From Candidatus Zhuqueibacterota bacterium (GTDB lineage Bacteria > Zhuqueibacterota > Zhuqueibacteria > Residuimicrobiales > Krinioviventaceae), in assembly GCA_016929295.1 (NCBI GenBank), contig JAFGJB010000225.1, positions 1-42,432 of the forward strand: a stretch of DNA of 42,432 nucleotides, given 5' to 3'. The translations under genes and the position numbers were made by a program. Shown piece by piece: positions 1-42,432 of the stretch. Each line of letters opens with the position of its first letter. Positions within the stretch are counted from its first letter, which is position 1. The notes beneath the pieces are model-generated. The model was not told the origin of the DNA. It worked only from the letters and a program-made list of their open reading frames with translations, and did not search any database.

Positions 1-154
1 CGCAACCAAAAACATCTAAACCGCCGAGGGCGCCGAGAGTCACAGAGGAAAAGAAGCGAAATCGGGCAATATCTCTGCGAATCTCGGCGCCCTCGGCGGT
101 TGGCTTTGAAACTTTGCTAAAAAAACAAGATGTTGCTGATTTGTATTACAGAGT
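1..154. repeat. Intergenic repeat with long hairpin at the left edge
   Basis: Positions 19-38 and 82-101 form a perfect 20-bp inverted repeat (core CCGCCGAGGGCGCCGAGA) around a 43-nt loop. Positions 1-28 match 42074-42101 in direct orientation with one mismatch. Positions 120-154 resemble 3141-3175. It is a non-coding dispersed repeat that is probably cut by the window edge. Confidence 0.75.
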
Positions 155-454
155 CACAAAAACACCAAGGATCACCAAAAAAAACTTCTTGGCCATTGGA
201 TCCTCGATGGCTCTGTGTTTGATGAATTTTGTATTTTGATGATATATTTTTATCATCGCAGTACCAATAACTGACCTTTTACTGCTTATCGTAAAAGGCC
301 AGTCTCTGGCAAAAACGATTAAAAAGCAGCATAAGATTGTAGAAAAATATTTTTTTTCTTTGCGTATCCTTTGCGGCTTTGCGTGAGTGAAAAAGATAAT
401 ATTTTAATGAAACATTCTTATCATTGCAGCTACCAGAAACTGAACTTTTACTGC
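155..454. other. Intergenic region downstream of the CotH-like gene
   Basis: I see no credible gene in these 300 bases. Positions 246-300 and 416-470 look like diverged direct copies of one sequence (shared words such as CTTTTACTGCT). A CTTTGCGTATCC-type repeat lies at 358-388 and resembles 37003-37040. Confidence 0.5.
270..303 (-). terminator. Possible terminator hairpin downstream of the CotH-like gene
   Basis: A 13-bp stem (270-282 with 291-303, one G-U wobble in the minus-strand RNA) closes an 8-nt loop. It lies about 150 bases past the CotH-like stop. No clean U-run follows, so it may instead be part of a dispersed repeat. Confidence 0.3.
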
Positions 455-2641
455 TCAGCGCATAAAAAGAATATTTCTGCTCAGCACATCACCATTCGCG
501 ACGTGCAAGCGAACGACATACAATCCGCTGGCGACGACCTCTCCCCTCTCATTCGTGCCATCCCAGCTCGTCCGATGGTCACCCGCTTGCAGGTGTTGAT
601 CGACCAGTGTGCGCACTTTGGATCCTAAAATGCTGTAAATGTCTATCTGTCCGACTCCAGGTCGATCAATTGAATAATGAATCTCGGTCGACGAGTTGAA
701 TGGATTGGGATAGTTTGCGTCGAGCATGACGTGCGGTTGCATCGCCTCTATCCCGGCCATGATGGCACGATTCTCTACATGTGTCGCACTCTCCTGCACA
801 TGAGCTGTGACGGTGACATCTTCCTGCAAAGCAATTTCGATATCAGGCGTATAATAATATGTATCTCGATGAGCCGAGTGCACCTGCCAATGCGATAATT
901 TATAGCCCGAATTGGGCATGACACTGAGCGGCAGGGGGATGTCATTGAAAAATAGCCCCGCAAAACCATCCGCGATTGCATGACGTGAAATTGTCAGCCG
1001 ACCCGCTTCCGGAATGTTGAGATTAACATTGATATCGGATGTTCCGCTCAGGCCAAAAAACTCGACAACATTCTTGACGGTATATTGCCGGCGCTGGCGT
1101 GCAAAGTAGCGCATCTTTTCCACATTGGCTTGCCACTTTTCGACGGAATCAAAGGTCGGCTGTATCCACGATTCCGCCGCGCTGCCGGTCTCATCCAGCA
1201 ACCCGCCCCACTTTGCAATATGGTGCGGGATTTCAGCCCTGATGCCGTTTGCCAGGCTATCGATCACGCCGATGACGCGCGCGGCGGCAAAAGTCGTGTT
1301 CATGTGCCAGGCGTACTCGTTGATGAATTGATTTTTAAATTCCTCATTTTTCAGCAGATTTCTGAAAAGCCGGGTGGACCACTCGGGATTCGGCCAGCCG
1401 GGACCGCTTGCCGTGGTGCATTTGTCGATCATATTCTCCCTGACCCAGAAATCCGTCAGGGTCTGGTCCATATCGAAATTGATCCAGCGCCACCGCGTAT
1501 AGTCGCCCGTATTCGCCTTCCAAAATTTGATATTATTGCACGGCCAATCCCTTTCGGCTAAATAGATATGTCCGACCATATAACCGATGTACTGATCGAT
1601 ATCCATCCGGCTTTTCACCGGTTCGTACAGCGCCGGATTCGACATATCATGGGTGGTGATATAATTGAACATGGCATTGTAATCGGCATTGCTGCCGTGC
1701 ATGGCCTCGCCACGGCGTTCCAACAGATTGACATCATCTGCATCGACGCCAAAATTTTCGGCGATATAATGCTCATTGATCTTTTCGCGAATATTGTGGA
1801 TGCCCCAATAGTCGCCGTTCAGATAGACGACAGCGGGTCGATAGGCCTGATAGTCGGCATCCATTCTTGTCGCCAACAGCAGCTGGGCGACGGCATCTCG
1901 CAGCATGGTGAACATCTGGTCGTCCGCCGCACTTCGCAGGATGAATGATTCGAATTTATCGATCTCCTTCTCTTTGAACAGCTTGTAGCGAAAGGAGCCT
2001 TTGCCGTAACGACTGCGCGCGTAGAGGGCCAGAGATTTTTGCGGATAACGGTGACGCGAGCAGCCGCCAAATATCTTCACGCCGGCCTGCTGGTTCAGGG
2101 CCTGTGCGCCGTCCATTTCATAGAATTCAATATTGATGGGACGTTCCCAGTCCTGGTTCACATTGCTGATGACGCCGGCGCAGTAGCCGTCGATGCCGTT
2201 GATGCCGGTGACATAGATGCCGATCTCTTCGGCAAAAAAATTATCCGGATCGGTGACCAGAGAGATGACAGGAAGGTTGACCGGAATATCGATGAAATAG
2301 GTGTTGGTGATGATGTCACTGGGCGGCGTACCGGACTGACAGGCGATGGCGCGAATCGCGCACGTCTTGTCTATGACGATCGGCGCCTCATAGAGAGGTG
2401 CGCTGTCATCCGGCGGACGCCCGTTCAGGGTGTAATGGATATCGACCTGATCGGCATTCGCAAAGCTGACGCAGACGTTGCCGTGATAAAATCCGCCTGG
2501 CGGAGAAAATAACGGTTCCGGCGTAATAACAGCCATGTGAGCAGAATTATTAGCCAAACCAGGCAATAGCGCGCCAAGCGTCATATTGATGATAAAGTAC
2601 ATTATCAACAATGAGAGGATTTTTACTTTCGCACAGCTCAT
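455..2641 (-). CDS. Secreted CotH-kinase family protein with C-terminal FlgD-like sorting domain
   Basis: Predicted exported multidomain protein of about 728 residues. From the chosen start, a hydrophobic signal segment (KILSLLIMYFIINMTLGALL) is followed by a chitobiase/FN3-like region (FSPPGGFY to about residue 115). A CotH domain follows, with the family motifs NGDYWGIHNIREKI and WRWINFDMDQTL. A beta-rich region comes next, then an 80-residue C-terminal domain with YPNPFNSSTEIHYSI and SGLYVVRL, typical of FlgD-like/type IX-type anchors in FCB-group bacteria. CotH proteins adopt a kinase fold, and the best-studied one phosphorylates spore-coat proteins; the substrate here is unknown. The frame stays open upstream to a TTG at 2710, but the ATG at 2641 puts the signal segment at the N-terminus, so I prefer it. 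More than 1 kb of repeat-rich DNA separates the gene from the conflict island, so a functional link is doubtful. Confidence 0.85.
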   Translation of the reverse strand: MSCAKVKILSLLIMYFIINMTLGALLPGLANNSAHMAVITPEPLFSPPGGFYHGNVCVSFANADQVDIHYTLNGRPPDDSAPLYEAPIVIDKTCAIRAIACQSGTPPSDIITNTYFIDIPVNLPVISLVTDPDNFFAEEIGIYVTGINGIDGYCAGVISNVNQDWERPINIEFYEMDGAQALNQQAGVKIFGGCSRHRYPQKSLALYARSRYGKGSFRYKLFKEKEIDKFESFILRSAADDQMFTMLRDAVAQLLLATRMDADYQAYRPAVVYLNGDYWGIHNIREKINEHYIAENFGVDADDVNLLERRGEAMHGSNADYNAMFNYITTHDMSNPALYEPVKSRMDIDQYIGYMVGHIYLAERDWPCNNIKFWKANTGDYTRWRWINFDMDQTLTDFWVRENMIDKCTTASGPGWPNPEWSTRLFRNLLKNEEFKNQFINEYAWHMNTTFAAARVIGVIDSLANGIRAEIPHHIAKWGGLLDETGSAAESWIQPTFDSVEKWQANVEKMRYFARQRRQYTVKNVVEFFGLSGTSDINVNLNIPEAGRLTISRHAIADGFAGLFFNDIPLPLSVMPNSGYKLSHWQVHSAHRDTYYYTPDIEIALQEDVTVTAHVQESATHVENRAIMAGIEAMQPHVMLDANYPNPFNSSTEIHYSIDRPGVGQIDIYSILGSKVRTLVDQHLQAGDHRTSWDGTNERGEVVASGLYVVRLHVANGDVLSRNILFMR

Positions 2642-3307
2642 AAATTCGTATGGTATGCTTTCATAGACAATCGCTCTGGATCTGTTTTCAGAGGCAATGG
2701 AATATAGCAAAGAGTTAAAGGAGATGCAAGCGGCGCCGGCGGCTCGTATGATTTTGTGCCCGGGTTATTTTGTCATCCGCCATCCCAGCAGATAAAGCAC
2801 GCTCTGATTGTAAATATTGCAGCAAGAGCTCTGCACTGTCGGCCACACTCCCGCACTCGTGCGAATTTCAGCGAAGAAATGATCAAAAGCAAGACCGCCG
2901 CCCATTTGCCAGTCTGCTTGCCATTGCCTTGTTCTCGCGGTCCAATCCGTGCGGGTGACGTTCGACCGGTCATCAAGTCTAGCCTCAGACAACTTGGCGG
3001 CCTTTGGCCGCAACCAAACAATGTAACAATTACAAAAAACTAAACGCAAAGGCGCAAAGAGCCGCAGAGGCTCGCAGAGATAAATGGGTGTGCCGCGGCA
3101 TAAAAACTTTTCAAGATAATCGATTAACAAAAATTTTGTTGAAAAAACACGATGTTGCCGCCTTGTATAACAGGAGAATAATACATGATGTTAAAATGTT
3201 ATATTGACATAAAAGAGTGTCATGCGCTGAGGAAAGCAATCCTAAATTGCCGGGACATCCTGGACAGGAATAAGGTAATAAGGTGAAAATGTGAGGTATG
3301 CTATTTT

Positions 3308-3520
3308 GCTATTAAGGTCGAAAGATGAAAATAAGGTTTGAAGACAATAATATAGCTTCGGTTTTCATAGCCGGTCATTTTGATGTGCCAGATTTTGAAA
3401 TTTGTAGGATTCGGTAAAATTCTTTGGCTTGTGCCGGCTTGGTCTAAAACGTCCATTAGAGCAGGTCAGAATTAAACGAAATATGAGAAATCCTATTTTT
3501 GATTTTCGACCTTAATAGCA
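3308..3520. repeat. MITE-like element with inverted ends
   Basis: TGCTATTAAGGTCGAAA at 3308-3324 is repeated in inverted orientation at 3504-3520. The similarity extends imperfectly inward to about 30 bp. The 213-bp element holds no ORF. It shares its right end with the next element. Confidence 0.55.
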
Positions 3521-3733
3521 TAGGCGTCAACCTAACACGAAAAATGCCTCACGCAAAGGTGCAAAGACGCCGAGATACGCCAAGGTTCTAGAAAATTTGG
3601 GAGATTTCTCTATGATTTTTTCCTTCGCGAACCTTTGCGTCTCCGCGCCTTTGCGTTAGATTGTGTTTTTGAGCATATGAGATAACGTATTGATTTACGA
3701 TACTTTTATTTTCAGCAAGTTGACGCCTATGCG
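3518..3733. repeat. Second MITE-like element containing a CGCAAAG palindrome
   Basis: GCATAGGCGTCAAC (3518-3531) recurs inverted at 3720-3733. The 216-bp interior holds an imperfect long palindrome: ACGCAAAGGTGCAAAGACGC near 3544 and its inverted relative ending near 3658. The element abuts the end of the WD40 gene, whose stop codon is at 3750-3752. Confidence 0.55.
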
Positions 3734-3749
3734 CCTTCGTGGGGATGAC

Positions 3750-6700
3750 TTAATTTTTCGTTCGCATCTTTTGTTGCACATCCGGTTCATTTTGCAGTGT
3801 ATCTGTCCGCGTCCTGGTATCTGGAGGAGTCTCTTTATCCGTCTGCGGTGCGACCAACACATCTTTGAGCGTATCTATCTGAGTGCTCGAGTCTCTATTT
3901 GCCGGTCTTTCGAATTGCGAATTTGGCAATTCATTTAACACGGTATCTGACTGAGCGTCAGAGCCCGCATCAGTCGCTCTGTTAAATTGCGGCGCGACCA
4001 GCACATCTTTGAGCGTATCTATCCGGGCGATCGAGTCCGCATCAACCGTTCTACTGAATGGTGGCGCTGACGATTCTCTCAGCCGCCTGTCCGTTTGAGC
4101 GCGAGGATCAGCCTTGATTGTCTTGCCAAATGGCGCCGCTTCCTCGATTCTGCCGATCTTTTGCTTTGACTTTATGCGCAGAAACAACGGCGCTAAATCT
4201 TTTCCGCCAAAATCTGTCTCGGCCACATCCGGCAGTGAATCCTTGCTGACAAATTGAAACATGCTTGTGTCAAATCCGACGGTCTGCATGAGACCATTTG
4301 TCAGAACTGACGGATAGTCCATCTTGTCCTGCGTTGAATCTGACCACTGTATATCCCCGCGAATGGAATCCGCCACGAGTCGATATGGATGTCGGCTCAG
4401 GAAATCGGCATACACCTGTAACGGCTGGTCGCTATAGGCCAGGGGCATAGTTGATGTGTAATCGCCTGATTGACCTTGCACCAGATCCCACAGACGAATG
4501 GTCCCATCAGATGAGCCGGACGCCAATGTCCGACCATCCGGACTGAAGGCAACGCTCCTAGTCCAGCCGGTATGTCCCTCCAGCTGGTGGCGTTCAGTCC
4601 CGCTGGCGACATCCCAGATACGAACAGTGCCATCTTCTGATCCCGACGCCAACGTCACGCCGTCCCGGCTAAAGGCAACGCTAAAGATCCCTCCGCTCTG
4701 ATCCTCCAGGCGGCGAAGCTCAATCCCGCTGACGACATCCCAGAGACGAATGCTCTCATCCCATGAGCCTGAGGCCAATGTCGCGCCGTCAGGGCTGAAA
4801 GCGACACTTTCAATCGCACCGCTTTCACCCTTTAGGATGCTTCGTACAACTCCACTGGCAATATCCCAAAGACGAATGCTCCCATCTAATGATCCGGACG
4901 CCAATGTTCCACCGTCCGGGCTAAAGGCAACGCTGTTGACATCATCGGTATGACCCTCCAGCCAGCGGCGCTCAGTTCCGCTGGCAATATCCCAGAGACG
5001 AACGATCCTGTCAGCTGAACCGGACGCCAATGTCCGGCCATCCGGACTGAAGGCGACGCAGTAGACTACTCCGCTAGGCCCCCCCAGGCGAGCGCGTTCA
5101 GCACCGCTGGCAACATCCCAGAGACGAATGCTCCCATCATCCGAGCCGGACGCCAATGTCCGGCCGTCCGGGCTGAAGGCAATACATCTGATCCAGCCGG
5201 TGTGACCTTCCAAACGGCGGCGTTCCGCTCCGCCGGCTACATCCCAGAGACGAATGCTGCCATCTTCTGAACCGGACGCCAATGTCCGGCCATCCGGCCT
5301 GAAGGCAACGCATCTGACGTCATCAGTATGACCTTCCAGGCGGAGGCGTTCGTTAACTGCTGCCATAGCTTCACGAAAATGAGGGATGATCGGCGGCACG
5401 TACGGACTTGATTTACTTAACCACGCCAATCCCAACGAAAACATTATCAGTACACCGGCGACGGCCACCGGCAACCAGTCGAACCATGTCTTTGTCCTGT
5501 TGGAAAAAAAGCGGCGCAGCACATTTGGGACTCCTACAGCCAATCTTCGCGGTCGGCGGCCGGACATGTATGTCAGAAAGACATAATCATGCATGCCGCT
5601 CTCTTCCGGTGTGGTTTTCAGGAATTTCAAAATGCGACGCCAGTGCCGCCTTTTCAGGCCGGGGGTTCGGGCGACGTCCAGAATAAAACCCTGGCCCGGC
5701 TCTTCTATGGCGCTCTCTAATAAATCCTGCAACGCCTTACGGACTGCTGTTTCTCCTTGCCGACCCATCTCCTGTATGAGGCGCAGACGCCACCAATTCG
5801 GCATCATGCCGTACCTCAGCCACGGCAGGCGCGCCAATCTCAGCAGTCGTTCTTCGGTGATGAGCTTTTGCCCGGCGTCATCTAAGAGGCGATAGCCCAG
5901 ATAGATTGTCAAATCCCAGCCAAGCATGGGATATACGGCGCAGGCGCAGAGCCAGTAAAATCCCTCGTCTCCAAGATAGTTCATTAATTGGCGGCAGAGC
6001 TGCTCGACCTTTGCCGGTTCGGGCTCGTTTTGCTCCAAATAGAGCATGGGACGCTGCGCCAGCAGTTCAGGATATGCGGCAGCACCGTCGGCAGGGGAAA
6101 CGGAAAAGGTCAGGTTTCGCTGCATCGATTCAATGAGCACTGCCAATCCCGCTTGCGTGGCGGGCATCACCATGAAATCCTGGCCGGCCAACGCACTCTC
6201 TCGATAACCCCATTGCTCCGGGAATTCCGGCGTCAGCAGCGCCCGTTCATTCCAGTCGGAAAACTTTTCCAGCCAGCGTTGCGGTCGACCGGTGATCGGG
6301 TGCATCAGGCCGGCGCCGTCGCTAAAAATGAGCAAGCGATGGTCAGGGTAACGCATTGCCAAATCTGTCAGAGACTGGGCCGGCGCCACCGGCGTCTCGC
6401 CATAGCATGTTCGCGGATCGCCGTCGAAATAGTAACGATCGATGAACACGCCGCTTTCTTTCAGTCGGTTGAGCAGCTCGTCGGCCCGGCGCGCCTGCTG
6501 ATCATGAAAAGTCGCACGATCGACCAGCGCGAGATATTCGGGCAGCACCTGGCGGTCGCGATAAACCGGGGTGAAAACGCCTGCACGCCTGGCCGTGGCG
6601 TTCACCGTGGCGGCCGCATTCAGTTCCCGGGAGGCGATGTCGCGATGCAGGCGCAGTTGCTGAGCGGTGCGACGAAACAGCGGTCCGCGAAAAAGCTCGT

Positions 6701-7742
6701 CACTGCTCCCCCTGACGACGATGCGCTGCATCTCCGGAACCGACAAGGTTCGGCGCTTTTCCAACTGCAGCCGCCCTCTGAACCACCGCCAGATCATCCA
6801 CACGAGCAGGAAAGGTATATAGATGATAAATGAAAGAATAAAAGAGCGCAACAAACTCATACCAAAACTTGAAGGTTGTAATTGCAGTTGCTTTACTTCG
6901 AATCGATCCGCATAGTCATTGATCTCGTTCACCATCAGTCGCAATTTTTCAAGCTGAACGTCCTCTTCTCTTCTCGGAACCGGCTGCAAACGACGAAAGG
7001 CATCTGCCAGTTTGAGCGAGTCCAGCACGATGGTGGTATCAGGAGAACCGCTTTTATGCTCAATGAGTAGCGATGTCGGATTGAATTGAGGGTGATTCAC
7101 CGTCAAGCGACTGCTGCCTTTTTTGCTCGCATAGCGAAAATGAAACCGACCATCGCTAGCAGTGGTCTTTTGCTGATCCATGAATATGACGACGGCGTCG
7201 CTGACGGCTTTTATGTCGTGGGTCACGACATTTCCACTCAAGGTGAAAATTCTTTCCTGTGAGAGTATCTTAAAATAGAAAACGAGGACAATGCCCAGTA
7301 ACACGATCGTCCCCATCGCCACGCACAGCCATTGCAGATAACCGAGTCCCTTGGCTAATTCTTTGAGTCTCGCCGCCTGCTTCGGCACGGTTTCGGACGG
7401 CCTGGATCGCAGAGAAGCAAGCTTCTTTGCCGCCATTTTGAGTTTTCCGGCGAGATCCAGTTCTCCTTCCGCTGACCTTTCTACTGATGAATCCTCCATA
7501 AAGTATGGTCGCAAAGACAGCCAGCGGTTAAAGCGCTCGTAGAGTATGTCCTGTTCTTGTGGCGACGTGCAAAGGATCGGCGCCAGCAGGGTTTTCAATT
7601 TCCGGATATCCTGCGCCAGAGCGCCTTGTGCAGCCAGAGCCAGAACCAGGTCGTGCACGGCGATATACTGCTCGGTGCTAAAGTCAAATCCGCTTCGCCG
7701 CAGTTCTCCCAGAAAATCAAAAATGTCATCTGTCGTAAACAT
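3750..7742 (-). CDS. MoxR-associated membrane protein: vWA-like core and seven WD40 repeats
   Basis: Large four-part protein of 1330 residues, 9 bases downstream of the MoxR gene. The N-terminus (DIFDFLGELRRSGFDF) resembles the helical domain of MoxR-linked vWA/CoxE-type partners. A membrane segment (about 134-157), a carboxypeptidase-regulatory-like beta-sandwich (about 165-245) and a second membrane segment (about 297-320) follow. Residues about 395-510 look like a vWA-type fold (EYLALVDRATFHD, YYFDGDPRTC, LLIFSDGAGL, ALLTPEFPEQ), but the DxSxS metal-site motif reads DRATF. A third membrane segment (about 750-775) precedes seven WD40 repeats (about 794-1091). The tail holds imperfect repeats around DTLKDVLVAPQ. 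Positive-inside charges suggest that the WD40 propeller lies outside the cytoplasm. In related systems a MoxR ATPase remodels a vWA partner to control effectors. That role here is inferred. Confidence 0.88.
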   Translation of the reverse strand: MFTTDDIFDFLGELRRSGFDFSTEQYIAVHDLVLALAAQGALAQDIRKLKTLLAPILCTSPQEQDILYERFNRWLSLRPYFMEDSSVERSAEGELDLAGKLKMAAKKLASLRSRPSETVPKQAARLKELAKGLGYLQWLCVAMGTIVLLGIVLVFYFKILSQERIFTLSGNVVTHDIKAVSDAVVIFMDQQKTTASDGRFHFRYASKKGSSRLTVNHPQFNPTSLLIEHKSGSPDTTIVLDSLKLADAFRRLQPVPRREEDVQLEKLRLMVNEINDYADRFEVKQLQLQPSSFGMSLLRSFILSFIIYIPFLLVWMIWRWFRGRLQLEKRRTLSVPEMQRIVVRGSSDELFRGPLFRRTAQQLRLHRDIASRELNAAATVNATARRAGVFTPVYRDRQVLPEYLALVDRATFHDQQARRADELLNRLKESGVFIDRYYFDGDPRTCYGETPVAPAQSLTDLAMRYPDHRLLIFSDGAGLMHPITGRPQRWLEKFSDWNERALLTPEFPEQWGYRESALAGQDFMVMPATQAGLAVLIESMQRNLTFSVSPADGAAAYPELLAQRPMLYLEQNEPEPAKVEQLCRQLMNYLGDEGFYWLCACAVYPMLGWDLTIYLGYRLLDDAGQKLITEERLLRLARLPWLRYGMMPNWWRLRLIQEMGRQGETAVRKALQDLLESAIEEPGQGFILDVARTPGLKRRHWRRILKFLKTTPEESGMHDYVFLTYMSGRRPRRLAVGVPNVLRRFFSNRTKTWFDWLPVAVAGVLIMFSLGLAWLSKSSPYVPPIIPHFREAMAAVNERLRLEGHTDDVRCVAFRPDGRTLASGSEDGSIRLWDVAGGAERRRLEGHTGWIRCIAFSPDGRTLASGSDDGSIRLWDVASGAERARLGGPSGVVYCVAFSPDGRTLASGSADRIVRLWDIASGTERRWLEGHTDDVNSVAFSPDGGTLASGSLDGSIRLWDIASGVVRSILKGESGAIESVAFSPDGATLASGSWDESIRLWDVVSGIELRRLEDQSGGIFSVAFSRDGVTLASGSEDGTVRIWDVASGTERHQLEGHTGWTRSVAFSPDGRTLASGSSDGTIRLWDLVQGQSGDYTSTMPLAYSDQPLQVYADFLSRHPYRLVADSIRGDIQWSDSTQDKMDYPSVLTNGLMQTVGFDTSMFQFVSKDSLPDVAETDFGGKDLAPLFLRIKSKQKIGRIEEAAPFGKTIKADPRAQTDRRLRESSAPPFSRTVDADSIARIDTLKDVLVAPQFNRATDAGSDAQSDTVLNELPNSQFERPANRDSSTQIDTLKDVLVAPQTDKETPPDTRTRTDTLQNEPDVQQKMRTKN
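4470..5360 (-). repeat. Seven-unit WD40 repeat array
   Basis: Seven 42-residue (126-bp) units with the consensus VAFSPDGRTLASGS..GSIRLWDVASG make one predicted seven-bladed propeller. The units are very similar to those of the two STAND proteins at 16-26 kb, pointing to shared ancestry or gene conversion. Confidence 0.9.
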
Positions 7743-7751
7743 AAGCTGTAC

Positions 7752-8753
7752 TTACCTGGCTCTATCCATCCATTCTTTCAAGACGGCTTTCGATCTCTGC
7801 TGATCCTCGATTGTCTTGACGAGAGAGTTCAGAGTGCCGGCAATGCGCTCCGGCTGCTGGCGCAATGGATTTTCCAGACCATTCTTTTCGCCGATTTCGC
7901 GCAAGACCAGCAGCCATCCCAAGAGCTCTGCCGTGGCCGGCCGCTTTTGCAGGCCGCTCTCCGGCCGGCGCAGCAGATGAAAGAGATCAAGTGCATCATC
8001 GAGCAATTGACTGCTGCCGCCGGTGAACAGGCCCAGACGGGCGTCGATGATTTTTTTGAGGCGATCTTGATCCGGAAAAGGAATGTTATAGTAGATGCAG
8101 CGCCGCAAAAAAGCATCGGGCAGATGCTTCTCGGAATTGCTGGTGATGATCAAGATCGGTCGCAGCTCTTGCTGAGCCTCAATTTTGACATTTCCCAATT
8201 CGGGTATCTTGAAATACATGCCTTCGACTTCATTGAGAATGTCATTGGGGAAATCGCGCGGCGCCTTGTCCACTTCATCGATCAGCACCACAGATCGCCG
8301 GGGACCGTCATGATGAAAATCCGGCGGCAACCACGATGCGACCACCGATTTATCATTGGCGAGCAAGATCGCCAGGCCGAGCGCGTTATAGGTCAGATAG
8401 TCCAGGCTGTTCTGGCTGCCCTCACCGGTCTGCGCCGCGTGAAACCGACTGAGCGTGTCATAGGTGTAAAAGAGATCGCGCGCCGTGCTGGTCGATTTGG
8501 TCTCGAACTTGAGCGGCGGTTTGAATCCCAGCTCCCAGGCCACGCTGAAGGCCAGCTGCGTTTTGCCGGTGCCGGGTTCGCCGGTGAGCAGCAGCGGCTG
8601 GCCGAGAAGCAAGGCGACATTGACCGCATCGACCAGGCCGGAATCGGGCAAATACCTGGAGGGATCTTCGTGACCGGCGCGCTTGAATGGGGGCAGCTCA
8701 ATGGGTTTCATCTGACGTTTTTGCGGATCGCCGCTGTAAAAAGGGAATCTCAT
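7752..8753 (-). CDS. MoxR-family AAA+ ATPase
   Basis: AAA+ ATPase of about 333 residues. The Walker A motif is GEPGTGKT (residues 58-65) and the Walker B motif is VVLIDEVDKAP (from 155). It also has the sensor-type SNSEKHLPDAFLRRC segment characteristic of MoxR-like proteins. MoxR ATPases act as chaperones or remodelers of vWA-domain partners, and the vWA-like WD40 protein begins 9 bases downstream, so the two probably form one ATP-driven switch. The frame is open to a GTG at 8774, but AAGGAG at 8762-8767 lies 8 bases before the ATG at 8753. A second ATG at 8759 is only 2 bases from it. I therefore chose 8753. The N-terminal residues RYLPDSGLVDAVNVALLLGQ fit the family. Confidence 0.93.
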   Translation of the reverse strand: MRFPFYSGDPQKRQMKPIELPPFKRAGHEDPSRYLPDSGLVDAVNVALLLGQPLLLTGEPGTGKTQLAFSVAWELGFKPPLKFETKSTSTARDLFYTYDTLSRFHAAQTGEGSQNSLDYLTYNALGLAILLANDKSVVASWLPPDFHHDGPRRSVVLIDEVDKAPRDFPNDILNEVEGMYFKIPELGNVKIEAQQELRPILIITSNSEKHLPDAFLRRCIYYNIPFPDQDRLKKIIDARLGLFTGGSSQLLDDALDLFHLLRRPESGLQKRPATAELLGWLLVLREIGEKNGLENPLRQQPERIAGTLNSLVKTIEDQQRSKAVLKEWMDRAR

Positions 8754-8761
8754 AGTCATTG

Positions 8762-8767
8762 CTCCTT
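8762..8767 (-). promoter_or_regulatory. Ribosome-binding site that decides the MoxR start
   Basis: AAGGAG in the minus-strand message lies 8 bases before the ATG at 8753, favouring it over the GTG at 8774. Confidence 0.6.
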
Positions 8768-8792
8768 CATGCACTCATATTTTCACTCGCGT

Positions 8793-10304
8793 TCAACTCT
8801 GATATTCCTTCAAAAGTGTCCTTAACTCTTCTGCGAGGTACTCCATGGACAAACGCTCCTTTATACCCTGTTCATAGAGCGCTCGAATTTCGCGGAACAG
8901 TTCATCAATTTGACAGAATTGCTGGGCATGTTCATGGACCCATGTGAAAACTTCTGCTTGTGAAATTGATAAAAGCTCAGGCAGAACAATCCCCTGCACC
9001 TTGTCAAATGAGTTGAAATCAAGTTGCGTCAAAAAATGGCGAATTGCTTTGTTCAACCTCTTGTAACTGCGCCGGCGCCAAAATCCCTTCCCAACCGACT
9101 GCTGATAACCGATCGATATGCAAAAAATCAATACTTGCTCCCGGCTGTAATCAGGGAAATCATTCCAGAACTTTAAAAAGGCGCTCATCAGCTCCGGGCC
9201 AAAAGCCTCCCAGTTATCTGTGAACATGTCCGTTTGGATCATGATCGGTTTTTTCGTGCTCTTGATCGCCGTCTGCATTTCTTGAGGGGAAGCTTCGCTA
9301 TTTCCCAGCAATGCCTTTGCCAGACAACCCCGGACGCGATCGCCAATGAATTGCCGCGCACGAATGCTTGTCGGCCATTCCGCCACCTTTTTTTCTACGC
9401 CGCCATCCTCATCGTTGAGACCGAGAAGCTTTGGCAAGGTTATCTGGTGCAGCCGCATCAGGTACATATCATGACATTCATCTTCGTTGCCATGAATGAA
9501 GCAGACGAGAGGTCGCGCCGGCTTTTCTTTTTGCAAGTCGTTGAGCGCACGCCGGAGCTCCGCCTCCTGGCCGCTGCGGTCGCTCAAATAGGGCAATAGC
9601 TGCGGAATTGGCACGGGCTTTGTCAGCTCATCGATGGTGGGCAATTTCCACCGCCACGCTGCGCCGCCTTCTTCAGGATACAGCACCCACGGCCAGCCTT
9701 CTTTCTCGGCGGCTTTTTCTTTGTATAAATGGCGAGGATTATTTCCTTTTGCCGATTGAATATCGGCTACCGCTTCACTAAACGCTGTGCCAATGCAGGC
9801 GCCGCTGGCCAGACCCTTGTGAAATCTCGCGGCAAAGTCCGCTGCGACCGCATCGTCAATGTCCTGACTTGTGACAATGACCGCGGGAATGCCGGCCTCG
9901 AGCAATCCTTGTGCCTGTTTCTCGGTCGAGCAGCCATTGAGAAAAACCAATTGCAGACCACGCTGCTGCGCCAAAAAGGCAGCCAGTCCTGCAGCATGAA
10001 CGGGCTGCGGGCTGCCGCCCGGCGATTCCGCCAGGATCTGAAAACTGCCCGCATGGCCGCCGTAGTGAAAAATGGCGATTCGATCGCGATATTCCTGAAA
10101 AATATCGAAAATCTCCTGGCGCGTGGCGTTTGCCAAAGGCACAATATCGCATAATCCCGACCACCTGGCACTCTTTAAGGCGGCTTGAATCTGGCGGCTC
10201 TCTTCCGGCAAATTTCGTAAATAGCGGGTGCCGTTCTGCCTATCTTGCGCAAAGGCTAAAAAGATGACCGGCCTGGCGCCGGTGGGGTAAGGCGATTTCG
10301 GCAT
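8793..10304 (-). CDS. CHAT protease with C-terminal inactive-STAND-like domain
   Basis: The N-terminal 200 residues are a CHAT (caspase-like) protease. The catalytic His is in FHYGGHA (H84) and the Cys is in FLNGCST (C125). The C-terminal part begins with a segment (RPLVCFIHGNEDECHDMYL) resembling the degenerate P-loop region of 'inactive STAND' domains, which lack the Walker lysine. The rest is helical with no recognised motif. This pairing suggests a protease regulated through NTPase-like oligomerisation without its own ATP hydrolysis. The gene lies 39 bases upstream of MoxR, so it is a candidate effector of the MoxR/vWA-like switch. The frame is open to a TTG at 10325. I chose the ATG at 10304 because GGAAGG (10318-10323) precedes it and because the other CHAT proteins here also begin about 10 residues before the PVI(V/F)LAF strand. 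Confidence 0.9.
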   Translation of the reverse strand: MPKSPYPTGARPVIFLAFAQDRQNGTRYLRNLPEESRQIQAALKSARWSGLCDIVPLANATRQEIFDIFQEYRDRIAIFHYGGHAGSFQILAESPGGSPQPVHAAGLAAFLAQQRGLQLVFLNGCSTEKQAQGLLEAGIPAVIVTSQDIDDAVAADFAARFHKGLASGACIGTAFSEAVADIQSAKGNNPRHLYKEKAAEKEGWPWVLYPEEGGAAWRWKLPTIDELTKPVPIPQLLPYLSDRSGQEAELRRALNDLQKEKPARPLVCFIHGNEDECHDMYLMRLHQITLPKLLGLNDEDGGVEKKVAEWPTSIRARQFIGDRVRGCLAKALLGNSEASPQEMQTAIKSTKKPIMIQTDMFTDNWEAFGPELMSAFLKFWNDFPDYSREQVLIFCISIGYQQSVGKGFWRRRSYKRLNKAIRHFLTQLDFNSFDKVQGIVLPELLSISQAEVFTWVHEHAQQFCQIDELFREIRALYEQGIKERLSMEYLAEELRTLLKEYQS

Positions 10305-10317
10305 TGTTTTAACTGTG

Positions 10318-10323
10318 CCTTCC
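10318..10323 (-). promoter_or_regulatory. Ribosome-binding site for the CHAT/inactive-STAND gene
   Basis: GGAAGG lies 13 bases before the ATG at 10304. The spacing is long but still better than no site ahead of the TTG at 10325. Confidence 0.45.
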
Positions 10324-10454
10324 AATATTTGTGAGTCTTTGGCGATCGATCCGTTCTTGCCATTCTTCGGCAGATACTAAAGCATTTTGCATGTCATCCG
10401 TCTTGCTGCCGCTGAATGACGGATGCATCACTAACCTGAAAAATTCACCCGAAT

Positions 10455-10504
10455 AAAGACACCAGGACTCCAAAAGCCATGATTCTTTGTGACCTGGTGT
10501 CTTT
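10455..10504. repeat. Hairpin between the caspase and CHAT genes
   Basis: AAAGACACCAGG (10455-10466) pairs perfectly with CCTGGTGTCTTT (10493-10504) around a 26-base loop. It sits in the only sizeable gap (235 bases) inside the 14.1-3.75 kb run and could attenuate transcription, or it may be a dispersed palindrome. No U-run follows on the minus strand. An open frame through this gap (stop near 10309) has no ribosome-binding site. Confidence 0.6.
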
Positions 10505-10539
10505 GCACGAGGCATTTGTAGATAATCCAAATTAAATGG

Positions 10540-13500
10540 TCAACCATGCAAAAAATCAGCCACCGCCTTGATCGCCGATTGCGAAGTAAGATAGGAAAAA
10601 TGATCGCAATCCACAACCTGCACCTTTGGCATGGGGTTGCGCTCCGGCTTGAGCAACGCCACCGTCTCGGCGCTCTTGACGCTGACCACCGCGTCATTCG
10701 GCTGCATGCCGAATTCCAGCGAGATGATCTTGTATACCGTCTTTTTGGAGAAAAAGGCTCTCGACAGCCGCACAAAAGCATTGGCAGACGAGTCCTGCCC
10801 GCGTGCGTCCTTGATTTGCCCGGTGCTGCCGGCGATGACCAGGTAAGGGATCATCGGATCCACACTGCTATTGATGTCAACGATCAAGTCTGATTTCGGC
10901 TTGAGCTGGTCCAGCGTCGTATCCACCTTTTCGAGCCCGGCGATGGCGGCCGCAATAAAGGCCACCGCCTTGACGATCATTGCCGCCGGATTTATCAAGG
11001 TGAGCAGACCATTGAGCCCGAGGATGATGAGATTTCTGGCGTATTGCTGCAGCACAGCCATCGGCGTGCCGCTGTTGGGCGCACCCAGCATGACCAGACG
11101 CGAGGCAATCTCGTTGCCGCCTTCGCGCTCGATGAACCAGCGACAGACCAGCGTGCCGAGATCGCTGGCAATGACGTCCAGCGTCTTGCCGTGTCCCGCC
11201 GCCAATCCGACCTCTTCGAGGCGCTCCTTGAGTTTCGCGGCGCTGTCCTGAATGCGCGTGTTGATGTTCTCGTAATCAAAGGTCAATATCAGATCGTATT
11301 TCTGCAGCTCCGGCGCCTGCTGCTGCTGTACCGCGATGCCGGCGACCATTCTGCGCGTGTCCCCCAGCATGCCGTGCACCAGCAAAAGGATGCGCTTCGC
11401 TCGCGCCACGCAGTCGCGCACATGCGTGGTGGCGCCTTCGTCATAACTGACCGCCCCTTCACTGCAGGTCGCGATTCGCAGCCGCGGGTAGGGATCCTCT
11501 ATGCCGATGGCCTTGGCAGCCTTTTCCGGGATGAGCTTGAACGCCAACATCAACAGCGACCCTTTGACGTCTCTTTCGCCGGAATCCATTGGCCTGGGCA
11601 GTTGATCCACCCGAATGTCCGCGCCGCCATTTTTGGCATAGCCGTAACCGACCGGCACGTACATGTCATTTTCCGGGTCATAGCTCACCAGCAGCACCGA
11701 TTCATTCTTTTTTAGCGTCTGAGAGGTATGAAACAGCAGCGGCGATTCGGGCGTCACCTTTTCGATGTCGGCGGCATCATCCAGCAGCAGCTCGATGCCG
11801 TTTTGGCCATGTTCCGCAGCGCGACTGGGAGAAAATTCGAAGGGCTCGATGAGCATGGGCGCACTGCGCAGCACGGGCGGGATGTTGCGTTTAATAGCTC
11901 CACGCGCACTGGCATCGGTTTGTCTTAACCGAACCTTGACCTTTGCTTTGAGAGCGGGATGTCCAGCGATCTGCACTTCTCCTCCGACGGGCGCCACCCC
12001 GCCTTCCTCCGGCACAGCGACGACATCCAGGGGCCAATGAATGATGATGCGGCTGGCAATGGTCATCCAGTCGCTGAGGAGATCGTCTACACCGGCCTGG
12101 TCGCCGACGCCCCGCATCGAGATGCGCCGCATCAGGCGGCCAAGTGTGGATGGCGGCGCCGGCTCACCCGCCGCTCTTGATACTCCTCGAGATCTCACCA
12201 TCTCTAGATCATCTTGTTCAAACAGTGCGGGATTGATTTGATCGCTGCTCACAATGATCTTTAGAATATCGGTCAATTTATCGATTCCCTGTTGGCGAAT
12301 CCTTTTCGGGATGGCCGCCGGGATGAGAGGAGAGTTATTATAAAGCACCGGTACCGATGCCCCGTCCATTCCTTTTGGCGCCAGCTTGATACATGAATTT
12401 TGATTCAGACCGGCCGTTTGTATGCCGAACAATTCAGTCAGGTCAAGGATGGCGCAATAGAGCACCTGGTCCGTTTCGTTGTGCAAGGTCAATTTGAACT
12501 GCGGGTGTTTCCCGCTGTTGTCGTTGGCGTAATGTAAATTCAATTCATGACCCGTCACAGACCGCTCGACCTGTTTTCCATTGATCATTTCCACAGCTTT
12601 AAATTCGAGGCGGACAGCGTCGACGGGCAGCTGCGAATTTTTGTTCTCCAGATTGGCGATGCTGAACCAGCGCGCCACATGAGCCAATCGCGCCACTGCG
12701 CTCACGGCGTCGTCTGTTTGAATGGTCAGCGGATAAGCATCGGCAATGCGCCGGATATCATATTGATGCTCCTTTGCCGTCAATCTCAAGGTCGCCAGAC
12801 TTTCATCGTTGGTCTCCTGCACGACGAGTGGGATGTCATCACCCACCTCCTTCTTTGCCAGCTCATCGCGAACGGCCTTGAGCATAGCCGGATCGCCGTC
12901 AAAATAAACCTGCAGCGGCGGCAGAGGATGACTGACCACGGCTGCGGCAAAGGTTTGCTCTTTGTTCGCCGTTTGCTTCAAGCTATCCAGAACAACGAGG
13001 CTCTCTCCGGCCGTCACTTTTTGCACCTTTGCATAGCCGATCCCATCGCTCATCTTTCGGCCGGCAAACGGCGCAGCGCGTCTCTTCTTCTGCTCTTCGA
13101 AGGGAAAGAGCGCCAACCGGGTGGTTTCATTGCCGATAGGAGCTTGAATGCCGTGCATGGCGCCGGCATCGAGCAACCAGCTGGCGTGCTCGTCGCTCCA
13201 GTTCACCTGATAAATAGCCCGGCGTGGCCGTATGGCGCCGTCGAGGAAATAGGCATTTTGGTCCTGGGCCTCAACCGATTCAATCTGCGGCGTCTGGCTC
13301 GCAATGGCATTTTTCACTTTTTGCGTCGTCAATGTATGCAAATCATGATAGGTCAATCCATGACCACTTCTTTTGAGAGCGTCCAAAAGGTAAAAGGAAA
13401 AAAGCCCATGCCTTTCACCGCTCTCCCCTATATTGCGCTCCTTTGCCGTTTCTTCCGCCCGACAGGCGGCCAGCAGAATATGGCGTCCCTGCGGCGGCAC

Positions 13501-14142
13501 CAACCGGCTGCCGCTCTTTTTGCCGCCGGCAAGTGCTTTCAACCTCGCGGGCGTGATGATGTACGAATCGAGCGGTCGTGCTCGGGTGTCGTTTTTTTCA
13601 TGACGGATGCCGGTGTCCTCAGTTTCGCGCGTGCCGGAACCGGAATGGCAGGAATCCATGATGACGACGATGTGCGGTGTGCCGTCTTTGGGCTTGCCTT
13701 TTTCATCCCGCGTGGCCACCTCCTCGATGAGCAGGGCCAGCTCTTTATCCGCCAGATCGTAATGGCCCGGCATGCGGCTGTCGTAGCAGACGATGGTCTC
13801 GTTCAGACGATCCGGATCAAGGTCCCAAAAAACTTCCGGCGCGTATTCCTGCGATCCATGGCCGCTATAATAAAACAGGGCCACATCATTTTTGCCGGCC
13901 TGGCACAGATGTTGTCGAAATGACTCGATTATCATCTCGTAGGTCGGCTTGATCTCGCGGCGATTCTGGCTATCGCCGGAGGTGAGTTTGCGCAGCTCAA
14001 GGGCGATATCGCCACCCGAGGCCCGTTCATTGAGAAAATCCTCCATGCTGCGAACATCATTGACGCAGCCATACAGCCTGTTCGCAGAATTTTGTTGATA
14101 TTCATCAATGCCCACCAGCAGAGCGTATATTTTTTTATTCAT
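10540..14142 (-). CDS. Caspase (peptidase C14) with DUF4384-like middle and alpha/beta-hydrolase C-terminus
   Basis: 1200-residue protein. Residues 1-260 are a caspase/metacaspase domain that opens with KKIYALLVGIDEY, with the catalytic His in YYSGHGS (H95) and the Cys in VIMDSCHSG (C165). The middle (about 400-800) is beta-rich. Its FKLTLHNETDQVLYCAILDL stretch resembles the DUF4384-type modules often fused to bacterial caspases. The C-terminus (about 915-1200) looks like a lipase-type alpha/beta hydrolase, with LLLVHGMLGDTRR for the oxyanion strand and LGAPNSGTP. However, the nucleophile elbow reads IASDLGTLV, so Asp994 replaces the usual Ser. The start has a good ribosome-binding site (AGAGGAA). 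It lies 64 bases after the coiled-coil gene. It is probably a protease effector or activator; the hydrolase part may be a recognition domain or an Asp-nucleophile enzyme. Confidence 0.92.
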   Translation of the reverse strand: MNKKIYALLVGIDEYQQNSANRLYGCVNDVRSMEDFLNERASGGDIALELRKLTSGDSQNRREIKPTYEMIIESFRQHLCQAGKNDVALFYYSGHGSQEYAPEVFWDLDPDRLNETIVCYDSRMPGHYDLADKELALLIEEVATRDEKGKPKDGTPHIVVIMDSCHSGSGTRETEDTGIRHEKNDTRARPLDSYIITPARLKALAGGKKSGSRLVPPQGRHILLAACRAEETAKERNIGESGERHGLFSFYLLDALKRSGHGLTYHDLHTLTTQKVKNAIASQTPQIESVEAQDQNAYFLDGAIRPRRAIYQVNWSDEHASWLLDAGAMHGIQAPIGNETTRLALFPFEEQKKRRAAPFAGRKMSDGIGYAKVQKVTAGESLVVLDSLKQTANKEQTFAAAVVSHPLPPLQVYFDGDPAMLKAVRDELAKKEVGDDIPLVVQETNDESLATLRLTAKEHQYDIRRIADAYPLTIQTDDAVSAVARLAHVARWFSIANLENKNSQLPVDAVRLEFKAVEMINGKQVERSVTGHELNLHYANDNSGKHPQFKLTLHNETDQVLYCAILDLTELFGIQTAGLNQNSCIKLAPKGMDGASVPVLYNNSPLIPAAIPKRIRQQGIDKLTDILKIIVSSDQINPALFEQDDLEMVRSRGVSRAAGEPAPPSTLGRLMRRISMRGVGDQAGVDDLLSDWMTIASRIIIHWPLDVVAVPEEGGVAPVGGEVQIAGHPALKAKVKVRLRQTDASARGAIKRNIPPVLRSAPMLIEPFEFSPSRAAEHGQNGIELLLDDAADIEKVTPESPLLFHTSQTLKKNESVLLVSYDPENDMYVPVGYGYAKNGGADIRVDQLPRPMDSGERDVKGSLLMLAFKLIPEKAAKAIGIEDPYPRLRIATCSEGAVSYDEGATTHVRDCVARAKRILLLVHGMLGDTRRMVAGIAVQQQQAPELQKYDLILTFDYENINTRIQDSAAKLKERLEEVGLAAGHGKTLDVIASDLGTLVCRWFIEREGGNEIASRLVMLGAPNSGTPMAVLQQYARNLIILGLNGLLTLINPAAMIVKAVAFIAAAIAGLEKVDTTLDQLKPKSDLIVDINSSVDPMIPYLVIAGSTGQIKDARGQDSSANAFVRLSRAFFSKKTVYKIISLEFGMQPNDAVVSVKSAETVALLKPERNPMPKVQVVDCDHFSYLTSQSAIKAVADFLHG

Positions 14143-14206
14143 AGTTTATTCCTCTTTGACATAATGGTTTCTTGATAATCCCTTCCACCTTGGAATATTC
14201 TCAGTC

Positions 14207-14935
14207 TCACTGTTTTCCAACCAAATAACCAATCGCACCGCCAGCCACGAAAGTGACTGCATTGCTGACGCCCATCTTCAGCCAGCCGCGCTTTACCTCT
14301 TGATTATACTTTTCGTCCAAAACCAGATATTTATCGTACAGATTGGCATAAGTTGTGTCCAGAGCGGTGACTTCAGTTTGCAGGTTGCCGATCCGTTGTT
14401 CTTTCACCTGCAGCAGGCTATCCCGATTGGCGACCTGCAGATGGCAGTTATCCAGCTCGGTCTGACTGCCGTCGCGCTGCGCCATAATCTCCAACACCTG
14501 GCTGCTGAAAAAGCGCGGCGCGATGAGCCCTTCCAGGCCATTCGGCGTCTTTGCCTGCCAGAACTGTCCGGCCCATTCTGGAAAAGCGCTGTCCAGGCTG
14601 CTGATGACCGATTCCGCTTGCCACAGCGTGTCGATGCGGGCCATGTCGCTCTGATGCTGCAGGCGCAATCGCTGCAGTTCCTGATCGAGGGCGTATTTCT
14701 CCTGCAGCAGTTTCTTCTCCTTTTCTGCAAGCCTGTCATTCTCGCGATGGAGACTGTCGCGCACCGCCGTCAGGGTCTCGTTGGCTTTAACGATCCGTTC
14801 CAATTCTTTTTTCTGTTCCGCCAGTAATGCGCGGCTGTCCTGCAACGATGACCACAGCCACCAGCCGGCGGCTAAAAAGACAAGGACCAGCGCGATCATG
14901 ACGAGCCACGAAACCACACTTTTGCTAATTGCCAT
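14207..14935 (-). CDS. Membrane-anchored coiled-coil protein (spanin-like architecture)
   Basis: 242 residues. An N-terminal membrane anchor (residues 9-28, VVSWLVMIALVLVFLAAG) precedes long heptad-rich coiled coil (about 31-105 and 160-216). The C-terminus is a hydrophobic, glycine-rich segment (about 222-240, AVTFVAGGAIGYLVG). I do not recognise a named family. The anchor-plus-coiled-coil layout resembles phage inner-membrane spanins, but the hydrophobic tail is not typical of the simplest spanins. The start overlaps the end of the preceding 80-residue gene by 11 bases and has a strong GGAGGTGAG site, so the two are probably translationally coupled. Its position after the endolysin-like gene suggests a role in envelope disruption or anchoring; this is inference. 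Confidence 0.85.
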   Translation of the reverse strand: MAISKSVVSWLVMIALVLVFLAAGWWLWSSLQDSRALLAEQKKELERIVKANETLTAVRDSLHRENDRLAEKEKKLLQEKYALDQELQRLRLQHQSDMARIDTLWQAESVISSLDSAFPEWAGQFWQAKTPNGLEGLIAPRFFSSQVLEIMAQRDGSQTELDNCHLQVANRDSLLQVKEQRIGNLQTEVTALDTTYANLYDKYLVLDEKYNQEVKRGWLKMGVSNAVTFVAGGAIGYLVGKQ

Positions 14936-15167
14936 GTCTCACCTCCAGGCGATTGCCCTCTTTCTTTATGGACAATTTTTGCGCAAATTCCACCACCAGC
15001 GCTTCCTCTCCCGCGATCAGTTGATAATAGATCACATGACCATTCGGCTCGGCGTCATAAAGCTTGATCGTCGTCTGTCTGTTCTCAAGTTCCAGCAAAA
15101 GCTGACGTATCACCCATTTCGCTCCCTGGGCTAACTTGCCGGATTCCTGCTGATTGTGTTCGTCCAT
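14925..15167 (-). CDS. Small hypothetical protein between the endolysin-like and coiled-coil genes
   Basis: 80 residues, not recognised. It is soluble-looking, with an N-terminal helix (KLAQGAKWVIRQLLLELEN) and then beta-strand-like segments (TTIKLYDAEPNGHVIYYQL, EALVVEFAQKLSIKK). There is no signal or membrane segment. GAGGT lies a short way before the ATG. It overlaps the next gene by 11 bases and follows the GH19 gene by 39, so it belongs to the same transcription unit. It could be a regulator or immunity-type partner of the enzyme upstream, but nothing in the sequence proves that. Confidence 0.75.
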   Translation of the reverse strand: MDEHNQQESGKLAQGAKWVIRQLLLELENRQTTIKLYDAEPNGHVIYYQLIAGEEALVVEFAQKLSIKKEGNRLEVRHGN

Positions 15168-15206
15168 GTTTTGTACCTCATTGCTTGACTTGTTCGTTCC
15201 TGTAAA

Positions 15207-15953
15207 TCACTGTTCCGTGGTAACATCGTCCTTTTTTGTCCTCTTTCGTGCTGTCCTTTTCCCGGATGCACGTTTTGCTTTCGGTTTTGCCTCTTCATCT
15301 GTTGGGCCGGCAGAAGATCTTTCGATCTCTTCCCGTCCGCGGGTGAATTCTGGCATTGACGGCGGGAGATCGCGCTCCGTTTCTGCTTCAATTTCCCGTT
15401 CACCGCCAATTCCGAGCACCTGTTTCGCGCGCGCATAGTATTTTAGTCGATCTGCAAGTCCATTGACCCCGCCATTGATCTTGCGGGTGATCAGCTCAAA
15501 GTGCAGGCGATCGGCCAATTCATTCAGGCCGTTTTTTTGCCAAAACAGTCCGGCAATGCGAAATCCCACCTCCGGTGTTGCCGCCTTTTCGGGATGGTCG
15601 AGCAGATTGATTCCCAACAGATTGCCGTATTTGTCATAGTTATAGAGTCCGGTGATCTGAATGGGACCACGGCCTTTGAAACGCTTGCCGTCGCCTGTAT
15701 GGGTATTGCCTAAATTCGTCGCCAGCTTGCTCGGCGGCTCATATCGCAGCTGCTGCGGCGTCGGTCCCCAAATCTCCTCCATCCAGCGAAACTCGCCGGA
15801 CTCATGGGCGATCTGCGCCAGAAAGGCGGCTTCGCGTCGCGGCGTGCTTATTTTAAATTCAGCCATCGAGCGCTGCAGCAGCGGCAAGTATACCGCGCGT
15901 TTTTCGCTGCGCAGCCTGGGCATGATCTGTCGCAAGGAATCATCGGTAATCAT
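15207..15953 (-). CDS. GH19 chitinase/endolysin-like enzyme
   Basis: Glycoside hydrolase family 19-like protein of 248 residues. Visible family features are AFLAQIAHESGEF with candidate catalytic Glu51, the EE at 59-60, GRGPIQITG (94-102), the YDKYG helix, and INGGVNGLADRL (159-170). The lysozyme-like fold of about 180 residues matches phage endolysins and bacterial chitinases, which cleave peptidoglycan or chitin. There is no signal peptide. Residues 181-248 form a charged tail very rich in Lys and Arg (KRTARKRTKK), which is unusual for an endolysin. A strong AAGGAGG site precedes the ATG. It follows the STAND-WD40 gene by 60 bases. In this context it may be a cell-wall-degrading effector, or phage lysis material recruited to the island. 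Confidence 0.88.
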   Translation of the reverse strand: MITDDSLRQIMPRLRSEKRAVYLPLLQRSMAEFKISTPRREAAFLAQIAHESGEFRWMEEIWGPTPQQLRYEPPSKLATNLGNTHTGDGKRFKGRGPIQITGLYNYDKYGNLLGINLLDHPEKAATPEVGFRIAGLFWQKNGLNELADRLHFELITRKINGGVNGLADRLKYYARAKQVLGIGGEREIEAETERDLPPSMPEFTRGREEIERSSAGPTDEEAKPKAKRASGKRTARKRTKKDDVTTEQ

Positions 15954-16013
15954 AGGGCCTCCTTTTCATTCAATATACCGTCAATTTAAATATTCCTGCT
16001 ATCAACAGTCATT

Positions 16014-19000
16014 CTATTTTGCTTTTGGCGCATTCTGCAGCAGCCAGTCGATCGGATCCATATCCGCCGGTCGCGGCGCTTCAAAAGCCTGCAGCGGCCG
16101 CGCTTTGGGAAATTGATAGCCATTGACCGCCGTCAAATGCATTGGCAATGGCCTGGCAACCAGCTCGATGTCCTGCAGGCGATAGGGCAACAACTGAAAC
16201 GACAAGGCATAAAGAGTCTTGAAACTGGAGGCCTTCCGCCCATCCTTTGCATAATCCTTGTAAAGAGTCATATTCCACAGACGAATGCCCCCCTCATCCG
16301 AGTCAGACGCCAATGTCCCGTCCGGGCTAAAGGCAACGCACAAGATTGCTCCGCCATGGCCCGTCAGGCGGCCACGCTCAGTACCACTGGCTAGATCCCA
16401 GAGACGAATGCTCCCGTCAGATGATGCGGACGCGAGCGTCTCGCGGTCAGGGCTGAAGGCAATGCTATTGACCCCTCCACCATGACCTTCCAGGCGGCTT
16501 TGTTCAACGCCGCTGGCAACATCCCGGAGATAAATGCTCCCATCTTCTGAGCCGCAGGCCAATATTTCGCCATCAGGACTGAAGGCAATACTAAAGATCC
16601 ATCCGGTACGATTCGCCAATTGGCTTTTTTCGACGCCGCTTTCAATATCCCAGAGACGAACGCTCCCGTCTCCTGATCCGGATGCCAATGTCCCGTCATG
16701 GTGAAAGGCAACGCACAAGACGGCCCCAGTATGACCCACCAGCCGGCTTTTTTCAATGCTGCTGGCAACATCCCACAGACAAATGCTCCCATCTCCTGAT
16801 CCTGACGCCAATGTCTTGCCGTCAGGGCTAAAGGCAACGCTATAAATCCATGCGGCGCGAACTTCCAGTCGGCTTCGTTCAATGCCGTTTTCAACATCCC
16901 AGAGACAAATACTCCCATCATGTGATCCGGATGCCAATGTCCCGCCGTCAGGACTGAAGGCAACGCTATTGACTTCTCTGGAATGAGCCGCCAGGCGACG
17001 TTCAACGCCATTGGCTACATCCCGGAGGCAAATATTCCCGTCATCTGTCCCTGACGCCACTATCTCGCCGTTCGGGCTGAAGGCAATGCTTCTGACCTCT
17101 CTGGAATGATCCGCCGGCCGGTGCAGAGCGCTGCCGGCTACATCCCAAAGACGAATGCTCCCATCTTCTGATCCGGACGCCAACAGGCCAACCGGGCTGA
17201 AGGCTAAGCTATTGACACCTGCAGCATGTCCGCCCAGGCGGCTTTGTTCAATGCCGCGCTCAACATCCCAGAGACGAATGCTGCCATCATTTGACCCGGA
17301 GGCCAATGTCTCGCCGTCCGGGCTGAAGGCAACGCTCTTGACTTCTCTGGAATGACCCGCCAGCGGGCGCTCAACGCCACTGGCTACATCCCAGAGGCGA
17401 ATGCTGCCATTTTCTGATCCGTACGCCAATGCTCCGCCGTTCGGGCTAAAGACAACGCTCAATATCCCTCCTGTATGACTCGCCAGGCGGTTGCGTACAA
17501 CGCCGCTTCCGACATCCCATATACGAATGCTCCCATCTCTTGAACCGGACGCCAATATCGTGCCGTCCGGACTAAAGGCAACGCTTCTGACATATTCGGT
17601 ATGACCCGTCAGGCGATTTCGTACGACGCCGCTTGCAATATCCCAGAGACGAATGCTCCCGTCAGATGATCCGGACGCCAAAGTCTCGCCACCCGGGCTG
17701 AAACTGACGCTATAGATCCCTCCACCATGGCCCAGCAGGCGGTTTCGTACAACGCCCACCACATCCCAAAGAAGAATGCTCCCATCATTTGACCCGGACG
17801 CCAATATTTCGCCGTCAGGGCTAAAGGCAACGCAACAGACTACACCGCTATGACCCTCCAGACGGTTGCGTTCAACGCCGCTTGCAACATCCCAGAGACG
17901 AATGCTCCCATCTTCTGATCCGGATGCCAAGGTCTCGCCGTCCGGGCTGAAGGCAACGCTATTGACCAGCTCAGCATGACCCTGCAGGCGGATTTGTTCA
18001 ACGCAGCTTACGACATCCCAGAGACGAATGCTCGCATCTCTTGATCCTGACGCCAATGTCTTGCCGTCCGGGCTGAAGACAACGCTTCGAATATAATCAG
18101 TATGACCCTCCAGGCGGTTGCGTTCAACGCCGCTTGCAACGTCCCAGAGACGAATACTCTTATCAGATGATCCGGACGCCAATGTCTCGCCGTCAGGACT
18201 AAAGGTAACGCTATTGACATCTCCTGCATGCCCCTGCAGGCGGATTCGTTCAACGCCTTTTGTAACATCCCAGAGACAAATGCTTTTATCTTCTGAACCG
18301 GATGCCAACGTCTCGCCGTCCGGGCTGAAAGCAACGCAATGGACCACTCCGGCATGACCTGCCAGGCGGATGGGTTCACCACCGCTTACAACATCCCAAA
18401 GACGAATACTCCCATCATATGACCCGCAGGCCACTATCCTGCCATCAGGGCTGAAGGAAATGCCATAGACCCACCCGGTATGTCCCTCCAGACGTTTTCG
18501 TGCAACGCCGCTTGCGACATCCCAGAGAAAAACGCTCCCATCTGCTGATCCGGATGCCAATGTCTTGCCATCCGCGCTAAAGGCAACGCTATTAACATCA
18601 TCTGCATGACCCTCCAGGCGTATTCGTTCAGCGCCGCTTGCAACATCCCAGAGACGAATGCTCTTGTCAGACGATCCAGACACCAATGTCGCGCCATCCG
18701 GGCTGAAAGCAATGCTATAAACCCATCCGGTATGACCGGCCAGTTGGATTCGTTCAACACCGCTGGCAATATCCCAGAGACGAATGCTCCCGTTTTCTGA
18801 CCCGGACGCCAATGTCTCGCCGTCCGGACTGAAGGCAACGCATGACATTCTCCCCTGACCACCCGGCAAAATTCTGCAACCGGTGAATGCCGCCATGTGC
18901 AAATCAGATTGCAGCAATCTGCCAAGAGAGATCGGTAGCGAACGATTAGCAGGGATTTGCTGATCCAGCGCGGCCAGGGTATAAAGCCAGGCTTGCCGGT

Positions 19001-20477
19001 AATCGCGATGCGGATCATCTGCTAAATCAAGCGAGCCCATTGCTTGAGCGGCCTTTTCTTCAAAAACTTTGCCTAAATTATAGTTGGCTTTTAATGTCTG
19101 TGCTTTCGCCTGAGCGGCACTGTAAAGCGCTGCAGCGGCCACACTGGCGAGGATGACAATTATAATGGCCGCAATTGCCCAGCTGATGTAGGATCGCTTT
19201 TTTAAAGCTTTTTCACTCTTTTTTATGAAATCAAGAGGCGCGGAAGCATCCAGCCTGGAGATATAGGGGCTAATGTAATTTATTTCCTCTTTGCTCAACA
19301 AAGTGCCGGTCTGCTGGTAAGCAGAATAGCCATCAATGAGTAATTCTCGGATCTTGAGCAGCTGCTTACGCTCTGCGCTCCTTTTTTCGGCAATGCTGCC
19401 GGCAAGGGCGTCGTGCGCCAGCTCATAAATGTCCTCACGCTTGCGCAGGATGCGGTTTTGCTCGAGCGCCTCAAGGCAGGCATCCAACCATGGTCCTGAT
19501 TCGGGGAATTTCTCGGCAAGCTCCTCCCTTTTCTTCGGTTGCTTTGTGCCTTCCAGAGTGGTAAATTCTTCCAGCAAGAGCTGCACGGCCTCTCGAGGAA
19601 TTTTGGGATACGGGTTCGCCAATTGCTTTTGGATGTCTTTAGCATGCTCTTCGAGAAAGGAGGCCAGCACATCGCCCAAAGTGCCCGTCTGTTCGACAAG
19701 TCCCTGGCTGAATTCAACCTTGCTTTGGCTATCACTCGCGTCACCCAGCTTTTCAACGGCCTCTTGATAGAGCTTGTCCAGGTAGACCTGCAAATAAGAG
19801 AGTTGTACGCCGCCGCTTTTATCGCTCAATTTATCTAAAATAAGCTGCGCTGTCTCTTCTCCTTTTTCGAGAGAGATGTCGAATGCCTTGGTCGTGCCTG
19901 TGATGACGCGAAGCAAGTTTCTGCGGTTCATGGACTCCACGCGGAAGCGATTGTCAAGCAAAGAAGGAATGATCTTTTCGAAATTATAGAGCATGCCGAT
20001 GTATTCTTCACGCATCACCAAAATGATCTTGCAAGAGTTTTCTTTCAAGAGTTCAGAGATCGAGCTAATAAAGATATTCTGTTCGTGCTCATTGCCAAAG
20101 ATGAACAGTTCTTCGAACTGGTCAAAAATCAGGTAGATCGGTTTCAAAAAATCGAGAAAGAGCGAGTGCAGCGCTTTGGAAAGCGACACATCAGAGTTGA
20201 TCGGCGTTCGCGCCGCTTTACTGATCTCGCGTCGCAATGCTGCATTGATATCATCCTGACGCCGGATGTAGAGGTCGTACCAGTCGGTGGCCAAAAATCG
20301 ATTGGCCAAACCGCACTGAATCAGGCTGGTCTTGCCGGTGCCGGACTGACCATAGACCAACAGGAGATTGGATTGATGGGCCAGTTCATAAAGCTGTTCT
20401 ACCTCTTCCTGCCGGCCGAAGAAAATCTTATGGTCGTTTTTCTCGTAGGCGTCCAAGAATTTGAAAGGTGATTTCAT
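16014..20477 (-). CDS. nSTAND1-type NTPase with one membrane segment and 21 WD40 repeats (copy A)
   Basis: 1487 residues. The STAND NTPase has FFGRQEEVEQL at its start, Walker A GQSGTGKTS (43-51), Walker B YLIFDQFEELF (115-125) and a winged-helix-type YELAHDALAG (351-360). Basic residues (KKSEKALKKR) precede one membrane segment (about 430-453), which puts the NTPase inside and the rest outside the cytoplasm. Twenty-one WD40 repeats fill about 540-1410, enough for three seven-bladed propellers. A conserved tail (PLQAF, DPIDWLLQNAP) closes the protein. STAND NTPases work as ligand-triggered switches that oligomerise and activate fused or neighbouring effectors. The CHAT protease encoded 15 bases upstream is the natural partner. 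The gene ends in TAG, showing amber is used as a normal stop here. Confidence 0.93.
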   Translation of the reverse strand: MKSPFKFLDAYEKNDHKIFFGRQEEVEQLYELAHQSNLLLVYGQSGTGKTSLIQCGLANRFLATDWYDLYIRRQDDINAALRREISKAARTPINSDVSLSKALHSLFLDFLKPIYLIFDQFEELFIFGNEHEQNIFISSISELLKENSCKIILVMREEYIGMLYNFEKIIPSLLDNRFRVESMNRRNLLRVITGTTKAFDISLEKGEETAQLILDKLSDKSGGVQLSYLQVYLDKLYQEAVEKLGDASDSQSKVEFSQGLVEQTGTLGDVLASFLEEHAKDIQKQLANPYPKIPREAVQLLLEEFTTLEGTKQPKKREELAEKFPESGPWLDACLEALEQNRILRKREDIYELAHDALAGSIAEKRSAERKQLLKIRELLIDGYSAYQQTGTLLSKEEINYISPYISRLDASAPLDFIKKSEKALKKRSYISWAIAAIIIVILASVAAAALYSAAQAKAQTLKANYNLGKVFEEKAAQAMGSLDLADDPHRDYRQAWLYTLAALDQQIPANRSLPISLGRLLQSDLHMAAFTGCRILPGGQGRMSCVAFSPDGETLASGSENGSIRLWDIASGVERIQLAGHTGWVYSIAFSPDGATLVSGSSDKSIRLWDVASGAERIRLEGHADDVNSVAFSADGKTLASGSADGSVFLWDVASGVARKRLEGHTGWVYGISFSPDGRIVACGSYDGSIRLWDVVSGGEPIRLAGHAGVVHCVAFSPDGETLASGSEDKSICLWDVTKGVERIRLQGHAGDVNSVTFSPDGETLASGSSDKSIRLWDVASGVERNRLEGHTDYIRSVVFSPDGKTLASGSRDASIRLWDVVSCVEQIRLQGHAELVNSVAFSPDGETLASGSEDGSIRLWDVASGVERNRLEGHSGVVCCVAFSPDGEILASGSNDGSILLWDVVGVVRNRLLGHGGGIYSVSFSPGGETLASGSSDGSIRLWDIASGVVRNRLTGHTEYVRSVAFSPDGTILASGSRDGSIRIWDVGSGVVRNRLASHTGGILSVVFSPNGGALAYGSENGSIRLWDVASGVERPLAGHSREVKSVAFSPDGETLASGSNDGSIRLWDVERGIEQSRLGGHAAGVNSLAFSPVGLLASGSEDGSIRLWDVAGSALHRPADHSREVRSIAFSPNGEIVASGTDDGNICLRDVANGVERRLAAHSREVNSVAFSPDGGTLASGSHDGSICLWDVENGIERSRLEVRAAWIYSVAFSPDGKTLASGSGDGSICLWDVASSIEKSRLVGHTGAVLCVAFHHDGTLASGSGDGSVRLWDIESGVEKSQLANRTGWIFSIAFSPDGEILACGSEDGSIYLRDVASGVEQSRLEGHGGGVNSIAFSPDRETLASASSDGSIRLWDLASGTERGRLTGHGGAILCVAFSPDGTLASDSDEGGIRLWNMTLYKDYAKDGRKASSFKTLYALSFQLLPYRLQDIELVARPLPMHLTAVNGYQFPKARPLQAFEAPRPADMDPIDWLLQNAPKAK
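16275..18855 (-). repeat. WD40 repeat array, 21 units (copy A)
   Basis: Twenty-one units of about 126 bp with the consensus VAFSPDGETLASGSEDGSIRL then WDVASGVE. Several units are shortened by one to three residues (for example units 9, 12 and 14). The number equals three complete propellers. Confidence 0.9.
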
Positions 20478-20492
20478 ATCTTACCCTCAAAA

Positions 20493-22259
20493 TTAATCCT
20501 GCAAAAGCTCTTGACGTAACGCACTAAATTGTTGTTGTAATATCGAAAATTGTCTTTCAGAGGCAATTAATGTGTCTTGCCGATTAAAAATAGACTGATA
20601 ATGATAGCTGTTCGCTGCTGCATCGCAAAATGAGTAGAAATAGAGATCGGACGTGTTGCCGCCGGCCAGAGCGTTTTTATCAATCACAAAAGGCGAAAGG
20701 CTCAAATAGTGGCTCATATCTCGAACGGATTTTAACAAAATCACCGATTTACACTCTGCGAAACAGTCATAATCCTTTTCAGCGTCTTCGTTCATCACCT
20801 CGCGTCCGGTTGTGCGCTTCAGGAGCACCTGCGTGTGGCGATACCTGACCTGTGTATGACGGTACTTGATGAGATTGATGTTTTTTATTGTCGTCAAGGT
20901 GTACTTGACAATAAAAGCAAAATGGATCATGATCGTAGCCAGGAACTTTTCAGACTGCTGGCATAAAGTCTCAATCTCTTCGGCAGCAATCTTTTCGTTA
21001 GGCAGCCGGGCGCGCATCGATTCAAGATACAGATGCGCTTGTCGAAATTCTTCCTGCTGCAGCAACCTGGGAAGGTCTTTGAATTCCGCTACGAAAGGAT
21101 CGATATGGTTTCTTTGCAGCACCTCCATGACTGCCGCCATCAGGTCAATATAATTGAATGTGAGGTGACTCTCGTGATCCAGCTCAAAGTAATTCTGCAG
21201 CATTTGCCTATTTTGGGGAGAAATATTCAGCTCCGGATCACGATAGCGATCCTCCCACATTTCCGAGAGAGCAGCAGAGCAAAGCAGTTTTACTATTATC
21301 TCGTAAGTGACGACCAACTGCTGCAGCCGTTGGACGTGAATGGCGGATAATTCCGGAGAAAAGAGTTTACGCAATTGCTCACCCACGGGTAAAGGAAAGC
21401 TGTCGATGACGATGATCGGTAGTTCGCGCTCGTCTTTCTCACCGGCTTCCAAGTCTTCCAGGAACCGCGCCATATCTCGACTGTGTCGGGGTAGTTCATT
21501 GGAGAGCATTTCGATCAACACCCGATTCACCGGCGTGACATTCTGGCCAGAGGGCGCGATGCCAATATCGACCATCCGCTTGACATCCGGCAGCTTCCAC
21601 GCCAATGACTTCTCGGCGTCGGCAATACGTTCATTGATGTGAAGACCCCACTGCATGTCGGCTGTCGGCGCCGTCTCCTCTTCCAGACCCAGGTGTCGAA
21701 ACTCGCCCACTGCCTTTACTTTACCCGTGCTGATACTGAACGCCTTAGCGTTGTCGAATGCATCCTTTATGCAAGCATGCGCCGCCAATTCCTCATAAAA
21801 CTGCTTGGCAAATTCTGCGGCCATTTTATCCTCAATGGAGACCGATGTAGCAATCACCAGGCGGGCGCCGCAGTCAAACAGCAGCTTGACCTGATCCCCA
21901 GTGGCGCAGCCATTGAGAAAGATGAGCTGCAGCGACTTTTGCCGACCCATCAGTTGCGCCAAACCATCGGCGTAAGCCGGTTCTGCTTGGCCTGACAATG
22001 CCTCCAACTGCAGATGGGTTCCATTAGCATGACCACCATAATGAAAGATGGCAATCCGATCATTATAGCGTCTGAACAGCTTAAAAATATCTTCAATCGC
22101 CGTGCTCTCTTCCTTGTGCACCAGGATGTAGCCCTTATCGTGATAATCCTGCAGGGCGTTGAAAATATTTTTCCGTTCTTCCTTGATCGTCTCGAGATAA
22201 TTGTCTCGATCGTTCGAAAAAGCCAGGACGATCACCGGTTGAAGATTTGTCTCACTCAT
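20493..22259 (-). CDS. CHAT protease paired with STAND copy A
   Basis: 588 residues. The N-terminal CHAT domain has the PVIVLAF opening strand, catalytic His77 in FHYGGHA and Cys118 in FLNGCAT. A helical region of unknown family (about 240-430; QLRKLF, LQQLVVTYEIIVKLL) follows. The C-terminal part has LSPFVIDKNAL and is shared with the paralogue at 26.8 kb. It contains a seven-residue tandem duplication (KYRHTQV then RYRHTQV) missing from the paralogue. CHAT domains are caspase-fold cysteine proteases, some of which cut gasdermins or TPR-linked partners. No gasdermin is recognisable in this window. The gene begins after GGAG, and the STAND gene follows after 15 bases. Confidence 0.92.
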   Translation of the reverse strand: MSETNLQPVIVLAFSNDRDNYLETIKEERKNIFNALQDYHDKGYILVHKEESTAIEDIFKLFRRYNDRIAIFHYGGHANGTHLQLEALSGQAEPAYADGLAQLMGRQKSLQLIFLNGCATGDQVKLLFDCGARLVIATSVSIEDKMAAEFAKQFYEELAAHACIKDAFDNAKAFSISTGKVKAVGEFRHLGLEEETAPTADMQWGLHINERIADAEKSLAWKLPDVKRMVDIGIAPSGQNVTPVNRVLIEMLSNELPRHSRDMARFLEDLEAGEKDERELPIIVIDSFPLPVGEQLRKLFSPELSAIHVQRLQQLVVTYEIIVKLLCSAALSEMWEDRYRDPELNISPQNRQMLQNYFELDHESHLTFNYIDLMAAVMEVLQRNHIDPFVAEFKDLPRLLQQEEFRQAHLYLESMRARLPNEKIAAEEIETLCQQSEKFLATIMIHFAFIVKYTLTTIKNINLIKYRHTQVRYRHTQVLLKRTTGREVMNEDAEKDYDCFAECKSVILLKSVRDMSHYLSLSPFVIDKNALAGGNTSDLYFYSFCDAAANSYHYQSIFNRQDTLIASERQFSILQQQFSALRQELLQD

Positions 22260-22324
22260 TTATAAAGCTCCAGGGTTTTATTCTTGTGTGACATTTTCTC
22301 TCTTTTAATTGCAGCATCACCCAA

Positions 22325-25300
22325 TCACTTGAAAATAGTAAACAACCATTCCCATGGCCTTTTCTTTTTCATCTCTTTTGGCGCATTCTGCAATAGCCAA
22401 TCGATGGGATCCATATTTACCGGCCGCGGCTCCTCAAAAGCCTGCAGCGGCCGCGCTTTGGGAAATTGGTAGCCATTGACTTCCGTCAAATGCAACGGCA
22501 ATGGCCTGGCGACCAGCTCGATTTCCTGCAGCCGATAGGGCAGCAATTGAAATGACAAATCATAAATAGTTCTGAAACTGGACGCCTGCCGGCCGTCCTT
22601 TATATAATCATTGTAAAGACGCATATCCCAGAGACGAATGTATCCATCTACTGATCCTGATGCCAATCTCCCGCCATCAGGACTGAAGGCAATACTTATG
22701 ACTGGTCCGCTAAGACTCTCCAGGCGGCTGCGTTCTACGCCATGCGCAACATCCCACAGACGAATGCTCCCATCATATGAGCAGGACGCCAATGTCCCGC
22801 CGTCCGGGCTGAACGCAACGCTATAGACTTGTCCACTATGGCCCTCCAAGCGGTAGGATTCTATTCCGCTCGCAAGATCCCACAGATGAATACTCCCATC
22901 ATATGATCCGGATGCCAACGTCCTGCCGTTCGGACTGAAGGCAACGCTTGAGACTTCACCATCACTTTCTAGCCGGACGCGCTCAGCCCCGCTGGCAACA
23001 TCCCACAAAAAAATGATACTATCACTTGCTCCAGATGCCAATGTCTCTCCGTCCGAGCTAAAAGCAACGCTTCTGACAACATCGTTATGCGCTTCTAGGC
23101 GGTGGCGTTCAACACCGCTCGCAACATCCCAGATACGAATACTCCTATCAAATGATCCGGATGCCAGCGTCCTGCCGTCCGGGCTGAAGCTAACGCTTAA
23201 GACATATCCAGCATGTCCAGCCAGGTGGCGTTCAACTCCATTCTCAACATCCCATAGACGAATAAGCCCATCAGATGACCCGGACGCCAATGTCTTGCCA
23301 TTCGGGCTAAAGTCGACGCTAATGATCCATCCAATATTAGCTTCCAGCCGTTTGAGTTCAGCCCCACTGCTTGCATCCCACAGACAAATAGTAGTAGTAT
23401 CACTTGATCCAGATGCCAATATCCCGCCGTCCGGGCTGAAGGCAACGCTTAAAATATATCCAGCATGCTTCCTCAGGCGGTGTTTAATGCCACTCTCAAT
23501 ATCCCAGAGACGAATGCTCCCATTGTCTGAGCCGGACGCCAATATCCCCCCGTCCGGGCTGAAAGTAACGCCATTAATCCTTCCGCAATGACCCTCCAGG
23601 CGGCGTTCAACGCCGCTCGCAACATCCCACAGACGAATGTTCCCATCATCTGAGCCAGACGCCAATGTCCCGCCATCCGGGCTGAAGGCAACGCCATTAA
23701 TTCTTCCGCAATGACCCTCCAGGTGGCGTTCAACGCCACTCGCAACAGTCCACAGACGAATAGTCCCATTAGATGACCCGGAAGCCAATATCTTACCATT
23801 CGGACTGTAAGCAATACTTTTGACACTATCTGTATGAACCTCCAGGCGGCGGCGTTCAACACCGCTCGCAATGTCCCACAGACGAATGCTCCCATCATAT
23901 GACGCAGACGCTAATGTCCCGCCGGCTGGGCTGAAGGCAACGCTTCTGACAACATTGGTATGCCCTTCCAGGCGGCGGCGTTCGATGCCACTCATAACAT
24001 CCCAGAGACGAATGCTCCCATTTCTTGACCCGGACGCCAATGTCTCGCCGTCTAGGCTGAAAGCAACGCTAAAAACTCCTCCAGCATCGCTCTCCAGTCG
24101 GACGCGCTCAGCCTTGCTGGCCACATCCCACAAACAAATAGTACTATCACTTGATCCGGATGCTAATGTTCTGTTGTCAGGGCTGAAGGCAATGCTATTG
24201 ACTGGTTTAGTGTGACCATTAAGCCGGTGCTCAGCCTCGTTGGTGACATCCCAGAGATGAATGCTACCATCATTTGAACCGGAAGCCAGCATCTTGCCGT
24301 TTGAGCTGAGGGCAATGCTAAGGACTTCTCCGGCATCACCACACAGCCTGGCACGCTCAGTACACTTGGCAATATCCCAGAGACGAATGCTCCCATCAGA
24401 GGCCCCGGACGCTAATGTCTCGCAATTCGGACTGAAAGAGATGCTTAAGACATACCCTGAATGACCCTCCAGGCGACGCTCAGCCTCACTGTCAACATCC
24501 CAAATACGTATGTTCCCATCAGATGAGCCGGAGGCTAATGTCTTGCCGTCCCGGCTAAAGCCGACGCTAAAGATCCATCCAAATTTACCTTCCAGCCGCT
24601 TGAGTTCAGCCCCACTGCTTAAATCCCACAGAGAAATAGTACTATCACTCGATCCAGATGCCAATGTCCTGCCATCCGGGCTGAAGGCAAGGGCTAAAAT
24701 CCATCCCGAATGACCCTCCAGGTGGCGGCGCTCAGCTCCGCTGGCTACGTCCCAGAGACAAATGGTACTATCAGTTGATACAGACGCTAATGTCCTACTG
24801 TCCGGGCTGAAGGCAAGGCAAAAAAACCATCTTGAATGACTCTTCAAGCGGCGATGTTCAAATCCGCTTGCAACATCCCAGAGATAAATAGTACTATCAA
24901 TTGACCCAGACGCCAATGTACGACCATCAGGGCTGAAGGCAACGCTCAAGACCATCCCGCCATGACCCTCCAGGTGGCGGCGTTCTACACCGCTAGCCAC
25001 ATCCCATAGACGAATACTCCCATCAATTGACCCGGACGCCAATGTCACGCCGTCCGGGCTGAAGGCAACGCTATTGACCTGTCCAACATGCCCCTCCAGG
25101 CGGACGCGCTCAGACCCGCTAGCAACATCCCAAAGTCGAATGTTCCCATCTTCTGACCCGGATGCTAATGTCACACCATCAGGGCTGAAGGCAACACACT
25201 TCATATTTCCGTGACTACCGGATAAAATTCGGCAGATTGGGAATGCCGCCATGCGTAAATCGGGCTGCAGCAATCTGCCAAGAGAGATCGGTAGCGAACG

Positions 25301-26824
25301 ATTAGCAGGGATTTCCTGATCCAGCGCGGCCAGGGTGTAAAGCCAGGCTTTCCGAAAGTTATGGTCGGGATCGGCCGTTTGATCAGGTGTGCTCATTGCT
25401 CTAAACGCTTTTTCTTCAAAAATTTTTGCAAGATAATAGTTGAGCAAATCCCGCCGATTCAATTCCCACCTATTGCCAATACCCCAAATAGCCAGCCTCG
25501 CAATGATGAGAAATAAAAGTGATGCAACCGCCCAGCTGAAATAAGCTCGTTTCTTTAAGGCCTTTCTGCTTTTATGCACAAAATCGGCGATCTTGATCTC
25601 ATCGAGCTTGCCAATATAGGGGGTGACATACTTTATTTCCTTTTTATTCAACAAAGTGCTGGTCTGCTGGTAGGCGGAATAACGATCGGCGAGCAGCTTT
25701 TGGATCTTGAGCAGTTGCTTGTGTTCGGCGCTCATATTTTCGGCAATGCGGCCGGCGAGGGCGTCGTGCGCCAGCTCAAAAACGTCTTCACGCTTGCGCA
25801 CAATGCGGTTCTGCTCGAGCGCCTCAAGGCAGGCATCCAACCATGGCGCTGACTTGAATTTCGCGGCAAGCTCCGCCCTTTTCTTCGGCTGCTTTGTGCC
25901 CTCTGGAGTGGCAAATTCCTCCAGCACGAGCTGCACGGCCTTTGCAGGAATTTTGGCATAAGCGTTCGCCAATTGCTTTTGGATGAGCTCGCCACGTTCC
26001 TCAAGAAAGGAGCCCAGCACATCGCCCAGAGCGCCCGTCTGCTCGACAAGTTCCCGGGTAAAGGCAACTTGGGCGTCACTCCCGCCATCCTGTTTCGCAA
26101 CGGCCAATCGATAGAGTTTGTCCAAATAGACCTGCAAATAGGCGAGCTGCACGCCGCCGCGCTCGCTCAATTTCTCCACAATCTGCTGCGCTGTCTCCTC
26201 TCCTTTTTCCAGCGAGATGTCGAATGCTTTTGTCGTACCGGTGATGACGCGAAGCAAGTTTTTGCGGTCCATGGACTCTACCCGAAAACGCTTGTCAAAC
26301 AAGACGGGCACCTTCTTTTCGAAATCAGAGAGCATGGCGATGTACTCTTCGCGCATCACCAGAATGACCTTGCAGGCGACAGTGGCCTGCAACAGTTCTG
26401 CGATCGACTTTATAAAGATCTGTCGCTCTTCCTCAGTGCCAAAAATGAACAACTCTTCGAACTGGTCAAAGATGAGATAGACCGGCCGCAGGTGATCCAG
26501 ATAGAGAGAATGAACCGCCTCGGATATGGAAGCATGGGCAGGGATTGGCGTCTGCGCCTGCCGGCGAATTTCATCCTGCAGCGAGGCGTTGATGTCCTCC
26601 TTTCGGCGGATGAACAGCTCGAACCAGTCGGTCTTTTTGAATTTGTTGGCCAGACCGCACTGAATCAGGCTGGTCTTGCCGGTCCCCGACTGGCCATAAA
26701 CCAGCAGCAGACTGGTCTGGAAGACAAGCCGGTACAATTGCTCTATCTCTTCGCTGCGGCCAAAAAAGACATCGCGGTCACCCCGCTCATAGGCATCAAG
26801 AAACTTGAAAGGTGATTGGATCAT
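22325..26824 (-). CDS. nSTAND1-type NTPase with one membrane segment and 21 WD40 repeats (copy B)
   Basis: 1499 residues, a paralogue of copy A. The Walker A motif is GQSGTGKTS (about 44-52), the Walker B YLIFDQFEELF, and the winged-helix motif FELAHDALAG. A basic stretch (KSRKALKKR) then precedes one membrane segment (about 431-453). Twenty-one WD40 repeats fill about 540-1410 and the tail repeats PLQAF and DPIDWLLQNAP, with an added KKKRPWEWLFTIFK end. The ATG overlaps the TGA of the upstream CHAT gene (ATGA), the tightest coupling in the island, which argues for matched production of the two. Several WD40 units carry local substitutions (GSSDSTICLWD), so copy B has diverged in its likely ligand-facing blades while keeping the NTPase nearly unchanged. 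Confidence 0.93.
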   Translation of the reverse strand: MIQSPFKFLDAYERGDRDVFFGRSEEIEQLYRLVFQTSLLLVYGQSGTGKTSLIQCGLANKFKKTDWFELFIRRKEDINASLQDEIRRQAQTPIPAHASISEAVHSLYLDHLRPVYLIFDQFEELFIFGTEEERQIFIKSIAELLQATVACKVILVMREEYIAMLSDFEKKVPVLFDKRFRVESMDRKNLLRVITGTTKAFDISLEKGEETAQQIVEKLSERGGVQLAYLQVYLDKLYRLAVAKQDGGSDAQVAFTRELVEQTGALGDVLGSFLEERGELIQKQLANAYAKIPAKAVQLVLEEFATPEGTKQPKKRAELAAKFKSAPWLDACLEALEQNRIVRKREDVFELAHDALAGRIAENMSAEHKQLLKIQKLLADRYSAYQQTSTLLNKKEIKYVTPYIGKLDEIKIADFVHKSRKALKKRAYFSWAVASLLFLIIARLAIWGIGNRWELNRRDLLNYYLAKIFEEKAFRAMSTPDQTADPDHNFRKAWLYTLAALDQEIPANRSLPISLGRLLQPDLRMAAFPICRILSGSHGNMKCVAFSPDGVTLASGSEDGNIRLWDVASGSERVRLEGHVGQVNSVAFSPDGVTLASGSIDGSIRLWDVASGVERRHLEGHGGMVLSVAFSPDGRTLASGSIDSTIYLWDVASGFEHRRLKSHSRWFFCLAFSPDSRTLASVSTDSTICLWDVASGAERRHLEGHSGWILALAFSPDGRTLASGSSDSTISLWDLSSGAELKRLEGKFGWIFSVGFSRDGKTLASGSSDGNIRIWDVDSEAERRLEGHSGYVLSISFSPNCETLASGASDGSIRLWDIAKCTERARLCGDAGEVLSIALSSNGKMLASGSNDGSIHLWDVTNEAEHRLNGHTKPVNSIAFSPDNRTLASGSSDSTICLWDVASKAERVRLESDAGGVFSVAFSLDGETLASGSRNGSIRLWDVMSGIERRRLEGHTNVVRSVAFSPAGGTLASASYDGSIRLWDIASGVERRRLEVHTDSVKSIAYSPNGKILASGSSNGTIRLWTVASGVERHLEGHCGRINGVAFSPDGGTLASGSDDGNIRLWDVASGVERRLEGHCGRINGVTFSPDGGILASGSDNGSIRLWDIESGIKHRLRKHAGYILSVAFSPDGGILASGSSDTTTICLWDASSGAELKRLEANIGWIISVDFSPNGKTLASGSSDGLIRLWDVENGVERHLAGHAGYVLSVSFSPDGRTLASGSFDRSIRIWDVASGVERHRLEAHNDVVRSVAFSSDGETLASGASDSIIFLWDVASGAERVRLESDGEVSSVAFSPNGRTLASGSYDGSIHLWDLASGIESYRLEGHSGQVYSVAFSPDGGTLASCSYDGSIRLWDVAHGVERSRLESLSGPVISIAFSPDGGRLASGSVDGYIRLWDMRLYNDYIKDGRQASSFRTIYDLSFQLLPYRLQEIELVARPLPLHLTEVNGYQFPKARPLQAFEEPRPVNMDPIDWLLQNAPKEMKKKRPWEWLFTIFK
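22615..25220 (-). repeat. WD40 repeat array, 21 units (copy B)
   Basis: Twenty-one units counted by their (I/V)xLWD-type ends, the same total as copy A, although individual units do not line up closely one to one. Two neighbouring units (ends near 23730 and 23610) share GHCGRINGV and look recently duplicated. Confidence 0.9.
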
Positions 26825-28572
26825 GCGAACACCGCCTCTCTAAATTCCTCAAACAGTTGTGTGATCTGCGGATAATTCTCTGCCGATACGATCAGATCTT
26901 GATCAAAATCATTGACAAATCGAAAGTGAAAATTGTCATCGGCCGTTTCATGATAGCCATAAATAAATAGCTTTGAATTAGGGTTATCGGTCAAAGCATT
27001 TTCATCGATGATGAAAGGCGAAAGATTCAAATAGTCATCAACTGCATCGACTGTTTTCAAAAATACCACCGAGTTGTTTTCGGTGAAAGCGGCATAGATT
27101 TTTGGCTCATCCAAAGTCCCGGCCGTGGCGCGATCGAGGATGACGCAGTTGTGTTGGTATTCAGGGCCGTGGTGGCGCGGCTTGACGACGTCTATATTTT
27201 TGATGCTCGTGAGCTTGTACTGCACCAAAAAAGCAAAAACTCGCATAATGGCGGCGAGATGTTTCTCCGCTTGTCGGCAAAAACTGGTGATTTCTGCGGC
27301 GGCAACTCTGCCCCCTAAAATCTCCCTGCGCATTTCCTCCATAAAAGCCCGAGCTTGAGAAAAATCTTGCTTTTGCACTATGGCGAATCTGTCGAGGGCT
27401 TCAAAATAGGGAACAATATTGTTCTTTTGCAAAATATCCATCACCGCGATCATGAGTTGAAAATAGTCATAGGAAAGATGGTTATCAGCACCCAGGGAAA
27501 GAAAGCTGTTTAAGACAACTGCATTTTCCTCCGCAATCACCAGATGAGCATCTCTGTAGCGCGCATCCCAAAGCTGAGACAGCATGGCGAAGCAGAGCAA
27601 TTCGATCACGGTTTCATATGTGACGACCAGCTGTTTAAGCCTCCCTTCGCTGATCTCCTGGTCGGCGAACAGCTTGCGCAACTGTTCGCCAACCGGCGAG
27701 GGATAACTGTCAATAATAACTTGACGTATCAAGCGCTGATCCGGGGCAGGACGTTGCCCACTCCTCTCGAATTGTCTATTCACTTCGGGGCTAATTTTGG
27801 CGATCGCATCTAAGAGCTCAGCTATGAGCACTGTATTGACCGGCTCTTTTTTGCCTGCGGCGGCCCCGCGGATGATGACAGTAAAGGCGCTGGTCTCCGG
27901 CAGCTTCCACGCCAATGCCTTCTCGACATCGGCAAGGCTATCATTGATGTAAAGACCCCACGGCATGTCGAATGTCAATGCCGTCTCTTCTTGCAGACCG
28001 AGATGTCGAAATTCGCCCACCTGCTTTTCATTGCCATACTTGGTGTTGATGAACGCCTTGGCTTTCCTGAATGCCCCCTGAATGCCAGCGTGTACCGCTA
28101 GCGCAGCATAAAACTGCTCGGCAAATTCGGTGGCCATCTTGTCTTCGATAGGGACCGACGTCGCAATCACCAGGCGGGCGCCGCAGTCGAGCAACAGCTT
28201 GACCTGACCGCGGGTGGCGCAGCCATTGAGAAAGATGAGCTGCAGCGAGTTTTGCTGCCCCATCAATTGCGCCAGACCACCGGCATGCGCCAGCTCGGCT
28301 GCGCCCGCGGGAGTCTCCAGCTGCAAATGGTTGCCGCTGGCGTGGCCGCCATAATGAAAGATGGCGATCCGATCATTGTAGCGGTTGAACAGCGCAAAAA
28401 AATCTTCGATTGTCGTGTTTTCTTCCTTTTCAACCTGGATATAGTCCTTATCGTGAAAAGGCCGCAGGGCGTTGTAGATATTTTTGCGTTCTCGCTTGAT
28501 CATCGCGAGATGATTGTCCTGATCGTTGGCAAAAGCCAAAACAATCACCGGTTTAAGATTTGTTGCGCTCAT
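26821..28572 (-). CDS. CHAT protease paired with STAND copy B
   Basis: 583 residues, a paralogue of the CHAT protein at 20.5 kb. Catalytic His77 is in FHYGGHA and Cys118 in FLNGCAT. The C-terminal region of unknown family is shared (QLRKLF, LKQLVVTYETVIELL, LSPFIIDENAL). It lacks the seven-residue duplication of its paralogue. Its last bases overlap the start of STAND copy B by 4. GGGAG precedes the ATG. The gene starts 74 bases after the end of the interrupted TPR-CHAT gene. The conserved C-terminal half probably contacts the partner STAND protein, since it is the part unique to the paired CHATs; that is inference. Confidence 0.92.
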   Translation of the reverse strand: MSATNLKPVIVLAFANDQDNHLAMIKRERKNIYNALRPFHDKDYIQVEKEENTTIEDFFALFNRYNDRIAIFHYGGHASGNHLQLETPAGAAELAHAGGLAQLMGQQNSLQLIFLNGCATRGQVKLLLDCGARLVIATSVPIEDKMATEFAEQFYAALAVHAGIQGAFRKAKAFINTKYGNEKQVGEFRHLGLQEETALTFDMPWGLYINDSLADVEKALAWKLPETSAFTVIIRGAAAGKKEPVNTVLIAELLDAIAKISPEVNRQFERSGQRPAPDQRLIRQVIIDSYPSPVGEQLRKLFADQEISEGRLKQLVVTYETVIELLCFAMLSQLWDARYRDAHLVIAEENAVVLNSFLSLGADNHLSYDYFQLMIAVMDILQKNNIVPYFEALDRFAIVQKQDFSQARAFMEEMRREILGGRVAAAEITSFCRQAEKHLAAIMRVFAFLVQYKLTSIKNIDVVKPRHHGPEYQHNCVILDRATAGTLDEPKIYAAFTENNSVVFLKTVDAVDDYLNLSPFIIDENALTDNPNSKLFIYGYHETADDNFHFRFVNDFDQDLIVSAENYPQITQLFEEFREAVFA

Positions 28573-28646
28573 TCATCAAGCTCCCGCATTTTATTTTTCG
28601 TGTAACATCCTCTCTTTCAAACAAGGTCAGAAGGCACGTTAAAAAA

Positions 28647-29555
28647 TCAGCCAACCAAAATAAAAGGCGCCCAGTAATAGGGATGATGATAGATTTCGAA
28701 CTCGACATTGATATCTACGCCAATATGTCTCGTTTTGCTTATTTTTTTAATGGCTAACATTTTGCTCATCATCGCCTCCGGCTTGAGGTTTCTCAAAAAC
28801 AGCTGGGCGGTCTGCAGAGCTTTGGCGACGGACTCTCCCTGACTCTGGCAACGGTAAAACTCACCCATCAGCAAGCTGGTAGAAACATCATCAACTGGCC
28901 ACAAGCTGACAACGGCAGATCGAGCACCGGCGCCCAGCAATCCTCGTGTAAATCCAATTAAATCATCCCCTCCGGTGACATCTCCCAACGCAGTTTCGCA
29001 TGCACTAAGGACCACCAGCTCGGCATTCAAGTTCATTCCCATCAGCTCATATACACTCATGGCCTCCCCATCTGCCAGAAGTATTTCAGATAGCATGGGT
29101 GCGTTTTCCAGCAAAACAGCGTGCGTCGCGAAATGCAAAAGAGGGTAATCCGGCAAAAGTTGCCGCACCGTCGACTCGGTCGCTTCATCGCCAACCAGAC
29201 TTTTGCCCCGGGGAAACAGGCTTGCCACATATATCGCCTCCAGCTCGGCGGCCGGCAAAGAATTCGCCGCGACGCTCTTGCCGCTGAGCGGTGGACGATG
29301 AGACATTCTGCCGGGATTCCCTACCGTCAGGATGGTTTTGGGCAGTTCGCTCCGGCGCTGAATATATTGCAGGGTGCCGGCGCTTGGGAGATAAGAAATT
29401 CGCATGGTTTCCGCCAATGGTTTATCCCGCCACCACAATGCCTGGAAAGGCATGGCATGCGCTGAGCCGTGCGGGACCACGATCAGCTCGCTACAGGAGC
29501 CGAGCAGGTCGGAAAACGGCGCTAAAAATATCTCGGCCAGCTCTTTTCCGAGCAC
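28647..29555 (-). CDS. CHAT-domain part of an amber-interrupted TPR-CHAT protease
   Basis: 302 codons from a GTG at 29555. It is a complete CHAT domain: LIVVPHGSAHAMPFQAL, catalytic His in LLHFATHAVL (H145), Cys in LVVLSACETALG (C186), and the GARSAVVSLWPVDD signature. It continues in the same frame as the upstream TPR gene after a single TAG (29562-29564), with codons for Trp and Ile between that stop and the GTG. TPR-CHAT fusions of exactly this order are common, so this was one gene. No convincing ribosome-binding site precedes the GTG (GGAG is 13 bases away). The domain is therefore made by readthrough, by weak re-initiation, or not at all. Confidence 0.8.
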   Translation of the reverse strand: MLGKELAEIFLAPFSDLLGSCSELIVVPHGSAHAMPFQALWWRDKPLAETMRISYLPSAGTLQYIQRRSELPKTILTVGNPGRMSHRPPLSGKSVAANSLPAAELEAIYVASLFPRGKSLVGDEATESTVRQLLPDYPLLHFATHAVLLENAPMLSEILLADGEAMSVYELMGMNLNAELVVLSACETALGDVTGGDDLIGFTRGLLGAGARSAVVSLWPVDDVSTSLLMGEFYRCQSQGESVAKALQTAQLFLRNLKPEAMMSKMLAIKKISKTRHIGVDINVEFEIYHHPYYWAPFILVG

Positions 29556-29561
29556 GATCCA

Positions 29562-32390
29562 CTAATCGCTCCGAGGATTTCTGCAGGAGCGATGAAAAGC
29601 GGCGATCATCCTGTTGATGGCTTTTTCATCCTGCAGCGAATGGTGACTCACAGGATCGCCTGAGGATGGAATGGCCCAGGCCAGAAAATCATCTTGCAAA
29701 AAGTAATATTTTATCAGGAGCGATCCGCGTGCAAGTCTGCGCTGCACGTCCTGCCTGGACAAAATGGGCGCTTGCGTCCTTACCGTCTGGTAAAATCCCG
29801 GCACAGAGTGGATCAATTCCGCTTCGATCCGCTCGAGCTCGTCGCTGCCGGCAGCAATCTGCCGGCTGATATGGTCGATCTGTTCGGCATCGGCATTCGA
29901 TTTACCGCGTTCCAGTGCTGACAAACCTCGCCAGGCATTGATTTGCGCATTCAGCTCACGCCAGCGCTTGAGCGCAGGATTCTCCGCCGCGAAACGGCCG
30001 CGAAAAACGGCATTGGCAGCCATCAAATCCAGCAGCGCACGGGCTTTGGCGCGCTCTGCATAATTGAATGCTTTTTCCACAAATGCGTCATCATTTTTCG
30101 CCATGCCGCCGTTTTTTTCCGCGGCTCGGCAAGCGGCTCGGGCTGCTTGAAAGTAGAGGTACTGGGCGCCCTGATCCGCTGCCAAAGCCGTCTTCAATTC
30201 ATCTCTGCTGAGCAGATGCCGGCGCTCTTCGAGGGCGGTGATCGCTTTATCATAGTATTCCAGGGCAGTCGAATAGTCTTTTAATCCCTCATAGAGTTCG
30301 CCGCAATCGCTCAAATCCAGCCATGGACGTTCACCAGCACATTGCCAATCGGGGCCGGCAATTTTATCCAGTTGATCCAAAAATTCTTTTGCCGAATCAT
30401 ATGCCTTGATTCGCACATGAAAGCTCAAAGCCTGCTCCAGCGTGCGGCGGTATTGCTGTCGCGCCTCCTGTTCACCGCCTTCACCGCCCGCTGATTTCAG
30501 TACAGCGGCCAGTTGTCCCATGGAACCGGCATCGACGCCTCCCAGCTCCATATAATGCTGAAAAGCTTGTCGCGCACTATCATATTGTCTCATCTGGCCA
30601 TAGACGACCGCTTGCAACCAGGACTTGTTTTCTTCCAAGTCGTTTGTAGCCATCAACGCCTGATTAAAAAAGCGATCAGCTTGAGACAGGTCACCGTTAT
30701 CACGGGCGTGCTTTCCCCGATAGAACGGAACAAGTACTTGAGCTTGTTCGACGGTCGTTTTGATCATGGTGAATAACGCTATTTTTTCAACGCCCTCGGT
30801 GGCTGATAAAACCTTTTGATCGCTCAAACGCCGTGCGCACCGCTCCATGCCGTCAGCTTCGAGCTCTTGCAGATAAAGCTGATAGACTTGATTGGCAAGC
30901 ATGATAAATGTCGGGGATAAGCTTCCGGCCAATGCTGTGGATTGTGAGATGACCAGGGTGAGCATATCCAGTGATTGCTCGTACAGGGTGAGAGCCGTTT
31001 TTCGATCACCGATCGTCTGATAAACCGCCCCTTGATCGACGACTGATTTGATGGCATTGAACGTCGCGCCGAGGGATTTGTAGAGCGATTCGGCAAGGCG
31101 ATAGCAGGCGAGAGAACGTTCGGCATCACCGCGACGAATGAGCCAGTGGCGACCCGCCCGACCGATGAATAATCCCAATCCAAGCGCATAGCTGTAACTG
31201 CCCGCACCGGCCCCCCAGACGCCTGTTTCTTCAGCCAAAGGTTGGAGATCGCTAAACGTGCCGGTGCCGACGCGCGCGAGCAATTGATGCGCCAGTGCCA
31301 GGTAATAGGCAAATCCATCACCGGTATCGAGGGCGTATTGAATGGCTTGCTGGATATGTCCTTTCGCCTGGACAAAATCGTTTTGTATCATTGCGAGATA
31401 GCCATAGCGAAGATACAGTTGCGCCAATCCTCTTGGCGCTTGAGCCTGTTTGAAGAAGATTTCAGCTCTTTGATAATCTTGCAGCGCCGCCGGAACGTCG
31501 GCGCCATCCAGGTTGAATTCCGCTGCCTCTGTGGTCCAGGCTAAGTCACTGCCGAACGAATTGCCTTCCTGAACGGAGAAATTCCACACCAGCGGCGAAC
31601 TGAACGGTGCGCATCGCCAATCACCCCACGTCATGTGGCAGAGCGCCTGACCAGCAGCATCGTCATTTTCAGAATAAACAGCCAGAGCCTGGTTGAGAAA
31701 ATCCTGGCCCATTTCCATTCGTCGAGCGCGTTTGCAGAGATCAGCGCAGGCCCACAAGGCGTAACCATTCCACCCCGAGGGGGCGTGATAATATTTAAGG
31801 TCGCTTTGGATGGTCGCTATGCTTTGCAGGAATGAATCAAGAATTTGCCGGCAAAACATCTCTGATCGGTAATCCATGGATTGGATGACGGAACGCTGCG
31901 ATTGCAGTCCAGTGAGAAGATGAGCCAGCAGCGTATAGTCGGCCTTTGCCGACGCCGCCTTGCGAAAGAATTCCTCCTGCAGTGGTTGGTATTTGTTCCA
32001 GAAGGTATTGCCATCCCAGCGCGCGGCGATTTCAACGCCATTGGCGCCGGCGCGATCCGGGAACAGGTTAAAGCGCCACATCTCAGCCAGGATATTATGC
32101 GCCAGCGCCCTGAGCAGCAAATCGCTGTCGGCCTCAGAAGAGTTATAACACTTTTCAAGGTATTCCATGGCTTTGGCAGGTTCGCCGCCGAGCAGAGAGA
32201 TGACTCCTTCTATATAAGCAGCTTGGGCGGCGAGGCGAGTGACATCCTCCCCCGGCAATTGCCGGACGGCGGCGGTTGCGCGCTTTTTCGTCTGGGAGAA
32301 ATTCCCCTTGTATTCTTCATAAATGATCGCATCATTGAATGCTGCATCTTGAATTGGATCTAGAAATTTCACACATCTCTCCTCAGTCAT
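29562..32390 (-). CDS. TPR part of an amber-interrupted TPR-CHAT protease
   Basis: 942 residues ending at TAG. It is made of helical tetratricopeptide-like repeats throughout, with clear units such as DYSTALEYYDKAITALEERR and AFNYAERAKARALLDLMAAN. The second of these is the usual junction helix just before a CHAT domain. The residues before the stop (LIKYYFLQDDFLAWAI) already form the first strands of the CHAT region, so the protein stops inside the domain. TPRs in such proteins bind the partner or substrate. The ATG follows GAGG by 8 bases. If the stop is real, the island makes a TPR-only product that could act as a decoy or scaffold. Confidence 0.85.
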   Translation of the reverse strand: MTEERCVKFLDPIQDAAFNDAIIYEEYKGNFSQTKKRATAAVRQLPGEDVTRLAAQAAYIEGVISLLGGEPAKAMEYLEKCYNSSEADSDLLLRALAHNILAEMWRFNLFPDRAGANGVEIAARWDGNTFWNKYQPLQEEFFRKAASAKADYTLLAHLLTGLQSQRSVIQSMDYRSEMFCRQILDSFLQSIATIQSDLKYYHAPSGWNGYALWACADLCKRARRMEMGQDFLNQALAVYSENDDAAGQALCHMTWGDWRCAPFSSPLVWNFSVQEGNSFGSDLAWTTEAAEFNLDGADVPAALQDYQRAEIFFKQAQAPRGLAQLYLRYGYLAMIQNDFVQAKGHIQQAIQYALDTGDGFAYYLALAHQLLARVGTGTFSDLQPLAEETGVWGAGAGSYSYALGLGLFIGRAGRHWLIRRGDAERSLACYRLAESLYKSLGATFNAIKSVVDQGAVYQTIGDRKTALTLYEQSLDMLTLVISQSTALAGSLSPTFIMLANQVYQLYLQELEADGMERCARRLSDQKVLSATEGVEKIALFTMIKTTVEQAQVLVPFYRGKHARDNGDLSQADRFFNQALMATNDLEENKSWLQAVVYGQMRQYDSARQAFQHYMELGGVDAGSMGQLAAVLKSAGGEGGEQEARQQYRRTLEQALSFHVRIKAYDSAKEFLDQLDKIAGPDWQCAGERPWLDLSDCGELYEGLKDYSTALEYYDKAITALEERRHLLSRDELKTALAADQGAQYLYFQAARAACRAAEKNGGMAKNDDAFVEKAFNYAERAKARALLDLMAANAVFRGRFAAENPALKRWRELNAQINAWRGLSALERGKSNADAEQIDHISRQIAAGSDELERIEAELIHSVPGFYQTVRTQAPILSRQDVQRRLARGSLLIKYYFLQDDFLAWAIPSSGDPVSHHSLQDEKAINRMIAAFHRSCRNPRSD

Positions 32391-32586
32391 ATCGGCCTCG
32401 TTTGCCGCAAAGGATTGGATGAGAATGAATCATAATGCTTAAAAAGAACGAGTGCGAGCCGAGCGATCAGCTATCAGCTCTCAGAATAAATTTAAAAAAA
32501 CCATATAATCTATTGCAGTTGTTTGGCTTCACATCCAACTGAATCCTCGAGTACTCACTACCTTCAATTGACGTGCTCTCCTCCTT
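32391..32586. other. Gap between the CHAT remnant and the TPR-CHAT gene
   Basis: 196 bases with no gene, no clear hairpin and no match to the dispersed repeats. A few bases past the remnant's stop, codons for KESTSIEG still echo the CHAT paralogues (KEESTAIED). Confidence 0.5.
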
Positions 32587-32730
32587 TTACACCAGGATGC
32601 GGCCCTGCTCGTGATGCTGCAGCAAGGTGCTGAAAATATTTATCTCGTCCCCGCCGATCATCGCGAGATGTTTGTCCTGATCGTCGGCAAAAGCCAATAC
32701 GATGACGGATTTTTGTTTGGTCTCGTTCAT
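32587..32730 (-). pseudogene. N-terminal fragment of a CHAT protease gene
   Basis: An ATG at 32730 opens 47 codons (beginning MNETKQKSVIVLAFADDQDK) that match the first strand and helix of the paired CHAT proteins (MSATNLKPVIVLAFANDQDN). TAA at 32587-32589 ends the frame exactly where the paralogues read ILVHKEEST; here ILV-stop-KEST. The catalytic His and Cys regions are missing. It lies 14 bases after the stop of the TPR gene, in operon position. It is most simply a decayed third CHAT copy. Confidence 0.8.
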
Positions 32731-32744
32731 ACAATGCTTTTGCG

Positions 32745-35534
32745 CTACTTGTCTCTGTTTATCACCGTTTTTAGATCGGCCTCAACTTGCCGCAGCGCCG
32801 CGAGAATCGCCTCCCGACCTTCTTTGATTTCTATGGCGGCGAGGAGCTGCAACAGCCAGTCGCGGTAATGCGCCAATTGCGGCTCGACGCTGATATAGTG
32901 TTTCGTGCCCTCGAATGACCAACCGACTTGCAAAGTGTCGGGCTGGGCGGCGGCGGTTTGCTGCAGTGTTTCCAGGGTGGCCGGAATTCTTTGGATTTGC
33001 TGAAGCGCGGCGAAATTGGCGATTTGAATGGCGCGCAGCGCGATTTGGCTGCTTTGCTTAATTTCTGCATTGGTCAATAGTGCGGCGAGGCGTTGCTCGC
33101 ACTCTGGAAAACGACCGCTGGTAAAATGCTTTTCGGCAAAATCGCATTGGGCGGACAGATCCTCGGGATGGCGGCGCAGCCAGTTTTCATTTAACGCAAA
33201 AGCCGAAGCATAATCCGCCGGATATTGATGTAACACTTCATGATAAAGATAACTGGCAGTTTGGTAAGCTTGTTCATGATCCGGATAAACTTGCAGTACA
33301 TTGGCATAACAGAGAGCGACGTTGGGCCAGTCTTCAAGTGCGGTATAACTTTTAGCGAGATTGTTTTGGCTTTGTGCCCAATCAACCGGCAGCTGCTCAA
33401 AGGTTCGTACTTCAAGTGATGCTTTGAGCGCCGCCACCGCTTGCGCCAACAACGCCGCGCCGGCTTCTCCGCCGCTGTGAATGCCCTGCTCAGAAAGCGC
33501 AGTCCCCAGATTGTTTTGCGTCATCGCCCAGTCTTGCGGCAATTGCTCGCGGGTATAAACCTGCAAGGCATTTTGGTACGCCGCCACCGCTTGCGCCAAC
33601 AATGCCGCGCCGCCTTCCCCGCCGGTGCGAATGCCCTGCGCTTTAAGCGCATTCCCCAGGTTGTTTTGCGTGGTAGCCCACGGTTGCGGCAGTTGCTCGC
33701 GAGTATAAACCTGTAAGGCATTTTGGTACGCCACCACCGCCTGCGCCAACAATGCCGCGCCGGTTTCCCCGTCAGTGCGAATGCCCTGCGCTTTAAGCGC
33801 AGCCCCCAGATTGATTTGCGTAGCAGCCCACTGTTGCGGCAGTTGCTCGCGGGTATAAACCTGCGAGGCATTTTGGTACGCCGCCACCGCTTGCGCCAAC
33901 AATGCCGCGCCGCCTTCCCCTCCGGTGCGAATGCCTTGCGCTTGAAACGCACGCCCCAGATTGTTTTGCGTGGTAGCCCACTGTTGCGGCAGTTGCTCGT
34001 GGGTATAAACCTGCAAGGCATTTTGGTATGCCGCCACCGCCTGCGCCAACAATGCCGCGCCGCCTTCCCCGCTGGTGCGAATGCCCTGCGCTTGAAGCGT
34101 ATTCCCCAGATTGTTTTGCGCGGCAGCCCACTGCTGCGGCAGTTGCTCACGGGCATAAACCTGCAAGGCATTTTGGTACGCCACCACCGCCTGCGCCAAC
34201 AATGCCGCGCCGCCTTCCCCGCCGGCGCGAATGCCCTGCGCTTGAAGCGCAAGCCCCAGATTGTTTTGCGTGGTAGCCCACTGTTGCGGTAGTTGCTCGC
34301 GGGTTCTCACCTGCAAGGCATTTTGGTACGCCACCACCGCCTGCGCCAACAAGTCCGTGCCGGCTTCCCCGCCGGTGCGAATGCCCTGCTCTTGAAGCGC
34401 AGTCCCCAGATTGTTTTGCGTCATGGCCCAGTCTTGCGGCAGTTGTTCGCGGCTATAAACCTGCAAGGCATTTTGGTACGCCGCCGCCGCCTGCGCCAAC
34501 AATGCCGCGCTGGCTTCCCCGCCGATGCGAATGCCCTGCTCTTGAAGCGCGCTCCCCAGATTGTTTTGCGTTTTAGCCCACTGTTGCGGCAGTTGCTCGC
34601 GAGTATAAATCTCAAATGCCTCGCGGTAGGCTTGTTCAGATTCTTTTAAAAAAATGGCGGCCTTGGCTCCCTCGCATCGAGTGCCAATATCTTGTTTGGT
34701 ATTGCCGATAAAGATGCGAATCTCGGCCCATTCGCCGGGAAAATCCTCCCTGGGAACAAGGGCGCTCGCTTTTTCATACTTGGTCAAGGCCTCGGCAAAT
34801 TGATAAACAGTGGATAAGGAGTTGCCCGCATCTTTGCGGTTTTGGTAAATTTCCAAAACTTTCTGCCGTCGCGCCTCTTCAATTTCTTTCAATTCAGCTT
34901 CGCCCTCATCGGCCGCTTCGTCAAAATACCGCGCTGCCAGAACAAAGTTTCTCTGGTAAAACTCGCGCAAAGCTTTCGTTCGTTTATCTGTCGAGTCTTT
35001 GACCGCGCTCGCCCATTGATCAAAGGCGGCCTTCACCTCTGCCGGCTTGAAGCCGTATTTGTCCGCCCACTCGCTGATGTAATAGGAAAAGTCAACTGGT
35101 TTAGGCTTGTCGCCTTCCTTCTTTAATTTGGCGATTTCGTCGGAGAGCAGGGCAATGTGCTTTTCAATGCGGGCATGCGTCCACAGCGCTTTGGAGCCTT
35201 TGGGCACGATGATGACTTTGGTGTATTGGGTGGACGCCTCCTGCCATTTTTTGGCGGGCAGATTCCATTCGCCATCGAGCGGATGGTTGATGAGCCAGTC
35301 TTTTTTGTCAACGACAAGCAGGACGCGCTCGCCTTCGATGAAATCCAAAGGGAGCTTGATGCTGAACTGGCCTTTGGAATCGGTGATATCACCGGGCCCG
35401 GCGGTTACGCCAATCCTGGTCGCGGGCACAGGTTTTTCGGCGTCGGTGAGCAGGTTGCCATTGAGGGTGATTTGCGCTTGCGCGGCCGTCAACCATCCGC
35501 AGCACAGCAGCAAAAATAATCGCGTGCGCTTCAT
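32745..35534 (-). CDS. Secreted TPR protein with beta-sandwich domain and eight 50-residue repeats
   Basis: 929 residues. A signal peptide (RLFLLLCCGWLTAAQA, cut near residue 20) is followed by a carboxypeptidase-regulatory-like beta-sandwich (about 20-110). A linker with coiled coil comes next. Eight near-identical 50-residue TPR-type units (REQLPQQWATTQNNLG, then QGIRTGGEGGAALLAQA and AYQNALQVYT) and one divergent unit (VDWAQSQNNLAKSY) follow. A further helical TPR region reaches the end. It is probably a periplasmic or surface protein. The ATG directly follows the TGA of the membrane CHAT gene, and GGAGG lies inside that gene's end, so the two are translationally coupled. The shared beta-sandwich supports a physical pair, with this protein as an extracytoplasmic sensor or ligand. 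Confidence 0.9.
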   Translation of the reverse strand: MKRTRLFLLLCCGWLTAAQAQITLNGNLLTDAEKPVPATRIGVTAGPGDITDSKGQFSIKLPLDFIEGERVLLVVDKKDWLINHPLDGEWNLPAKKWQEASTQYTKVIIVPKGSKALWTHARIEKHIALLSDEIAKLKKEGDKPKPVDFSYYISEWADKYGFKPAEVKAAFDQWASAVKDSTDKRTKALREFYQRNFVLAARYFDEAADEGEAELKEIEEARRQKVLEIYQNRKDAGNSLSTVYQFAEALTKYEKASALVPREDFPGEWAEIRIFIGNTKQDIGTRCEGAKAAIFLKESEQAYREAFEIYTREQLPQQWAKTQNNLGSALQEQGIRIGGEASAALLAQAAAAYQNALQVYSREQLPQDWAMTQNNLGTALQEQGIRTGGEAGTDLLAQAVVAYQNALQVRTREQLPQQWATTQNNLGLALQAQGIRAGGEGGAALLAQAVVAYQNALQVYAREQLPQQWAAAQNNLGNTLQAQGIRTSGEGGAALLAQAVAAYQNALQVYTHEQLPQQWATTQNNLGRAFQAQGIRTGGEGGAALLAQAVAAYQNASQVYTREQLPQQWAATQINLGAALKAQGIRTDGETGAALLAQAVVAYQNALQVYTREQLPQPWATTQNNLGNALKAQGIRTGGEGGAALLAQAVAAYQNALQVYTREQLPQDWAMTQNNLGTALSEQGIHSGGEAGAALLAQAVAALKASLEVRTFEQLPVDWAQSQNNLAKSYTALEDWPNVALCYANVLQVYPDHEQAYQTASYLYHEVLHQYPADYASAFALNENWLRRHPEDLSAQCDFAEKHFTSGRFPECEQRLAALLTNAEIKQSSQIALRAIQIANFAALQQIQRIPATLETLQQTAAAQPDTLQVGWSFEGTKHYISVEPQLAHYRDWLLQLLAAIEIKEGREAILAALRQVEADLKTVINRDK
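33402..34601 (-). repeat. Eight tandem 150-bp repeats encoding TPR units
   Basis: Exact 150-bp period, for example matching segments at 33552 and 33702. Units differ at only a few positions and several differences recur between units, consistent with recent expansion and gene conversion. The array can change length without shifting frame. Confidence 0.93.
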
Positions 35535-36590
35535 TCATTCCTCCAAAACAAGTTTGGCGGGCCCGGGAAGGGTGACGTATTCATTATGGAGCAGACGCCC
35601 CTGTTGATAAATGTAAATCCTCACCCGCTCGTTGATTTTTCCGGGAATCTCGGCAAAATAAAAACCGCCAAAGCTGTCGGTATATGTGGTGTCTCTTTGC
35701 AAACCTTCCGCGATGATCATGGCGTTGGCGAGAAACTCGCCGTCACTGTTTTTCACCCAGCCGCCCAAAGGGGTGGTGGCTATTTCCTCATGAGAAGGCG
35801 GATTGGCAGAAAAGTACTTGTCTCGCAGTTCCGTCAAGCCGAGAATGATCGCCAGAATGCCGCCAATCAATCCCACCCAGGTCTGCCAGCGCTCCAGCAA
35901 TGGCTTTTTCGGTGGAGTCGACAGATCGTCTGCCGCTTCCGACAGGCGCCAGGCGCGCGCTTCGTCATAGTCCTGTGGATAAAGCTGCCATGGCCAGCGG
36001 TCGTCATGTCCCGCGCCTTCCATATACAAATGCCGCACGTCATCGCCCCTCTGCGTCCGCACCGCTGCGGCGGCTTCTTCATACGCTTCGCGAATGTTGT
36101 CGCCATTGCCCAGGCCTTTGTAGAACAGCGCCGCAAAATCGGCGGCCACCGCATCATCGATGGCTTGCGATGTGGCAATCACTGCCGGCACCTTGTTGTG
36201 CAGCAATCCCTGCACCTGCTGTTCCGTGGAGCAGCCATTGAGAAAGACCAGTTGCAGACCGCGCTGCTGTCCGAGAAACGCGGCCAGGCCGCCGGCATGC
36301 GCGAGTTTGGTTTTGCCTTCCGGAGATTCGAGAAGAAGTTGAAAGCCGTTGGCATGTCCGGCGTAATGAAAAATAGCAATGCGATGGCGAAAGCGCCGAT
36401 CCTGAAAAACCTCGATGATCTGCTCGACCGTCGCATAGGGCAGGTCTTGAACCTCGCATAACCTGGCAACGTCGCTGTTGCGCAGAATGCCGCACAGCTC
36501 ACGGTGCTCATCCGCCAGCCTGGGCAGAGGATGGGCCGGATCATTGGCAAAGGCCAGAAGGATGACGGGTTTGGCGTTGGTTTCTCGCAT
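35535..36590 (-). CDS. Membrane-anchored CHAT protease with C-terminal beta-sandwich
   Basis: 351 residues. The CHAT domain has PVILLAF, catalytic His79 in FHYAGHA and Cys120 in FLNGCST. Its sequence is closer to the CHAT of the inactive-STAND gene (FLNGCSTE, AVIATSQAIDDAVAADFAA) than to the STAND-paired CHATs. A membrane segment follows (about 238-253, VGLIGGILAIILGL) and then a carboxypeptidase-regulatory-like domain (about 275-351). With the protease inside, the C-terminal domain is outside the membrane. AAGGA precedes the ATG. It is the first gene of the run that continues to 3.75 kb, and it is coupled to the secreted TPR gene. A cross-envelope sensor-protease pair is a reasonable reading. 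Confidence 0.92.
   Translation of the reverse strand: MRETNAKPVILLAFANDPAHPLPRLADEHRELCGILRNSDVARLCEVQDLPYATVEQIIEVFQDRRFRHRIAIFHYAGHANGFQLLLESPEGKTKLAHAGGLAAFLGQQRGLQLVFLNGCSTEQQVQGLLHNKVPAVIATSQAIDDAVAADFAALFYKGLGNGDNIREAYEEAAAAVRTQRGDDVRHLYMEGAGHDDRWPWQLYPQDYDEARAWRLSEAADDLSTPPKKPLLERWQTWVGLIGGILAIILGLTELRDKYFSANPPSHEEIATTPLGGWVKNSDGEFLANAMIIAEGLQRDTTYTDSFGGFYFAEIPGKINERVRIYIYQQGRLLHNEYVTLPGPAKLVLEE
35540..35544 (-). promoter_or_regulatory. Ribosome-binding site inside the end of the membrane CHAT gene
   Basis: GGAGG lies 5 bases before the ATG of the TPR gene and within the last codons of the CHAT gene, whose TGA touches that ATG. Confidence 0.65.
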
Positions 36591-36808
36591 GCGGGCGTCC
36601 TTCTACTATTTCAGGTTCAGGACTGTATCAAAAGTGTCTTTTTAACCGCAAAGGACGCAAGGCACACAAAGGATAACATATTAAATATCTTGACGTTGCG
36701 ATCTCTGCGAATTCTTTGCGATCTTTATTAAATGTTCTTGATGACTTTAGCTACAGTCCCAGTCAGAGTGAGGGAGTGATTGATGAGATGAAATCACCCT
36801 CACCCTGG

Positions 36809-36830
36809 CCCTTTCCCTCGAGGGAGAGGG
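36809..36830. repeat. REP-like palindrome
   Basis: A self-complementary 22-bp block centred on CCCTCGAGGG, with one G-T pair, preceded by CACCCTGGCCCTTT. Similar CCCTCACCCT-type palindromes are widespread between bacterial genes. Confidence 0.6.
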
Positions 36831-36950
36831 GACATGTTGCGTCAGATTCGCTTCTTTTTTACATTCTGCAACAGCCGGCTCTGCGTTCAGGACTTGCCGC
36901 AGCATGCAATTCTTTAGGAAAATATGCCAAAAAAACTTGAGACAGACACG

Positions 36951-37038
36951 AGTAGTAATTGTCAGATCGCCTATCATTGCATAAATATTTCTATGCTTTT
37001 TCTTTGCGTATCCTCTGCGGCTTGGCGGCTTTGCGTGA
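36951..37038 (+). repeat. Left arm of an 88-bp inverted repeat
   Basis: It matches the reverse complement of 42163-42250 over 88 bases with 3 mismatches. It starts AGTAGTAATTGTCAGATCGC and ends with a CGGCTTTGCGTGA-type repeat. The two arms enclose the PHP, amidohydrolase and TIR-SUMF1 genes. Confidence 0.85.
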
Positions 37039-37089
37039 GTCTAGTATCTCGGTGGTTCCAAATACTCATTTTCCGCAAGGACTCCTCTC

Positions 37090-38967
37090 TCATCCTTGAT
37101 AGTCCTCCCATTTTCTGCAATTCACCTGCAACCGGCGCTGACCGCTATCGGCAAACCGAATCCAGATCGGATTGGTGACGCAGCGAAAAGTCTCACCGTC
37201 ACTTTGCGTTTCTGTTTCGAGTCGAATATATCCCGTTCCTGAAGGAAGGCTTTCCTCGACGACCTGCGCGTTGCCAATCTGAAAATCGAGGCTCGTCTCT
37301 CGAGTCTTCTCCATCCCCTGGAAATAGTAGAAAAACTCTACGTACTGCACCTGGCCGAATTCATCCGTCGAGCACGCCTGGATATCGACCGAGATGGTTC
37401 CATCTCCCGTCAGTTGATCCATGATCTCGCCCAGTTTTGCCCCCCTCTCGGCAAAGCGCACATAAAAATTGACGATCGGGCCGTCGGTCAAGACACAGCT
37501 TCCCTGACTGATGGCAGCGGTGATCTCTGCGGGCGTTGGCGCTTGCGTAGCTCCATCTGACCGATGGGGCAGAAAAAGAACCGTGCGTACTTTACCCAGA
37601 CAGTTATCCTCGGCACGGTAGAGGTCCGGTCGAACACGGCGTAAATCGACGCTTGGCGCCATACCAATGCTATAGTTAAAACTGCCATGCGCATCACTGC
37701 CGCCCAGGATGACAAATCGCGGATCGTCCCAGCCGATTCGATGCCTGAGCATCTCGTCCCATTTCTGGATGCCTCTATCTTCCATGGTTTTGGCACTCTT
37801 GGCGACTTTGCCGGCAACATGCGGACTGACATCCTCCGACGAATGCCGTCTAAATCGCGTGTTCCACGCTTCCATGCCCTGAATCGGCTCTTCGAGATCC
37901 TCAGGCTCCCAGATGCCGTGGCGACCTTGCGCGCCGTAGGTGGGGTGCGCGGCAAAGGCCAGGGCGTGCTGTTTTTGCACATGACACTCGGCCAGCACGC
38001 CAGTTTCTTCTCCTCTGCCGCTGATTCCAGTCAGGACGTGCTTGAGGTCATGAATCTTGCCAAAGAGATAGCTGACGTCATCGACGCGGGCGCCGACTCT
38101 CCTCAAGCTGCCCAAAACAGCATCGATAAATTTCGAATTCATAAAAGCGCCGGGGATAAAGCGACTGAATTGATCTCCGAACACCAACAAGTGCAGCGTG
38201 TCACTGCCGCGCCCCGCTTTGCCCAGCACCGAAACCTCCTCGCCCTGCAGGATTCTCAGGGCATCGTCCGAATAGCGCCGCACCTCCTCCCCCTGGTCGT
38301 CCCAGCGACTTTTTGTCGATTTTCCTTCCCAATAAGGATTGCGGTCCTGCAGGTCGACTGAATGGTCGGTGATGATCAGCCACTCAAGCCCGATGCACAG
38401 CGCCGCCTCGCGGGTGTCGGGAATCGGATTGCCGAATTCCTTGACATCATTGGTATAATTGGAATGGTAATGGGTGTCGCCATAGTACCATTGCGGCGAA
38501 TGTCGCAGCGGCAGCGAGTCCCTGGCGATGTAGACCTGCAGGTGCTGTTGGTGAATTGTCACGTCTTTATCGCGGTATTCAATCCTGAGCTGCAGTCGTT
38601 TGCCCGGGACGGGCCAGTCCGAACCGGGCCGATAATCGGCGGGTGGCGCGATCTTGACCTGCGATTGGTCGAACCAGTAGAGTTTGTCGATCCGGCCCGG
38701 GCCGGTGACCTCGGTCAACAGCGTATCGTCAGCGCCGTCGGTCTGATAAACCCTGATTTTGTCGATGCGCACGTCCTTTGCGTCGCGGGCGATGAAGGTC
38801 AGAGGGATCTCTTTGTGGCTAGGGTCCAGGCGCCACGGCGCATCGGCCCAGTACTCCGGCCCCAGTTTACCGGCGCCGCGGTCGCCACTATCATACGTCT
38901 CGCGGTGCTGCAGGACCAACTGTAAAAAGTCGGCGATTTTTTCATTTGCACTATTTTTTTCTTTCAT
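37090..38967 (-). CDS. PHP-domain metallohydrolase with N-terminal beta domain
   Basis: 625 residues. The N-terminal 160 residues are beta-rich with no recognised motif. The catalytic part shows PHP/CehA-McbA-type metal motifs: GDTHYHSN (H166, H168), ITDHS (D201, H202), QGEEVS, FAAHP and a GGSDAHG near residue 425. The last 150 residues form another beta-rich domain. PHP enzymes hydrolyse phosphoesters or related bonds with two or three metals; the substrate here cannot be read from the sequence. There is no signal peptide. It starts after AAGGGGTGAT, 39 bases after the amidohydrolase gene, so the two hydrolases are probably co-transcribed. Confidence 0.85.
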   Translation of the reverse strand: MKEKNSANEKIADFLQLVLQHRETYDSGDRGAGKLGPEYWADAPWRLDPSHKEIPLTFIARDAKDVRIDKIRVYQTDGADDTLLTEVTGPGRIDKLYWFDQSQVKIAPPADYRPGSDWPVPGKRLQLRIEYRDKDVTIHQQHLQVYIARDSLPLRHSPQWYYGDTHYHSNYTNDVKEFGNPIPDTREAALCIGLEWLIITDHSVDLQDRNPYWEGKSTKSRWDDQGEEVRRYSDDALRILQGEEVSVLGKAGRGSDTLHLLVFGDQFSRFIPGAFMNSKFIDAVLGSLRRVGARVDDVSYLFGKIHDLKHVLTGISGRGEETGVLAECHVQKQHALAFAAHPTYGAQGRHGIWEPEDLEEPIQGMEAWNTRFRRHSSEDVSPHVAGKVAKSAKTMEDRGIQKWDEMLRHRIGWDDPRFVILGGSDAHGSFNYSIGMAPSVDLRRVRPDLYRAEDNCLGKVRTVLFLPHRSDGATQAPTPAEITAAISQGSCVLTDGPIVNFYVRFAERGAKLGEIMDQLTGDGTISVDIQACSTDEFGQVQYVEFFYYFQGMEKTRETSLDFQIGNAQVVEESLPSGTGYIRLETETQSDGETFRCVTNPIWIRFADSGQRRLQVNCRKWEDYQG

Positions 38968-39006
38968 AGCATCACCCCTTTATGCCGTATTTTAGCTGCC
39001 GGCATG

Positions 39007-40017
39007 TCAGTATTGAATCCGGGCAAACAGCTTTTGCGGATTCTCAAACACCGTATCAGCAAATCCCATTTCGTTGATGAGATGGTAGTTTTTGTCCAGA
39101 GGATTTTTTATCCGAATCATCCTGGTGATGAACCGCAGCCAGAAGATGAGATTCTTGCTTTTATTGTAGCTGAATTCCGAAATCGGTATGGGATAGTCAC
39201 TGCCGTAGAGCAAGCGATCTGACGGAATTTCGTTCAGGATGATGTCGACATAAGGGATTCGCGTCGGCGTCGCCAGAGCGGAGACATCCGCATAGAGTTG
39301 CCACTGGTGCTGTTCCGCTTCCTGGAATAGCCGGCGAAACTCTTCAAAATCATCCTTGTACTCCTCATCCAGAAGCCAGAAATAGGGCAGCGCGCAGTGG
39401 GCCAGGATCACGGTCACGCCCAGGTCGAGGGCCTGGCGCAAATAGACGGGATTGTTATATTTATTATAGCTGTCATCGGAAGTGGGGATGGCGTACTCGG
39501 GCCCGGCGTGGCAGAGCAGCGGCAGATGATGCTGCGCCAGCTTTTTATAGAGGGGGACGCACAGTTTGGAATCGGGTTTGATGAGCTGCGAAGACGGAAT
39601 CCACTTGCACAGCACGGCGCGGTTTTCCAGACAATAGTCCAGCTCTTCCTGCCAATCGCGGCGATAGGGATGGATCGAAGCGCCGACGAGAACTTTTGGA
39701 TTGCTTTGTGCGAGCTCGATGAGAAACCGATTCGGCGTATGCAGGTGGGTCCATTCGCGGTGGACGGCGCCTTTTTCATCATAAACCTGATCCATTGCCA
39801 AAAGCACAGCTTTGTTGGTCAAACGGGAGCCGTTTATGACTCCGAGGAGTTGCTTTTGCACGCGGTTGAAATCGACTTTTTTGCAAAGAGATTTGGTAAG
39901 GGCTAGCATTGCATAATAGGCAGGTGTTTCAGTAAATTTTGCAGACCAGTAACAGCCGTTGGATTCATTTTCGGGAGCGCCGAAATGAATGTGCATATCG
40001 ATGATCTCTTGCCCCAT
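39007..40017 (-). CDS. Amidohydrolase-superfamily (amidohydrolase 2-like) enzyme
   Basis: 336 residues with a TIM-barrel metal-dependent hydrolase pattern: IDMHIHFG (H9, H11), a Lys in CKWIPS (K138), LLCHAG (H170), VILAHCALP (H207) and RLLYGSDYP (Asp274). Length and motif order fit the group containing decarboxylases and lactonases/amidohydrolases. The strong GGAGGA site supports the ATG. It sits between the TIR-SUMF1 and PHP genes. Known relatives are mostly metabolic, so its role beside a TIR protein is unclear. It might process a nucleotide or signal, or it could be a passenger gene. Confidence 0.88.
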   Translation of the reverse strand: MGQEIIDMHIHFGAPENESNGCYWSAKFTETPAYYAMLALTKSLCKKVDFNRVQKQLLGVINGSRLTNKAVLLAMDQVYDEKGAVHREWTHLHTPNRFLIELAQSNPKVLVGASIHPYRRDWQEELDYCLENRAVLCKWIPSSQLIKPDSKLCVPLYKKLAQHHLPLLCHAGPEYAIPTSDDSYNKYNNPVYLRQALDLGVTVILAHCALPYFWLLDEEYKDDFEEFRRLFQEAEQHQWQLYADVSALATPTRIPYVDIILNEIPSDRLLYGSDYPIPISEFSYNKSKNLIFWLRFITRMIRIKNPLDKNYHLINEMGFADTVFENPQKLFARIQY

Positions 40018-40349
40018 GCTTTTGTCCTCCGATAAAATTTCCCAGACAACGAAAATATGACATTTTGATATTCTTCAATTGCCGTAAATATCTCAATGGA
40101 TATAATCACTGATCCGAGCTGCCCACCTCCATTATTCCCTGCTGCCAGAAGCCCTCTTTGACAAAGCAATAACCATCGTTGAAAAAATAAATCAGGAAGG
40201 AAATATTTTGTCTTTAACTAATCAACATTTTGCACCATAACTTTATTCCTTTTTGCAGCTCATCCAGTTCCCGTTTCCACAGCCAGATCCGCGCAGTCTG
40301 CGGACTGCCGTCTGCGGTCTGCCCTCTTTTACTGCCCTCTTCCAGACAT
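40018..40349. other. Intergenic gap with palindromic TCTGCGG-type repeat
   Basis: 332 bases without a gene. Positions 40288-40325 carry short repeats of CTGCGGTCTGCC-type words, with a CAGTC/GACTG stem near 40291. No clear terminator or promoter is seen. Confidence 0.5.
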
Positions 40350-41432
40350 TCAATGACTCGGGAGACGTGCCACCCGAAAACCGATAACGGGTCTGAGGCG
40401 TCCACTCGGATAGTAGCCGTCGCGATATGAACATTGCAGCATGCTCTCGTTGTCGCTCCATGACCCGCCGCGAAGCACGCGATCATCACTCTCTTGGCGA
40501 TATTTGTCCCCGCACCATTCCCACACATTCCCGGCCATATCCATCAACCCATCCAGCGTCGCTCCGGCCGGATAGCTGCCGACCTGCGTTGTATATCCGA
40601 CATTCCTGCCAAAATTCGCTAACATTTTCGTCGGTAAATCATTCCCCCACGGATAGTTCCGCACACCGCGACCGGCCGCCCATTCCCATTCGCTCTCATA
40701 GGAAAGTCGGAACTCTTGTCCGTCAGGATTTGAACGAGTGAGCCACTCGCAGTATGCCTTTGCGTCATTCCAGCTAACACCGACGACCGGCTGCTCATCG
40801 CCATTGAATCGTTTATCTTTCCAATATTCGGGCTCGCGGTATTTTGTTCCCTCGAGAAATTTTCTGTACAGCCGGTTCGTCACCGCAAATTTCGCCAGGT
40901 AAAACGGCTCAACCTTGACTTTCATCTGCAATTCTCCCATCACATACTCGCCGCCTGGAATGAGTATATATTCTGCCCCTCCTTCGACATCGCTGAAAAA
41001 GCGCCGGGAAAAATTGCTTTGCTTATCGTCATCATGCACCGCAGGACCAATCAATGCTGACATATCGGAGACAAGTTGTTTAAATAATATAGAATCGACT
41101 TTGCCATCCCAGTTGACCAAATTTGCCGTTTGAATTTGTCTGAATCCCAGTGGCGGTTCTACATCTTGAATTAAAACGGGCACTAAAATACCCTTTTTAC
41201 GACCTTCTTCGGCCTCTTCTTGTACCCAGTAGTGTGAGATTGATTCGGCTGACCATAGTACAATAATACACTTGGCGCTTTTCAATTCTCTCTCAATTAG
41301 TTTTGAGAACGTCTTGCCAGCAGGGATTCTCTGATCCCACCACACCGACCAGCCAAGCTTTGTCAGAGACTCGGCAAGCTTTTGGGCAACAGGTTGGTCA
41401 GACCTTGCATAGCTTATGAAAATATCACTCAT
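40350..41432 (-). CDS. TIR-domain protein with SUMF1/FGE-type domain
   Basis: 360 residues. Residues 1-135 are a TIR domain (DIFISYARSD, LGWSVWWDQRIPAGKTF), with the likely NADase Glu72 three residues after Trp69 in HYWVQEE. Residues about 145-358 are a formylglycine-generating-enzyme-type (SUMF1) fold: VVGVSWNDAKAYCEWL, ESEWEWAAG, MAGNVWEWCGD, VLRGGSW and IGFRVA. The paired active-site cysteines of true FGE are not seen in the C-terminal segment, so this domain probably binds a ligand rather than oxidising cysteine. Bacterial TIR domains commonly deplete or convert NAD when triggered, so this is a candidate effector-sensor fusion. The start has AAAGG, and a small broken gene ends 81 bases upstream. 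Confidence 0.92.
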   Translation of the reverse strand: MSDIFISYARSDQPVAQKLAESLTKLGWSVWWDQRIPAGKTFSKLIERELKSAKCIIVLWSAESISHYWVQEEAEEGRKKGILVPVLIQDVEPPLGFRQIQTANLVNWDGKVDSILFKQLVSDMSALIGPAVHDDDKQSNFSRRFFSDVEGGAEYILIPGGEYVMGELQMKVKVEPFYLAKFAVTNRLYRKFLEGTKYREPEYWKDKRFNGDEQPVVGVSWNDAKAYCEWLTRSNPDGQEFRLSYESEWEWAAGRGVRNYPWGNDLPTKMLANFGRNVGYTTQVGSYPAGATLDGLMDMAGNVWEWCGDKYRQESDDRVLRGGSWSDNESMLQCSYRDGYYPSGRLRPVIGFRVARLPSH

Positions 41433-41513
41433 CGCAGCCTTTTAAGCTTCAGATCTTTTGACAGAAATAACTCTGCATTTCGCTGCAGCATCCGTTCGAT
41501 CCCGATTACGTCT

Positions 41514-41767
41514 CTATAAAATGCAATAAATAAAAATTCTCGCCTGCATCTGATAATCCGCAAAGTGCTGTTCGACATCCTGCGCAAAAAGTGCCCTCTT
41601 TAAAACCTCTTCAATGCTGCTGGCAGCCGACAGCTTTATATTTTCAAGAATACAAGGCAGCAAACTTGCCCGATTTTTCGATCTGAAGAAACTGATTGCT
41701 AGATTGAAATGATTTTCAATCCTGCCATCTATTCCGGCTAAATTATACTTTCATCAAGAATGATCAT
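41514..41767 (-). pseudogene. Small frameshifted gene upstream of TIR-SUMF1
   Basis: ATG at 41767 follows AAGGGG (41773-41778) with good spacing and reads MIILDESII before TAG. A shifted frame from about 41750 then stays open to TAG at 41514-41516, encoding helical-looking sequence (GRIENHFNLAISFF, SIEEVLKRALFAQDVEQHF). The total of 254 bases fits one frameshift near the run of T at about 41740-41746. An intact version would be about 84 residues, the size of the small adaptor domains common beside such effectors, but I recognise no family. A sequencing error is possible. Confidence 0.45.
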
Positions 41768-42053
41768 AGCAGCCCCTTATGTCAATGACTTGGAATTTGC
41801 ATGCTGCAAGAGCATAGAACTCGGCAAATCTTATGTAATATTACAATCCAACAATGAATATTGCGTATTGCCAAGCATACTTGTTAAGGCTATCTGCACA
41901 TCGCATGCATAAGCTTACCCTTTTTAAATGAATGCTTCATTAACTCAGAAAGAGATCAATTTTAATACAAATACCAGCTGAATTTTATATCTGCTTCCCC
42001 ACTTGATTGAAAATCGATAGCGGCTTGTTGAATCCAAATGAATTATTAAAGAT
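41768..42053. other. AT-rich intergenic region
   Basis: About 290 bases with no credible gene or hairpin. It is the expected place for the promoter of the TIR-SUMF1 run, but I see no clear promoter match. Confidence 0.45.
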
Positions 42054-42101
42054 AACTTGGCGCGGCCTTTGGCCGCAACCAAAAACATCTGAACCGCCGA
42101 G
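42054..42101. repeat. Dispersed repeat shared with both other repeat-rich ends
   Basis: Positions 42074-42101 match 1-28 with one mismatch, and 42054-42083 match 2991-3018 apart from a 2-base indel. The core is CGGCCTTTGGCCGCAACC, which holds a CGGCCTTTGGCCG palindrome. Confidence 0.75.
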
Positions 42102-42162
42102 ATACTATGTTAAGAATAATTTGAAAAAATTACTACGTTCACTTGGCGTGATGGGTCCAAAA

Positions 42163-42250
42163 TCACGCCAAGCCGCCAAGCCGCAGAGGAGACGCAAAGA
42201 AAAAACATAGAAATATTTATGCAATGATAGGCGATCTGACAATTACTACT
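42163..42250 (-). repeat. Right arm of the 88-bp inverted repeat
   Basis: Reverse complement of 36951-37038 with 3 mismatches. With that arm it brackets a 5.1-kb segment holding the TIR-SUMF1, amidohydrolase and PHP genes and the small frameshifted gene. Confidence 0.85.
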
Positions 42251-42356
42251 CTGTCAAATTACTCCATCTGATTTGATTATTATACATTAATAAAAGTTAC
42301 GATGTCCTGCAATCAGGAAAAAATGTCAACGAAAAAGAGTCTAACGTTTTTTAAAA

Positions 42357-42394
42357 ACTTGGCGAATCTTTGCGGCTTTGCGTCTTTGCGTGAG
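42357..42394 (+). repeat. CGCAAAG-type repeat at the right edge
   Basis: The sequence contains CTTTGCGGCTTTGCGTCTTTG and resembles 358-388 and 37005-37040. It lies in otherwise featureless DNA at the end of the window. Confidence 0.6.
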
Positions 42395-42432
42395 ATTGAA
42401 ATGAAGAAAATACAGAATGTTCAACTGATTAG

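Follow-up and report, generated by a model that had tools for sequence, protein, structure and literature searches.

What holds together an island of caspase-fold proteases, NTP-driven switches and a wall enzyme: a single network, or a set of neighbours with separate histories? The window considered here is a 42,432-nucleotide contig of a Zhuqueibacterota bacterium. A sequence-only reading had found in it, on a single strand, a caspase gene, five CHAT genes of which one is interrupted, and a CHAT fragment, together with two STAND NTPases, a MoxR ATPase, WD40 and TPR scaffolds and a GH19 enzyme. This gene content stands; the interruption is an in-frame TAG, and both STAND NTPases are nSTAND1 ATPases. 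The same reading had joined the seven protease loci into one cascade or network, a proposal that is partly supported, in that the island is composite and the one-network view holds only in part.

Gene content of the island

The features of the island, all encoded on the minus strand, are as follows.

3750 to 7742, minus: vWA-type partner of MoxR, composed of an N-terminal region, TM, CarboxypepD_reg-like domain, TM, vWA-like core, TM and 7 WD40 repeats (Pfam WD40; TM and charge)
7752 to 8774, minus: MoxR-type AAA+ ATPase (Pfam AAA/AAA_5; Walker A and B)
8793 to 10325, minus: CHAT protease fused to an inactive STAND (iSTAND) (CHAT 41.1 bits, iSTAND 54.5 bits)
10540 to 14142, minus: caspase with a DUF7379 alpha/beta-hydrolase-type region (Peptidase_C14, 91.8 bits)
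14207 to 14935, minus: N-terminal TM and coiled coil, weakly Rz-spanin-like (PHROGs spanin, 22.6 bits, E 1.7e-4)
15207 to 15953, minus: GH19 phage-type endolysin (Pfam 43.8 bits; PHROG endolysin 212 bits)
16014 to 20477, minus: nSTAND1-TM-WD40 copy b, 20 repeats used (Pfam; TM scan)
20493 to 22259, minus: CHAT-X copy b, a CHAT with an extra C-terminal domain (CHAT 29.6 bits)
22325 to 26824, minus: nSTAND1-TM-WD40 copy a, 20 repeats used (Pfam; TM scan)
26821 to 28572, minus: CHAT-X copy a, a CHAT with an extra C-terminal domain (CHAT 37.3 bits)
28647 to 29555, minus: CHAT half of the split TPR-CHAT gene (CHAT 228 bits; frame and stop)
29562 to 32390, minus: TPR half of the split TPR-CHAT gene (Pfam; frame)
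32563 to 32730, minus: CHAT remnant (50 bits, TAA inside)
32745 to 35534, minus: TPR protein with an N-terminal hydrophobic, signal-like segment (150-bp repeat)
35535 to 36590, minus: CHAT-TM-CarboxypepD-like protein (CHAT 35.9 bits; CarboxypepD 17.1 bits, under cut-off)

All five CHAT genes exceed the Pfam cut-off of 24 bits in a scan of 18 window ORFs, and all five proteins keep the H and C motifs. The TPR and CHAT halves of the split gene form one reading frame with the TAG between them. The nSTAND1 domains of the two STAND proteins score 150.1 and 149.2 bits, each with Walker A and B motifs, and the 150-bp repeat of the intact TPR protein is present in 7.9 copies with 88% matches (8 repeats, mean amino acid identity 75%). 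Hydrophobic spans were located by TM scan in the vWA-type, STAND, CHAT-TM and coiled-coil proteins; these spans, the iSTAND fusion and the fusion of DUF7379 to the caspase were absent from the earlier reading. When ten proteins were run against PADLOC, the caspase gave the best match (112.5 bits), followed by a TIR protein (45.1 bits), with weak matches for MoxR and one nSTAND1 part and none for six of the ten.

The 4.34-Mb genome contains nine CHAT matches, five of them on this 42-kb contig, a crowding that is not due to chance. The gene gaps of the island from 7743 to 37089 contain no listed terminator-like site on the strand of the genes; sites of this kind occur at about chance level, and their numbers are near the shuffled means in both 7700-22400 and 22200-41500. 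Promoter-like sites are likewise near the shuffled mean in 7700-22400, and number 23 against 15.4 (s.d. 3.8) on both strands of 22200-41500.

The CHAT-X/nSTAND1 pair and its caspase neighbour

On sequence grounds, the core of the island is a conserved pair, the CHAT-X protease and the nSTAND1-sensor protein. An nSTAND1 gene directly follows CHAT-X in 43 of 43 outside loci that have downstream sequence (45 examined), and the same succession is found in all three home-phylum genomes with a full CHAT, namely the window, G075 and G080. Of 40 aligned CHAT-X copies, 39 extend to the columns of the catalytic His and Cys, and all 39 have both residues. Full CHAT-X proteins are confined to 3 of 82 phylum genomes, and CHAT-X was found in none of the nine other members of the host family; the pair is also present in one Aminicenantes genome. 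The two CHAT-X copies of the island are sisters on the tree, as are the two nSTAND1 copies. The best solved match to CHAT-X is the SAVED-CHAT structure 8tl0, through the CHAT part only, and its fold list consists mostly of CHAT and caspase folds. A plasmid search with CHAT-X returned three records, again covering the CHAT part only, and viral contigs scanned with the caspase and CHAT-X alignments yielded no relative.

The proposed protease cascade gains plausibility from the caspase. Linkage of caspase genes to CHAT/nSTAND1 pairs exceeds chance in a second phylum, Bacteroidota: in 12 of 40 CHAT-X loci the retrieved flanking sequence includes a caspase at 129 bits or more, and two further loci (L136 and L138) have weak matches of about 40 bits. 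By cluster the count is 8 of 30, where 0.4 genes were expected. In the home phylum, a caspase is also near CHAT/nSTAND1 in three of three genomes with a full CHAT. The neighbouring caspase often carries an alpha/beta-hydrolase region. The window copy has both caspase motifs; among ten aligned copies the Cys is present in all and the His in eight, the two exceptions being the gene call in G075 and the G080 copy, which the contig end truncates. The hydrolase motif HSMG is found in nine of the ten, and the serine motif is lost in the window copy.

This linkage could instead reflect ordinary clustering in a defence island, in which the CHAT/nSTAND1 pair, an iSTAND ternary system, the caspase and GH19 act independently rather than together. 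We consider such an assemblage unlikely, though with a real claim on the data. It would fit the 26-28 of 40 Bacteroidota CHAT-X loci whose retrieved sequence, in some cases shortened by a contig end, shows no caspase, the broken TPR-CHAT gene and the CHAT remnant, and the iSTAND domain, which occurs in one of 82 phylum genomes; the last three also count against a single network of seven loci. Conserved gene order had been raised as a check on the network, and the arrangement proves to differ between genomes. Scattering of the genes had been named as its refutation, and this is true of the extra CHAT genes, which are numerous at other sites (between 2 and 37 CHAT matches in each of the 11 genomes searched), while the core stays linked. 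Against mere clustering stand the invariant pairing of CHAT-X with nSTAND1, the enrichment of the caspase in the second phylum too, its proximity to GH19 in six of six genomes, and the WD40 repeats that the two switch types have in common.

A proposed second switch and a partly shared pool of sensor repeats

The CHAT-iSTAND, MoxR and vWA-type genes are adjacent, with gaps of 9 and 18 bases. The iSTAND domain (54.5 bits against a cut-off of 24) is in the same protein as CHAT, in which no Walker motif was found by pattern, and was found in none of the 81 other phylum genomes. MoxR resembles MadB at 65.9 bits, far under the MadB cut-off of 475. For the vWA-type protein, the CarboxypepD_reg match (18.9 bits) is under cut-off, and residues 69-216 of a low-confidence model (mean pLDDT 54.9) may be Rossmann/vWA-like. 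This model gave no Foldseek match at E ≤ 0.001; its first structural match is the CheY-like receiver 3kyj (Z 9.6, rmsd 2.8, 117 aligned), and the vWA domain 8fz4 aligns with Z 8.7 and rmsd 3.1 over 125 residues. No VMAP model is among the Pfam matches listed, which for the WD40 proteins are the best 25. Homologs of the vWA-type protein sit downstream of MoxR in Bacteroidota, and two homologs lie downstream of both MoxR and Pfam-iSTAND genes; an FGE-type domain is present in three of five homologs elsewhere and a WD40 match in none of the five. We read the triad as a putative second switch that was added to the island and may feed the same effectors as the core.

The vWA-type protein has WD40 repeats in common with the STAND proteins but otherwise differs from them, and its repeats appear to come from nearly the same pool. 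Among the 47 repeats of these proteins, identity is 60.6% within proteins and 60.1% between them, and third-base identity is 0.56-0.65 versus 0.38 to the genome's other WD40 protein. Mean repeat identity within the WD40 proteins is 0.60-0.64. Full pooling was ruled out by slight within-protein clustering at the DNA level (identity 0.704 within and 0.691 between; 1 of 2000 shuffles). Compared as protein, 29 of the 47 repeats have their nearest neighbour within their own array, and compared as DNA 33 do, against 17.4 expected; pooling is thus incomplete. Recent tandem duplication alone was also rejected as the cause of the likeness, arrays a and b not being colinear (mean 0.592 at offset 0; range 0.543-0.640 for offsets -10 to 10) and the vWA-type protein having nothing but the repeats in common with the STAND proteins. 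Codons 7, 9, 25 and 27 rank 1, 4, 2 and 15 of 42 in entropy, with pN/pS of 0.79, 1.45, 1.93 and 0.86 and high pS; positive selection could not be made out, synonymous differences being numerous. The propellers are probably outside the inner membrane, a location called from charge counts alone.

Probable lysis-type effectors and a proposed model for the island

The closest matches of the GH19 protein are phage endolysins (PHROG endolysin, 212 bits; PWe2 endolysin, PDB 9ms7, 160 bits; Myxococcus phage Mx1 endolysin, 55% over 73% of the query). GH19 is found in 6 of 82 phylum genomes (E ≤ 1e-20), each time at most 7.0 kb from a caspase-hydrolase gene; the GH19 and caspase profiles were made from four linked genomes, so that only G077 and G079 (and, for the caspase, G080) are additional. 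In G080, the seventh genome, a nuclease-like EEP gene occupies the GH19 slot. A suspicion that GH19 is dead, having lost a catalytic residue relative to its relatives, was dropped because the PWe2 endolysin aligns with the same short form. That GH19 has nothing to do with the proteases, serving instead as a weapon for secretion or as a chitinase for nutrition, seems very improbable: chitinases do belong to this family and relatives have lysine-rich tails, but the TM scan revealed no hydrophobic export segment, the closest matches are of phage type and linkage to the caspase is seen in six of six genomes. GH19 is absent from all 45 CHAT-X loci at E ≤ 0.01, and from the five genomes behind L010-L014 at E ≤ 1e-5; the endolysin association therefore looks lineage-specific.

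Of the parts of a phage lysis cassette, the endolysin is present; no holin was recognised among window ORFs of at least 120 aa, which counts against a lysis role, as does the lack of an export segment in GH19 by TM scan. The spanin match of the coiled-coil protein is weak (PHROG matches in two homologs) and may be coiled-coil bias. A homolog in G079 (177 bits) belongs to a gene run that also contains PG-binding, caspase and GH19 genes; besides GH19, the envelope-type neighbours are a PG-binding protein and a patatin lipase. The predicted lysis-type effectors of the home phylum are GH19 and, depending on the genome, a PG-binding protein or a coiled coil resembling spanin.

With its proteases, two switches, likely outward sensors and a phage-type wall enzyme, the island has the look of a device by which infected cells kill themselves. 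We favour, at roughly even chances, a composite immune-type lysis locus made of the CHAT/nSTAND1 core, the caspase-hydrolase and lysis-type effectors. Precedents are the proteolytic cascade of SAVED-CHAT, the nuclease canu, which a caspase activates, and LypABC, in which lysis depends on proteases. Domain content, linkage, effector swap and repeat sharing can be read from the DNA itself; every biochemical step that follows is one that we infer. The WD40 propellers, whose predicted place is beyond the inner membrane, would bind an invader or non-self ligand, upon which nSTAND1 would switch state and assemble with its partner CHAT. CHAT would then cleave and activate the caspase, and the caspase or its lipase-like region would open the membrane and/or free the endolysin, leading to cutting of the wall and cell lysis. 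The triad would act as a second switch with pooled WD40 repeats and may feed the same effectors.

A bolder version, which we hold tentatively and think doubtful as a whole, is an apoptosome-like lysis machine in which outward WD40 receptors would trigger a CHAT-to-caspase cascade that fires a phage lysis cassette turned to the host's own use, with endolysin, spanin-like protein and lipase-like domain as its parts, with WD40 repeats shuffled between STAND and MoxR/vWA switches and the CHAT/nSTAND1/caspase core bearing different envelope-attacking effectors in the other phylum. If the lysis reading is right, bacteria would have placed a lysis enzyme captured from phage under caspase-fold cascades, so that what was a weapon of phages serves cell suicide, and a single pool would supply sensor repeats to NTPase switches of two unrelated kinds. 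Found in two phyla, the CHAT-X/nSTAND1/caspase core is small enough for heterologous expression, which would open bacterial protease cascades outside CRISPR to direct testing.

Programmed lysis might also serve a non-immune purpose: it could set free particles, DNA or goods, in the way that LypABC serves gene transfer agents, or it could act in the recognition of kin. LypABC (PMC13236601) offers a precedent, and the phage-type endolysin with its spanin-like neighbour and sensor repeats whose surface positions vary, like those of non-self genes in fungi, would suit such a role. We judge it improbable, as no phage structural gene was recognised by Pfam in the 18 window ORFs, and conflict systems typically show the effector swap and patchy distribution seen here.

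The proposed composite lysis locus has partial counterparts among known systems. The iSTAND ternary systems (Kaur et al., 2020; PMC7159879) share with the island the order CHAT-iSTAND, MoxR, vWA-type, a caspase-like domain N-terminal to iSTAND and TM segments in the vWA-type protein, whereas in the island the vWA-type protein ends in WD40 repeats drawn from the pool of the neighbouring STAND proteins. The beta-propeller ternary system often has the MoxR P-loop variant GXXXTAKS; the island MoxR has GEPGTGKT instead. As in the Podospora NWD/HET-E family (PMC1805685), WD40 repeats are common to several receptors, and the most variable island positions include 7, 25 and 9; the mean repeat identity of ∼61% is lower than the 85% that denotes high internal conservation in fungi (PMC4986451). 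The canu loci (PMC12799240), with a caspase-activated MBL-fold nuclease, likewise join a caspase to an effector gene; in the island the effector is an endolysin (an EEP-type gene in G080), STAND and CHAT are added, and Pfam detected no MBL-fold nuclease among the 18 window ORFs. The SAVED-CHAT proteolytic cascade of type III-B CRISPR (Steens, 2024, via PMC11229360; PDB 8tl0) has the CHAT fold and protease cascade logic in common with the island, which differs in its NTPase switch in place of a cyclic nucleotide and its envelope-aimed effectors; no SAVED domain was found in the five CHAT proteins by Pfam, or in four of them by PADLOC. LypABC, a CARD-NLR-like hub for protease-dependent lysis (PMC13236601), uses trypsin-like rather than caspase-fold peptidases, in a genome that its authors describe as lacking holin-endolysin homologues; like the island, it combines proteases with an ATPase switch, and in LypABC these control lysis.

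Island content and flanking genes

All parts that the sequence-only reading had claimed for the island (a caspase, CHAT proteases, two STAND NTPases, a MoxR ATPase, WD40/TPR scaffolds, and a GH19 enzyme) were found in the window, every one of them on the minus strand. The host genome comprises 4.34 Mb in 367 contigs, of which the window is C343, and 5 of the 9 CHAT matches found genome-wide lie within the window's 42,432 bases. Two fusions were absent from that reading and are listed here with the two copies of CHAT-X, a CHAT protease with an extra C-terminal domain.

8793-10325, minus strand: iSTAND (inactive STAND) fused behind CHAT
Caspase gene (10540-14142), minus strand: DUF7379 fused behind the caspase
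20493-22259 and 26821-28572, minus strand: CHAT-X copies, each with some 350 residues of C-terminal domain

In G076, another genome of the phylum, the DUF7379 copy also scores above cut-off for Abhydrolase_1, which is why DUF7379 is interpreted as an alpha/beta hydrolase. At 32745-35534, 150-bp units (88% matches) form a TPR array that abuts the CHAT-TM gene with zero gap. A protein combining TIR with an FGE-sulfatase domain (C-type-lectin-type fold) is encoded on the island's strand at 40350-41432; FGE folds undergo retroelement diversification elsewhere (PMC10907252). Between this gene and the island are a CehA/McbA-like metallohydrolase (37090-38967; 69 bits, cut-off 80) and an amidohydrolase (39007-40017). 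A CotH kinase protein with a FlgD-type tail (455-2710) stands at the downstream end and recurs with three other islands of the phylum (G074, G076, and G077); large proteins inside the f13 islands share a C-terminal part of its sequence.

The CHAT-X/nSTAND1 pair and nearby caspase-hydrolases

At E <= 0.1, Pfam returned nothing for the C-terminal domain of CHAT-X. Scanning named genomes yielded five relatives (Aminicenantes, 1; Saprospiraceae, 2; Chitinophagales, 1; Lewinella, 1), and a wider search covered 396 genomes from the order of the Bacteroidota genome G083, the source of one Saprospiraceae locus. At E <= 1e-60, CHAT-X was present in 26 of these 396 genomes at 43 places, two of which are the named loci L011 and L013, with the remaining 41 lying within 40 extracted regions. 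Across the 45 annotated loci (40 regions and five named loci), nSTAND1 is encoded in the next gene downstream on the same strand in 43; in the other two, L012 and L014, the contig stops at this point. The 40 Bacteroidota loci include near-duplicates and collapse to 30 clusters at 70% CHAT-X identity. The catalytic His and Cys are kept in all 39 copies that cover those columns, the fortieth being truncated.

The sensor part varies, being TPR in L113, WD40 in the window, and in L126 a CarboxypepD_reg-like part, slightly under cut-off, on a separate subunit. In L126-L129, nSTAND1 is apparently split: after an NTPase gene of 355 aa come two or three short genes, which encode the nSTAND C-terminal half with differing ends, and then a caspase; this arrangement looks like a single switch with exchangeable sensor subunits. 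Two fusions were also observed: an nSTAND1-TM-WD40 protein of the phylum genome G079 (L061:1-3498) carries an N-terminal caspase (71 bits) instead of CHAT, and a CHAT-nSTAND1-TM protein (L067:5196-7859) has Lcl_C as its C-terminal part.

An ORF matching the caspase profile at >= 129 bits lies near CHAT-X, within the extracted flanks, in 12 of the 40 Bacteroidota loci, and two further loci gave weak matches (L136, 42 bits; L138, 40 bits). Matches are nearly full length in L120, L123, L144, and L147, and Pfam confirmed DUF7379 in both caspases scanned (L120 and L147). With a background of 19 matches per 32.3 Mb in the five genomes behind L010-L014 (the named loci), 0.4 caspase genes would be expected in the 673 kb covered; caspases were observed in 8 of 30 clusters, affording a P of about 4e-10 that assumes independent clusters and the five-genome density and disregards defence-island clustering. 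Each of the three home-phylum genomes that have full CHAT-X (window, G075, and G080) carries the caspase-hydrolase gene on the CHAT-X contig. Ten aligned copies keep the caspase Cys (10/10), the caspase His (8/10, absent in G075 as called and in G080, where the contig end cuts the copy), and the hydrolase HSMG motif (9/10), with the window being the sole copy without HSMG. A caspase-subtilase protein adjoins the caspase-hydrolase gene in L147, and Guanylate-cyclase/TPR proteins lie close to the caspase-hydrolase gene of two other genomes (L120:8965-11199 and L123:2254-4485).

GH19 and other lysis-type neighbours

Using profiles built from four of the matched genomes (window, G074, G075, and G076), GH19 was detected at E <= 1e-20 in 6 of 82 phylum genomes, and the caspase at the same threshold in 7, namely these six and G080. 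Full-length caspase-hydrolase and GH19 share one contig in all six, at gaps of about 0.1, 0.1, 0.1, 1.0, 4.0, and 7.0 kb; these genomes represent two families and three genera, with four in one genus, and are therefore not independent. In G080 (listed contamination, 9%), the slot that both STAND genes flank is occupied by an Exo_endo_phos gene (31.5 bits against a cut-off of 24.5). No GH19 was found at E <= 0.01 in the 45 CHAT-X loci (1169 ORFs).

By sequence, the window GH19 resembles phage endolysins: it matches a PHROG endolysin at 212 bits, PDB 9ms7 (PWe2 endolysin), and the endolysin of Myxococcus phage Mx1 (55% over 73% of the query), with 1757 phage records matched in total. A TM coiled-coil protein (TMcc) adjoins it, with weak spanin matches. 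A TMcc homolog in G079 belongs to a one-strand run of TMcc, PG_binding_1 protein, caspase-hydrolase, histidine kinase, GH19, and caspase-nSTAND1-WD40; on contig C158 of G080, the caspase end is preceded by a homolog of the PG-binding gene, and a patatin lipase sits between caspase and CHAT-X in L148. Peptidoglycan attack was earlier predicted for EAD1-linked lysozyme-like effectors (Kaur et al., PMC7159879).

Shared WD40 repeats, the ternary triad, and known systems

The WD40 matches reported for the genome (n = 60) fall in three proteins of the island and in a single distant nSTAND1-TM-WD40 protein encoded on contig C310, whose nSTAND1 is 21-23% identical to those of the island. Among 47 island repeats (20, 20, and 7), mean likeness is 0.601 between proteins and 0.606 within them, a difference reached by 406 of 2000 shuffles, compared with 0.365-0.371 to C310 repeats; at shared fourfold codons, third bases are identical at a rate of 0.56-0.65 among island repeats versus 0.38 to C310. 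Complete mixing is argued against by the nearest neighbour, which lies within the same protein for 29 of 47 repeats (33 by DNA; 17.4 expected), and by DNA-level clustering by protein, which is small yet was matched in just 1 of 2000 shuffles. At the level of sequence, the two switch types (STAND and MoxR/vWA-type) draw on one repeat pool, incompletely mixed. With numbering aligned to Podospora via conserved residues 8 and 26, variability among 42 positions is highest at 7 and 25, with 9 ranking fourth and 27 fifteenth, and 46 distinct combinations of these four occur across the 47 repeats. In the NWD genes of Podospora, positive selection acts on codons 7, 9, 25, and 27 (PMC1805685); the island data concern variability. 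Under the definitions of PMC5587647, the arrays count as moderately rather than highly repetitive. A single TM is predicted between nSTAND1 and WD40 in the nSTAND1-TM-WD40 proteins (K/R 6 before, 2-3 after), and three are predicted in the vWA-type protein, whose charge pattern fits a predicted placement of its CarboxypepD-like and WD40 parts outside.

The genes for CHAT-iSTAND, MoxR, and the vWA-type protein (putative vWA fold) are separated by 18 and 9 bases and agree with the iSTAND ternary system described in section 20 of Kaur et al. (PMC7159879). The iSTAND model matched 1 of 82 phylum genomes, a count that divergent iSTANDs may escape. Homologs of the vWA-type core occur at five loci in three of the five genomes behind L010-L014. 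In all four loci that include the upstream flank, a same-strand MoxR gene precedes the homolog by no more than 0.8 kb; the gene preceding MoxR is EAD11-iSTAND in L103 and L104, and EAD11 (L101) or TIR (L102), with no iSTAND match, in the others.

Sequence comparison establishes the domain content, pairing, linkage, effector swap, and repeat sharing. In the mechanism we propose, ligand would be bound outside, the NTPases would switch, CHAT could activate the caspase, and membrane and wall may be attacked; precedents are the SAVED-CHAT cascade (PMC11229360), canu (PMC12799240), and LypABC (PMC13236601). Among the titles, abstract openings, and passages covered by the literature search, mostly of open-access papers, none describes a CHAT/nSTAND1/caspase core or a caspase-linked GH19 endolysin, which is no proof of novelty. 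The components are of known kinds, and newness lies in their combination.

Follow-up and report, generated by a model that had tools for sequence, protein, structure and literature searches.

The gene studied here lies on the minus strand of the window, by which we mean the whole 42,432-base stretch of DNA that was analysed, and runs from an ATG at 32390 to a TGA at 28647-28649, a frame of 1,248 codons in which codon 943, a TAG (29562-29564), is the sole internal stop. The original prediction had placed this TAG in frame with both of its flanks, giving no strand, and the frame bears this out: the other 1,247 codons are open and contain no frameshift. The upstream part of 942 codons (29565-32390) has TPR matches only in Pfam, and comprises the TPR-repeat region and the segment preceding the CHAT core. 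The downstream part (28647-29561), which ends in the TGA, holds a complete CHAT protease domain: PF12770 matches residues 2-302 of this 302-aa ORF (E 2.2e-67) with 228 bits against a curated cut-off of 24, covering profile positions 3-288 of 289, which places it firmly within the CHAT family. The stop thus falls between the sensor part and the protease part, in a linker of variable length directly before the CHAT domain, and the two regions share a frame that the TAG divides rather than a single polypeptide.

Both predicted catalytic residues are found, on the same minus strand, 3′ of the TAG: His 1090 in the motif FATHAV (29121-29123) and Cys 1131 in the motif LSACET (28998-29000), which we take, from general knowledge of the CHAT family, to be its catalytic pair. 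They are intact, as had been claimed. The coding signal is the same on either side of the stop, with codon-usage scores of 0.110 and 0.103 for the two halves (genome quartiles 0.099-0.175), and the remaining two frames of this strand score negative over the TAG site. A search for a solved structure by sequence gave no PDB match at E 0.01, and a single-sequence fold around the TAG site (mean pLDDT 39) was too poor for use.

Two features adjoin the stop. The first in-frame start-like codon 3′ of the TAG is a GTG only two codons on (29553-29555, minus strand), with a GGAG 13 nt upstream of it, which is a long spacing; it is a possible weak restart site. Restart at this codon, yielding a separate CHAT protein, is a fourth option that was missing from the original prediction, where the GTG went unmentioned. 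Start-like codons are, at the same time, frequent in the TPR-CHAT gene, 18% of its codons having one within three codons. The other feature is a perfect 8-bp inverted repeat with a 13-nt loop (29565-29572 and 29586-29593), of doubtful significance, which directly abuts the TAG, so that a hairpin containing the GGAG ends immediately before the stop. The local RNA fold has a z of -1.68, and 13 of 200 shuffles fold as well, which is not significant. About 25 such perfect repeats occur across the 42,432-base window, and the chance of one abutting the TAG exactly is ~0.06% per position, or 0.2% within 3 nt. The repeat was noticed only in hindsight, as one of several features that might have drawn notice, and we treat it as an unexplained coincidence.

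The neighbouring genes identified by Pfam are caspase-like, CHAT, STAND/WD40 and TIR genes, together with a MoxR-like AAA gene and a CHAT-iSTAND fusion; the last two lie beside each other at 3750-10325, along with a membrane protein carrying WD40 repeats. Two STAND-like genes (16275-18841 and 22730-25195) each contain ~20 tandem 126-bp WD40 units, and each has a short CHAT gene downstream or upstream of it. At 33429-34609, a TPR gene contains a 150-bp unit repeated ~8 times with 88% match, which suggests recent repeat expansion or homogenisation. A second TAG, near 36600, came up in a profile search; it lies in stop-rich intergenic DNA, 5′ of the start codon of a CHAT gene (35535-36590), and hence does not mark a second split gene.

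The host assembly is a metagenome-like draft, 96% complete, which totals 4.34 Mb over 367 contigs. Only one other genome (78% complete) represents the genus, and it gave no match; the first 690 residues of the protein (30321-32390) have no relative in the 82 genomes of the phylum. The best matches in the 63 genomes of the class reach ~33% identity and span the CHAT region together with the stretch that immediately precedes it; among the matches listed from that search, the interrupted TPR-CHAT gene alone has an internal stop. Neither an orthologue nor a second copy of the site came up when genus, class and phylum were searched with the complete protein or its N-terminal 690 residues, when the genome contigs were searched with the protein or the exact flanking DNA, or when viral contigs and plasmid proteins were searched.

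More distant homologues do cover the site. We aligned 32 distinct homologous genes, three of them paralogues in the host genome, and all 32 are continuous across the position of the TAG, none of them being a close orthologue. This is the outcome of the comparison with relatives proposed in the original prediction, and, with TPR repeats before the stop and PF12770 after it, it upholds the view that the two parts join as a normal TPR-CHAT protein. An uninterrupted gene in relatives is what would be expected of a pseudogene. A stop conserved among orthologues is what would be expected of readthrough, and in the genomes searched there is no orthologue and the homologues lack the stop. The linker holding the TAG is 11 to 24 residues long among the homologues, and 25 of the 32 have a gap at the TAG column, so that the ancestral residue there cannot be inferred.

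TAG is an ordinary stop codon in this organism. Among non-overlapping ORFs in a 426-kb sample of the host genome, it terminates 59 of the 301 with at least 100 codons (20%) and 32 of the 175 with at least 300 codons; in the window, it terminates the ORFs at 16014 and 32745, in keeping with its ordinary use as noted originally. Release factor 1 reads UAG, and its gene, prfA, is intact. The sole match to pyrrolysyl-tRNA synthetase (PylS) scores far under the cut-off, which is also the case in most control genomes. A check for an amber suppressor tRNA, also proposed at the outset, came back empty, with no CUA anticodon among the detected tRNAs (28 matches, an incomplete set). Ordinary TAG use, intact prfA, no PylS above cut-off and no CUA tRNA detected together make recoding of TAG in the host very unlikely as judged from its genome, and we do not regard it as a TAG-recoding organism. 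Additionally, no Rfam family matches within the window and shuffled sequences fold as well as the 100 nt 3′ of the TAG (z = -0.36); neither result gives a positive indication of programmed readthrough.

On this basis, the reading that we consider reasonably probable from the sequence is that the TAG is an ordinary, recent nonsense allele separating the TPR part from its CHAT protease. The interruption itself is plainly present in the assembled gene, and we infer that it reflects a true mutation. On this view, one nonsense codon would have arisen in a single-copy accessory TPR-CHAT gene, itself part of a cluster of conflict-type caspase-like and STAND/WD40 genes, at the linker that leads into the CHAT domain. 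Ribosomes would halt at the TAG via release factor 1, as ordinary TAG use and the intact prfA suggest, and would release a 942-residue TPR protein without its protease; the CHAT part would go untranslated or, through restart at the GTG, be produced in small amounts. With the other 1,247 codons undamaged and both halves still coding-like, the allele is probably of recent origin. Against this reading, a natural split gene would look similar, with its stop where two domains meet and a start codon close to it. Furthermore, the gene is missing from the other genome of the genus, and no true orthologue was found from which to infer the ancestral codon, date the lesion or measure selection.

The rest of the assembly offers a comparison. 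The 426-kb sample was scanned for frames running across one stop, and seven candidates were tested with Pfam; most proved to be neighbouring genes sharing a frame. A copy of a CorA-type transporter on another contig, however, has a single TAA inside its one domain, as seen with Pfam and confirmed by a genome search (L084:15599-16684 on G000:C356, with the TAA at L084:16121); other copies of the CorA family are intact. The interrupted TPR-CHAT gene is thus not the only accessory gene of the assembly with a single-stop lesion. No stop was found in any of 47 ABC-ATPase domains, and a cut CorA copy alongside uncut ABC-ATPase domains is what one would see if stops became established in genes that the cell can do without.

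The strongest alternative, possible but not likely in our judgement, is that the real gene is intact and the TAG is an artefact of sequencing or assembly, or else a variant from a minority strain that became fixed in the consensus. The original prediction had named nonsense mutation, readthrough and error as its options; a single-lesion interruption of a normally continuous gene stood up, readthrough found no support, and the evidence at hand fits both mutation and error, with mutation favoured. The fragmented assembly (367 contigs, 96% complete) and the intactness of the remainder of the gene would suit an error, as would the inverted repeat abutting the TAG, which this reading can use just as well as a restart can: such repeats have been linked to systematic short-read errors in an earlier study, as far as the account of it in PMC4787001 goes, a paper that itself favours another cause for such errors. 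At a consensus error of 1e-5 per base, one would calculate ~0.015 nonsense codons in the genes of the window and ~1.6 genome-wide, so an error is possible but needs no special appeal; the 47 ABC-ATPase domains without any stop also speak against it.

A functional split would be a different matter: a TPR sensor and a CHAT protease would be made from one mRNA by coupled restart at the GTG at 29553. The position of the TAG exactly before the CHAT domain is suggestive, as is the GTG two codons on with its upstream GGAG, and a hairpin that holds the GGAG and ends directly at the stop would suit coupling; GTG, GGAG and inverted repeat could together serve such a restart and yield a separate CHAT protein. 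Several points weigh against it. The GGAG stands at a long distance from the GTG, the hairpin does not differ significantly from shuffled sequence, and a start-like codon this close is to be expected at nearly a fifth of the codons of the gene. The strands preceding CHAT would, moreover, be parted from the protease core, and a split here is seen in no homologue, whether aligned or among the class-wide matches listed, so that restart at the GTG gains no support from relatives. We therefore hold the functional split to be unlikely. Its more elaborate form, a two-part caspase-like switch with a stop-coupled GTG restart and the ribosome-binding sequence inside the hairpin that ends at the TAG, appears slightly more unlikely still.

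Regulated readthrough, by which a small amount of full-length protein would be made across the TAG, is less probable again and has in our view a slim chance. The frame and the coding signal do persist 3′ of the stop, and in-frame stops followed by conserved sequence are reported to be common in prokaryotes, where readthrough has been proposed for them, the stops being mostly short-lived (PMC7918605). Set against this are the unremarkable downstream RNA and lack of an Rfam match, the absence of the stop from all relatives searched, the intact prfA and the lack of a detected suppressor tRNA. Finally, that the host reads TAG as pyrrolysine or through an amber suppressor tRNA has nothing in its favour except the in-frame TAG itself and a tRNA set incomplete enough for a suppressor to be missed, and with TAG ending 20% of sampled genes, prfA intact, PylS below cut-off and no CUA anticodon detected, we give it almost no weight.

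If the TAG is a true nonsense allele, one more accessory and probably conflict-related protease has been silenced by a point change, an event that is common and often short-lived. Were the stop conserved and both halves translated, the pair would be a simple, natural split caspase-like sensor and protease, and of moderate interest.

Three known systems can be set beside the interrupted gene. Csx29, of the type III-E CRISPR Craspase (PMC9729208), likewise has a TPR region, a linker and a CHAT domain with a His-Cys pair; the likeness over the whole gene is architectural only. No PDB sequence matches at E 0.01, and by Pfam none of the window's main ORFs is a Cas7-11 (gRAMP) or other CRISPR effector. 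The gene set at 3750-10325 resembles the MoxR-vWA-iSTAND ternary conflict systems (Kaur et al., 2020; PMC7159879), to which the interrupted gene is linked by neighbourhood only; it is not among their three core components. That an accessory set of this sort should lose one of its members would be unsurprising. The third parallel is with the nonsense-interrupted bacterial genes surveyed by Belinky et al. (2021; PMC7918605). Unlike those, the present stop has no orthologous counterpart in a second species. It shares with them a single in-frame stop in an otherwise intact gene, with no sign of further decay, and because in-frame stops of this sort are reported there to be widespread in bacterial genes and mostly short-lived, the interrupted TPR-CHAT gene would be an ordinary case of a known kind.
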